Assembly (NCBI GenBank): GCA_034620365.1
Contig: JAQGEQ010000192.1
Location: forward strand, 1-64,000
Direction: 5' to 3'
DNA: 64,000 nucleotides
Origin: Pegea sp. RAD2-039
Taxonomy: Eukaryota; Chordata; Thaliacea; Salpida; Salpidae
Below are positions 1 to 64,000 of the stretch, one piece after another. The notes under the pieces were generated by a model. The model was given only the letters and a program-made list of their open reading frames with translations, searched no databases and was not told the DNA's origin. Positions within the stretch are counted from its first letter, which is position 1; each line of letters starts with the position of its first letter. The position numbers and the translations under genes were made by a program.

Positions 1-3000
1 TGTTTACAGCAATGACCGCTCAAGGACAAGTTAGTTGTGACGATATTACTTTCTTAGTATCGACCAAACTTTAGTGAAAATTGTAATGAAACGTTTTATT
101 TGAAAATTTTTTAATTCTATAATTTAGTAAAATTTTCAAACCGACTTTTAAAATAGTTGAAATAATTTCTAAGTTTGTAATAATTTAATTTTAGGTCATT
201 CTTCGTTCCGACAATCTCGCATATAATCCCAAAGCTGAGATTCAAGTTGATGATACTGCTCAAAGCTTAATGATAAGAGTTGCAGGATACAGTACTAGTA
301 GTGTAACATCAATCGAGTTACAGCAAAGGCTCCGAGGTAAAATAAACTCATAATTCAATGAGAAAAAGAAAAGAACTTTAAAATATCAAATCTGTTTTAG
401 ATGGAAGTTTGATTGATGTTACAGCTGAAGTATTGATCGATGCAAATGGTTTGCATCTTTTGAAATTAGATGATCTAAGCGGCTGGGGTGGAAGTACACT
501 GATGTTAGAGTTTGGTGGAGACCTTGCTGCAGGATACAGGTAAATACTCTACGTGATTACCTGAAAACAAATATGAAATGTAAATAATGATTAATACCAG
601 CCTCGAGGTCACAGCAGCAAGTGTATTTGGTGCAAATTTGAAAATGGTAAGCGTTGATGACTCTGGTAACTTCAAATATCCTCGACAATTTGTTGCTGGT
701 TTGTTGGAAATATTATCAACTAATTTTTATTCTAATAACAACTTTTGCAGGGACAACCGCCTTTGTTGAAGGTGTTTTGTTTGGTGATACTACAGCAACT
801 AGTATCAATAAAATCCAGTTACAAGCACAAGATGGAAGAATTTTGAAAGAATCAGTAGTCAATTATTGTGATGGAGAATACTTTACAAGCAATGTCTTTG
901 AGATACCAGTTGAACCATTCTTCCTTGTAAGTCACACGTTTTAATACTTTGAATACTATTTAGGAAAACTCTTGAACTTTAATAAAACCTTTCAAGCATA
1001 AAACAAAACATTAAATCGTTTTTTTCAAAATATTTCAAAATCAAATTCAAAATCTTTAACTTTAAGCTATCGACGAAGAAATTTTTAAAATAATAATTAA
1101 AAATAAGAAAGAGAAAAATGAAAACAAATTGTTAAATTAAATGATAAAATCTCTTATTATTTTAAATAAGTTTTACAAAGCTTTGTATTTTTCGATTCTT
1201 ATCTTATTGCAAATTAGTTTTGTATAAAAAGTCTTTGACTAAATAACTAGTTAATAATAAATTGATTTAACTAGGAGCTGTTATTATTTGAGATATGAAT
1301 AAAAACCAATTTTTTATAAAGATTTTAGTGGGTCTGACTAACGAAGGAAACGCATTTAGAAGAAGTGATGCCTGTTCAGTTATACCATTGCTTGAAAATA
1401 TCGGAGTAATTCAAATTGACCGTGTACCAATCGACGCCGGAAGCTCTGCCACGGTAATTAATGGCGTTTGAAGAAAACATTCAGTTTCTTGAAAGAAATA
1501 TCGTTTACTCTATACTCAGGTACCTGTTACTTTCTTCAATCGAGGAACAGAAGTAAGATTTTTCACTTTTGATGCCACTGACCAAATGGAATATTTGACT
1601 TCTTTTAATCCAAAAACGTAAATATTTGTCTCAAAATTAAACCAAAAGTTTTATTAACTGTTACCAGGGCATCAATTGGAGAGGATGAAACTTCAACAAT
1701 AAACCTTGAGTTTACTGTACCAGCAGATACCAGTGACGGTGTAGTAAGCAGAGTAACTGTCACAGGGACACTATCAAACCAGTTTGTTTACACAACTTTT
1801 AATATCCTCGTCATAAACACTAAAGTTCTTCAGGTATCAAATAAAATCGATTCTGATTTCTATTTTTTCTTATTTTAATCTTCAATTTATCCCAGTGTCC
1901 TCCTCTTATTAATGGCCCCGGGGCAAATATCAAATGTACCGATGGGTTCAACGATGGCTCTGTATGTCAGTTAGTTTGTGACCCTCAATTTGTAGTCGCG
2001 GAAGCAACAACAGCTCAGTGTAATGGAGAGACCTGGACAACAACTGATTTGAGATGTAACCAAGTCGGTGAGTTGGAATAATTGTAATGTTTTTTTTGTA
2101 AATCAGAATTTCGAGTCATTTAGCGGCTAAACTTGAAATATTTCACAGAAAATCAGGAATGCCAATTGTCTGGTGACCCACATTACATAACATTTGATGG
2201 TAATTATTTTGATTTTATGGGCACTTGTGTATACACAATGGTGGATACGTTATTTGATAATGTGACTGAAACTGGAGATAAGATTCCGTTCACCATTCAG
2301 GTATCTTCTTAGCAGTTACAAGATCCTATAATCTGAATAGATTTATCTTAAAATATTCTATTTCAGGTTGAGAACGAACACCGATTTGGAATTACTTTTG
2401 TCTCTTGGTTCAAAAGAGCTTTCTTCAAAATTGATGGAGTCACTTACACTTTCCTGAAAAACAGGCAAATCTTGGTAATACTTGAAACTGGTTTACTTTC
2501 GTTTATACGATTCCCTGTATAGTAGCAAAAGATGTGATCATGAGACAATTGTAGTGACCAGACCTTATCTTACTTTACACTTTATAACTTTATAGGTGGA
2601 TGGAGTATATGTAGAAATTCCTTATTCAGCCGAGAGACTTGGCCTTAAAATTGAGATTAGTGGTTCAAATGTTGTCCTGACAATCCGTAAAATTGGTTTA
2701 GAGATAAGATACAATGGAAATGCTTTGTTTGTAGTACAATTGGCTGGGTCATATGCGAATAAAGTTGAAGGTGACTTTTCAGATAACTTCTTTTAAGAAA
2801 TAATTTAATCAAATTTTATTTCAAATAAGGTCTTTGTGGAAACTTTGATGGTAACCCGAATAACGACCTGGCATTGCCTGATGGAACACCTGTAAATGCA
2901 AATGAGTTTGGAAGTTTCTATAAGTCTGGAGGAGCTGCTGAGAGGTAAGGAATCTCTTCAACTTGATGTTGATCTATTTTATTTTCAATTTCTGAGAAAT

Positions 3001-6000
3001 ATTAATGATTTAGTGGAAAAAGCCTGATCTTAACGATGTTCTTTCAGATGTCAGAATGGTGGACCTACAGCAGGAGGTTGTAAAGATAGAGATGCTTATA
3101 CGTCTCTTTGTGGTCTTATAGAGGGTGAATGCTTTAAGAAATGCCGTTTGGTTATTCCAGTTCCAAATATTTTACAGGTTAATAATCAGTTTACTAAATA
3201 TGTTTTGAGACATAACAAAAATGCTCTTTTTATAGAATTGTATTTTTGATATGTGTGCAACTGAAGGTTCTTTAGAAGCATTAGATCAAGCAATAGATAT
3301 TTTTGCTCAAGAATGTCAGCTGGCTGGCATTTCTATTTGCGACTGGAGAGATGAAACTGGAACAGGTATGCTGTATACATCATTGCAACTATCGTTGTTT
3401 TAATTCAAATCTATTATTTGAAATATAATTTTAAAAAATTGACACTGATAATTATCGTTTTATAATCAAACTTATCTTCTTATAGTTCCTGAATGTCCTG
3501 TGAATGCTCATTATGAAAACGAAGGTGTGGCTTGCCCTGATACCTGCTTAAATCCAAAACAATCTACTCGATGTATAAAACCAAAAGTGGCTGGTAAACA
3601 TTTTGCTTGAATTAATTTCTTTAATTATTAATTTTTCTACTCATCTATCTTTTAAATGTTCTTTTAAACAACTATTACTTCTCATAAATTTAGATTGAGA
3701 CAAACATTCTGTAGATACCTTTTACTTTTATTTATCAGAAGACAACTTGAAACGTCTTATTGACTTTTTTATAACATTAAACAGGATGTGTTTGTGACGA
3801 CGGTTTTGTGCTTTCTGGCTTGAACTGCATACCTGTTACAGAATGTGGTTGCTTCAACAACGGGGTTTACTACAAGGTATGATAAATGATACTTCCTTTT
3901 GTATGACAAATCAAACAGCAATGTTTATCTCTTAAACTGTTTTTAAAAATCTTTTTATATTTTATTGAAATGAAGAATGGGGCGAAGTTTCTGACACGAA
4001 CTTGTGACAAAAGTTGTGAATGTCAAGGAGGTGAATTGAAATGTGAAGCATTTGCTTGTCCAGAAGGTCAGGAGTGTAAGGTTCCCGAAGATACCCAGCA
4101 GCCCCAATGTGTGCCTCAACGTAGTTTGATGCATTTAAAGTCATCTAAAAGGTGCTGAAATTTGTTTTTTACAGAAATGAATCAGTGTCAAGGAACAGGA
4201 GACCCTCACTTTACCACTTTTGATGGAACTTATTACGATTTCCAAGGAATCTGCAAATACACTTTCGTCAAAACTACCGATGACTCAATTGCTTGGAGCA
4301 AGAAGTTCAACATCTCTATTGAAAACGAAAATCTTCGTGGAAATACTTTAGTTTCATTTCTACGTGAAGCCACTTTCTCGTTCCACCATGACCGTTGGAA
4401 TAGAACAGTCACAATTGTTTTCAACAACAACGACGCTGGAGTACCTCAAGTAACGGTAAGAGACCTTCACTGAAGTATTTCTGATGTCACAACTGACATT
4501 TTAACTGTTTCATCAGGCATATGGGCTGTATCCTGAAGGTCTTGTAGCAAATGTCCTTGGTTATGAAGATGATTATCTATCGATACAAGATACTGGCAAT
4601 AGTTTCACTTTAAAGTATGGTTATGTAACAGTTTTTTACCGACCATATGAAATCATAACGACTGTTCCATCGTTTTATAAGAACAAGGTTACTATTCAGT
4701 TTTCCAGTTAATAGAAAACTACAGAAATGTTTTTAATAAAAATCATCTAATAGCTTGCTGGAATGTGTGGAAGTTATAACAGTGACCCTCTTGATGACTT
4801 CACAAACTCAACAGGCGGTGTTGAATCGGATATCAATAAGTTTGTTGAGAGCTTTATTGTAGATGGTAGTTGCCTTGAGCCAGCTCCAGAACCAATTGAA
4901 CCTTGCACTGACCTACAGAAAGAAGAATGGTAAAAGATCCTTTTATTATCAAGCTATCTGACATTAAACACAACAAACTTGCTTTAAAATCTATAAATCT
5001 TTAAGATAAGTGATTCGGTAAATGATTTAAAAGTCTCTTACATTAACAGGAGCGCCAACAATTATTGTGGAGTGATTACAGATTTAGATGGAATTTTCGG
5101 CAAGTGTTTAGAGATATTAGATCTAACTCAAGACTTCAACAACTGCTTATACGATCTTTGTCAGTTTGACGGTGACCCAGAAATTTTATCTAGAGTGAGT
5201 TGTTGATATCAGTAACAAGAAAAAGAAAATAAAAAACGTTTTTCAGCAACTAAGCGAAGTAACACGAAAATGTAATAATATTGGTCCTGTTGTTGAATGT
5301 GATTGGCGAGAAAAAGTTTCTACTATTGCTGGTGTATTCAAATGTCCACTAAATTCTACATATTCAGGTTGTGCATCAGGTTGTCCGAACACGTGTGTTA
5401 ATCCAACTGCTGAATCTAGGTAAATACTCATTTAATTCATCGCTCTTTAGCTTCTATATTATAATTTGCAAGATTAAAATCAAAAGCTTATTTCTTACAG
5501 TGTAAGCTAATTAGTTTGTAATTTGTAGATGTGCTGCACCTGAAAAAGAAGGATGTATTTGCAATAGCGGTTATATTCTTCACGCTGGGGAATGTATAAA
5601 AGAAGAAGAGTGTGGTTGTCTCACACCTGAGTATGGATATGTTAAAAAAGGTAACTAAACAATTTTGCAAGATAATTTTCATTAAAATTTTATATCCTTG
5701 CAACTAAGTTCAATTGTTTGTAACTTTATTCATCGATATCGAATAATTGAAGTAACTTGATTGAGTTTTCTGCAAAATATTTAGATTTTGTTGGATTAAG
5801 CCCTGATTGTAGTGAAAGATGTGTTTGTTACGGACGAGGTAAATATGTCTGTGAAAAGCATGAATGTGTTGGAAAGGAAGAATGTTTTAATGTTGGAATA
5901 ACAAGAAAATGTATTATCCCAGTAAGCCAAGCGTATTCAGCCAAGTATTTTTATTAATTTTAAATTATGTTGAAACATTTAGAGTGAATTTTGTATCGTA

Positions 6001-9000
6001 AATGGAGGGTATGTTCGTCAATTTGATGGAAATCATTTTATTTTCAACACCAAGGGCAGACATACATTTGTAAAGTTTGTCAAACATTTAATTGATTTAT
6101 AAAAAACTTTTTAATAATCACAAATAAATTTAAAAAAATTTGTTATATTTAAAACTATATTTAGAAAAATAGATGAAAAATAATTTATGAAATCAAATAT
6201 TTAGATCTACCAACCCTCTTAAATTACTTGGTGCTCCTGAATTTAAAATCGATCTTGAAGGAGTCGACAACGACAAATTAGGAGTCTTTTCATTCGATGT
6301 GATAGCCTCATATAGCATTGCGAGGAGTTACCTTGATATTAAGATCTCAGCTAAAGGCCAGATTGTGACTGTAAGTTGATTCATTTCTGTAAGCTTCAAA
6401 ATTCTGATTTGTCTGAACTATAGGTTAACGATCGAACTGTAATGCCGGGAAGTGAATATGATGACGGTTTTGGTGGCTCCGTACAAGTCTTTCATCAAGG
6501 TTTTTTCGTCACAGTTGTTATTAACTCGGATATAATTATTCGAAGTGGCTTTGAACGCGGGTAAGATGATGATGACTGAAAGTTGATCCAGAAAACTTTA
6601 CTTTTATTTCATAGAGTTATCATACAATTATCTGGGAATTCATTCCAGTCTGTTGATGGAATCTGCGGAAGTTGGGACGATGACAAAGATAATGATGTAT
6701 TTGAAAACTACACTGAATTCATAAATCTCCATTACATCCCCTCAATCTTTGACGAGTAACTTTCTAAAGTCGAAGTATCTTGCTCTTCTAACTTTCTTTT
6801 ATTTTAGTAAAAAACCATTCTGTTCAAAGAATGATCGGTTTGAAGAGTTTTTGGTTGATTCACTGATAAGTGGCGCGATTTCAAGCGCAAAGTCTGGATT
6901 GGATGTTTGTGAATCTGTAGTTTCTTCAACAACATATAAACTTGCTCTTGCTGAGATTCTAAGTTGCAACAAAGAAGGATTTTTGGAGATTTTCGAATCA
7001 AGTTTTATCAATTATTGGATGCAATGTATCTTTTTCTCAGAGGTCAAGCCAGTGATACCTGTTCGAGAAAATATTGGCATCAGTTAGTACAAAAATCATT
7101 ATTTGATTCTAATCAAACAGTAAAAGATTTTTTAATCAAAAAGTTTAATTAAACAATTTCTACAATCATAGTATTTAGAAAAAGCTTTAGTTTGTCCTTT
7201 TATTTATTATTTCTTTAATTCAAATTGACGATTTATTCCAAGCTTTTATACAAGTAATCTTTTACCTGATATTTATTTCAACTAAATCTTTAATATTCTT
7301 ATTTCAATCATCTTACTGAACTGAATTTATAATCAAATTCTTTTTTCAATCAACAGAATACAACTGCCCCTTGAACTCGCATTATTCCGTTGTTGTTCCA
7401 TATTGTGTAAAGACATGCTCTGATCGAGACGCTTCGAGATGTGAAGCAATTTTAGGAATGGAAGCAGTTGCTGGAATTGAAGGTGTGTACTTGTGATTTG
7501 TTCAACTAACTCATACACCATGTTTTCAGGATGTGTGTGCGATGAAGGATTTATCTGGAGTGGTTATCATTGTGTTCTTGAAGAATATTGTGGATGTCTT
7601 GATAAAGAAACTGGAACTTACTACAACGTTAGTTTACGAACTTTTATCAAATTTTTGTAATGATTTTTTGAAATGTATTTGTAGCATGGAGACTGTTACA
7701 CAAAGGATGATTGTTCTAGAAAATGTCAATGTCTGAGTGGCACGTGGTCGTGCGAAGATAACAAATGTTATAAAAATCAAGTATGTGTGGAGAATGGTGG
7801 AGTCAGCAGCTGCTTGCCTAAAAGTAACTAACAAATTTTTTGTTATTATTTTAAAAAATATCTTTGAAGATTAATTGTATGTTAAAACCACAAACTCATT
7901 CTTTCTTGATCCGTTTTATTTGTTCAATTCTTTCGCGAATTTAGAGGTCAACGAAACTCTTGTTTTAATTCAGACAAATGTTTGCGGCCAGACAACGGGG
8001 GTTGTGCTCAAATCTGTAATTGGAATGAAGAAACCGATGAAGTCACTTGTGATTGTTATTTCTTTACACTAAGACCTGTAGATCCAAAAACTTGCAGAAT
8101 CATACTTAATCGTGAGTAATCTCAACAATCTTTTATCTTTTCATCTAATATTATTTGACTCAGCTATTCCTACTGAACGGCTGGTTGCTAGAAAAACTAT
8201 CAAAGAAGTAGCTGAAGGACAGTGTGTTACTGAATTGAACAAATGGAGAGATGACTACAAGTCATGGAAAGCTGATTTTAACAAGTGGCAGTCATCAGTA
8301 AAACCTTGTAGTAAGGAAACTGGTAAATGTTCAGCTGCTCCTCGATGGGCATTCGAAGATGAGTTACTTGGATATAGTGACGGTCAGAAAAACAGTTTTT
8401 ATTTCAATCTAGTCTGTAGTAGATAAATTATCTTTTGTATATTTTAATTAACAATTTAATTGACCTTCAATTCGATAGTTTCTTCTAAATTAGTCCTTCC
8501 CTCAAATTATATCAACTCAGACGTTACATCTTAATAAGCCATATCACTAGGCACCTTATTCAGTTCAATATTGTTACTCATACCCCACAATTAGTACATG
8601 AAACCAGCTGCCATCAGACATTGTCATGTCAGAATCACTCGCGTTGTTCAAGCAGAAGTTGAAGCGTTATAATATTGCCAACATTGTCATTTCTAAATTG
8701 TAATTTTTCCCCTTCCTTATATTATTAACATTCTATGTAATTGTTCAATGTTATATGCTTAGAGGACTACTGAAATACCATGCGTTACATCTTTTGCTTT
8801 CTATATTTTTGACTAAATATACGTTTTCTGTTAGAATGTGTTTTTGAAAGGTGCTCTCTTCAGGCACCCTCCTTCGCATTTATTTTCATAAATAATAAAT
8901 ATATAAAGTAACATTAGATGTATTATTATCAATATGATTTTTATATAAACTAATTCTAATTGTAACACAGGTGGAAGACATTGTAGAGCTTATTTTACTC

Positions 9001-9342
9001 GCTGGTTTAATACTGACAAGCCTGATGGCTGTGGTGATGATGAAAGCATTGAACGAATTCGCGATCTCTATGCAGAAGAGATATGCGAGCAAATAATTTT
9101 AGTAGAAAGTCGTTTAGTTTCACATAAGTAAGTTTTCAGAACTTTTTTTTTCTTTTAATTAAACAAATTTCAAGAAATTAATTTAATTTTATCACAGAGA
9201 TGCTGAACTTGATATAAAAATTCGAACTAATAACGTCAAAGAAGGTTTTATCTGTGATAATTCTGATCAAAATGCCGGAATCAGATGTCCAGACTATGAA
9301 GTTCGCTTCGTGTGTGTACAATGCGCCTTTTATTTAGAATAA
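1..9342 (+). CDS. Secreted vWA-CCP-(vWD-C8-TIL)x3-EGF-WxxW protein, left copy (5' part outside window)
   Basis: A large secreted, cysteine-rich adhesive protein gene of 37 exons in the window. The first is partial (1-56, in frame with the right copy) and the last ends at TAA 9,340-9,342. All exons from 195 on join in phase with GT-AG splice sites and give an open frame of 5,352 nt. Exons before the sushi domain are 195-336, 401-539, 601-698, 751-926, 1322-1453, 1520-1617 and 1668-1833; the modules after it are listed separately. Expected family role is extracellular: vWD modules usually multimerise or form gels, and vWA binds ligands. The exact function is unknown. The C-terminus differs from the right copy by an 18-nt insertion after VRFVC. 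The signal peptide and vWA exons of this copy lie left of the window. Because this copy is open throughout, it is the better candidate for a functional gene. Confidence 0.88.
1896..2067 (+). other. Sushi/CCP-like exon (left copy)
   Basis: A single phase-matched exon encodes a compact cysteine module beginning [14 protein letters not shown] and ending with a Trp-containing stretch and a final Cys ([10 protein letters not shown]). This is the usual CCP (sushi) pattern of four Cys plus a Trp before the last one. It separates the N-terminal vWA part from the vWD array. The right copy has the same exon with one silent change noted. Confidence 0.75.
2149..4120 (+). other. vWD-C8-TIL module 1 plus VWC-like exon (left copy)
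   Basis: Exons 2149-2300, 2367-2474, 2596-2770 and 2830-2944 encode a vWD domain with the [11 protein letters not shown] entry motif and a [13 protein letters not shown] calcium-loop-like end. Exons 3048-3177 and 3236-3365 encode the C8 part. Exons 3486-3593 and 3785-3876 encode a TIL domain (starts ECPVNAHY, ends [12 protein letters not shown]). Exon 3976-4120 encodes a VWC-like cysteine segment with [10 protein letters not shown]. The right copy lacks one residue here: left has Ala-Glu-Arg-Leu near 2,635 and right has Ala-Glu-Leu. Confidence 0.85.
4175..5921 (+). other. vWD-C8-TIL module 2 plus VWC-like exon (left copy)
   Basis: Exons 4175-4455, 4517-4687 and 4754-4929 encode a vWD domain ([12 protein letters not shown] entry, [14 protein letters not shown] end). 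Exons 5050-5194 and 5247-5419 carry the C8 region and the start of TIL, exon 5529-5650 finishes TIL ([14 protein letters not shown]), and 5785-5921 is a VWC-like segment ([15 protein letters not shown]). The left copy is open. The right copy is shifted by one base within the mirror of 5050-5194. Exon 5247-5419 has a cluster of six replacement changes between copies. Confidence 0.85.
5983..7823 (+). other. vWD-C8-TIL module 3 plus VWC-like exon (left copy)
   Basis: Exons 5983-6074, 6205-6370, 6424-6560 and 6615-6755 encode a third vWD domain. It lacks the usual GDPH entry (it reads [13 protein letters not shown]) but keeps the [13 protein letters not shown] end. Exon 6808-7082 sits in the C8 position but has only a few Cys, so C8 is degenerate or unrecognised. 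Exons 7357-7482 and 7530-7627 encode a TIL domain (starts YNCPLNSHY, ends [13 protein letters not shown]) and 7685-7823 a VWC-like segment. The donor of 5983-6074 (GTTTGT) and that of 6808-7082 (GTTAGT) are non-consensus and were chosen to keep phase. Confidence 0.75.
7974..8418 (+). other. EGF-like exon and linker (left copy)
   Basis: Exon 7974-8111 encodes a six-cysteine EGF-like unit ([17 protein letters not shown], then CDCYF, then TCR). Exon 8164-8418 encodes a charged linker of about 85 residues with Trp and Cys ([17 protein letters not shown]). I do not recognise this linker as a known domain. The intron that follows (8419-8970) contains the tail of a CR1-like LINE, present at the same place in both arms. 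Confidence 0.75.
8457..8908 (+). mobile_element. CR1-like LINE 3' fragment in intron of left vWD gene
   Basis: The fragment covers the last part of ORF2 (decayed), the 3' UTR and the terminal hairpin region GGTGCTCTCTTCAGGCACC, followed by a short AT-rich tail. It is 5'-truncated. It lies in the sense orientation of the host intron and is matched base for base with few changes at 52,489-52,935, so insertion preceded the arm duplication. Confidence 0.85.
8971..9342 (+). other. WxxW (mucin-2 type) C-terminal domain (left copy)
   Basis: Exons 8971-9127 and 9198-9342 encode a domain with the WxxW-family pattern: [14 protein letters not shown] and GDDESI near the start, and [15 protein letters not shown] at the end. 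In this family the domain normally closes with a CxDYEVRFxC-like end. The left copy continues for seven more residues after that Cys (VQCAFYLE, stop). The right copy has VRFLC followed by Val-Glu and stop. Left has GGRHC where right has GGRMC, a change of three adjacent bases. Confidence 0.8.
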
Positions 9343-12300
9343 TTACTTTGAGTTACTCCAGGAATACATTTAACTATATTTTCATCTTCTACTTTAATTT
9401 TAATTACTCTTATATCTTCAAGTGTCTTTTCTTATATCAAAACCAAATACTAATTGATTTGGTCTACTCCATGAGATGGATTTATGTATTAAAAAGTGTT
9501 CTCCGTCTACTTTTACTTTAAAATAATTTCTACTCTAATAAAGTTCATGAATAGCATTAAAAATGTTCATTCTTTTTAGTAGTTTATCTACTGAGTGTCT
9601 GTTTAGCCAGTAAATTTTTTGTTTTATTCTTAAGATATTTTAATTTTACAAAAGTTGATTTAATGCAAGTCATTAAATCATCAAGTCTTTAAGTGTCTCT
9701 TCTTATCTCAAAACCAAATCTAAACAAATACTATTTGATGGAAACCTCAAAAATTGCCTACAAAACAAAGAACATAAAAGGTCAAATTGTTGTGAGTCAT
9801 GACCACAAAATACAGTTTGATGGTTGACTTAGCTTCAGGAAACGTTTTAAAATCTTTAATTAACATGAAGTGATGAAATGATTTAAAGATCATCTTTTTT
9901 AAAAGCTTAAGAAATATTAAAATTTAGAATAATAGATACAAACAAGTTTTATTAAAAACAAAAGTAATAATAAAACTAAAAACGTTACTTTTGAGGGTTT
10001 GGTAAAACTGTCAGTGATGAATTTTGTTTTTTTTACTTAATTTTACAAAAGTTGATTTAATGCAAGTCATTCTATTGTATCTCTTTTGTATAGAAGTAAC
10101 ATTTAGAATAAATTTAACTCAAATATCTAGTCGAATAAAAAGCTTATTTCATATTACTTTCAATCTCTTAAGCCAAGGAGTAAGCTAGCAAAAGAAAAAG
10201 TAATTAAAATAAATCTTTTTTGCAAATAGGATTCAGTTGAATGATTTTAAAATCCCTGAAAAACAGTTATAATATAAAATATCTCATGATTCTTGAAGCA
10301 GACATAAGCCTAGCATATCAGGCATTTTTAACTATTTTGTAAGTATATCATTAAATTATTTGAAATCTTTCAAGAAGCTTCGAGATAAATTTATTTTTGA
10401 TGCTTTAAATTTTGAAATATAACTTCACTAAATAGTGAGCAATGAAACTCTTAACAAGAAAACACCACAAAAGATAAAACATTACAACTAAATATTTTAA
10501 GAACACTTAGAAAGTTAGTAGCTTGTCAATAAGGTAACTACAGTTTAAAATGTTTTTTTAGATTACATCACTTTTCCTTTAAAAATTACTATGAAAATTG
10601 TAATAATCTTGTTAACAAATTTCTTTCTTTTATATTTTTTGTAATTCCTAATTATCCTGTACTTATAAAGTGCTTCAATTCTATTGTTAATAATTTTCTA
10701 CTTTGATATTTGAAACTTTTATTTTCTCAAAGTACGATTCGCTTCAAGAGCTGTATAATTTGTTGCCATGCATGAAATAATTAAAATAGATACTTAACCT
10801 TTGACATTTTTACCTCCTCAGAACATTTAAATCTAATTAAATCTATCAATTTCAATTAACATTCCAAACACATCAACACATGAATGATGGCTGCAGTGAA
10901 ACAATACATTCATTTACATGTGCGTGTTGCAACTACTTATTACTTAATAAATGGAAGTTTTCAAATTCTTTCTATTTATCTTTTAGTTTAAATTTCAAAG
11001 TTAGATGCAAAACCTCTCCCACAAGCTCAGATAATTATGATAAAAAATGCTTTTGTACAACTTTTGCAACAACATCAGTTTGTTGGTTATCAGAATGCAT
11101 CAGCTCCATTCAAGGTGCAGACCTGTGAACTGGAATACAAATTATTTACAAACATTTATCTATAAATTATTTGTTTATTTTTATAAACTTATGATAAGAA
11201 AAAGAAACTGTAGGTTACCTTCAGTTATATCAAAATTAAAATCAAACAACACAATTCAATTATCTAAGAATCTTTTAATCTTTCATTGTTTAAATATTAG
11301 AAGTTTGTTTTAATATTAAAAAATTTAGAATATCAGTTGATTTGAATCGACAATGAATAAAAGTAGTAACAGGTGAAAACTGTAATTAATTCATCTTACA
11401 ATTTACCACCAAGGGTTTAACAGGTTTGTAAATTTGATAAATTATCTTTTGCATTTTTTCTCATATAGTTTATAATTTAGTACAAAGCCAAACTATTTGG
11501 AAAATCTCTTTAAGCTTATTTTTTTAAAGGAATTTGATTTTGGATTAAATGTAAATTTGAAGATTTTAAATTAGCAAAGGTGGTTAATTTTTTTTATCAT
11601 TTTTTCAAACATTACCGATTTTGTTTTTCAAAGAGTTTTGTAATATTTTGAAACTGTCAATCAAAAAAAATTCTGGTAATCGTTTTTTATATTCTGCTGT
11701 TGCGAAATTTTTCAAGTGATGCAGAACACCAATAACTTCTGAAAGTTTCTATAAAAAGTTACAAAATCTGGCCACTTAAATATCTTTCTAAAAAAGATGA
11801 TATAAACTTTTTTGAAATCAATTTAATATCGTTTTTAATGATAGAAATATTTTGTTTAAATTAAATGAGTTTTTGGTCACAACGTACAAATTAGATTAAG
11901 TAATAACTCTTCAAATAATAAGTAACTGATTTCAAATATAGAATTTTTAAACAATGTGGACAATTTTTATTACAATCTGTTGTTTTTAAAAGATGTAAAT
12001 TAAGATAAAAAATGTATTTCAAACTAATTCAAAAGTAAAATTGTTTTAATGTTTTTAAAAAATATGTTTTTTTAAATAATCATTTTTAAACGCAGAAGCA
12101 ATATTATTAAATTATTTAATTGCATTTTAAGTTTTCTTGGAGCTTTCAGTTGTGTTTTCCAAGGAAGCCTCTTCAATATCAATTATATAAGAGACTTGCA
12201 TTTTGCCAACTTTTTAGAACTTAATCTTTTTTAGAGTACTGACTTACGGTTTCAATCCAGACGATAAAAGATAGATTATGATAAGCTGATAAATAAGTCT

Positions 12301-13272
12301 TCAAACTCTAGCACAATAAATACAATAAAATGTTTCTAATGTCTTTGGAGATTCGGATATCTTCAGTATTTAAGATGGCTTTCCCACCTAAGTTATCTGT
12401 TTAGAATTGATTCAATATACCTCATAAGCTCCTAACTTAAGATCAGAAACATTATTCAAACGTTTTACTGAATACATTTGTAGAAACGTTGGTCACAAAT
12501 CTTTTGTATACAATCCTCACCAAAATGATGCTATAAAGTTTGAATTTATTCAAGGATTGTTTACTAGAAACACTTTCCTTAGCTGCACCCTTTTCTTTAT
12601 ACAAAGATCTCTAAGAGTTTTGCAACATCGACGACGCTTTCTTCTTTTTATTTAAAATTAATATTGGTTTCTTTTATCTTTACTTTCATGGTTTCTTACA
12701 GACCACAATATTACAGAAGTTCATTAATCAAAATTAGGCTTTTAAACAGTTTAATGATACAAATATTATTATACTCAGTAAGCTAGTAGTTTTTTCAACA
12801 AGGTAACTATGGTTTGAAGTCTATTTCTTAATTGTATCATAATTTCTTTTCAAACAGATATGATAAACACAATTTCAGTAATTTTGTTAACAAATGATTC
12901 GGCCAATTTCTCCATTGTGTATTTCTATATTGTTTCATCTGAATTTAAATTAATAATTTATATCTGCTTATCCTCTGTATGGTTCCTATTTTTTATGTTT
13001 TATTTACACTAAGCTATTTTAATAAAGACCTTTTAATAGTCTTTGTGTGGTTTTATCGTTTTTTGTTAGCTTCCAGCCTTTTATTAAACAATAAAAACTA
13101 TCAAATAATAATACAATAAAGATATATTTTAAAACTTAACATAAAAATTACAAGAAATTTTAAACAACTGAAAAAGCCTAAAATTAAAAACTTTATTTAA
13201 AAAAACATTCTTCAAAATTTGATTTTTTAAAAGATTAGAGAATTTTATCAATTCATTTTCACTAATATAATA
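9343..13272. other. AT-rich intergenic region, no supported gene
   Basis: After the gene the arm homology runs to 9,950. From there to 13,272 I see only AT-rich sequence with scattered short ORFs. A phrase around 10,040-10,090 repeats one at 9,650-9,690 (shared core ACAAAAGTTGATTTAATGCA). A cysteine-containing ORF at 10,880-11,128 is discussed under rejected items. Confidence 0.6.
9537..9542 (+). terminator. Possible poly(A) signal AATAAA of the left vWD gene
   Basis: AATAAA lies about 195 bases after the stop codon at 9,342. The mirror site in the right arm is TTTATT at 51,870-51,875. AATAAA is common in AT-rich DNA, so this is only suggestive. Confidence 0.35.
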
Positions 13273-13947
13273 ATGATAATAATAATATCATTTTTCAAAT
13301 TGTATGTACGCCCTATTCTTGAATACAATGTCAGTGCATGGATGCCATATCAAGTTGGTGATATCAGAAAAATCGAATCTGTTCAGGCAACATTTACGAG
13401 ATTGGTTTGCAGGAAACTTAATATCAAATACGAGAGTTATAAGCATCGTCTCAGCTTCTTCAATCTAGATACTTTGGAAATCCGAAGAATTAAATACGAC
13501 CTTATTCTGATTTTTAAAATTATTCACAACCTAATTGATCTTCAGTTTGATGACTTTTTCTCCATTAGTCCCTCCTTCAAGTTATATCAACTTAGAAGAC
13601 ATAAATTACATCTTAATAAGCCCACTCCACCAGATACGTTAACCAGATTAAGTTTTTTCTCATACTACACAATCAGTACATGGAACAATCTGCCATCAGA
13701 GATTGTCATGTCAAAATCACTTATGCTGTTCAAGAAAAAGCTGAATTGTTATAATATCGCCAACATTGCCATTTCTAAACTGTGAATTTTTCTCTTTTAC
13801 AATACTATGATTCTGTGCAATTCTTCATTGTCATATGCTTTTTCGTTTACACGTCAAATAGATCTAATTTGTGAGAATGTGTGTTAGCGAGAGGTGCTCT
13901 CTTTAGGCACCGTCCTTCACATTTATTGTAATAAATAAATAAATATT
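13273..13947 (+). mobile_element. 5'-truncated CR1-like LINE copy (ORF2 C-terminus and 3' UTR)
   Basis: An open frame to 13,785 encodes the C-terminal part of a CR1-like ORF2 after the RT core: FKLYVRPILEYNVSAWMPYQ, then FTRLVCRKLNIKY, then FFSYYTISTWNNLPSEIV. A 3' UTR of about 160 bp ends with the GGTGCTCTCTTTAGGCACC hairpin region and an AATAAATAAATAAAT-type tail. This is the most intact ORF2 C-terminus in the window. Its 3' UTR belongs to a second subtype, also seen at 45,417-45,580 and different from that at 8.5 and 18.5 kb. Confidence 0.85.
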
Positions 13948-14879
13948 CCGACAAATTGTATTCATTTTGAAAATCATTTTTGTCAGAAATCATCTGATTA
14001 ATTATCAAATGGCAAAAATATGAATTTATTAAGTACGTTTGCGTTTTATACTTTTTAATATTTTATTATTATCAGCAGCAGCTTGTGAAGTTTTATTTTC
14101 TGCTAACGTTTTTTGTTATCATAAAAGTCATCTTAATCAGTATTTCTTGATAATGAGTTTAACTCCTTAGAAACACACACACAAGTAAACTTATCTTGAA
14201 GCTGGACAACTTTTTCTACTTCTTATAAATCAAATTGTTTTTATGCTGAAATAATATATTTCTAAATCAACAAACTCAATAAGTTGATTCACTATCATCA
14301 GATATTTCAACAAATCGTCTAATGTTTTTTCAAAAGTAAATCTTCTAAATCTTATTTTAAAGAAATTGTTTCACTTTAGATTAATTAGTCACAAAAATAC
14401 TTTCATTTAACATCTAGACTATTTTAGCAAAGCGGTTATCAACAGTTTTTTTCTGAATCTTTATAGTTTCAATTATTTTTCTTCTGACTTCGAAAACTTG
14501 TTTTTTTTATTTTTTAAACAAAACTTGAAAAAAAAATGACAAAAATGAAAGTTTTGAAAATTTTTATGATTGTGGCATAAAATTGAAATTTAAAAAATAC
14601 TTAATCATTTTCTTAAGAAATGATTGATGCAATAAAACAGATTTTTCAAAAGACTAATCTATCTTGAAACTAAATATAAAAATGGTTTAAAAAAGACACT
14701 TTCAAGTATTTTAAAGATTGAGTTTTTTTACTCCATTATATAAACTTTTTACTTCAGCTTTAGTTGTTTAAATCACTTCGTCTTCCCTTGCCATTTGTAG
14801 CTGCAAAATTCGACTCCCAAACTTTAGACATAAAAAAAACTGAATTATACATTTTTAAATAAAGTTTGAATAACCTTAC
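13948..14879. other. AT-rich spacer with a short dispersed repeat
   Basis: No gene is seen. A segment of about 70 bp at 14,792-14,862 (starting TTGCCATTTGTAGCTGCAAA) recurs at 36,552-36,622 in the same strand orientation, next to another LINE piece. Confidence 0.55.
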
Positions 14880-15229
14880 GTTCAAATGTAAAGAAAAATA
14901 CTGATAAAAATCCACAAACAACTTCATCAAAACAAACTTGTAATAAAAGTTGTTCTGGTGAAGATCAGGTAATTGAATGCTTTAAATGTCTCTCCTGGTT
15001 TCATCTCACCTGTAGTGATGTGAGAAAATTTATGAAATATTTGATAACAACCAAATGAAGCAAATGGGATTTAGACGGTTCTGCATTACAGCCATTGATA
15101 TAATATCAACCTTCTCTATCTATTGTCCGACATCAGCAAATCTAAAATTTAAATTTGAAATTAGTAACAACAACTTTGTAGAACAATCAAAGCAATTATA
15201 GCAAGTAACTAATTAATACTCGGTGGTCG

Positions 15230-15853
15230 GTGATTCCGGTTCCGACGAAAATGCTAGTATGGTGCAGCTTCTTGCCAAGAAGGTCACCGACACGCACAAA
15301 CAAACTCACTTTAGACCGTGAGGACAGAGAAAACAATGTCATCATTTTAAATGTCTCTGAGACTGATAAAGATGATGACAGTAAGTTTTTTAATCAAATG
15401 TGCTTTCAAAGCCTTGATTTTGTGGACGTTCCAAAGGTATCAATGACTAGACTTGGAGCAAAAAGCTCAGATCATCAAAGACCGTTGAAAGTATCCTTTC
15501 AGGAAAATTGGAACAAACGCAAGTTTCTTGCCAAGCTGTATAAGCTAAGGCTTGAGAAAAAATTCGAGCGCATTAGAGTAGCACATGATATGTGTGAAGA
15601 TGATCGCTTAGAAAATAAGCGTCTTCTAAAAGAGGCGTATAACCGAAATCAGAAGGAACAACCAACTGATTTCAAATACAAAGTTCGAGGTTCACCATGG
15701 GCCTTGAGAATTGTCAAGGTTTTTTTTTCAAAAAAAGGAAGTGCCATAATCACTGGACCCACATCTTCTTTTTTCAAACTCTCTTCGGACACAATTGTTA
15801 ATACCCAAGATATCAATTTACAGAAGCCAATCATTAAATCTCACAAGCATTAA
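15230..15853 (+). pseudogene. LINE copy B ORF1, C-terminal RRM-like region
   Basis: From Arg-Glu-Asp-Arg onward this frame is the conserved ORF1 nucleic-acid-binding region, rich in Lys and Arg. The first 30 or so codons of this frame are out of phase: the preceding ORF1 coding (GSDENASMVQL, KKVTDTHKQTHF) is in another frame. The same frame change is present at the same base in copy D, at 49.6 kb. Confidence 0.75.
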
Positions 15854-15869
15854 AAAGACAATTCTTCTA

Positions 15870-18407
15870 TCACATTAGGTATGTTCTTCAACGCACGGTC
15901 GATTATCAACAAAAATTTGCAATTGAAAGCTCTTTTGCATTCCCAAGATTTCACATTTGTTTTTATTACTGAACCTTGATTGAAACCGTTTTATCCTGAT
16001 TCTTTTCTGGTTGACGGTAATCTTTTTTGTGTTTTGCGTTGTGATAGACTGTATAATAGAGGCGGTGGTGCTTGCTTAATCTACAAAACATCGCTTGCAC
16101 CCAAGATCTCTAGAATTCAGATCAATCCCGTTAACTGTCCAGGGTTTGAGATTATCGCTTTTGATTTTCATTATTCAAAGTCCAAATTTTTTCGTTTTAT
16201 ATGTACCTATCTACCACCCTCTAAAACTAATGATGAGGTTACTATTAAGGCCTTATTGAAGGTTCTGAAGAGTGTTGTGTGTCCTGAGTTATATATTTTG
16301 GGGGATTTTAATTTTAGTAAAATTGATTGGAATAACCCGAATTTAGCATTTATTGGAAAATCGTTTAACTTGGATAGCGATAATACTAATTCAGCCATTC
16401 TAAGTCATGCCTTTGTAAGCTTCCTCAATGCCTATAATCTATCTCAGATGGTTACTTTTCCGACCCAAGTTAGTGGTAATACTTTGGATCTTCTTATCAC
16501 ATCAAAACCCGAGAACATTATCTACGTTGATCAAAAAGAACCTTTTGATCTGACATGAGATCACAACATGATTGAATTCAAAATTTTTCCATGAATGTTA
16601 AAACTTCAAGAAAACGGAATTTTTATCGTGGAAGTTATGATGGTATTAACAAGTTTCTATCAGGTGTTGATTTGATTTCTGTTTTCAACTCTTCCGAAGA
16701 CATCAATACTATTTACTCAAGGTTTACTAACATCGTTAAAGAGTCAATCGAAAATTTCATATCTTTTTATAGAATCAACAAAAAACCACATTTACCAAAA
16801 AATTTAAAGAATTTACAACATTTTAAAAACCTCCTATACAAACAAACTAAAACAGATCCTTCCATCAAATCTCTGTACAAAGATCTTTGTATAGTTTACA
16901 AGAAATCTATTTATAATTTCCATTTGGGAAGAGAAAGTGCAGTTTTATCTTCACCTAGCAAGAAAACGTTTTTTGGTTTCATAAATCGCAAGCTGAAGGC
17001 GAGATCTCAAATACCTCCCTTACTTGATAACAGCAACCAGCTTGTGATGGAACCAGAAAATAAAGCTGAATTGCTAAACAATCAATTTAATAGCGTTTTT
17101 ATAACCGATGATGGCAATACTCCTTCTCTCTCCTACTCCGACATTCCTACAAATGTCTCTGAGGTGGTAGATCTTGACATAATGGTCAATATAGTACCTA
17201 AAGCCATTTCTTCTTTAAAATTATCAGTTTCCAACACCCCAGATCAGATCCCAGCTTTGTTTTTAAGAAAAACTACTTCATCTTTATCACTAGGTAGTGA
17301 CCTTTATCGCTTTTCTTTAGCATGACTCTGAGGCGAGGAAGAGTTTCACAAATTTGGAAAAAAGCTATTATTACTCCAATTCATAAAAAGGGTTCCAGAA
17401 ACACTGCACTTAACTACAGACCAGTTTCGCTGACTTCAGTTATCTGCAGAACTCAAGAGCATATCATTCACAATCATATTACCAGTCATTTGATGGGGCA
17501 CCATCTAATATCTGATGTCCAACATGGCTTTGTGAAACGGAGATCTTCCCTGACTCAACATCTCACTTTTCTTAATGAGCTTACAGCCCATTATGAAAGT
17601 AACACTCCCTGTGACATCATATATCTCGATTTTGCTAAAGCGTTTGATTTTGTCCCACACACTAAGCTCGTTACTGTATTAAAGAGCTTAAAAATCAACA
17701 GCTTTATCTTACAGTGGATTGAAGATTACCTATCAGGTATAACCCAACAAACTCGTGTAGAAAGATCTTTATCTACTTCTAGTCAAATCACTAGTGGTGT
17801 TCCTCAGGGTTCTGTTCTGGGTCCCCTTCTCTTTTTAATTTTCATCGAAGACCTCATCAGAAGACTAGTAGCAGTAGATGATGTCAGAGTGTTTGTGTAT
17901 GCAGATGGTATCAAGCTATTATCTTGTAATCCTTCAAAACTTCAAACTGCACTACACACTGTAGAAAACTGGTCTACGAATTGGCAGCTTAGAATCCAGC
18001 CCACAAAGTCTGAACTTATAACTTTTTCTCGTAAACCATCTGTAAATTCCTTGATAGTTATAAATATCGTATCAGCTTCTTCAATTTAGATACTTTGGAA
18101 ATCCGACGGATTAAATACCACTTAATTCTTATTTTTAAAAATATCCACAATTTAGTTGACCTTCAGTTTGATGATTTCTTTTTCTATTAGTCCTTCCTTC
18201 AAGTTATATCAACTCAAACGACGCCCACTACACCTTAATAAGCTTATATCACCTAGTACATTGGTCAGAGCAAATTTTTTTTCATACCACACAATCAGTA
18301 CATGGAACCAGCTGCCATCAGACATTGCCATGTCAAAGTCGCTCGCGTTGTTCAAGCAGAAGTTGAACTGTTTTAATATTGCCAACATTGTCATTTCTAA
18401 ACTGTGA
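15870..18407 (+). pseudogene. LINE copy B ORF2 (endonuclease-reverse transcriptase), broken
   Basis: ORF2 begins around the MFFNARSIINKN motif and runs through endonuclease and RT into the tail [18 protein letters not shown]. The frame is interrupted by at least two stops and one frameshift, plus a deletion of a few hundred bases after the RT domain (compare 46,620-46,950 in copy D). The RT catalytic YADD reads YADG, so the enzyme would be dead even without the breaks. Confidence 0.85.
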
Positions 18408-18606
18408 TTTTTTTTTAGACTATTAACATTCCATGTAATTGTTCACTGTTATATGCTTTGAGGACTACTGAAATGCCATGTGTTACATCTTTTTATTTAT
18501 ATATATCCAATCTAATTGGTATCATTTGTGAGAATGTGTGTTAGCGGGAGGTGCTCTCTTCAGGCACCCTCCTTCGCATTTATTGTAATAAATAAATAAA
18601 CAAATA

Positions 18607-19377
18607 TAGAGAAAACAAACTAATAAAGATTGATAACATCTAAATACTTATCAAGTAATGTTATTTTTAGAAACAAATAAAAATATCAAGAAAGTAGATA
18701 AGTTTAAAATCAAACAGAAGATAACTTACGGACTTCCACAAAGTTTGCAGAATTCGACAGAATTGAGTGAAATTTTAAAATAAATGAAATAATCAGAAAA
18801 TTTTAACAAAACCACTAAATATCTGAAACATAAATTTTTTCCTTGAAAAATTTTGCTATTTAGATTATAGCCAGTAAAGAAAAACAAACCACTAAGGATG
18901 CTAAAAATTCCACACCATATGTGTAAGGCATTACCAACGCAACTAGTTGTAAGCAAAAAGTGATTTAATAGAAGAAACAACAACATAATCCTTCTACAAG
19001 CTAACTAGATGTTCAAGGCATAAATAGAACAGACATTAAGATTAACTTTGTTAGTAACTTTGAATTGTTTAGAAGAGAAGTGTCTGACCCACATAAAAAT
19101 ATTCAGAAGATAAACGTTTTGAAGTTACAATGAGAAACATTCACTAATTATTCTATTAAAAAATTAAAATAAATTATTTGGAAACAGTTTTTATATTTGT
19201 CACTGACATACAAGTTTAACACACACAAATACAGCAGCAAAAATGTTTTATATACAAGCTAAGTAATTGAATAAATGTACAATCAACAAATATTTGTAGA
19301 ACTTTTTTGGTGGTTGTGTAGGAAGTTCATCAAACAGTAACCTTCTAAAGAAATTAACAACCAAATGATTGAAGATC
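18607..19377. other. Intergenic stretch between LINE copy B and the phosphate transporter
   Basis: Mostly AT-rich sequence. It contains one minus-strand ORF (18,986-18,726) listed separately. The rest is probably 3' flank of the transporter gene; no clear poly(A) signal was picked out. Confidence 0.5.
18726..18986 (-). CDS. Possible first exon of an unidentified membrane protein
   Basis: An ATG-started open frame encodes a hydrophobic start (MLLFLLLNHFLLTTSC), a second hydrophobic stretch (IFSILSGLFFFTGYN) and a Cys-containing end. It runs into a consensus GTAAGT donor right after CTTTGTGGAAGTCC. I do not recognise the product and found no following exon before LINE copy B, which lies directly downstream. 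It could be chance in AT-rich DNA or a gene broken by the LINE insertion. Confidence 0.2.
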   Translation of the reverse strand: MLLFLLLNHFLLTTSCVGNALHIWCGIFSILSGLFFFTGYNLNSKIFQGKNLCFRYLVVLLKFSDYFIYFKISLNSVEFCKLCGSP

Positions 19378-21546
19378 TTATTCGAGATGGGCAATAGCTC
19401 TGATGCAAGCAAATATAGCAGCACTTAATCCACCACTAATAGGAACAGTAACAAACCAAGCCAGCACAATATTTCGAAATATTTTCCAATCAACAGCTTG
19501 TCGAGAACGAACCCAACCAACTGCTACAACCGCCCCAACTTTACAGTGAGTAGTTGAAACAGGAAGACCTAAATTAGAAGCAATCAGAACAGTCAAAGCA
19601 CTTGTCAACTCGATAGTAAAGCCTCGAGATGGGGTTAGATTAGTAATTTCTTCCCCCATAGTTTTAATAACTCGTCTTCCCCAAACCCATAGACCACAAC
19701 AGATTCCAACACCTCCATAAAATAGGATCAGAGGAGGAGTTGAAGACTTCTGAGCCACTTCACCTTCAACGTAAATGATCCACAAAGCGATCAAAGGTCC
19801 AATAGCGTTAGAAACATCGTTCCCACCGTGAGCAAATGATCCAAAACAAGCAGTAAGTACTTGCAAAAAACCGAACATTTTTTTAATCTCTTGTTGATTT
19901 TCTTTGGATTCAATCTTTTCATCACGAGTCATATTATTAAGAACAGCATCTTCAACAACAGGATCGTCAATTTTGATTGCAACTACATTCTGATTTGTCT
20001 TTGAAAGATATCTGAAACCTTCTTCAATAGCTTCTGAATACACACCACAATAACCTGTTCCATCACTTGGTGATTGCATCACAAGACCTTCTTCTTCATC
20101 ACTACTATCAAAAGCTTCTTCCAAAGGAGCTATTGTATCAATTTCAATCTCTTTTTCATTAAAACTTTCAGAATCTTTCAACTTTGTTATCGAACTTGAT
20201 TCAGAGAGCTTTTTGCTAGCCCTTTTTCGTTGAATAGTAACCATCGATTTATGCCGATTAACAAATACTTCATAAGTCTCTGAGTTTTGAACCAGGATTT
20301 TCATCGATGGTTCTGAAAAGTTTCTTCTAATCTCATCACGAATACTCGTCACGGAAGGTATTGGAGCTGAGCTTTGCACAACATTTTTTTCTAGCTGCAA
20401 AACTGGTGGAATTCGAACTCCAGAACCAGTGGAATGACTCCGTTTCGAAACAGCCTTCCTTCTTTCACGAGCTTCTTCTTTCAGCTTTTTGAAGTTATGA
20501 GAATTTTCAAGATTGAACTTTGAGTTGAGTAGACTGATATCTTTGTTAATAGATTGAGGTTTTGTGGTTTGAATAAAGTTTTCTTTTTCATCTGAATTAG
20601 TTTTTATATTTTCTAATGAAGTATTTTCTTTAATAGTCTCCATCACCATGGGTTGCTTCACGCGTTTTAATTCATTTAATGTTACATCATTTTCAGAAAT
20701 CATATTTTTACTGACAACTTCTTCATCTTTACCTTTCTTCCATTTCTTCTTCATTTTTTTTACTACAATACATTGAACAAGAAAAGCAACTAGTAAACCA
20801 ATTGAAATAGCAATCAGTAAATCAGTAACAGCAGACAGCTTGTCAAAGCCTAGCAACTTTGTTCCTGTGAACAAAACTGAAAATATATTCAACGCTGAAG
20901 TCAAACCAAACATAATCGGCAAAGCAATCAAAGTTGGAGTTATTGGGTCATCTTTCATAAAAATCAGTCGTCTGAGAAATATATAAAAAACAGAAGCACA
21001 GAAACCACTTAAAATAGGTGAAAGAAACCACGATCCAACAATAGCTCCTAATTTTGTCCAATTAACTCCATAAAGACCTTTAGCTACCAAAGAAAAACCG
21101 ATTGTTGAACCAACAATACTGTGTGTTCCTGAAACTGGCAATTTCAAAAAAGTTGCAACCAGTTGCCAAACACCAGAACCTGACATAGCACTAATTTCTC
21201 CAGCCATTAGTAAAGTTTGACTTCCATTATAGATCTCAACATCAACTATTCCTTTTCTTATAGTATGACCAACTTTGGCCCCAAGAAGTATAGCCCCAAG
21301 TGTCTCAAATATAGAAGCCAAGACACAAGCTTGTTTTAAACTTAAAGTTCCTGAGCCAACAGCAGTTCCAAAGCTATTTGCAACATCATTTGCACCAACA
21401 GCAAATGCAAGAATAAAAGCAATAATAAATCCAGATATAATCATCCATAACACAGAACTTTGCCATTCTTCTAGACTAGTAGAAAATGTAGATGAAGCAA
21501 ATGTTGTGATGGTTTCAAATGCTGCACTTGTGGTTGTATCCACCAT
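19378..21546 (-). CDS. SLC20 (PiT) sodium-phosphate symporter
   Basis: A 722-residue plasma-membrane transporter of the PiT/Pho-4 family, which couples Na+ to inorganic phosphate uptake. The coding region is a single exon. Both inverted family signatures are present: GANDVANSFGTAVGSGTL at residues 51-68 with SGTHSIVGSTIGFSLV after it, and HGGNDVSNAIGPL with STTHCKVGAVVAVGWV in the C-terminal half. A long hydrophilic loop of roughly 260 residues (rich in Lys, Ser and Glu) separates the two membrane halves, as in animal PiT-1/PiT-2. I place the start at ATG 21,546 (context ATCATGG). The frame stays open to 21,588, but that upstream part begins with TTG, not ATG. An acceptor-like TTCTTCTTATAAG ends just before the ATG, so a 5' UTR intron is likely; a possible donor lies near 22,070 (GTGGTAAGT on the minus strand). 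Confidence 0.95.
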   Translation of the reverse strand: MVDTTTSAAFETITTFASSTFSTSLEEWQSSVLWMIISGFIIAFILAFAVGANDVANSFGTAVGSGTLSLKQACVLASIFETLGAILLGAKVGHTIRKGIVDVEIYNGSQTLLMAGEISAMSGSGVWQLVATFLKLPVSGTHSIVGSTIGFSLVAKGLYGVNWTKLGAIVGSWFLSPILSGFCASVFYIFLRRLIFMKDDPITPTLIALPIMFGLTSALNIFSVLFTGTKLLGFDKLSAVTDLLIAISIGLLVAFLVQCIVVKKMKKKWKKGKDEEVVSKNMISENDVTLNELKRVKQPMVMETIKENTSLENIKTNSDEKENFIQTTKPQSINKDISLLNSKFNLENSHNFKKLKEEARERRKAVSKRSHSTGSGVRIPPVLQLEKNVVQSSAPIPSVTSIRDEIRRNFSEPSMKILVQNSETYEVFVNRHKSMVTIQRKRASKKLSESSSITKLKDSESFNEKEIEIDTIAPLEEAFDSSDEEEGLVMQSPSDGTGYCGVYSEAIEEGFRYLSKTNQNVVAIKIDDPVVEDAVLNNMTRDEKIESKENQQEIKKMFGFLQVLTACFGSFAHGGNDVSNAIGPLIALWIIYVEGEVAQKSSTPPLILFYGGVGICCGLWVWGRRVIKTMGEEITNLTPSRGFTIELTSALTVLIASNLGLPVSTTHCKVGAVVAVGWVRSRQAVDWKIFRNIVLAWFVTVPISGGLSAAIFACIRAIAHLE

Positions 21547-21599
21547 GATTCTAGACTTATAAGAAGAATTAAATAATTGATAACTCAATTAAATTAAAT

Positions 21600-24039
21600 G
21601 ATATATAGAGAATGGTCCAACTGCAAAAATTTATTTGAAAATTGTTGTTAATTAATTTCATAATTAGTTCATAATTAGAATTTATAAAACTAAATAAATA
21701 AAAATAAGTTCAGAACAAATTGAAAATAAATAAAACTTCACGACTAATTAAAACATAAAAAAATGAAAGTGATCAATAATATATTTCTTAATCCTTATCA
21801 GTTTAACTATGTAACCTTCATAAGATATTAAATGATATCAGATCTACTATCTAATAATATCATGACAACATACAAAAGATAAAGTTCTTATAAAGTACTT
21901 TCTTAAATAATATATGTGTTTCTAAAATAGTTTTCAGTTTAATTAAAATTATTCTTGGTAATTGTTTATTTTTTAATTGAGTAGTAATAAGATTAGCATA
22001 GAAACCGTTTTTTGTTGACATATTTCATCAAATTTATAATCGTAAATATCAGCAATAACTTCACAAACTTACCACAATACGAACACACCAAAGTAGAGAT
22101 TTGTGCCTGTGAAAACTAATGCAAATAAAAAGTTTAAGAAGTGGATATCATAGAAATTGTTATATAAAACTGAAGTAGTTACTGATTATATTATCTGATT
22201 AAAATACTTACACTATAACTTAATTATAAAAATACTACCTTGATTGATAATAACTTAAAGTAAAATTATAGTTATGAATAAGTTAAATAGAATTTAAATT
22301 AGTCTGATGTCAATTATAATAAAACTTTTAACAAATTAGTTGATTTAAAGATGAAAATCATCTGATTTATAATCTAATATATAAAATTTGTAAAAATGTA
22401 TTTGATTTTAAGAAATTTTGTTTGTCAAATGTATCAGATATAAAATTATTTGTGAAATTATCATATAAAAAATAACAATTTAATATCAAATATACACAAT
22501 TTTAATAGAAATTAATGAATATTAAGTGAATTAAATTCATGATTACAAGTTAAAAGAAAATAAAAAACTAAATTTGTAGAAATATAATGATTCACAGTTA
22601 AAGAAAAATTCAAAATCAATTAATATTCAACAAAAATTACATAAATTTCTAAAATTAGTTGTTTCAAAATAGAAACAGCACACTGAAGCATAAATAAAAT
22701 AGCTTAAATAATTATATCAATTAATAAAGATATTTTACTTGAATTTTAATATAACCATAAAAACAAATTAAAAGAAAAATTGGTAATGATATTTAACATG
22801 ATGTAAAAGTAGATTTATTCACAAGTTAGCATTTATTTACAAAACTTAGCATTTTAAACTTCACTTTGACTTTACCATTCACGTTTAATAGCTTTTTAGT
22901 AAATCAATTAAATAAAAGCTTAGCAATAAATTTCAAAATCATAATTTAAGAAAAACAAAATCTTACTGAGCATAACTTCAAGATAAAATTCCAAAAACTC
23001 ATCAAGACACAAAATTAGCTCATCCTTTTAAATGTTCATCCTTTTAAATAAAATCTTTAAACCAATCAACATCATTAGGTAAATCATTATATTTCTTAAA
23101 CATGTCTGGTTACTAACACTTATAGACCATGGCTGTTGGCATAGAATGGTGACCATTTATCTCTGAGGAAATAGCGCCAACATAACATGCGCTAAGCATG
23201 CTGGAAAGCACGCTACCTGAACAATAAAGCTCTTTTCAAAATTAAATAGTGTTTTGTAGGACATTTTTTAAATTACAAATGTTCAACTAAATCTATAAGT
23301 TCGTTGATTTAATTTAATTAGTTGTTTTTCAAATGTTGGTGCATTTATCACAAGCTAAGCATTCAAAGTATTTTAAAGAGTGTTCGGAAAATCATTAAAA
23401 CATTTTAGTTTAATTTCTATTTTATGGAAATTTTTTTAATTTCTTAATTTAATTCAGTTATATTAGATTACAAATAGGCTTTTAAATCCAGGAAAATAAT
23501 TCTGGATACAGCTTTTTTATCAAAATTCTTTATATCTTCCTAAGAACTATGATTTCAGTTTACAATGAATCTAAGTTTAATTCTGTTTATGGTGGCAACA
23601 TTAAAATGAAACTACCGTTTAATTAAACAATAAAACCACAGATAAGTTGAGTTTTTAAAATTGTTGCTTATAAAAATAAAAGAAACAGAAATCATTGAAA
23701 AAAATTAAAATTTTAAAGGCTTATCTTTCGATTGATATAATATAAAGTATTGCTTAGAAACTAATTTATTCAATTTACTTAAATCGTATTTAATGTTTCT
23801 TCAGCTTTTAGAAAACTTCATATTTTCACTAGATCTAAGTCAATTCTTTAAAGTCTTTGAGACTTACTGGTAATTGTTAATTGCTTTGTAGGTATTAAAG
23901 AACGCTATCTGTTGTGTTATCAAATCTATTAAAGATTTTAATCAAGTCTATCATTTAGATAAAAGAAGTAAAGTAATAAATTTGCATGATTTTTCCCAAA
24001 GAGAAATACATTGAAGATAGATCTTCTTTTCTTTTAGAT
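21600..24039. other. AT-rich upstream region of the phosphate transporter
   Basis: No coding sequence recognised. It probably contains untranslated first exon(s) and promoter of the transporter: minus-strand donor-like sites occur near 22,070 and 22,210. A less AT-rich patch at about 23,105-23,225 stands out but matches nothing I know. Confidence 0.5.
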
Positions 24040-24215
24040 ATATATAAATGTTAAGGAGGGTGCCTAAAGAGAGCACATCTCGCTAACATACATACTCACG
24101 AGCTTTTTGGTTTTTCTCGAGAGTTTTATAAATATGTCTCCACCTGGGGTCGAACCCGGTACTTCCTAGCTACAAGGTACTTCTAGCGTGTAGTAACCGC
24201 TTCGCCACCAAGCAG
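24040..24215 (-). mobile_element. tRNA-derived SINE with LINE-type tail, copy 1
   Basis: Reading the minus strand from 24,215: a tRNA-like head with A box TGGCGAAGCGG (24,207-24,197) and B box GGGTTCGACCCC (24,157-24,146), a short linker, then about 60 bp closely matching the CR1-like LINE 3' end (GTGCTCTCTTTAGGCACCCTCC region), ending in an AT-rich stretch. The B box is a perfect match to the pol III consensus. The second copy is at 43,302-43,487. Sharing a tail with an autonomous LINE is how many SINEs borrow LINE reverse transcriptase. Confidence 0.85.
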
Positions 24216-25561
24216 TTTTAGTTCTTATATCCATGCATCTTGCGATCGTAGCATTATTCAAAAGTTCAATAACACTCACAGGATAACCCTCCATTAAAGT
24301 GATACGATGTCAAAATGAAAATCAATACAATTAAGAGCAAGAAAGCTGATTAGAGATTTTTTTGCTGAATCGGTTTCTTTTGTAGAAACTATTGAATATT
24401 ATACATCTAAATTACATTATCTCTTGTAATGATTCGATATATATGCACGATGTATTCTTTTTAGGTGCTATACAAGGTGTAGTATCTTATTAAAGCATTA
24501 ATCTTGCTTTTAATAACATTAGACCAAAGGTAAATTATTTTCTGTAACAATTGGATATCATATATTTATTCACCTTAATTTATAGTCTATAATCATAAAA
24601 CTTAAAATTCATTATTTATTTCTGAATTTATTATTAACGCTTAATTCACTCATAAATAATTTTAGTTTTAATTTACTTTTTAAAACCAGCAAATAATGAT
24701 ATGAAACTTATTAGTTGGAGTGTTGTTGGATTTACTGAAAAGTAAAGTTTAAGACTTTTGATAAAACTTAATTTTTAAAAACAAGCGAATTTAAAAGCAG
24801 TGAATTTAGCATCAATCTCTTTCTAATGATACGAAAAGTTTTATAATTCCGAGTAAATTAAATGAAAAGCAACTAGAAGAATGCAGTAATATATATGAGC
24901 TGTAAAAAATTTAAAAGAAGCAGAACCTATAGAAGCATGTCTCCTGTTTTAATGATGAATTTATTCAAGTTTCCATCTGTTTATTTCAATGAGAAATTAT
25001 CTTAGTACAAAGCAGTATCAAAGTTACGCTAGACACTGGTTTCTTGTGTGGGACTGAAGTCAAAGTGAACGTTCTTTGTAATTATTTAAAAGCAAAGAAT
25101 ATAATCTAATTATATAAACTGACTTTGACTATCTTTTAAAAGAGAAAAGCAAATAAAAGAATTTGAGTTTTGTTTAAAAAATCGCATTTTCTGGCAATTG
25201 TGCAATAGCATTTGCCTATATACTTTCATCATATGATGGTTTTAAGTTAGATATTTTTAGTTTTTTGTTCGAATTTACTATTTTCTTTATTTTGAATGTT
25301 CTTAAATAGAAGCTGAAAATAAAATGAGATAATTAATTTTTTTTAAATGTTTAAATCCATTTTGTGTAGATTTTATAGAATTGTTTTTATAAACAGTTTC
25401 ATGTTTTTGTTGTTATCTTATTAATTTTGACTTAAAGCAGGCCATTTAACCAAAAATTTCAAAAATTATAATTCTAACAAGTAATGAATAGGTGGTTGTC
25501 ACGGTTTTTTTCTTGGAACCTTAATCCAAATTCATCAAAGAATATTAAAACAGATAAAAGC
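24216..25561. other. AT-rich intergenic region upstream of msrB
   Basis: No gene or repeat recognised. The last few hundred bases presumably include the promoter and 5' UTR of the methionine sulfoxide reductase gene. Confidence 0.5.
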
Positions 25562-26897
25562 ATGGCTGAAAATGATAAATTATCAGCTAACAGCTCTGTT
25601 AATCGAAATGGTAAATGGAATATTGCAAGCTTAACTGATACTAATAAATCATTTTCAATTTAATTTTCGTTAAATTTCATTTTTTTTTAATATTATTATA
25701 TTTATTTATATAAATAAATATTTATTTATTATTTGACTTTGTTTAATTGATAATTTAAGTTTAGGTAAACTATTTGCTATAAATTCTTAGTCATTGTATT
25801 GACTTTGATTGTTTACTAGTTAATATTTATGTTTTTTATTATTTATTATACTTGAATATATATAAAATATTATTATTAAACTATTATGAATTTATTTTGA
25901 ACTTCAAAAGCAAACCCTGTTTTGACAAAAGAGAAACTCTTGGAAAAGTTGAACCCGGAACAGTATTATGTGACCCAAGAAAAAGGCACTGAAAGGTGTT
26001 TCAAGTTGTTGTTCATAAATAACTAATTAATAAAAAACAATTGAATAAATGTTTATACAAGTTTATCTTTATTTTTTTTAATTCTTATTAAAAAATAATT
26101 TGACAAATTATTCTATCTTATCTTAATTTGCTTATATGGTTTAAAAAGTCTGAATTTATAATTTGATGTTTTTAGACCATTTTCAGGAAAATACAATTAT
26201 AATAAAGAATCTGGAATATATAAATGTATTGCTTGTAACAATACTTTATTCAGGTTTGTTTAATTTCATTTTCAAATGTTTAGATTTTATTTAAAAATTC
26301 TTAATAGTTCTACACATAAGTATGACTCTGGATCAGGGTGGCCATCATTTTATAAAGTATTTAATCAAGAATCTGTCAATGAAACATCAGATTTTTCTCA
26401 TGGAATGGCAAGAGTTGAAGTATCTTGCTCCAATGTAAGCTTCTTAATATTCAAAATAGTATCTCCTTAAAACTTTTAATGATTTGAACAGTTCATTCAC
26501 ATTCAACATTTGTTGCAAAAACAAGTTCTTTAATGTCACTTCACTTTTCTTTTTTTCATAGTAATAAGATAAACAGACTCTTCCATAAGCTTTTGTATTT
26601 ACATTTTAATGAGTAAACAATTTTCCTGGCTATTATCTGTAAAACCATTGGTTTGAATATAAACAATACAATGCTTGTTATGTTTTAAAACTACTTCACT
26701 TTACCTTTTAAATATTTATCAGAAAAAATATATTCTGTCTGATATACTCTTCACAAAAAGTCATGTTTTATTTTCAGTGTCACAGTCACCTAGGGCATGT
26801 TTTTAATGATGGACCAATGCCAACAGGACAAAGATATTGCATTAACAGCGCTAGTATGGATTTTGAAAAACTTTCTAGCACTAAACAAGAAGATTAA
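25562..26897 (+). CDS. msrB: Peptide-methionine (R)-S-oxide reductase (MsrB)
   Basis: Five exons (25,562-25,610; 25,911-25,995; 26,176-26,253; 26,308-26,434; 26,778-26,897) join in phase with GT-AG introns and encode 152 residues, the usual size for a cytosolic MsrB. The enzyme reduces methionine-R-sulfoxide in proteins back to methionine using thioredoxin. Visible motifs: GTERPFSGKY, the zinc pair C62/C65 (KCIAC), [11 protein letters not shown], the second zinc pair C111/C114 (SCSNCH), [10 protein letters not shown] and the catalytic Cys134 in RYCINS. No mitochondrial or secretory leader is evident at the start. The Cys seen in the GWPSF region of some MsrBs is Ser here. AATAAA at 26,967-26,972 follows the stop by 70 bases. 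Confidence 0.95.
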
Positions 26898-26966
26898 TAA
26901 ACTTGAATACATCAAAACCGTTTTTAATTTAACATATTTCTATTATTATGAAAGAAAATATACTTC

Positions 26967-26972
26967 AATAAA
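26967..26972 (+). terminator. Likely poly(A) signal of msrB
   Basis: AATAAA 70 bases downstream of the msrB stop codon at 26,897. Confidence 0.5.
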
Positions 26973-27879
26973 AAAAATTAAGTTTAAAAGAATTAAATTT
27001 CAATTATTGCTGTTAATTTCTGCACTAATTTTTATAAAACTTAAGCAGTTGTGTTTTTGGCAAATAAATCCATAGAAGTAATTTAAACATTTAGGTTTAT
27101 TGAATAAAGAAGTTGAACATCGAATTGTACAAATGTCTTTCTTGCTACAACAGCATAAATGAAATTAACAAATTGTAGCACTATACTTTAACTATTTAAA
27201 CATTTGCTTCAGTAGAAAATTATGCTTTTAGCGAGAAAACAAATGTGATATGAAAAGGGCAATGAAACGTTGGAAGCAGTAAATATGAATATGAGGCATA
27301 CAAAAAGTTCAACAATTTATTTAATGTGTTTTATACAATGAAAAAGAACATCATCTAGAATGAACTAAATATGATAAAACAACAGAGAGACCATCTATTT
27401 GTAGTATTTGAGACACATTAATGCATCTATAGTAAGCACCAAGCTTGTGGGAATTAATATTGAAGATGTAACAAGTTCAAACGATGAAATTAAAAAGGAT
27501 TTGAATTACAGAAACATGATTTGATAAACAGAAAATAGTTTGAAATAGGGCAGTAACAGATTTCTGAGCAAGTCTGAAAATAGAATGAACAATCTCTAAA
27601 CAAGTTGGACAACAAAAAGAATGCTGGTTGAAAAATTTGTCTGAAATTTGACGACAGACTCAATTATTGCATTGAACAGACATTATGTTGGCTTGTAGTA
27701 ATCGAAACTTCAAGCTAGAATGCGAAAAAAAAATGATAAGTTTTTGTTTTACTAAAACTAAAAATATAGTTATCCAAAATTTTGTCTAAAATACGATGTT
27801 TTTAGTAAAATAATTATAAAAGCCTTAAAACTGGGGTTTGTTAATCGATTTTAAAAGCTAAATAACTTTTATAAAAAAC
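26973..27879. other. Convergent intergenic region between msrB and stonin
   Basis: The two genes converge here. Only AT-rich sequence without recognisable coding content is visible. Confidence 0.55.
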
Positions 27880-27885
27880 TTTATT
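27880..27885 (-). terminator. Likely poly(A) signal of the stonin gene
   Basis: TTTATT on the + strand (AATAAA on the minus strand) lies 37 bases downstream of the stop at 27,922. This supports ending the gene there rather than at the GTAAGT just before that stop. Confidence 0.5.
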
Positions 27886-27921
27886 TGAAACTGTTTAAAT
27901 TAGAAGTCAAAAATTGATTTT

Positions 27922-30900
27922 TCAACTTACGTTATAAAAGTAGTGTGCGCTGTAACAGGTGAACTTTTCTACTTGCTGGTTGCAACCTTCTAAAGCAACT
28001 GATCTAATGCAAGTACGTGAAGCTGTTACACTTGGCATCGTGTACTCCACTTCACAACGAACAGCTTCCATCAAATCTGTTTCATTAGAATGCCCTTGAA
28101 GCTCCAAGTTACAAGTTAGTACGTGAGGAGTATTTAAAGCTAGAAAAGTTAGAAAATGTTGAAATGTTGCTATCGATTTTAAAACTGGAATTTTATCAAA
28201 CTTTTCAAGCATAAACTGTAAGCTTCATTTGTGAATAAACCAAATTGAAGTGAAAACCGAAAAAAAACTAAATATATACAGAAGCAAAGACAGAGAAAAT
28301 AGATATTTGCTAAACACATCAAATGTATGACTTGTAGCATACAATCTACTTTTCGAATTCAAAAACTTTTAAATCGATTATAATCACATTTAAATTACAA
28401 ATCTTCTTAAAGATTTGAAGCAAATCATCCACACCTGCATTCTTTTCAGGAAACCTCTCCATGTACCACACCAGTGAACCGTGAGCATGTTCATACTTAG
28501 CCACACCAACTGAAGTTTGCAAGGTAGCACCCTTACTCTCTTTGTAAGGTTGTCGAAGACATTTTTTTGATCGAAATGAGTGGCTACCTCTTGTAGGGGT
28601 CTTCCGTTGAAACAAACCGACTAGTTGTTTAGGGATTGGGAATCTTATAGAAAGTTTTTCACAAGGAACCTAATAATTAGAAAAAGATGAAGATGAAGAT
28701 GGCTCCTTGGTTTGTGAGATCCAACTCACCTGGGTTAGTGTGTCTTTGTTTGAAGCGTGTTTTGAGTTAGATAGTAAGATACAACGAAGTGTAATATGTG
28801 TCCCTGAGACACTGATCGAAGGTTTAATGTTGAGAGGAAGACGAGGATCTTTGCTATCTGCTGTATATCTGCAATAAAATCACTCAAGTCATCAAGTAGT
28901 TCACTCCTCAGCACCTTACACCACCAAACACAACATTTGAAAATAAATAAAAGTTGTGAGTTCTTCTGTAAAACTCGAATTGTAATTCTGCTGCTGCCAC
29001 GTCAGATTGCAGCAAAATATTGATTAAAAGTTTTTGAAATTTTTGAACGATTTTACAAAATATTTTATCTATCGATGGTAAAGGTGACATTTTATTTGAA
29101 ATACAAACAACAGTGGACAATTTGAAGACGAATGAATAATTCAAGATAATGATCTCTAGTTAAAGATAAGTTTGGAAACGTCTGTAAACTCAAGATGACT
29201 AATTGACTTTTTACATAGTTTCAGTAAATCAACTTAATTTGGATTTTTTCACTTGGCTTTCTGGCGCAGTGTATTAGATGAATAGAAGTTTAAGATTACA
29301 CTTCCTTCCTCGCTGCTTGCTTGCTTGCTTCACACGAGTTTTGATTATTAACAAGATTGCTGAATTCTTAATATCCGCTACACAATGACAAGGTCCAACC
29401 ACCTCATATATCGAAGTCTATGAACTACAGGTTTACTGACCAATCACAAGCCAGTGGAACTATTCAGTGATATGTGAAGGTCTTTGTTGCTCTTGTGGCG
29501 CGATATATTGTAATAAAAATCGAAGCCTTTTAAAGTGATTTGAAAGAGAAAAAGTTTTAAGATAAACTTTTGTTTAAAGGAAATTTCTTATCAGGCAAAT
29601 ATCTTTCAGAAATAAAAATTAAAAAGTGAATTCGGTCACGTGACTACAGTTATTATATTGATAATGAAAAATGTCAATCACGTGACGAAAATGAGTTTAG
29701 AGGTACTATTTAAGAGATTAGTCAGAGGAATGTTCAGATTGTAAAAGTTTCAGAAACTTCAACATTTATAGAAAATCAAACGATAAATTGAAATGTTGCC
29801 AAATAAATTAGCAGAAAATTTGTTTGAAAAAAGCTAATAAATGACATAAAAAACTCAAATACCTCATTAGTTCGAAACGACAAGCATCTATAGGTTTGAA
29901 AGTAACTAAACCCTTGTCATAACCAAGTAGAGAACAACAACGATGAAGTTTAACATCATTTACAGAAATCCAATCATCATTACTACTTGGAATTACATCA
30001 CATCTTCGGACTTGTTCATTACCAAGAACCTAATTCAGAACAAAAAGTTGATCTGAGGTGTTTTACGAGAAAAAGTCTTCTAACTTCACTACTCGTTGAT
30101 AAATTGTTGAAAATGAAGTGATTTGAAGTTAAATATTCAGTTTTTAGTCTACTGTTAACAAGTAAAGGGAATGGCCACGTGGTTTCAAATAATTGTGGTT
30201 TCCACAAAGCATTTTCAATTCTAAGTTTTTATGACGTGTTTTAATTTCGAATATTTTACTTCACTAAACTTAAAAGCTTCATTTGATTAAATAAGTTTTA
30301 ACTGAAGCTTTCTACTGGTTGAAATTCGATTTAAAAACCAAATTTTATCGACCGCTAATTGATTTTTTAAACTTCTAAAATTGTTGCAAGCTCTTCAAGA
30401 TGTTTTGGGAACAAAAAGATCATTTTAAATAATAAAATGTGATTTCTAAGCAATTAGCAAGAGAAGAGTTGGAAGATATTTGAATAAATGTTAAAATAAT
30501 GATAATAATTATATATAAAAGCGATTTTTGACGAAATAGAAGCCTCACTTTGACGTCATTGAAGCCAACAGTTACTTTGCAATCTCTTGAAATAAATGAA
30601 GTGACGAAGATTCGGACATTGATACTGGAACGTTCTATTTTTCCATCTGCTGATATAATCCCCTAAAATGCAACTTCAGTAAATTGACTTCTGTGTAAAA
30701 AAACCAACAAAACTTACACGAAATTCATCTCTAACATCAATAACAATCTCTTCTCTAGAATAGAACTTGTTGTTAGGGAAAATTTCGGGAAGAGTGACGT
30801 CATCTTCAACTTCTTCGACGTCTACTTTAGAGACTAACCTTAAAAGAAATAAATTAAAATTGAAATTTGGATTAAAAATCCCACAATTCGATCTGATTAA

Positions 30901-33900
30901 GATTAAAAGCTCTTAAATCTAGTTCTGAGGTTCTTACATCGAAATATCGACGATTTTTTTTGTTTCTGAATAATAAGAAATTTGTAAGAAGGAATTTGAT
31001 TGGTTTAAAAAAAGTTTTATGGAACTGCAGATCACCCAGATCAAGGAACCTCAAAAGAAACCCCTGGAAGTTGTAGGACTTCTTTTTAACTCAGTGATCG
31101 CTGATGAAGGAGCACTAGGTCCTCAAAGACATAAGTGAAGCAAGTACTTTTGAGGTACTTCTGAGGTAGTAGCTGTCTACTTTTTAATGAGGTTTTTTAT
31201 AAAAGTTTGAAGAAAATCAAACTAACTTGTTAGCATTAAAAGCAACATCTTCAACTGTTGAAATTAAACTGAGTAAATCAGAATACTTCTCACTTCCAAG
31301 CTTCACAATTTGACGAGATTGAACAGAATGCTGAAATAGAATTGATGAAATGAGATCAGGTCGAGTTGTTGATGACTCACTCGAAATCCAACGGGTGATT
31401 TCAGAAGTAGTTGATCTCTTTTAGCAAGAAAAGAATATTTTTCTTTGAACCTAACATGTAAAAACTTAATTGAATGTAGCTTCTTAGTAACAACTGGTGG
31501 TTCGCAAGTGGTTGAAAAAGGGGCAAGTTGGTCGTTAGTGACCTGGTTGATGTCTTTCATGTAACGGGTCGCATGTTGGAGTTTAGGTTGGGTCATTTGC
31601 CAATCATTCTTGCCTAAGTGGACCACACAGAATGGTTTAGAGATTGTGAGTTATGATAGAGGTTCAAACTTGGTCGAGTAATCTACACGAGATGAAATGA
31701 GACATGTAAGTGGTTGATGACGTCATCGACTCACGCTTTCGACGCTGATAGTGACGTAGATTGGAACCCAACGACGCGAAGTCATTACTCGCTTCTGTTG
31801 AGGAAATCTCATCTCCATATTCCAACTGGTCGCTGTTGGGATCAAATCCATCGGATTCAAGGAGCAAAGATCCTCTTTTGTGTCTTTAGGATCTTCCAGG
31901 GATTTAAGGGAAGAGTGATGATTGAAGCTCTCCTCCAAATCCTTCTGATGAAGATTATCGAGAAGCGGAGGTTCAGAATCCTTGATCTGATCCGTCATCG
32001 GAAGATCATCAAGAACCGCGAGCGATCGCGTTTGTGACGTCACAATCGGCAGTGAGTTGTTGACAGAAGATTGTGAAGTGATCCGCTTCCGACGATATCT
32101 TCCAAGTGATCCTGGAGGAGGAGGGATCATGGGGATGGGAGTGGAAGATGCAGATGAAGTAAGTCTTTGAGGAAGAAAGTGAATTTTATCGAAAGGATTC
32201 AATTCTGTGCTTGAAGTTTCACTGATCGCAGTTGAAGTATTGTGGAACGGATTTGTTGTTTGTGACGTCATCACTGGAGAACTGATGACGTCATCGTGAT
32301 GAAAAGAAGAAATGTGATCTTCAGTTTCGGAAAAATCGACTAAATTGTTCTGTGAGCCGCGATCCACTCGATTGAAACCTTTCAAGGCGCAAGAATCCGC
32401 TGATAATCTACGCGACAATGACGTCATCATTGATGACGAATCTGCAGAGCTAACCTATCCGAATTTTCGAAATCCTCCCCGTTGATGCTGACGTCATCAA
32501 ACAGTAATACGTCATTGCTACCAGCTTGTCGTGTTTCTTCCGATTCATTCTGCATCCGGACCCACCTGGACAGTGGCTTGCTCGGCGATGCATCGGTTAC
32601 TAGGCAACAGAAGACATTTACGCGATAAAGTGGAATTTCGAAAGCGACGAGTTGGTAAGAAAATAGTTGAAATGAATTCGATTGTAAAAGTTGTTGAAGA
32701 TATCTACTTACTTATTACATCAATTGCTAATGAGTTCTCTTCATCAGAATCACTTTGATGAAGATGTTCGTACCCTCCTTTCTTCTTTTTAGTTGATCTT
32801 GGTGGATCAGGGATTGTGGAGGTTGGAGCTGGTCGTAGTAGAATTTCTCCACTAAAAATTTCATCATTTCTACAAATTCATTCATAAAATAAATTAAAAT
32901 TTTAGTTAATAAAACAAAGTTAATTATTCTCAATTAAATATATTTCCTTTTTTTAGGTTTTGTAGCAAATCGATATTAAAATTGATTTATTAAAGAAAGT
33001 TTGATGTAATTTTGTAAAAAATCTTATTAAAATCGATATACTGCAACGACTAATTAAAAATATATTAGAACTTTTATTTAACAGATTTTAGATTTAGAAA
33101 CAATAAAAAAAAAGTTGAAAATATTTTACAAATGATAAAATATATTTGACGAGGTAGTGATGTTAGTTTGTAATTAAATGAATAAAAAAAAAACTATTAT
33201 TAAAAAATGAATATATTTTATTTCAAAGTTATTTTGGTTTTGAATATCTAAGATTAATTTGTAATATTATTCAAAGCTAGTTCATCAAGTTTTTATTCAA
33301 AAATTAATAATTAAAATTTAAAACAAGTGACAAATTATTATTTTTTTAAATACTTACACAGAAGAAACCGTTTCAACTTTATCAAAAATATTTAACTTTG
33401 GAAAAATGTCTAAAAACTCAGTTTTCTCATCATCTGAAGATTAGAAAATAATGTAATTAGAAAGGTGTTAAACACAAAAATCAAATTATGAGTTTAGCTT
33501 ATAAATATTTCAAACTAAAATTTAACTATTGATGCTGAGGTTTTCAAACCTTTAAACACTAAAAGCTGCATTTAATACCAGCCCTTATATAATCAAATAA
33601 TATTACAACAAGATAAATTACCATTATTAACTTTTAGTCAAAAATACTCTTTACTTTAGAAACTGATGAAATAGTTACTTCTAGAAACTAAATAATTAAT
33701 TGAAGTTTAAAATGTTAAAATTACTTTTAATACTGATAAACAAATAATTATTTTATAAATAATATAATCTAACTTTGAATAAAATAATTAATTTGCTTTA
33801 ACAAGTTAAGCTCAAACTAACCTTCTGATTTTGTAAAAGATTTTTGATCAAAATTTAAGAGATCTTCAGAGTATTCAGTTGGAAGTTGATGTTCTTTTCT

Positions 33901-34299
33901 AGGGGGGATTGGAGGAACATAAGAATCCATATTTGATGAAGAGTCATTAATATTTTGTTGAGTTGAGTTTGTTGAAAAAGAAACATTTGATTTTGAAATT
34001 GAAGAAGAAGGAATGGATGATATGATTGGAGACAATAGGCTTTTCTCTAAATTATCATCTACTAACTTATTTTTATAATCAAATAAGTTTTGATGGAAAG
34101 TATTAGAAGAATTATAGTTGGAAGAGTTTGTTGAATGATTTGTGGAGGTTAGGGGCATGTTTAGAACCATTCCAGTGGTTTTTCTTGATGGTATTTGAGG
34201 TGGTGTTGAAGGATTGTTTTTATCAAATAACACCCAACTATTTTGCTTTGTTTCATTTGGTTGAAATAGAGTTGAAAATGTTTTACTTGTATAATCCAT
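27922..34299 (-). CDS. Stonin-family endocytic adaptor (stonin/stoned-B)
   Basis: Clathrin adaptor for synaptotagmin sorting in endocytosis. Fourteen exons keep phase and give 947 residues: 34,299-33,822; 33,433-33,358; 32,869-32,712; 32,599-32,455; 32,407-31,735; 31,682-31,629; 31,542-31,381; 31,330-31,227; 30,838-30,718; 30,662-30,549; 30,029-29,863; 28,868-28,730; 28,669-28,435; 28,139-27,922. The N-terminus is disordered with a WVLF motif (alpha-adaptin ear, WVxF type), a proline patch and two NPF motifs (TNPFHN, LNPFDK; EH-domain ligands). The stonin homology domain starts near RVMTSRRWVPIYVTI and includes KLHSIKF and VKLGSEKYSDLLSL. The mu-homology domain carries IVIDVRDEFR, DACRFELMR, VGVAKYEHAHGSLVW, EYTMPSVTAS and the end CYSAHYFYN. 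The end could instead splice at GTAAGT after Asn. The junctions of exons 5-7 (31.5-31.75 kb) are the least certain. Confidence 0.9.
30551..32496. promoter_or_regulatory. Cluster of eight TGACGTCA (CRE-type) palindromes
   Basis: Perfect TGACGTCA octamers start at 30,551, 30,795, 31,718, 32,035, 32,263, 32,286, 32,419 and 32,489. They fall in stonin exons in more than one reading frame (DDV, MTS, NDV) and in introns, so the protein sequence alone does not explain them. TGACGTCA is the binding site of CREB/ATF factors. Whether these sites act is not shown by the sequence. Confidence 0.45.
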
Positions 34300-36337
34300 G
34301 ATAAATTAAAAATAAAAAATAAATTAGTCAAACTTTTTACTATTCTCAAAAATTAAATAACAGGTACTAAAAAATCAAAATTAAAATCATATTATTAGAT
34401 AACACCTTGACAAATCAAAATTAAAAAACCAATTCATGAAAATATGTGAAGACTAACAAATTACATTATGATAAAGAAGATATCAATAATCATATCAACT
34501 CATAGAGTTACTCATACTTATAAATAAGCTTTATTTTTATAAAAACAAAATATATTTATAAAAGGATTCTGTTTAATAACTACTTAATTTATACTTGTTG
34601 CTGAATACATTAAGAATAATTTCTCAAAACTTTATGAAATGTTAATTGTAAATATTTGACTTAAATAACCAATTAGAAGAAAACAAAACAATCATTAACT
34701 AATAAAATTTCTATATTAATTGAGATCACTTATAAAATTTCAGGGTCTTTTTGGGGGTTTAGAGTTCTTAAGCTTAAAAACCACTGCTTTAGAGTTAAAC
34801 AAATTATGAAATGAAAAGTGAAAAAAACAAATATTCAGTACTATATAGTTTTACAAAAACTAATTGTTATCAAGCTCATATAAATTAAGCAAACAAAATC
34901 AAAAATTTACTCATAATTGCAGCAGAGATATATTTAAAAGTCATAATATTAAGTTTTAAGATAAAGATTTAATAAATTTTATAATAATAATAAAGAATTA
35001 TAAAACTACTATTTAAAGTCCTAATAATTTTGTTATGCATAAAACTAAAGTAAAATATTTGACAAATGTTCAAAAACATACTTTCTTCAATTTGAGCACA
35101 TATTTATACTGGCTGATAAACCAACTATGTTAGTAAGTTATAACTTGATTACTAGCTTTGTTTGAAAACTTATTTGTTTATTTATGATATAACAAATAAA
35201 TACAAAACAAAATACAACAAATAATGAAAAAATGTTCCTAGAAAAGAAAAGTTAGTTTTTGAAATTGTTAATAAACAAAAGATAAACTATAAAATAATGA
35301 TGTAATTTGTATTAAACATTTGATACAAGTAAAAGTAAGTATAAATAACAGATACATAAAAGTAAAAACAAGAAAAAAGTTTTACTTTTGCATTAACTTA
35401 CAAAGTTGCTATAGTCTTAATAATAAAATATGATTTACTCACAAAACAAACATAATAATAATAACATAATAATAATAACATAATAAAAAGACTATAAATT
35501 AATATTTCTATAATAACTTAGTTAAAAAAGAAATAAATTTGAAATAAATGATAAACAAACAACTATACAAACCTAATCATATAAATTTAAGATAAATAAA
35601 AAGTTTAATTATAATATTAAACTAAATATTTTATTGTGATGAACCATACTATAATAATTTAGTTTTCTACAAAAAAGTACAATAGTATAAATAATTAAAA
35701 TGTTTAATTAAAAAGTTTGTTTATAAAATAATATAGAATCTGCCAACACATTAATGGACCACATGATAGTAAAAGTAAATCTAAAAATATAAATTTTTTA
35801 TAAATGTAAACAATAGATTTCAATTTATCAAATGTACCATGTTTTTCGAAAATGGCTCATAAATATTCTGCTACGACATAATTAATTATTCAAAATAATC
35901 AAGCTAAATAAATTTATTTATCAAATAAAGCCAGTTGTCAACAGCTTTAAGATAAAAGACTATTTTTTTAATAATAAAAAAAGACAATATTCGACTAAAA
36001 GCAGGGTAGCCTTAACAGTACATTTTTATACATAATGCTATCAAAAATAAGAATTACGAAAGCAAACAATTCTTTTTATAAAAAATAATTTTTTCAGAAT
36101 TAAGTTTAAAAAATAATGCATTATAACTAATTTTCAATGATTTTATTTTTAAGGATTTTTGATTTAAAAAATTGTATCAATTTTAGGCACCTTTTTATGT
36201 ACAGTTAATCCAAAATATAAATTAAAATGAAAGCTAATCCAACAATGTAGCAAAAAGTATAAATGCAAAACTTTCTAAAAAAAGTTTTTAGATAAAATTT
36301 TGATTTGAAAATCTTAATAATTCATATTAACAATAAA
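34300..36337. other. AT-rich upstream region of stonin, no supported gene
   Basis: Very AT-rich, with runs such as ATAATAATAACATAATAATA near 35,450. It presumably contains the stonin promoter. Nothing else recognised. Confidence 0.55.
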
Positions 36338-36540
36338 CGCAAAGAGGGGTACGCGAAAAGAGCACCTCTCGCTGACACACATTCTCACAAATAATATTTA
36401 TTAGGTTAGAAATACAATAGAAAAAATTGTAACAAATTCAGTAGTCCTCAAAGTACGAACAATTACATAGAATGTTAATATTATTAAAAAAACACAGATT
36501 AATAGTAAAAAAAAGAGAAAAAAGACAGTTTATTTATCAC
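36338..36540 (-). mobile_element. CR1-like LINE 3' end fragment (copy F, tail)
   Basis: On the minus strand this is a LINE 3' UTR ending in a decayed hairpin region (GAGGTGCTCTTTTCGC). It lies 310 bp from an ORF1 fragment of the same family in the same orientation. The two may be the ends of one internally deleted insertion. Confidence 0.75.
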
Positions 36541-36849
36541 TTTGCATTTGCTTGCCATTTGTAGCTGCAAAATTCGACCCACAAATTTTAGATATAAAGT
36601 AAACTGATTTATACATTTTTGAAAAGGTTTGAAGCTACTTGTATAGAGTGAGGCAATGATTTAAAATATTAGTTGGCTTCTGAATCATTCGCTGATTAAA
36701 TTAGCACGATGAGCCTCACAGACATTTCTTAAGTTTTGTTAAAAGTTTTTTTTTATAACTAATTTTTTATTGGAAAGTAGAGAGGGTTGAACTCAACGTT
36801 GAAATCTCTGACTTATCAGATCAGCTGTTTAGTGACAGGTGTCTAGGGT
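36541..36849. other. Sequence between two LINE fragments, with short dispersed repeat
   Basis: It begins with the repeat TTGCCATTTGTAGCTGCAAA (36,552-36,622), also found just before LINE copy B at 14,792. The remainder is unassigned. Confidence 0.45.
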
Positions 36850-37300
36850 AAGGGTTAGTTCGAGGCATACAGTTCGTCCATTGGTTTAGACAAACAAAAT
36901 TTTTTTGTTGATTTTGGCGACATCGTTCCCATATTCAGATGTAAATTTGGCTAATTCAGCGGATATAGTTTTGCTGATGTCGGACAATAGATTTGAATTA
37001 GAATTAGAGAAGGGAGATGTTATCTGAATGGTTCTACATTTAATGCAGAACCATTTAAATCCCATTTGCTTCATTTGGTTGTTTTCAAATATAGCATAAA
37101 TTTTCTCACATCACTACATGTGAGATGAAACCAGGAGAGACATTTAAAGCATTCTATTGCCGGATCTTCACCAGAGCAAATTTTATTGCAGGATAGGTAA
37201 TTGCCATTGCAAGTTTGCTTTGATGAAGTCGGTTTGTCAGGATTTTTCTTTACATTTGAACGTAAGGTCTTGGTAGTTTTATGTGTATCCACCTAAGATT
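36850..37300 (-). mobile_element. CR1-like LINE ORF1 fragment with PHD finger (copy F, head)
   Basis: The minus strand encodes MDTHKTTKTLRSNVKKN followed by a PHD-type C4HC3 cysteine/histidine array (CNGNYLSCNKIC, IECFKCLSWFHLTC), then after a stop WFCIKC and the start of a coiled-coil region (DISKTISAELAKF, NDVAKINKK). This is the best-preserved view of the ORF1 N-terminus in the window. It breaks off where the homologous copy D continues into MYELNAS. Confidence 0.8.
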
Positions 37301-38159
37301 TTATAAAAATAGATCTTTAATCTCTAAAATATAATTGTAATTTAAGAAAGAAAGTCAGTGATTACAAGTATTTAGTTATTAATACCAAACTTTTCATCTT
37401 ATAATACTAATGACATTTATAGGATCACCATAAGTTTTAAAGCTGTAATGTTAATATGCAAATAACATAAAAATGTTTTGAGAAAGAGTCCTTGACTAAA
37501 ATTCATTTTTTTAAATAAAAGATGAAACTTATTTATTATATTTATTCCTTTCTGTTTTTAGAATTATTTTCTTTTGTAGAAATGAGTCAATATTCGATGG
37601 TAATCCAGACACAGAGCGTTAGTAAGACAAAAGTAGAGATTATTAAACTGATGAAACAACCAAAATGGACTTTTAAAGATGTTGCTAAAACTACCAAGAA
37701 CTGGGGACAGCTCGATGATGATTGATCCGACGTAAGCGACCTCGCACTATAAACACTTCAATAAAAATCATAAAGAATGATGAAAAGAAGAAAGAACCCC
37801 AAACGAAACATAAAAATGATCATCAATGAAAAAATCATAAGAACCATCGTGAAGAAAATCTTACATTTTGATTATAATTTAACAAATATCATATCTACAT
37901 TCAAAAAGTCTTTGACTCAGTTTCAAATCATATTTTAGTAAAAACTCTCAAACAGTTTAACAATAACCTCACTCTTATCTCTTGGATTCAGAATTGATTC
38001 ATCAACTTTATACCAAATTCTCCAATCTTGTAAGAAAAGAAATATCTGGACCCTATTAAAACTCTACATCAAATACATCCGTTCTAAGCTAAAGTTCAAC
38101 TCTTCCGTATCTGTATGGAGTTCTCAATTTCAAATTTACGTTTTACCTATCCTTCTACA
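37301..38159. other. Region with degraded coding-like fragments
   Basis: Contains a short + ORF (37,522-37,725) and, around 37,900-38,060, a decayed RT-like phrase (FDSVSNHILVKTLKQF, then LISWIQN) on the + strand. No intact gene is supported. Confidence 0.4.
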
Positions 38160-39440
38160 GCGTTTCCATTCTTTCTGTGTTAATCTTGCACGAGATACAA
38201 CAGATCCTTTAGTATCCGTCTGCTTTCCATTTGAATAACATTTCCAAACCAGCAAAGCCCTTGCTTAGCATGCTGTAGATTGGTGTTAAGCCGGTGCACT
38301 ATAAGCCTTTCTTGTTTAGGATCTTCTACTGCAAACTTAAACGTAACATACAACGAAGACAACAAGAATGAAAGATGTTAGTTTTATGTTAATTAGCCTT
38401 CAACAAATTGAAAGTTTCAGTGGCTTACAATAAAGAACAGCAGAGAAGCGCCCTATAGATGGGTTATATCATACTCTTGAAGTAGATCGTTATTTTTGAG
38501 CTGAGATTATCTACTTATATCTCCAAAATTATCTACAGCCTCGACATCACAGCCATCAATGTTGATTGACTGTGAACGGTTATTACCATGGCTAAGAACG
38601 TTTATCTGTTTAAACAGATTTTCATTTCAAATTCTGTACAGGATGATACAAATTTACTTTAATACTTTTGTAAAATGATCTCACCATGTTACAGAGGCGT
38701 GGTGGGCAACCAAACCTCAACAGTATCAAAAACAGGCCTTCTCTACTGATAAGATCAAATCGTTGGCAAAATCAACGAATGTACTGTACAAAGTCCCATA
38801 ATGTTCTTTTTATTTTTCCTGTAATTGACAAATAGTTAAAATCATAATCGTCGTAGAAAGTTTAGATATGAAACCGCATAGTAACTTGAGATATATTCTT
38901 TCAGCTAATACTTGTAGGCGAGGAAGTAACACTTTTGCAAATGCTATGATTAGAATGTCACACAAGGATATTCTTTTATAATTATCGTAATAGGACCTGG
39001 CACCCTTCGTTTTGTATCTTGTTATGATCTTTGCATCAAACAAGTCTTGTGAAACATTTCCTTCATCTAACATTTGACTAAAAAACCATGAAGAAAGGAA
39101 AGAAAACAAGTTAAGACCTTGTTAAATCAGCTGGTATACTGTCACTACCTGGTTCTTTTGTGAGTGAAAACGCTCAAGAAGACGTTCCCTGTTTTTCTTC
39201 ACAAAACAAAAACGTCTCGAAAGGCTGACTATGCTTGTGCGTATCCTATGGTGTCTCTTGAAGGGCGGTAAAATCAACTGTAAATTTAACTTCAAGGCGA
39301 GAAAGCTTTTGTATGATTTTGGAAGTTTATCTAAAGTCCAGAATGTTACAGATGTCATCGTTCATAACAGTGGTTACAGTATGGACATTCCAACTTGCCA
39401 GTTTAACGATAAGTATCTCATGCTAAATTTTTGAATTATA
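38160..39440 (-). mobile_element. Decayed reverse transcriptase of a second non-LTR family
   Basis: Read on the minus strand, fragments in several frames follow the order of a non-LTR RT: VSQDLFDAKIITRYKTKGA with YYDNYKRISLCDILI (about 39,000), VLAERIYLKLLCGF (about 38,900), FDLISREGLFLILLRFGCPP (about 38,740), then a tail GLCWFGNVIQMESRRILKDL (about 38,240). It differs from the CR1-like family (NYRPVSLTS, SGVPQGSVLG). Stops and frameshifts throughout show it is dead. A dispersed repeat (38,320-38,520) lies within or next to its tail. Confidence 0.7.
38320..38520 (+). repeat. Dispersed repeat, copy 1
   Basis: This segment (including TAGCCTTCAACAAATTGAAA and GTAGATCGTTATTTTTGAGC) is nearly identical to 46,380-46,580, and its first part resembles 42,361-42,484. 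Minus-strand translations share SSLYxxFKxAVxDPKxER. The three copies lie about 4 kb apart around the zinc-finger gene. Confidence 0.65.
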
Positions 39441-40813
39441 GCCAGGAACACCAGTTACAGTCTGCTTGTCACATTAGGACACTGCTAATCCCCATGCACC
39501 CTATGATGATGGCAAACTGTGGCGGAACAACACTTTATTGGCTGGGATCAGCCTTGTTTAAAGCAGGCGACATCTGTGCGATATAATCGATATATTATTT
39601 AATGTTGATGATAGTTAAAATGTACTTTCCGTGAAAGGTATACAAATTTTTTTTGGTAGATGTAATCTGTATTTTTTCTGTTTCAAAGTTATAGCCTAAC
39701 AAATTGATTATTTTTCCAATATCAAAAATTGTTTATAATTTCTTTGAAAATAATTTATTGTAGGATTTTTTGCTTTATATATAGTTTGAAAACCATTTAT
39801 GATTATTTTTACGTTATTATTTGCTTGGCAGTGAAAAGGCATTTGAACTTATATAAGCTTTATTAGTGATTTGCATGAATAACTAAACTATTGCTTTAAT
39901 AATAATATTTTTTTAGATAAGAATTTAAGTAAGTGAAATTTAGGAATAACTTTTATCTACTGAAAAGTAAAAAATTTTATGGCAATAATGATGGCACGAA
40001 ATTCATTTTATTCAAAAATATCAACTTTTAAAAAAGTATTGCTTTCAACGACTGATATTATAGCACAAGTAACATTTTCTAAACCAAAATCTTGATAACT
40101 TTTTTGCATAAAATCATTTTTGCTTGAAAATTTGATTTAACTTTCAAAGTATTACTAGGTTTTTTTCATGAATTTAAGTTTAGTAAAAATGTTGTAAGCT
40201 ATTTTTAGATCTGTTACTTGATCTTCAGTGCAATGTTAGGTTTTCTCATTACAAAAGTGAGTATGTTATCTCATAGTGAGTTAAAGACGAGATAAAGTAT
40301 ATAAGGATTCATTTGGTGTTGTTAGATCAGTCTGAAACCAGCTTCACTTGCAGCGTATTGTTATATCTTTATGTTGTAAGTTTATGTGATTTGTACTGTA
40401 AGCTCTAGCACAATGTTAGGTTTTCTGAATGCAAGCTTGTGTATGATATCTTTTTGTTTATAACAGCCTAAATAACTTTTTGAATATTTAATGCTGTTGA
40501 AAAAGTGTGTAGTTAGCTATACTTGTCTGCTGCTGTTGCCTTTAGCCTAATATGTTTTAAGTTTAATCTTTTTTTAGTTTTTAAAGCAGCAGAAAAATTA
40601 AGTTTTTTTGCTTATCTATCTAAGAGGTTATAGTTTTTAGCTTAAAAATAATTTTTTGTACATAATAGAACTATTTTGTTTAAAAATAATAAATCATGCA
40701 GTTTTTCTAAAGATTAATTTCAGACTTAAATAATGTTATTTACTGCAATAAAAAACGTAACAATTTATACTTTTTTTTCGTAAAATTCAGATTTCATTGA
40801 GATTAATATCAAA
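39441..40813. other. Upstream region of the zinc-finger gene
   Basis: AT-rich. About 210 bp before the ATG (40,625-40,835) is found again, inverted and diverged, at 46,069-46,275. A part around 39,725-39,885 recurs at 42,535-42,640 in the same orientation, with the shared phrases ACCATTTATGA and TTGAACTTATATAAGC/TTGAACTTAAATAAGC. These are remnants of local duplication. Confidence 0.5.
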
Positions 40814-41704
40814 ATGAGTGGAAATATTGAAAAATTACATACCGATGAAAAGCCTTTCCAATGTGAAGTTTGTGGGAAAGACTTCAAACTATCCTGCCAT
40901 CTTGTAGTTCATACGAGAACACATACTGGTGAGAAGCCTTTTAACTGTGGACTTTGTGAAAAAGCCTTCAAACAATCTAACCATCTTAAAACCCATATGA
41001 GAACACACACTGGTGAGAAGCCTTATCGATGTGAACTTTGTGGAAAAGCCTTCAAACTATCTGGCAGTCTTGAAGTTCATATGAGATCACATACTGGTGA
41101 AAAGCCTTTTCAATGTAAGCTTTGTGACCAACGCTTTAGACAGTTAGGAACTCTAACCAGTCACATCCGATCACACACTGGTGAGAAGCCATTTCGGTGT
41201 GAACATTGTGAGAAAGCTTTCAAACAACCTAACCATCTTGAAGTCCACATGAGAACACATACTGGTGAGAAGCCATTCAAATGTGAGGTTTGTGGAAAAG
41301 CCTTCAAACATTCTGGCAATTTGGTAGTTCACAATAGATCACATACTGGTGATAAGCCCTTCCAATGTGAAGTTTGTGACAAACGCTTTAGACAGTTAGG
41401 AACTCTAACCAGTCACCTCCGATTACATACTGGTGAGAAGCCATTCAAATGTGAGGTTTGTGGAAAAACCTTCAAAGAATCTAGCAATTTGGTAGTTCAC
41501 AATAGATCACATACTGGTGATAAGCCTTTCCAATGTGAACTTTGTTACAGACGCTTTAGACAGATAGGAACTCTAACCAGTCACATCCGATCACACACTG
41601 GTGAGAAACCATTCCAATGTAAAGTTTGTGATAAACGCTTTACACAATCAGGATCTCTAGCAAAACACATCCGAAGACACAGTAGTGAAGAGTTTTCAAA
41701 GTGA
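40814..41704 (+). CDS. Ten-finger C2H2 zinc-finger protein
   Basis: A 296-residue open frame from ATG 40,814 to TGA, without introns. After a 12-residue start it is entirely ten C2H2 fingers at a strict 28-residue period (CxxC x12 HxxxH), joined by TGEKPF or TGDKPF linkers. It is probably a nuclear DNA-binding protein; no KRAB, BTB, SCAN or other effector domain is present, although an upstream exon cannot be excluded. Helix regions fall into few classes: GTLTSH in fingers 4, 7 and 9; NLVVH in 6 and 8; NHL in 2 and 5. Fingers 6-7 and 8-9 form a duplicated two-finger block (41,273-41,440 and 41,441-41,608, exactly 168 bp apart). Paralogous fragments at 43.5 and 46.1 kb show it belongs to a local cluster. 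Confidence 0.92.
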   Translation: MSGNIEKLHTDEKPFQCEVCGKDFKLSCHLVVHTRTHTGEKPFNCGLCEKAFKQSNHLKTHMRTHTGEKPYRCELCGKAFKLSGSLEVHMRSHTGEKPFQCKLCDQRFRQLGTLTSHIRSHTGEKPFRCEHCEKAFKQPNHLEVHMRTHTGEKPFKCEVCGKAFKHSGNLVVHNRSHTGDKPFQCEVCDKRFRQLGTLTSHLRLHTGEKPFKCEVCGKTFKESSNLVVHNRSHTGDKPFQCELCYRRFRQIGTLTSHIRSHTGEKPFQCKVCDKRFTQSGSLAKHIRRHSSEEFSK

Positions 41705-43301
41705 AGTCTGAGAGAAATGCATCACAAACTCCAGTAGTTTGATAAGGCACATTCGATTAACAACAACTGTAAGCACCACCAGTAGAGTAACAACTTCTTT
41801 AATAGGGTAAACAAAGCTTGACAGACAAGATTCCATCATCACATCAAAATCTTCACCATCTTGGTAAGTTTGATTTGAAGATAAGATTCAAGTAGTTTTA
41901 TTTTCAAGTGATGTGTCACACTGATAGTTTGTTTACCTTCTTCTGTTTTGTCATATCAAACTTTTCATTTATAATTTACGTTTCATCTATCTTTCTACAC
42001 TTTGTATTCCTTCTGTAATCCTAAATTGTGATATACATAAGACCCTCTAATTACCTCTTTACTTGTAATCGTTGGTTTATGTCTACAAAAAGAGCTCTTG
42101 AATTTGTCATTCGTAGTTATGCGTTGAATTAATAAATAATTGCTGGTATTGAGATTGAACGACTTCATATCGCGCTTTTGGATATTTTTAAAACAAAGAT
42201 AGGAACAGCTGCTCTTGTAGTTGTTATTTGATAGTTCCGTCGACTTGAGATAAAAACAGATTCTTTTCCACCAGTGAAGTCTTTTTCTTCTTAGCTAGCT
42301 GTACATTTTTGTAAAGTCAGTCTCCTGTAAGTCTTCCTCGTTTATAACATTTCTTCCCTTTTTAAAATCTTTTGCTGCCAGTTTAGATGTAAGATTCGAG
42401 GAAGACAAAAACCAAGAAAGATTTCCGATTAATTATCGTTAATCTTCATCAAAGTCAAACCTTCAGTGGTGTACAATGATGTATGACCGACAAAGACATA
42501 ATACATGGCTTTTAACTTTTTAAGAATTACCTTATTTAGAATTTATTGCATTTTAAGATAACTGAAAGCCATTTATGAATTAATATTTGTTGGGTAGTAA
42601 AAACTTATTTGAACTTAAATAAGCTTTAATAGGGGTTCACTTGATATCATTTTATACAAGTTATTTCATAATCTAGATTATTCTACTATTAGATAATGCC
42701 ATCTCTACAGCTTTTGTCTGTCACACTTTATTGTGTCCCACTGAAGCTTTGAAAGTGATACATAGATAAAAAAAATAAACTGAACACTTTTCATTTTTGT
42801 TGTCTTCCTCGAGTTTTCAGAAAAAGCTAGCAGCAAAGGATCGTAAACGGGGAAAGACCTTACAGATGAAAGTTTATAAATCTTTAATGACCTAAAAGTA
42901 GGAAATTTAATTGTTACCTTAATAAAAGTAACTTGATGGTGAGCTACAGCTGGAAGTTCTACTTACTATCACGTGTAATCATTTGTCGTTGGCGAGTTTG
43001 AGTTGTTTTGATTGAAGTCATAGATTAGTGAACTCCAACGAAGACTGAAAAGGATTTAGTACCAAGGAGTTTGGCAAAGTTGGTAAATAGTATTGAGTTT
43101 ACAGAACCATTTAGTGATGTAGTGTCTGTAATGTCAGGGAATAAATATTGAAAAAAAAACAGAATAGGAAACACATAACAGCGACTATAAACAAAACTCC
43201 GTGGATCTTAGTAAATTACTTTTAAAGTAATTTCTTTTATGTCCTATAAACGGCAATCAGATAAAAACTAATTTAATACAAAAAGGAGTAAAAAATCCGT
43301 C
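41705..43301. other. Downstream of the zinc-finger gene, repeat remnants
   Basis: No intact gene. 41,940-42,060 resembles 38,100-38,220, 42,361-42,484 resembles the dispersed repeat at 38,320, and 42,535-42,640 resembles 39,725-39,885. A stretch near 42,800 (+) encodes a peptide like the reverse-strand peptide at 42,400 (LAAKD core), so part of the repeat is inverted here. Confidence 0.45.
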
Positions 43302-43487
43302 CTGCTTGGTGGCGAAGCGGTTTCTACACTTAGCTACAAGGTACATCTAGCTAGGAAGTACCGGGCTTGACCCCAAGGTGGAGACATATTTATACAACTT
43401 GTGAGAAAAATCCAAAAACTCGTGAGAATGTGTGTTAGCGAGGTGTGCTCTCTTTAGGCACCCTCCTTCACATTTATATATAAAAAA
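43302..43487 (+). mobile_element. tRNA-derived SINE with LINE-type tail, copy 2
   Basis: Head with A box TGGCGAAGCGG (43,310-43,320) and a degraded B box GGGCTTGACCCC (43,363-43,374), then a linker and the LINE-type tail GAGAATGTGTGTTAGCGAGG followed by the GTGCTCTCTTTAGGCACCCTCC region. It aligns with copy 1 (24,215-24,040) along its whole length. It is inserted directly beside a zinc-finger gene fragment. Confidence 0.85.
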
Positions 43488-43489
43488 AT

Positions 43490-43665
43490 GCTTAAATCTG
43501 GAAACAATCTATCACAAATATCACAATGAGTATGTGATCTATTATGAACTACCAAATTGCCAGATTGTTTAAAGGCATTTTTCACAAACTTCACACCAAA
43601 AAGGCTTCTCATCAGCATGTGATCTTGTCAGTTTCCTATGACAGTCCACATTTTGAAATCGACAA
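43490..43665 (-). pseudogene. Zinc-finger gene fragment
   Basis: The minus strand encodes DEKPFWCEVCEK, then with a frameshift KQSGNLVVHNRSHT and CDICDRLF, close to fingers 6-8 of the gene at 40,814. Frameshifts and missing linkers mark it as a broken paralogue. Confidence 0.7.
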
Positions 43666-43689
43666 ATTGTCGGTTGTCTAAAGTTTAAA

Positions 43690-44995
43690 TTTTAATTAGC
43701 CCAGAAGTGAACTGATGAAAATTTATTAGAAATCAGGATAAAACTTAGTTTATTAAAAATAAAATTCTGTATCCTAGCACTTTCGATTACGAATTAGCAA
43801 TTGAGTAACGTTGAAAGAAAAAATTAAGAATAAATACCACTAGCTGATGTACACAATTACATATTTACACCTCGATAATCTCGCTGTTATAAAGAATAAA
43901 TCAACTAAATAAAAATATTAAACTTTAAAAACAATGTAAAGGGAAGGGTTATTATCAGCTCATTGCAAGCTTTTTAACAAAGAAATCTAAAAGTTGGCTA
44001 ATTTGTTGAAAATCTGAAATCCATTATAAAATTAATTCAGGATGTACAAGTAAAATAATAAGGGCTATCAGCCCATTTTAAATATTTGATTATATTAGAA
44101 GATTATCCCTTTGAAAAGTGATCATAAATCCAATTTTCAATTCATATTTTTAAGATATATTTTTTATATGAAATGTTTAGCTTTCAACCAATTTTTTTTG
44201 AAGTGATAAAGTATTAATTTAAAGCAAAACAAAAATCACCAACCATTTAGCTTCCTGATGAAATAAGAAAATTATCTTTAAATAAAGTTTTAAAAAACTT
44301 CTTGTCAACACAAGTCTGTTTAAAAAAAAGGTGCTAAGGAAGTACCCATAAGTTAACATTTTTACTTTGTAGAATTATAATACTTGAATGCTGATGCTAT
44401 GAAAAAATTCTAATAACTATTTAATAAATGTTGTAATAACTCACTAAGAACCTAAGAATGTGACCAAATTTCAAAAAAATTAATTTTTTAAGTTGAAAAA
44501 TATTTTATAAACTGTTTATAGAATCAGCAAACTGAAGATCTATTTTGCCGAGTTGTAACAAATGTTTAATCATTTAAAATCACCCTTTTAAATATTTGTT
44601 AACTTTATTTAAAAATTAAGTTAGAAAAATAATGCTGCCGAGTTTAGTTTTTATCTAAACCATTTGACAAAAGCAAATTATACTTATTTCCAAAACTTTT
44701 TTATAAAGTTAAGGTTAAAGCATTATAGTAAATATGAAATTCAATTTTGTTCTTTTTAATCATTACAAAAAGCTAAAAAGTTGTTCTTGAAATCAGTTCA
44801 CCTCCAAGCAAAGTTACTTTTGCAATGATTATATGCAATGATTCAGAAACTTTATAAGGCTACAGCTACCAACATTGTCTCACTTCAAGATCTTCACAGC
44901 TGTTTGGAATAAACTAACTTCAACAAGAACTGCTGTTGGCAGACTACCATCAAGCTTGTTGAGACCAGAAACTACTGGATGAAAGAAAAGTTGAA
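43690..44995. other. AT-rich intergenic region
   Basis: No gene or repeat recognised. Confidence 0.5.
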
Positions 44996-45511
44996 ATGTC
45001 ACAACTCGAAATTTATTTGTTTGTTGCTTTAGTAATTCTAATACTTTTTTGTTTGATTCTGATAATCCTTCGAAAACGTCTTCGGAGACATTCTCAAGAC
45101 TCAGTTGCGAATGACAACGTACTGCAGTTGATTCCACTTCATTCAAATGTTGCTGGGAGTAATTATACAATTGCAACTGAGAAATCTGATGAACCAGATG
45201 ACAGCAAACCTGAAGAAAATAAAGATTCCTCTGAACAAATTGACAAAAGTTCTGATGAGAGTGGAAGTAATACTTTAAGAGGCATACTTTCAGATTCAGA
45301 ATATGGGGTTTTTGTCACCAGTATGTTTGCGCATATGAACATTTTATTCAGCAAAACTTGTCGCAAATTCCACAGCATTCAGGTCTTATTCCGTGTTGAC
45401 AGCGATGATGTTTATTTATTTATTTATTACAATAAATGTGAAGGAGGGTGCCTAAAGAGAGCACCTCTCGCTAACGCACATTCTCACAAATTAGATCTAT
45501 TTGACGTGTAA
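44996..45511 (+). CDS. Possible small single-pass membrane protein with a LINE-derived C-terminus
   Basis: A 171-codon frame from ATG 44,996. Residues 5-26 form a hydrophobic helix (LEIYLFVALVILILFCLILI) followed by the basic stop-transfer RKRLRRH, then an acidic, Ser-rich tail (EKSDEPDDSKPEENKDSS), typical of a type III membrane protein with a cytoplasmic tail. The last 30 or so residues (from YYNKCEGG) are read from the antisense strand of a CR1-like LINE 3' end (45,417-45,580). Either the LINE supplied the end of the frame or the true gene is spliced before it. The product is not recognised. An overlapping minus-strand ORF (45,176-44,880) has no such coherent features. Confidence 0.4.
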   Translation: MSQLEIYLFVALVILILFCLILIILRKRLRRHSQDSVANDNVLQLIPLHSNVAGSNYTIATEKSDEPDDSKPEENKDSSEQIDKSSDESGSNTLRGILSDSEYGVFVTSMFAHMNILFSKTCRKFHSIQVLFRVDSDDVYLFIYYNKCEGGCLKRAPLANAHSHKLDLFDV

Positions 45512-45580
45512 ACGAAAAAGCATATGACAATGAAGAATTGCACAGAATCATAGTATTGTAAAAGCGAAAAATTCACTTTA
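45417..45580 (-). mobile_element. CR1-like LINE 3' end fragment
   Basis: On the minus strand it matches the 3' UTR and hairpin of the copy at 13,273-13,947, including the phrase ACGTCAAATAGATCTAATTT. It is heavily 5'-truncated and overlaps the end of the 44,996 frame in antisense. Confidence 0.8.
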
Positions 45581-46068
45581 TTTAATGCTTGTTTGGTTTT
45601 AAACTCCTTAGGAAAAATCTCACACTGAAACGTATTTTTTGATGTCTTTCCTTCAATTTTAACGAGTTACAACGAGAATTTTTTGATCGGTTTCTTGTTG
45701 TGATATAACTTCTTTGTTCTCTTAATTTTCTTCAGTAACTCCAATCAGTGAAAGAAGTTTCATTATCACTTTCGTCACTTAAGAAGTCACGTGAGAAAGT
45801 TGTGAGGATTGCTCTGCTTTTAATTGCGGATGTTCTAAAGATCAGAAGATTAGAAGATTTTGGATGTTAAAGACTCCCTTTTGAAATAAATAAGGAGCAT
45901 GACGTAATAGCCGCATGCGTTTTGCTACATCAAGGGTAGATATTAAAGACAATTTTTTGAGGTTGTGTTTGGATCAGCTGAATATCCGGAGTTTAGAAGA
46001 ACAAAGATCTTTCAACGAGTCTGTATCATGCTCCAAAATGAATGTTTTAATTTGCCTCGTATTTAGTT
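45581..46068. other. Unassigned sequence between LINE tail and zinc-finger fragment
   Basis: No clear coding. Short charged peptides can be read on the minus strand but with stops. It may be degraded zinc-finger paralogue sequence. Confidence 0.35.
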
Positions 46069-46275
46069 GTACTGATCTTTTTCAATATTGTCACTCGTTT
46101 TGATATCAATCTCAATGAAATCTGACTTCCATGAAAAAATATATAAATTGTTACGTTTTGTAATTAAATGAATAAAACATTTAAGTCTAAAAAATACATT
46201 TTGCAGTTTTTCTAAAGATTAAATTTGAAAACACAAAATTTTTATTATGTACAAAAACTTATTCTTAAGCTAAAA
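46069..46275 (-). pseudogene. Inverted paralogue of the zinc-finger gene 5' region
   Basis: The minus strand repeats the 5' flank and first codons of the gene at 40,814: TCAGATTTCATTGAGATTG, then ATCAAAACGAGTGACAATAT. The start codon ATG has become ACG and the frame soon stops, with no fingers after it. It is a broken duplicate. Confidence 0.65.
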
Positions 46276-46379
46276 GTGTTTTCTGTTGGATTAAGACTAA
46301 AAAAATACATAGATAAAGTAAACCCAACATTGCTCTGAAGCTCATGTACATTGGTTTTAAGCCAGAGCCTTTCTAGTTT

Positions 46380-46580
46380 AGGATCTTTTACTGCCAGCTT
46401 AAACGCAAAATACAACGAAGACATCAATAATGAAAGACGTTAGTTTTATGTTAATTAGCCTTCAACAAATTGAAAGTTTCAGTGGCTTACAATAAAGAAC
46501 AGCAAACAAGCGCTCTATAGATGGGTTATATCATACTCTTGAAGTAGATCGTTATTTTTGAGCTGAGATTATCTACAGTA
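46380..46580 (+). repeat. Dispersed repeat, copy 2
   Basis: Nearly identical to 38,320-38,520 in the same orientation. It abuts the point where LINE copy D loses its ORF2 tail, so it marks a rearrangement or insertion breakpoint in that LINE. Confidence 0.65.
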
Positions 46581-47009
46581 TCTATAGTATCTAAATTGAA
46601 GAAGCTGAGACGATATTTATAACTATCATATTTAATATTAAGTTTCCTGCATACTAATCTTGTAAATGTGGCCAGAACAGATTCGATTTTTTTGATATCA
46701 CTAACTTGATATGGCATCCATGCACTGACATTGTATTCAAGAATTGGACGTACGTACAATTTGAAAAAATTGATAAAAAAGCATGGGTCCTTAGAATTAA
46801 AGGTCTTTATAATAAGGTAGACATGATTGATTGATTTTCCAAAGATTTTAGAAACATAATTGCGCCATTTAAAGTCAGATGATAGAGTAATGCCAAGGTC
46901 TAGGACCGAAGATACTCGTTGAATAATAAATCCATTGATGGAATTTTGGTACAAAGAGTTTATAGCTGGTTTACGGGAAAAGTTATAAGTTCAGACTTTG
47001 TTGGCTGGA

Positions 47010-49090
47010 TTCTAAGCTGCCAATTCGTAGACCAGTTTTCTACAGTGTGCAATGCAGTTTGAAGGGTAACAAGATAATAACTTGATGTCATCTGCATACA
47101 CAAACACTCTGACATCATCTACTGCTACTAGTCTTCTGATGAGGTCTTCGACGAAAATTAAAAAGAGAAAGGGACCCAGAACTCTGAGGAACAACACTAG
47201 TGATTTGACTAGAAGTACATAAAGATCTTTCAATACGAGTTTGTTGGGTTCTACCTGATAATTAATCTTCAATCCACTGTAAGATAAAGCTGTTGATTTT
47301 TTAGATTTTCAATACAGTAACGAGCTTAGTGTGTGGAAAAGAATCAAACGCTGTAGCAAAATTGAGATATATAATGCCACAAGGAGTAATACTTTTATAA
47401 TGGGCTGTAAGCTCATTAAGAAAAGTGAGATGTTGAGTCAGAGAAGATATTCGTTTCACAAAGCCATGTTGGACATCAGATATTAGATGGTGCTCCATCA
47501 AATGACTGGTCATATGATTTTAAGTGATATGTTCTTGAGTTTTGCAGATAACTGAGGTCAGCGAAATTGGTCTGTAGTTAAGTACAGTGTTTCTGGGACC
47601 CTTTTTATGAATTGAAGTAATAATAGCTTTCTTCCAAATTTTTGGAACTCTTTTTCGCTTCAGAGTCATGTTAAAGAGTAGCGATAAAGAGAAAGTAGCT
47701 TTTCTTAAAAACAAAGCTGGGATCTGATCTGGGGTGCTGAAAACTGATGATTTTAAAGAAGAAATAGCTTTAGATACCATATCGACCGTTATGTCAAAAT
47801 CTACCACCTCAGAGACATTTGTAAGAATGTCGGAGTAGGAGAGAGAAGGAGTATTGCCATCATCAGTTATAAAAACGCTATTAAATTGATTATTTAGCAA
47901 CTCAGCTTTATTCTGTGGTTCCATCACAAGCTGGTCGCTGTTATCAATTAGGGGAGTTATTTGAGATCTCGCCTTAAGCTTGCGATTTGTGAAACCAAAG
48001 AACGTTTTTTTGCTAGGTGAAGATAAAACTGCACTTTCTCTTCCCAAATGGAAATTAGAAATAGATTTCTTGTAAACTATACAAAGATCTTTGTACAGAG
48101 ATTTGATGGAAGGGTCTGTTTTAGTTTGTTTGTATAGAAGGTTTTTTAAATGTTGTAAATTCTTTAAATTTTTGGGTAAATGTGGTTTTTTGTTGATTCT
48201 ATAAAAAGATATGAATTTTTCGATTGACTCTTTAACGATGTTAGTAAGCCTTGAGTAAATAGTATTGATGTCTTCGGAAAAGTTGAAAACATAAATCCAG
48301 TCAACATCTGGTAGAAACTTGTTAATGCCATTATAATTTACTCAGTAAAAATTCCTTTTTCTTGAAGTTTTAACGTTCATAAAAAAATTTTGATGGAGCT
48401 TGAATTCAATCATATTGTGATCACACGTCAAAGTAAAAGGTTCTTTCTGATCAACGTAGATAATGTTCTCGGGTTTTGATGTGATAAGAAGATCCAAAGT
48501 ATTACCACTAACTTGGGTCGGAAAAGTAACCATCTGAGATAGATTATTGGCATTGAGGAAGCTTACAAAGGCATGACTTAGAAAGGGTGAATTAGTATTA
48601 TCGCTATCCAAGTTAAACGATTTTCCAATAAATGCTAATTTTACTAAAATCCCCCAAAATATATAACTCAGGACACACAGCACTCTTCAAAACATTTAAT
48701 AAGGCCTTAACACAGTAACCTTATCATTAGTTTTAGAGGGTGGTAGATAGGTACATATAAAACGAGAAAATTTGGACTTTGAGTAATGAAAATCAAAAGC
48801 GATAATCTCAAACCCTGGACAGTTAACGGGATTGATCTGAATTCTAGAGATCATGGTTGCAAGCGATGTTTTGTAGATTAAGCAAACACCGCCGCCTCTA
48901 TCATACAGTCTGTCACAACGCAAAACACAAAAAAGATTACCGTCAACCAGAAAAGAATCAGGATAAAACGGTTTCAACCAAGTTTCAGTAATAAAAACAA
49001 ATGTGAAATCTTGGGAATGCAAAAGAGCTTTCAATTGAAGTTTTTGTTGATAATCGACCGTGCGTTGAAGAACATACCTAATGTGATAGA
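47010..49090 (-). pseudogene. LINE copy D ORF2 (endonuclease-RT), broken
   Basis: It covers endonuclease and RT in at least five frames. Breaks relative to copy B: one base lost at the MFFNARSIINKN/LQLKALL joint (about 49,035), a deletion in the endonuclease near 48,690 ahead of the GDFN motif, and several frameshifts in the RT (about 47,515, 47,290 and 47,200). The YADD box is intact at about 47,090. Confidence 0.85.
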
Positions 49091-49206
49091 AGAATTGTCT
49101 TTTTGACGCTTGTGAGATTTGATGATGGGCTTCTGTAAATTGATATCTTGGTTATTAACAATTGTGTCCGAAGAGAGTTTGAAAAAAGAAGATGTGGGTC
49201 CAGTGA

Positions 49207-49840
49207 TTATGGCACTTCCTTTTTTTGAAAAAAAACCTTGACAATTCTCAAAGCCCATGGTGGACCTCGAACTTTGTATTTGAAATCAGTTGGTTGTTCC
49301 TTCTGATTTCGGTCATACGCCTCTTTTAGAAGACGCTTATTTTCTAAGCGATCATCTTCACACATATCATGTGCTACTCTAATGCACTCTAATTTTTTCT
49401 CAAGCTTTAGCTTATACAGCTTGGCAAGAAACTTGCGTTTGTTCCAATTTTCCTGAAAGGATACTTTCAGCGGTCTTTGATGATCTGAGCTTTTTGCTCC
49501 AAGTCTAGTCAGTGATACCTTTGGAACGTCCACAAAATCAAGGCTTTGAAAGCACATTTGATTAAAAAACTTACTGTCATCATCTTTATCAGTCTCAGAG
49601 ACATTTAAAATGATGACATTTTTTTCTCTGTCCTCACGGTCTAAAGTGAGTTTGTTTGTGCGTGTCGGTGACCTTCTTGGCATGAAGCTGCACCATACTA
49701 GCATTTTCGTCGGAACCGGGATCACCGACCACCGAGGCCCATGTGACTTGTTTCTTTGTAGAGGCATTCAGTTCGTACATTGATTTAGACAAACTAGAAG
49801 TTTTCTCATCAATCTTGGCAACTTCTGTTGCAATTTCCAA
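49207..49840 (-). pseudogene. LINE copy D ORF1 (two overlapping frames)
   Basis: The upstream frame (49,840-49,634) carries a coiled coil and KQVTWASVVGDPGSDENAS. The downstream frame continues as REDREKNVIILNVSETDK. The switch lies within CAAACTCACTTTAGACCGTG and is base-identical to that in copy B at about 15,320. Confidence 0.75.
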
Positions 49841-50205
49841 TTTAAATTTGGCTAATTAAGCAGATACAGATTTGCTGATGTCTGATAGTAGGTTTTGATT
49901 AAAATAAGATGAGGGAGCTGTTGTGTCCATGGTTATTCATTTAATGCAGAACCATTTAAATCCCAGTTGCTTCATTTGGTTGTTATCAAATATATCGTAA
50001 ATTGTTTTGCTCACATCAGTACAGGTGAGATGAAACCAGGAGAGACATTTAAAGCATTCTATTGCAGGATCTTCACCAGAGCAAATTTTATTGTAGGATT
50101 GGCAATTACCATTGCAAGCTTGTTTTGATGAAGTCGGTTTATCAGGATTTTTTTTTACGTTTTATCGTAAGGTCTTGGTAGTTTTATGCGTATCCACCAT
50201 AGTTC

Positions 50206-51310
50206 TTATAGAAGATTTTTACTATCACCAACAACTATCAGACACAATATATAGTATATCTATAATATACAAATCACTTCCTAGAAATAACTTTATCACA
50301 ACTTATGAGCACTTATTCAAATAGAATATAACCTAACAGGAAACTTTTTCAAATACAATCAAAAATGAAACCGTTTTAGAAAAAAGACGAACTACAAAAC
50401 CTAAAAGAAATTTTAAATTAAAAACAAAACTTTAAGTACTTTTTATTTAATAAAAATAGATAAACAGTATAAATAAAAGCAACTTTGCTAAATGGTGATT
50501 ATGTAAGCTCATCCTAATGGATAACCCTTGGTTCTAATTGGCGCTGGATTGACGACACTAGACTCTCGTTAAAGATATTTTAAACAAAATTAAAATTTAA
50601 CTATTTTTAATTCTGATTTTTTTGTAGATTTGTATAGGTATTTTCTTTGTTACATTCAATTTACATAAATAAATTACATAGTTCTAAACATAAGTAGGAA
50701 ATATGTTCCGTAATTTAAAAGTTCTAAATGAATGCATCTTTCTTAAAAAATTCACTTAAAATTAAGATTTTTTCGAATTATATTAATTCATAATTTACTC
50801 AATTTTATCAAATTCGTTTTTATTGAAGAAACAAACTCTCGTTATAGACAGTTTTTATAACTTTTGTTTTATGCCACTATAAATTAATTTATTTTCTTTT
50901 CCTTATGTAGCCTGTAAACGATAATTGAAAAAGAAATTAGCAAAGTTTTGTTTTTACATGATACAGCTTTTTTATTCGCTTAAAAACATCTTACTAAAAG
51001 TTTAATTAATATCAAGAAAGGTTATTCAGAGTCCGTTCCTATAACAACTAGCTAATAATGATTAAGGAATAATTAGACTTATATTGTTTAATATTTTTTT
51101 GTAATTAGTTATTTCTGTTATTTACATAATTAAGGTTAGATTTGAGCATACAATATTATATAATATTTATTTTATTTATGGTTTATTTTATTTCTTATAG
51201 TTTCATAAATACATTTATTTTTACATTTGTGAAACAAAGTAACTGGAAATCTTAAAATGTAAATGAAAAACTATAAAATATGTATTTGTTTAGATTTGGT
51301 TTCGAGATAG
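50206..51310. other. AT-rich spacer between LINE copy D and the right arm
   Basis: No gene seen. A short less AT-rich patch at about 50,510-50,575 is unassigned. Direct-repeat phrases related to TTTGTTTAGATTTGGTTTCG begin near 51,285 and recur at 51,535 inside the arm. Confidence 0.5.
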
Positions 51311-54300
51311 AAAACTTGTTTGTATCTATTATTCTAAATTTTAATATCTCTTAAGCTTTAAAAAAAGATGATCTTTAAATTATTTCATCACTTCATGTTA
51401 ATTAAAGATTTTAAAACGTTTCCTGAAGCTAAGTCAAACATCAAACTGTATTTTGTGGTCATGACTCACAACAATTTGACCTTTTATGTTCTTTGTTTTG
51501 TAGGCAATTTTTGAGGTTTCCATCAAATAGTATTTGTTTAGATTATGGTTTCGAGATAAGAAAAGACACTTGAAGATATAAGAGTAACAAAATTTAAGTA
51601 GAAGATGAACTGTAGTTAAATGTATTCTTGGAGTAACTCAAAGTAATTATTCTACATGAAAGAAGAAGTTAAGAAAGAGTTAAATTAAATAAGTGCTTGT
51701 ATACAAAAGAGATACAATAGATGCACTGATACAAAAGAATGACTTGCATTAAATCAACTTTTGTAAAATTAAAATATCTTAAGAATAAAACAAAAAATTT
51801 ACTGGCTAAACAGACACTCAGTAGATAAACTACTAAAAAGAATGAACATTTTTAATGCTTTTCATAAAATTTATTAGAGTATAAATTATTTTAAAGTAAA
51901 AGTAGACGGAGAACACTTTTTAATAATTAAATCCATCTCATGGAGTAGACCAAATCAATTAGTATTTGGTTTTGATATAAGAAAAGACACTTGAAGATAT
52001 AAGAGTAATTAAAATTAAAGTAGAAGATGAAAATATAGTTAAATGTATTCCTAGATTAACTCAAAGTAATTATTCTACACACAAGAAGCGAACTTCATAG
52101 TCTGGACATCTGATTCCAGCATTTTGATCAGAATTATCACAGATAAAACCTTCTTTGACGTTATTAGTTCGAATTTTTATATCAAGTTCAGCATCTCTGT
52201 GATAAAATTGAATTAATTTCTTGAAATTTGTTTAATTAAAAGAAAAAAAAAGTTCTGAAAACTTACTTATGTGAAACTAAACGACTTTCTACTAAAATTA
52301 TTTGCTCGCATATCTCTTCTGCATAGAGATCGCGAATTCGTTCAATGCTTTCATCATCACCACAGCCATCAGGCTTGTCAGTATTAAACCAGCGAGTAAA
52401 ATAAGCTCTACACATTCTTCCACCTGTGTTACAATTAGAATTAGTTTATATAAAAATCAAATTGATAATAATACATCTAATGTTACTTTATATATTTATT
52501 ATTTATGAAAATAAATGCGAAGGAGGGTGCCTGAAGAGAGCACCTCTCAAAAACACATTCTAACAGAAAACGTATATTTAGTCAAAAATATAGAAAGCAA
52601 AAGATGTAACGCATGGTATTTCAGTAGTCCTCTAAGCATATGACAGTGAACAATTACATAGAATGTTAATAATATAAAAAAAGGGGAAAAATTACAGTTT
52701 AGAAATGGAAATGTTGGCAATATTATAACGCTTCAACTTCTGCTTGAACAACGCGAGTGATTCTGACATGACAATGTCTGATGGCAGCTGGTTTCATGTA
52801 CTAATTGTGGGGTATGAGTAACAATATTGAACTGAATAAGGTGCCAAGTGATATGGCTTATTAAGATGTAACGTCTGAGTTGATATAATTTGAGGGAAGG
52901 ACTAATTTAGAAGAAACTATCGAATTGAAGGTCAATTAAATTGTTAATTAAAATATACAAAAGATAATTTATCTACTACAGACTAGATTGAAATAAAAAT
53001 CGTTTTTCTGACCGTCACTATATCCAAGTAACTCATCTTCGAATGCCCATCGAGGAGCAGCTGAACATTTACCAGTTTCCTTACTACAAGTTTTTACTGA
53101 TGACTGCCACTTGTTAAAATCAGCTTTCCATGACTTGTAGTCATCTCTCCATTTGTTCAATTCAGTAACACACTGTCCTTCAGCTACTTCTTTGATAGTT
53201 TTTCTAGCAACCAGCCGTTCAGTAGGAATAGCTGAGTCAAATAATATTAGATGAAAAGATAAAAGATTGTTGAGATTACTCACGATTAAGTATGATTCTG
53301 CAAGTTTTTGGATCTACAGGTCTTAGTGTAAAGAAATAACAATCACAAGTGACTTCATCGGTTTCTTCATTCCAATTACAGATTTGAGCACAACCCCCGT
53401 TGTCTGGCCGCATACATTTGTCTGAATTAAAACAAGAGTTTCGTTGACCTCTAAATTCGCGAAAGAATTGAACAAATAAAACGGATCAAGAAAGATTGAG
53501 TTTGTGCTTTTAACATACAATTAATCTTCAAAGATATTTTTTTAAATAATAACAAAATATTTGTTAGTTACTTTTAGGCAAGCAGCTGCTGACTCCACCT
53601 TTCTCCACACATACTTGATTTTTATAACATTTGTTATCTTCGCACGACCACGAGCCACTCAGACATTGACATTTTCTAGAACAATCATCCTTTGTGTAAC
53701 AGTCTCCATGCTACAAATACATTTCAAAAAATCATTACAAAAATTTGATAAAAGTTCGTAAACTAACGTTGTAGTAAGTTCCAGTTTCTTTATCAAGACA
53801 TCCACAATATTCTTCAAGAACACAATGATAACCACTCCAGATAAATCCTTCATCGCACACACATCCTGAAAACATGGTGTATGAGTTAGTTGAACAAATC
53901 ACAAGTACACACCTTCAATTCCAGCAACTGCTTCCATTCCTAAAATTGCTTCACATCTCGAAGCGTCTCGATCAGAGCATGTCTTTACACAATATGGAAC
54001 AACAACGGAATAATGCGAGTTCAAGGGGCAGTTGTATTCTGTTGATTGAAAAAAGAATTTGATTATAAATTCAGTTCAGTAAGATGATTGAAATAAGAAT
54101 ATTAAAGATTTAGTTGAAATAAATATCAGGTAAAAGATTACTTGTATAAAAGCTTGGAATAAATAGTCAATTTGAATTAAAGAAATAATAAATAAAAAGA
54201 CAAACTAAAGCTTTTTCTAAATACTATGATTGTAGAAATTGTTTAATTAAACTTTTTGATTAAAAAATCTTTTACTGTTTGATTAGAATCAAATAATGAT

Positions 54301-57300
54301 TTTTGTACTAACTGATGCCAATATTTTCTCGAACAGGTATCACTGGCTTGACCTCTGAGAAAAAGATACATTGCATCCAATAATTGATAAAACTTGATTC
54401 GAAAATCTCCAAAAATCCTTCTTTGTTGCAATTTAGAATCTCAGCAAGAGCAAGTTTATATGTTGTTGAAGAAACTACAGATTCACAAACATCCAATCCA
54501 GACTTTGCGCTTGAAATCGCGCCACTTATCAGTGAATCAACCAAAAACTCTTCAAACCGATCATTCTTTGAACAGAATGGTTCTTTACTAAAATAAAAGA
54601 AAGTTAGAAGAGCAGGATACTTCGACTTTAGAAAGTTACTCGTCAAAGATTGAGGGGATGTAATGGAGATTTATGAATTCAGTGTAGTCTTCAAATACAT
54701 CATTATCTTTGTCATCGTCCCAACTTCCGCAGATTCCATCAACAGACTGGAATGAATTCCCAGATAATTGTATGATAACTCTATGAAATAAAAGTAAAGT
54801 TTTTTGGATCAACTTTCAGTCATCATCATCTTACCCGCGTTCAAAGCCACTTCGAATAATTATATCCGAGTTAATAACAACTGTGACGAAAAAACCTTGA
54901 TGAAAGACTTGTACGGAGCCACCAAAACCGTCATCATATTCACTTCCCGGCATTACAGTTCGATCGTTAACCTATAGTTCAGACAAATCAGAATTTTGAA
55001 GCTTACAGAAATGAATCAACTTACAGTCACAATCTGGCCTTTAGCTGAGATCTTAATATCAAGGTAACTCCTCGCAATGCTATATGAGGCTATCACATCG
55101 AATGAAAAGACTCCTAATTTGTCGTTGTCGACTCTTTCAAGATCGATTTTAAATTCAGGAGCACCAAGTAATTCAAGAGGGTTGGTAGATCTAAATATTT
55201 GATTTCATAAATTATTTTTCATCTATTTTTCTAAATATAGTTTTAAATATAACAAATTTTTTTAAATTTATTTGTGATTATTAAAAAGTTTTTTATAAAT
55301 CAATTAAATGTTTGACAAACTTTACAAATGTATGTCTGCCCTTGGTGTTGAAAATAAAATGATTTCCATCAAATTGACGAACATACCCTCCATTTACGAT
55401 ACACAATTCACTCTAAATGTTTCAACATAATTTAAAATTAATAAAAATACTTGGCTGAATACGCTTGGCTTACTGGGATAATACATTTTCTTGTTATTCC
55501 AACATTAAAACATTCTTCCTTTCCAACACACTCATGCTTTTCACAGACATATTTACCTCGTCCGTAACAAACACATCTTTCACTACAATCAGGGCTTAAT
55601 CCAACAAAATCTAAACATTTTGCAGAAAACTCAATCAAGTTACTTCAATTATTCGATATCGATGAATAAAGTTACAAACAATTAAACTTAGTTGCAAGGA
55701 TATAAAATTTTAATGAAAATTATCTTGCAAAACTGTTTAGTTACCTTTTTTAACATATCCATACTCAGGTGTGAGGCAACCACACTCTTCTTCTTTTATA
55801 CATTCCCCAGCGTGAAGAATATAACCGCTATTGCAAATACATCCTTCTTTTTCAGGTGCAGCACATCTACAAATTACAAACTAATTAGCTTGCACTGTAA
55901 GAAATAAGCTTTTGATTTTAATCTTGCAAATTATAATATAGAAGCTAAAGAGCGATGAATTAAATGAGTATTTACCTAGATTCAGCAGTTGGATTAACAC
56001 ACGTGTTCGGACAACCTGATGCACAACCTGAATATGTAGAATGTGGTGGACATTTGAATACACCAGCAATAGCAGGAACTTTTGCTCGCCAATCACATTC
56101 AACAACAGGATCAATATTATTACATTTTCGTGTTACTTCGCTTAGTTGCTGAAAAACGTTTTTTATTTTCTTTTTCTTCTTACTGATATCAACAACTCAC
56201 TCTAGATAAAATTTCTGGGTCACCGTTAAACTGACAAAGATCGTATAAGCAGTTGTTGAAGTCTTGAGTTAGATCTAATTCTCTAAACACTTGCCGAAAA
56301 TTCCATCTAAATCTGTAATCACTCCACAATAATTGTTGGCGCTCCTGTTAATGTAAGAGACTTTTAAATCATTTACCGAATCACTTATCTTAAAGATTTA
56401 TAGATTTTAAAGCAAGTTTGTTGTGTTTAATGTCAGATAGCTTGATAATAAAAGGATCTTTCACCATTTTTCTTTCTGTAGGTCAGTGCAAGGTTCAATT
56501 GGTTCTGGAGCTGACTCAAGGCAACCACCATCTACAATAAAGCTCTCAACAAACTTATTGATATCCGATTCAACACCGCCTGTTGAGTTTGTGAAGTCAT
56601 CAAGAGGGTCACTGTTATAACTTCCACACATTCCAGCAAGCTGTTAGATGATTTTTATTAAAAACATTTCTGTAGTTTTCTATTAACTGGAAAACTGAAT
56701 AGTAACCTTGTTCTTATAAAACGATGGAACAGTCGTTATGATATCATATGGTCGGTAAAAAACTGTTACATAACCATACTTTAAAGTGAAACTATTGCCA
56801 GTATCTTGTATCGATAGATAATCATCTTCATAACCAAGGACATTTGCTACAAGACCTTCAGGATACAGGCCATATGCCTGATGAAACAGTTAAAATGTCA
56901 GTTGTGACATCAGAAATACTTCAGTGAAGGTCTCTTACCGTTACTTGAGGTACTCCAGCGTCGTTGTTGTTGAAAACAATTGTGACTGTTCTATTCCAAC
57001 GGTCATGGTGGAACGAGAAAGTGGCTTCACGTAGAAATGAAACTAAAGTATTTCCGTGAAGATTTTCGTTTTCAATAGAGATGCTGAACTTCTTGCTCCA
57101 AGCAATTGAGTCATCGGTAGTTTTGACGAAAGTGTATTTGCAGATTCCTTGGAAATCGTAATAAGTTCCATCAAAAGTGGTAAAGTGAGGGTCTCCTGTT
57201 CCTTGACACTGATTCATTTCTGTAAAAAACAAATTTCAGCACCTTTTAGATGACTTTAAATGCCTCAAACTACCTTGAGGCACACATTGGGGCTGCTGGG

Positions 57301-60300
57301 TATCTTCGGGAACCTTACACTCCTGACCTTCTGGACAAGCAAATGCTTCACATTTCAATTCACCTCCTTGACATTCACAACTTTTGTCACAAGTTCGTGT
57401 CAGAAACTTCGCCCCATTCTTCATTTCAATAAAATATAAAAAGATTTTTAAAAACAGTTTAAGAGATAAACATTGCTGTTTGATTTGTCATACAAAAGGA
57501 AGTATCATTTATCATACCTTGTAGTAAACCCCGTTGTTGAAGCAACCACATTCTGTAACAGGTATGCAGTTCAAGCCAGAAAGCACAAAACCGTCGTCAC
57601 AAACACATCCTGTTTAATGTTATAAAAAAGTCAATAAGACGTTTCAAGTTGTCTTCTGATAAATAAAAGTAAAAGGTATCTACAGAATGTTTGTCTCAAT
57701 CTAAATTTATGAGAAGTAATAGTTGTTTAAAAGAACATTTAAAAGATAGATGAGTAGAAAAATTAATAATTAAAGAAATTAATTCAAGCAAAATGTTTAC
57801 CAGCCACTTTTGGTTTTATACATCGAGTAGATTGTTTTGGATTTAAGCAGGTATCAGGGCAAGCCACACCTTCGTTTTCATAATGAGCATTCACAGGACA
57901 TTCAGGAACTATAAGAAGATAAGTTTGATTATAAAACGATAATTATCAGTGTCAATTTTTTAAAATTATATTTCAAATAATAGATTTTAATTAAAACAAC
58001 GATAGTTGCAATGATGTATACAGCATACCTGTTCCAGTTTCATCTCTCCAGTCGCAAATAGAAATGCCAGCCAGCTGACATTCTTGAGCAAAAATATCTA
58101 TTGCTTGATCTAATGCTTCTAAAGAACCTTCAGTTGCACACATATCAAAAATACAATTCTATAAAAAGAGCATTTTTGTTATGTCTCAAAACATATTTAG
58201 TAAACTGATTATTAACCTGTAAAATATTTGGAACTGGAATAACCAAACGGCATTTCTTAAAGCATTCACCCTCTATAAGACCACAAAGAGACGTATAAGC
58301 ATCTAAATCTTTACAACCTCCTGCTGTAGGTCCACCATTCTGACATCTGAAAGAACATCGTTAAGATCAGGCTTTTTCCACTAAATCATTAATATTTCTC
58401 AGAAATTGAAAATAAAATAGATCAACATCAAGTTGAAGAGATTCCTTACCTCTCAGCAGCTCCTCCAGACTTATAGAAACTTCCAAACTCATTTGCATTT
58501 ACAGGTGTTCCATCAGGCAATGCCAGGTCGTTATTCGGGTTACCATCAAAGTTTCCACAAAGACCTTATTTGAAATAAAATTTGATTAAATTATTTCTTA
58601 AAAGAAGTTATCTGAAAAGTCACCTTCAACTTTATTCGCATATGACCCAGCCAATTGTACTACAAACAAAGCATTTCCATTGTATCTTATCTCTAAACCA
58701 ATTTTACGGATTGTCAGGACAACATTTGAACCACTAATCTCAATTTTAAGGCCAAGTTCGGCTGAATAAGGAATTTCTACATATACTCCATCCACCTATA
58801 AAGTTATAAAGTGTAAAGTAAGATAAGGTCTGGTCACTACAATTGTCTCATGATCACATCTTTTGCTACTATACAGGGAATCGTATAAACGAAAGTAAAC
58901 CAGTTTCAAGTATTACCAAGATTTGCCTGTTTTTCAGGAAAGTGTAAGTGACTCCATCAATTTTAAAGAAAGCTCTTTTGAACCAAGAGACTAAAGTATT
59001 TCCAAATCGGTGTTCGTTCTCAACCTGAAATAGAATATTTTAAGATAAATCTATTCAGACTATAGGATCTTGTAACTGCAAAAAAGATACCTGAATGGTG
59101 AACGGAATCTTATCTCCAGTTTCAGTCACATTATCAAATAATGTATCCACCATTGTGTATACACAAGTGCCCATAAAATCAAAATAATTACCATCAAATG
59201 TTATGTAATGTGGGTCACCAGACAATTGGCATTCCTGATTTTCTGTGAAATATTTCAAGTTTAGCCGCTAAATGACTCGAAATTCTGATTTACAAAAAAA
59301 CATTACAATTATTCCAACTCACCGACTTGGTTACATCTCAAATCAGTTGTTGTCCAGGTCTCTCCATTACACTGAGCTGTTGTTGCTTCCGCGACTACAA
59401 ATTGAGGGTCACAAACTAACTGACATACAGAGCCATCGTTGAACCCATCGGTACATTTGATATTTGCCCCAGGGCCATTAATAAGAGGAGGACACTGGGA
59501 TAAATTGAAGATTAAAATAAGAAAAAATAGAAATCAGAATCGATTGTATTTGATACCTGAAGAACTTTAGTGTTTCTGACGAGGATATTAAAAGTTGTGT
59601 AAACAAACTGGTTTGAAAGTGTCCCTGTGACAGTTACTCTGCTTACTACACCGTCACTGGTACCTGCTGGTACAGTAAACTCAAGGTTTATTGTTGAAGT
59701 TTCATCCTCTCCAATTGATGCCCTGGTAAATGTTAATAAAACTTTTGGTTTAATTTTGAAACAAATATTTACGTTTTTGGATTAAAAGAAGTCAAATATT
59801 CCATTTGGTCAGTGGCATCAAAAGTGAAAAATCTTACTGCTGTTCCTCGATTGAAGAAAGTAACAGGTACCTGAGTATAGAGTAAACGATATCTCTTTCA
59901 AGAAACTGAATGTTTTCTTCAAACACCATTAATTACCGTGGCAGAACTTCCGTCTTCGACGATTATATCGACAACTTCATTTATTCCAATATTTTCAAGC
60001 AATGGTATAAGTAAACAGGCATCACTTCTTCTAAATGCGTTTCCTTCGTTAGTCAGACCCACTAAAATCTTTATAACAAATTGGTTTTTATTCATATCTC
60101 AAATAATAACAGCTCCTAGTTAAATCAATTTATTATTAACTAGTTATTTAGTCAAAGACTTTTTATACAAAACTAATTTGCAATAAGATAAGAATCGAAA
60201 AATACAAAGCTTTGTAAAACTTATTTAAAATAATAAGAGATTTTATCATTTAATTTAACAATTTGTTTTCATTTTTCTCTTTCTTATTTTTAATTATTAT

Positions 60301-61391
60301 TTTAAAAATTTCTTCGTCGATAGCTTAAAGTTAAAGATTTTGAATTTGATTTTGAAATATTTTGAAAAAAAAGCGATTTAATGTTTTGTTTTATGCTTGA
60401 AAGGTTTTATTAAAGTTCAAGAGTTTTCCTAAATAGTATTCAAAGTATTAAAACGTGTGACTTACAATGAAAAATCGTTCAACTGGTATCTCAAAGACAT
60501 TGCTTGTAAAGTATTCTCCATCACAATAATTGACTACTGATTCTGTCAAAATTCTTCCATCTTGTGCTTGTAACTGGATTTTATTGATACTAGTTGCTGT
60601 AGTATCACCAAACAAAACACCTTCAACAAAAGCGGTTGTCCCTGCAAAAGTTGTTATTAGAATAAAAATTAGTTGATAATATTTCCAACAAACCAGCAAC
60701 AAATTGTCGAGGATATTTGAAGTTACCAGAGTCATCAACGCTTACCATTTTCAAATTTGCACCAAATACACTTGCTGCTGTGACCTCGAGGCTGGTATTA
60801 ATCATTATTTACATTTCATATTTGTTTTCAGGTAATCATGTAGAGTATTTACCTGTATCCTGCAGCAAGGTCTCCACCAAACTCTAACATCAGTGTACTT
60901 CCACCCCAGCCGCTTAGATCATCTAATTTCAAAAGATACAAACCATTTGCATCGATCAATACTTCAGCTGTAACATCAATCAAACTTCCATCTAAAACAG
61001 ATTTGATATTTTAAAGTTCTTTTCTTTTTCTCATTGAATTATGAGTTTATTTTACCTCGGAGCCTTTGCTGTAACTCAATTGATGTTACACTACTAGTAC
61101 TGTATCCTGCAACTCTTATCATTAAGCTTTGAGCAGTATCATCAACTTGAATCTCAGCTTTGGGATTATATGCGAGATTGTCGGAACGAAGAATGACCTA
61201 AAATTAAATTATTACAAACTTAGAAATTATTTCAACTATTTTAAAAGTCGGTTTGAAAATTTTACTAAATTATAGAATTAAAAAATTTTCAAATAAAACG
61301 TTTCATTACAATTTTCACTAAAGTTTGGTCGATACTAAGAAAGTAATATCGTCACAACTAACTTGTCCTTGAGCTGTCATTGCTGTAAACA
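51311..61391 (-). repeat. Right arm of the ~10-kb inverted duplication
   Basis: Reverse-complement partner of 1-9,950. Sequence outside it (61,392-62,849) holds the first exons of the gene, whose left-hand partners would lie beyond the window. Near the inner end, a segment of about 120 bp is present twice in direct orientation (about 51,540-51,660 and 51,955-52,080). The left arm has one full and one partial copy of it. Confidence 0.95.
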
Positions 61392-62849
61392 ATTGAGTGA
61401 CAGACTCGATATCTGTTCTTTTAATAACAGTTGTTAAGCCTCCAGTTGCTTGAGACAATCGGTTATAAAGTATTTGACCATTTTCTCCACCAATTTCTCG
61501 TGTCAGCAAATTAACAATCTGAAGAATTCAGTTCAAAAACTTTTTGTTTTATCAAGTTAATTGCTGTAAACGAACTCGAATCTTTCTAATTAGAGCCAAA
61601 GCAATCACTTGCGATTCAAGATGAGCATCTTTAGCTGGAGCGTCAGTGATATGAAACAAAACTGATCTGTTTTTCACAATTTGAAAAGAAGTTTAGAGTT
61701 GACCGTGGCATTATGACAAACACCAACCTTCTGCTACTAGCCAATAATGCAGAATAGATTCCAATCATAGCTAACTCTGGAGCATCTCCTCCACCAGAGG
61801 CTACAAGAGACTTGATAGCTGTAATGATGACATCTGGGTCACTTGTAACGGTGACTGGACCATGTTCTGAAGAAACTCGAATTTATAAAATGCTCTTCGC
61901 AGTTATATTCTAGAGCTTTACCAGGATCATTGTAAGGACTTAATACATATAAAAGAGGCTGGTTGACAGTTCCTGTGGTTGTTTCAATGATATTGACAAA
62001 TCGATCACTAGCAGCAGAAATTTCAGCACTCATACTCCCAGTAACATCCATAACAAGAGCTAGTGTTGTACCAACAGCAATACTTAGGTACCTCTCGTAC
62101 TTTATACTCTCTGTGTTTTAGCAAATGTCAAATATTTGTGAAAATTGTAGAAATAGTTTCAAACTTACCAACAGAGTTTAAAATTGTGATGAAAAGAGGT
62201 TTTATTTCCTGATATACTATACGACTTTGCTCAATAGTAAGACGGTTGTAATCAAAAGAATCATCGATCAGAGGTGAATGGAGTAGATCAGATCTAATAA
62301 GGTTCATCGTCTCAGCGCGGGCAGCGTCATAATTTCCCGCGTTAATCAAACCAATCACTACAGCTAAGTTTTTAAGATAATCATCATAATAAGCTATGCT
62401 ACGAGAAGTGATATCTATCAGTCCAGCTCTGAATCTAAAACCAAAAGGAAGCTGTATCTGGTTGATCATTTATGACATGTGACCAACTCTGCAGTTGAAG
62501 TTCCAGGTCCATAGCGTTCCTCAAACAAGTCAAAAAGGCTATATTTCAAAGTGGCATCAATTAACGGAAATCCGTTCTTCCCAAATGCAGTGACGCTGAA
62601 AAACTCGGTCGCCAGGTCGATGAATAAACGTTCGACGACTGCGCTTAAACGCGTGTGTTCGCCATCTACAAGACATGTCTGTAAAAGAAAAAGATAAAAT
62701 TTTACTGATTGCAAGTTTGTGAGCTTGAATAATTTGTTTAGATTAATTAAGTAATGAAAACGAAGACTTACTTCAGTAACTTGACTGTCACCTAAGTTTA
62801 TTAGAGCTAATAAAAACACAACAGCTGTAGAAATCTTCGCCAGCAACAT
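52070..62849 (-). CDS. Secreted vWA-CCP-(vWD-C8-TIL)x3-EGF-WxxW protein, right copy, complete but frameshifted
   Basis: Full-length copy: ATG at 62,849-62,847, stop TAA at 52,072-52,070. There are 43 exons and about 2,155 codons if the frame is followed through. The first seven exons are 62,849-62,772, 62,678-62,488, 62,434-62,169, 62,110-61,922, 61,866-61,728, 61,666-61,576 and 61,518-61,336. The other 36 mirror the left copy (coordinates sum to about 61,392-61,395). A signal peptide of about 22 residues starts the protein; vWA spans roughly 186-370, the sushi domain about 696-753, and three vWD-C8-TIL modules about 754-1,930. EGF-like and WxxW follow. One base is missing near 56,278-56,282 relative to the left copy, giving TAG at 56,277-56,275 (about residue 1,373). 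If this is not a sequence error, the product stops inside module 2. Confidence 0.85.
52489..52935 (-). mobile_element. CR1-like LINE 3' fragment in intron of right vWD gene
   Basis: Mirror of 8,457-8,908 in the right arm, in the sense orientation of the host intron. It has the same truncation point and hairpin-bearing 3' end, so it is the same ancestral insertion rather than an independent one. Confidence 0.85.
61336..62849 (-). other. Signal peptide, N-terminal region and vWA domain (right copy)
   Basis: Exon 1 encodes a hydrophobic leader ([20 protein letters not shown], then DSQ) suitable for secretion. Exons 2-3 encode a region of about 150 residues with no domain I recognise, including [19 protein letters not shown]. 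Exons 4-7 encode a vWA domain. The MIDAS strand reads [12 protein letters not shown], the DxTGSM variant seen in hemicentin/VWA7-type vWA. The conserved [12 protein letters not shown] stretch follows, then [13 protein letters not shown]. An apparent frame break near 62,480 is explained by a 53-nt intron (62,487-62,435) with a polypyrimidine acceptor, not a frameshift. Confidence 0.8.
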
Positions 62850-64000
62850 GTTTTTAGTCTACTTCTGTATAATTTAAAGCAAAATTTTTGTTACAATTTT
62901 CTTTTCAATAAGCCTAACACTCAATATTTGTTTTAAAAAATCATTCATTATTTTCAAATCTTGCTAAATTAAAACTTAGCAAACAAAACACCTATCGCTT
63001 CAAAATCTTTTTAATTTTGTATATGTGGTATTTTATGCTTAGCTGAATAATAAAAGGTCGAATCATTGAATTTAAAATTACATCTTTTAAAGGTGCAGTA
63101 GTTTATTCTTTTCTTTAACCTTGACGCTAAACATTTGTAAAATTTAGTCTTACTTGATTACCTGACAATTTACATAAAATAGATAAATTTGGGTATTATT
63201 TGGTACACCTTAGATAAAATATCTCGTTTACTGCATTTGCAATAAAAATTTAGTTTCAGTTAAATGTCTTAGTAACGGTTTAAACGAAGAAATTCGATTG
63301 GATCGTATTTCTATTAAAAGACTAACAGACCCGACAACCCCCTGAAAAACTACCTTATTCACAAAAGTGTTTATAAAGCACAAATATATAACAGAAAATT
63401 TGTAAAAAAATTCGAAACTAAAGTTAAAAAATCAACTAACAGCAAATAAAATTTGAATGAATAACTTAAAAGTATGTTTCTAATATTTCCTTTTTTTAAC
63501 TAATCATTTACGATCATCAAATCTAATATAATCTCTCAAAGAAGTTTACAAGTTTCGAAAATAAAGTTCTAAAAAATCCCTTCAACAAAACGAACAAAAT
63601 TGTAATAATTTTAAGATATTTATACAGAGTTCTCTATATAATTTACATGACTAGACAGCAACTAGTAATTACTAAATAGCTAACAGCTTTTGGAAGCTTA
63701 TATAGCTTTTTTGGAGCTACAAACAAAAAAAGGTCTCTCTCAACCACGCCCTAGATTTTTTCGTCTTTATTTGAATCTTTTAGTCGAAGGACTATTTGCT
63801 TTTTATTTTTCAACGATGACTTTCTCTCAGTTATTTTTGGGGTTTAATAATTGCATAAACAAGTTTTGGTGTCCAATTTAGTTCCTGTTGTTGTTATCTA
63901 AAAGTCAAAAAGGAATTTAGATATTTATCAAATTTTACAAAAAAATCATCAACAATTTTAAAAGTTTTAAATTTATTTTATGATATTTAGATAATTTTAT
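62850..64000. other. 5' flank of the right vWD gene
   Basis: AT-rich, no coding sequence recognised. It presumably contains the promoter and 5' UTR of the gene starting at 62,849. No clear TATA box position could be assigned. Confidence 0.5.

Follow-up and report, generated by a model that had tools for sequence, protein, structure and literature searches.

Probable gene conversion and three short islands of divergence in a duplicated gene for a predicted secreted VWA-VWD protein

Two copies of one gene are found in the 64,000-nucleotide stretch of DNA analysed in this work (referred to as the window). In a first-pass annotation it had been noted that these copies differ mainly by amino-acid changes and that their exons diverge more than their introns, which was taken to point to diversifying selection or to exon-directed conversion. 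This raises the question of whether the gene diversifies along its whole length or whether the excess of amino-acid changes has a different and more local origin. The pattern is largely real but was mainly misread, and the locus is better described as a duplicate pair, probably subject to gene conversion, in which three islands of divergence are present.

The two gene copies and the predicted protein

The window is the beginning of contig C3 (4.5 Mb) in an assembly of 105.7 Mb and 387 contigs, and the look of its genes and domains suggests an animal. Alignment of positions 1-9674 with positions 61391-51738 bore out that paralogous genes lie in inverted arms, which are 98.5% identical. Both arms are located on this single contig, with 42 kb between them. 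The following features were assigned to the two copies.

1..9342, forward strand: gene copy A, 3' part (the 37 exons of the first-pass annotation), with open frame and GT-AG introns
8451..8902, forward strand: intronic repeat remnant, present in A, B and a fragment on contig C9
9343..9950, forward strand: 3' flank of copy A, common to B
51311..52069, reverse strand: 3' flank of copy B, common to A
52070..62849, reverse strand: gene copy B, complete; hand-made 42-exon model based on alignment to A, GT-AG introns and Pfam matches on pieces
62850..64000, reverse strand: 5' flank of copy B, within the duplicated unit, which extends past the window to C3:65696

The first exon of copy A in the window ends at position 56 and extends upstream onto contig C9. 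As the last 6302 bases of C9 match C3:1-6303 at 99.84%, the 5' part of copy A was located on C9, with its start codon at C9:250911, outside the window. This overlap of contig ends (6.3 kb, C9:252369-258670 versus C3:1-6303) contains 10 differences, so that C9 and C3 are likely to adjoin each other or to be haplotypic in part. The left edge of the finding is a contig edge rather than a biological border. A third copy (C9 246187-247762) is a 3' fragment only, which carries the last four exons. When 429 residues of the protein were used as query, the 39 matches consisted of these copies, the second VWD domain of the gene itself and distant VWD matches. Most of 38 scored genomic places were copies of the repeat remnant.

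Exon boundaries in copy A were assigned manually, on the basis of GT-AG sites and open reading frames. Copy A is open by construction, and B was not consulted for frames except in the merging of exons 2 and 3. In an earlier model with 43 exons, one of the 42 introns of B was non-GT-AG. The intron in question, between exons 2 and 3 of that model, was rejected because its donor is lost in B by a change which is synonymous if coding; it disappeared upon merging, which resulted in the final model of 42 exons.

The order of domains is a hydrophobic N-terminus, by eye a likely signal peptide, a helical segment, VWA_4, Ig_VWA7, a weak Sushi match, and then VWD, C8, TIL and TILa modules. Above the curated Pfam cut-offs, copy A matched VWD (3.5e-59, three stretches), C8 (3.2e-20, two), TIL (8.7e-17, three) and TILa (1.9e-13, three), with VWA_4 at 148.9 bits followed by Ig_VWA7 at 34 bits; a mucin family was absent from its Pfam match list. 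A search of solved structures with the first two VWD modules gave 33 matches, the closest being FCGBP (8rde first), MUC5AC, MUC5B, MUC2 and von Willebrand factor. With these proteins the gene shares its VWD, C8, TIL and TILa modules. It differs from FCGBP, the gel-forming mucins and von Willebrand factor by its N-terminal VWA_4 and Ig_VWA7 domains; no solved chain matched this N-terminal part at E<=0.1. VWA_4 is followed by Ig_VWA7 as in VWA7-type VWA proteins, from which the gene differs by fusion to VWD modules. The N-terminal VWA part presumably resembles hemicentin. Judged from its domains, the gene product appears to be a large, uncharacterised secreted VWA-Ig-VWD protein.

Other features were seen around the pair: (i) a zinc-finger block, duplicated in opposite orientation (C9:238434-245931 and C3:37368-45308) at about 95% identity, whose frame on C9 has about half the fingers (5 by eye versus 10 Pfam stretches in the C3 block); (ii) a non-LTR retroelement in two inverted copies (15219-18053 and 46952-49736) which are 92% identical, the first of which, the one searched, matched endonuclease and reverse transcriptase; (iii) a frame of 735 residues for a phosphate transporter (PHO4; 19378-21588), apparently intronless beside intron-rich genes.

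Divergence of exons, introns and flanks

Over the whole gene (42-exon model), 110 of 6478 exon sites and 45 of 4299 intron sites differed between A and B (Fisher p=0.006). This exon excess is due to exons 2 and 11; the latter contains a divergent patch that the first-pass annotation had set apart, and the former was not seen in it. Without these two exons, divergence was 1.05% in exons (61/5836) and in introns (45/4299) alike (Fisher p=1.0), i.e., introns diverge as much as exons, an outcome that had been named in advance as refuting the first interpretation. The same holds within the span of the 37 exons originally described, for which 70 differences at about 5335 exon sites and 41 at about 3977 intron sites were counted before a 2-nt shift of one exon edge: leaving out the 132-nt exon with the patch (18 changes), exons differed at 52 of about 5203 sites (1.00%) and introns at 1.03%. 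The initial reading of individual introns was accurate in that 57-194 and 337-400 have no changes, 540-600 has one and 7083-7356 has two; in 927-1321, with about three changes reported, one substitution and one 2-nt gap were found. Outside exons 2 and 11, exons are not more divergent than introns, contrary to what gene-wide diversifying selection would lead one to expect.

Most of the amino-acid differences listed previously were recovered, namely H/Y at 454, K/T at 846, P/R at 915, L/I at 924, E/A at 1550, D/G at 1726, I/R at 1813, H/M at 8979 and six within 5247-5419. The S/D difference at about 8393 falls into an intron of the present model, as the exon ends at 8382 and the changes are at 8394-8395. 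About 30 replacement and about eight silent codons had been counted outside the patch; the actual numbers are 36 and 12 of 1752 codons, or 49 and 14 of 1775 with the patch included. The observed share of replacements outside the patch (75%) compares with 72.6% expected as replacement/(replacement + silent) when the coding sequence is mutated with the spectrum of noncoding changes. A ratio of 3:1 is thus close to that of random change. Omega, determined by pairwise maximum likelihood with a purpose-written script, was 0.75 for all 2156 codons (p=0.22 against 1), 0.60 outside three divergent tracts described below (p=0.07), and 0.77 in the original span without its tract (p=0.43; no difference from 1). 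Gene-wide diversifying selection is therefore unsupported, and positive selection on the whole gene is rejected in view of omega together with the comparison of exons and introns.

The duplicated flanks show a different degree of divergence. Between B and C9, the distal 5' flank differed at 73 of 1349 positions (5.4%) and the proximal flank at 24 of 1436 (1.7%), and two aligned pieces of the 3' flanks of A and B differed at 8 of 332 and 7 of 265 positions (2.4-2.6%). For the nearby zinc-finger block duplicated between C9 and C3, the difference is about 5%. The contrast between introns (1.05%) and distal 5' flank is pronounced (Fisher p=7e-19), and the gene body is closer between the copies than the neighbouring flank that was duplicated with it. 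Since introns would be expected to be as old as the flanks if they were not homogenised, we infer that gene conversion caused their low divergence. Clustering of differences within the body outside the tracts was modest (variance/mean of 1.57, attained in 35 of 2000 permutations; longest difference-free gap of 714, attained in 93 of 2000), so that the evidence for conversion comes chiefly from the flank contrast. At four of the 10 sites where the C9 version of A differs from A (2090, 3406, 4337 and 4338), it has the state of B, which fits conversion yet could be an assembly blend. These comparisons comprise sequences of one assembly, which do not give conversion a direction. The suggestion of exon-directed conversion holds in modified form, in that conversion appears to homogenise exons and introns alike and three short stretches of coding sequence remain conspicuous. 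That the locus is a conversion-homogenised duplicate pair of a VWA-VWD gene in which three divergence islands persist has, in our estimate, about an even chance of being correct.

Three divergent tracts in exons 2 and 11

The tracts are the following.

62376..62403, reverse strand: tract 1 (exon 2), 10 substitutions in 28 nt, seven replacement codons
62275..62304, reverse strand: tract 2 (exon 2), 15 substitutions in 30 nt, six replacement and two silent codons
59946..60013, reverse strand: tract 3 in copy B (the patch of the first-pass annotation; exon 11 of 42), 18 substitutions in 68 nt, 13 replacement and two silent codons
1377..1444, forward strand: tract 3 in copy A, extending from immediately upstream into the beginning of the Ig_VWA7 match

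Tracts 1 and 2 lie in the 5' part of the gene, outside the span described first, and are denser than tract 3. Together the tracts, which were picked after inspection of the data, make up 126 of 10800 nt and hold 43 of the 155 differences of the gene body, with no indels. The densest 70-nt window contained 18 differences, compared to a maximum of nine in 2000 permutations. The adjacent introns are quiet, with 1/93 and 0/58 differences beside exon 2 and 1/395 and 2/66 beside exon 11. Short coding peaks next to quiet introns would correspond to a known pattern, that of divergence islands in converting duplicates. It is represented by exon 5 of the red and green opsins, where a peak of exon divergence adjoins quiet introns (PMC3924837), and by GOT1p1/GOT1p2 of Tigriopus (PMC3728101). 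The likeness consists in a mosaic of sharply divergent short exon stretches amid introns and most exons of low divergence, and the present gene differs by having three tracts, by raised silent divergence within them, and by being known from one assembly.

It is conceivable, though unlikely, that the pair is a young duplicate without conversion and that diversifying selection acted in place on three surface tracts forming a recognition interface. The 43 codons of the tracts include 26 with replacements and four with silent changes (P of at least 26/30 under the noncoding spectrum, 0.057), and frame and length are kept, so that diversifying selection within the tracts is suggested. Their omega of 1.53 does not differ significantly from 1 (p=0.39), which together with the post hoc choice of the tracts speaks against selection in place. 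Moreover, silent changes are raised about tenfold (4 of 43 codons versus 18 of 2077 elsewhere, p=0.0008; 43-exon model). Selection on amino acids in place does not suffice to produce this, and the tracts are thus taken to be old or imported sequence, possibly retained by selection for difference.

Structure prediction is compatible with an interface. Single-sequence models of an 88-residue segment of exon 2 (mean pLDDT 55.4 and 53.2) contain helices at residues 13-31 and 35-51 in B and 19-31 and 35-51 in A. Judged from helix limits rather than distances, and at this low pLDDT, tract 1 (residues 11-20) and tract 2 (44-53) would face each other where a helical hairpin opens. When one of these models was compared with PDB folds, 49 matches were obtained at E<=10 but none at E<=0.001.

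In searches of the assembly for a donor, no candidate was found among the best-scoring places for the tract 3 region of B (three places, each a copy of this gene) or for its exon 2 region (two places, both this gene). Distant paralogues on contigs C20 and C71 were rejected for polarising the changes, as their significant alignments start near the VWA domain and leave the tracts uncovered.

Frame breaks, constraint and history of the pair

Two interruptions of the reading frame bear on the integrity of the copies.

56280..56280, reverse strand: 1-nt deletion (frameshift) in B relative to A, opposite codon A:5114, outside a homopolymer
62463..62475, reverse strand, and the matching place on C9: frame break common to both copies, situated at a short stretch of A within exon 2

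The deletion, which the first-pass annotation does not mention, falls after the second VWD domain and would truncate B, and the common break, if real, would disrupt both copies near the N-terminus. Each could be an assembly error, a real mutation or unusual decoding. Taken together they cast doubt on function, and one or both copies might be decaying pseudogenes that accumulate changes neutrally, an explanation compatible with conversion. An overall omega that is not different from 1 agrees with decay, as do the 19 replacement and three silent codons on the 3' side of the B frameshift, compared to 24 and 17 on the 5' side outside the tracts (Fisher p=0.02; path-averaged counts, 43-exon model). 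Several observations make it a doubtful explanation nevertheless. With the tracts left out, omega 5' of the frameshift was 0.40 (p=0.005), as against 1.79 (p=0.32) on its 3' side. Purifying selection thus acts on the 5' part, while the last part of the gene is without detectable constraint. No stops (P=0.02) and no cysteine changes (P=0.03) occur among the point differences, in a rough calculation from which indel codons are excluded; an 18-bp length difference near the stop, where the last exons have different ends (9198-9342 in A, 52070-52196 in B), includes a cysteine codon. Pfam scores were alike across four pieces each of A and B, those of B being about as good as those of A (174.6 versus 168.2 bits for VWD, 32.6 versus 34 for Ig_VWA7). 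Finally, a three-way comparison of the 3' end with the C9 fragment yielded 17 changes unique to A, seven to B and 28 to the fragment. As A has more unique changes than B, the opposite of what decay of B predicts, the replacement excess at the 3' end does not simply reflect such decay, which is weakened as an explanation by the domain scores and the lack of stop and cysteine point changes as well.

Less probable still is that the arms are alleles or haplotypes of one locus, inverted by the assembler, with the tracts as old balanced alleles. In favour of this, copy A is found at the extreme ends of two contigs whose 6.3-kb overlap has B-like states at four of its 10 differences. Against it, a single contig carries both arms at a distance of 42 kb, the outer flanks differ, a third fragment exists, and divergence climbs toward both ends of the unit. 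These three alternatives are not fully exclusive and are in part compatible with each other.

Under the preferred reading, that of a converting duplicate pair with divergence islands, the locus, which holds copies A and B and the third, 3'-only fragment, would have been duplicated, rearranged and partly inverted. Interlocus gene conversion would hold the gene body, introns as well as exons, at about 1%, while the outer 5' flank stays at 5-7%. Of the three coding tracts, two belong to the helical segment near the N-terminus and the third borders the Ig-like domain; they may have escaped homogenisation or have been imported from an older divergent copy. Both their silent and their replacement divergence far exceeds that of the sequence around them, with reading frame and length preserved, and elsewhere the gene evolves at or under the neutral amino-acid rate. 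Selection for difference may be what maintains the islands.

A threefold excess of replacements next to quiet introns invites the conclusion of positive selection, yet neutral change combined with conversion would be expected to produce roughly the same picture. Correction of this tempting misreading narrows the gene-wide claim to 126 bases. More speculatively, and with rather low probability, the tracts are the specificity surface of a secreted recognition protein, such that twin loci exchange all but their specificity determinants and selection keeps two distinct specificities within an inverted-repeat locus that is homogenised elsewhere. If selection does hold the tracts apart against conversion, they mark a functional surface of this uncharacterised secreted protein.
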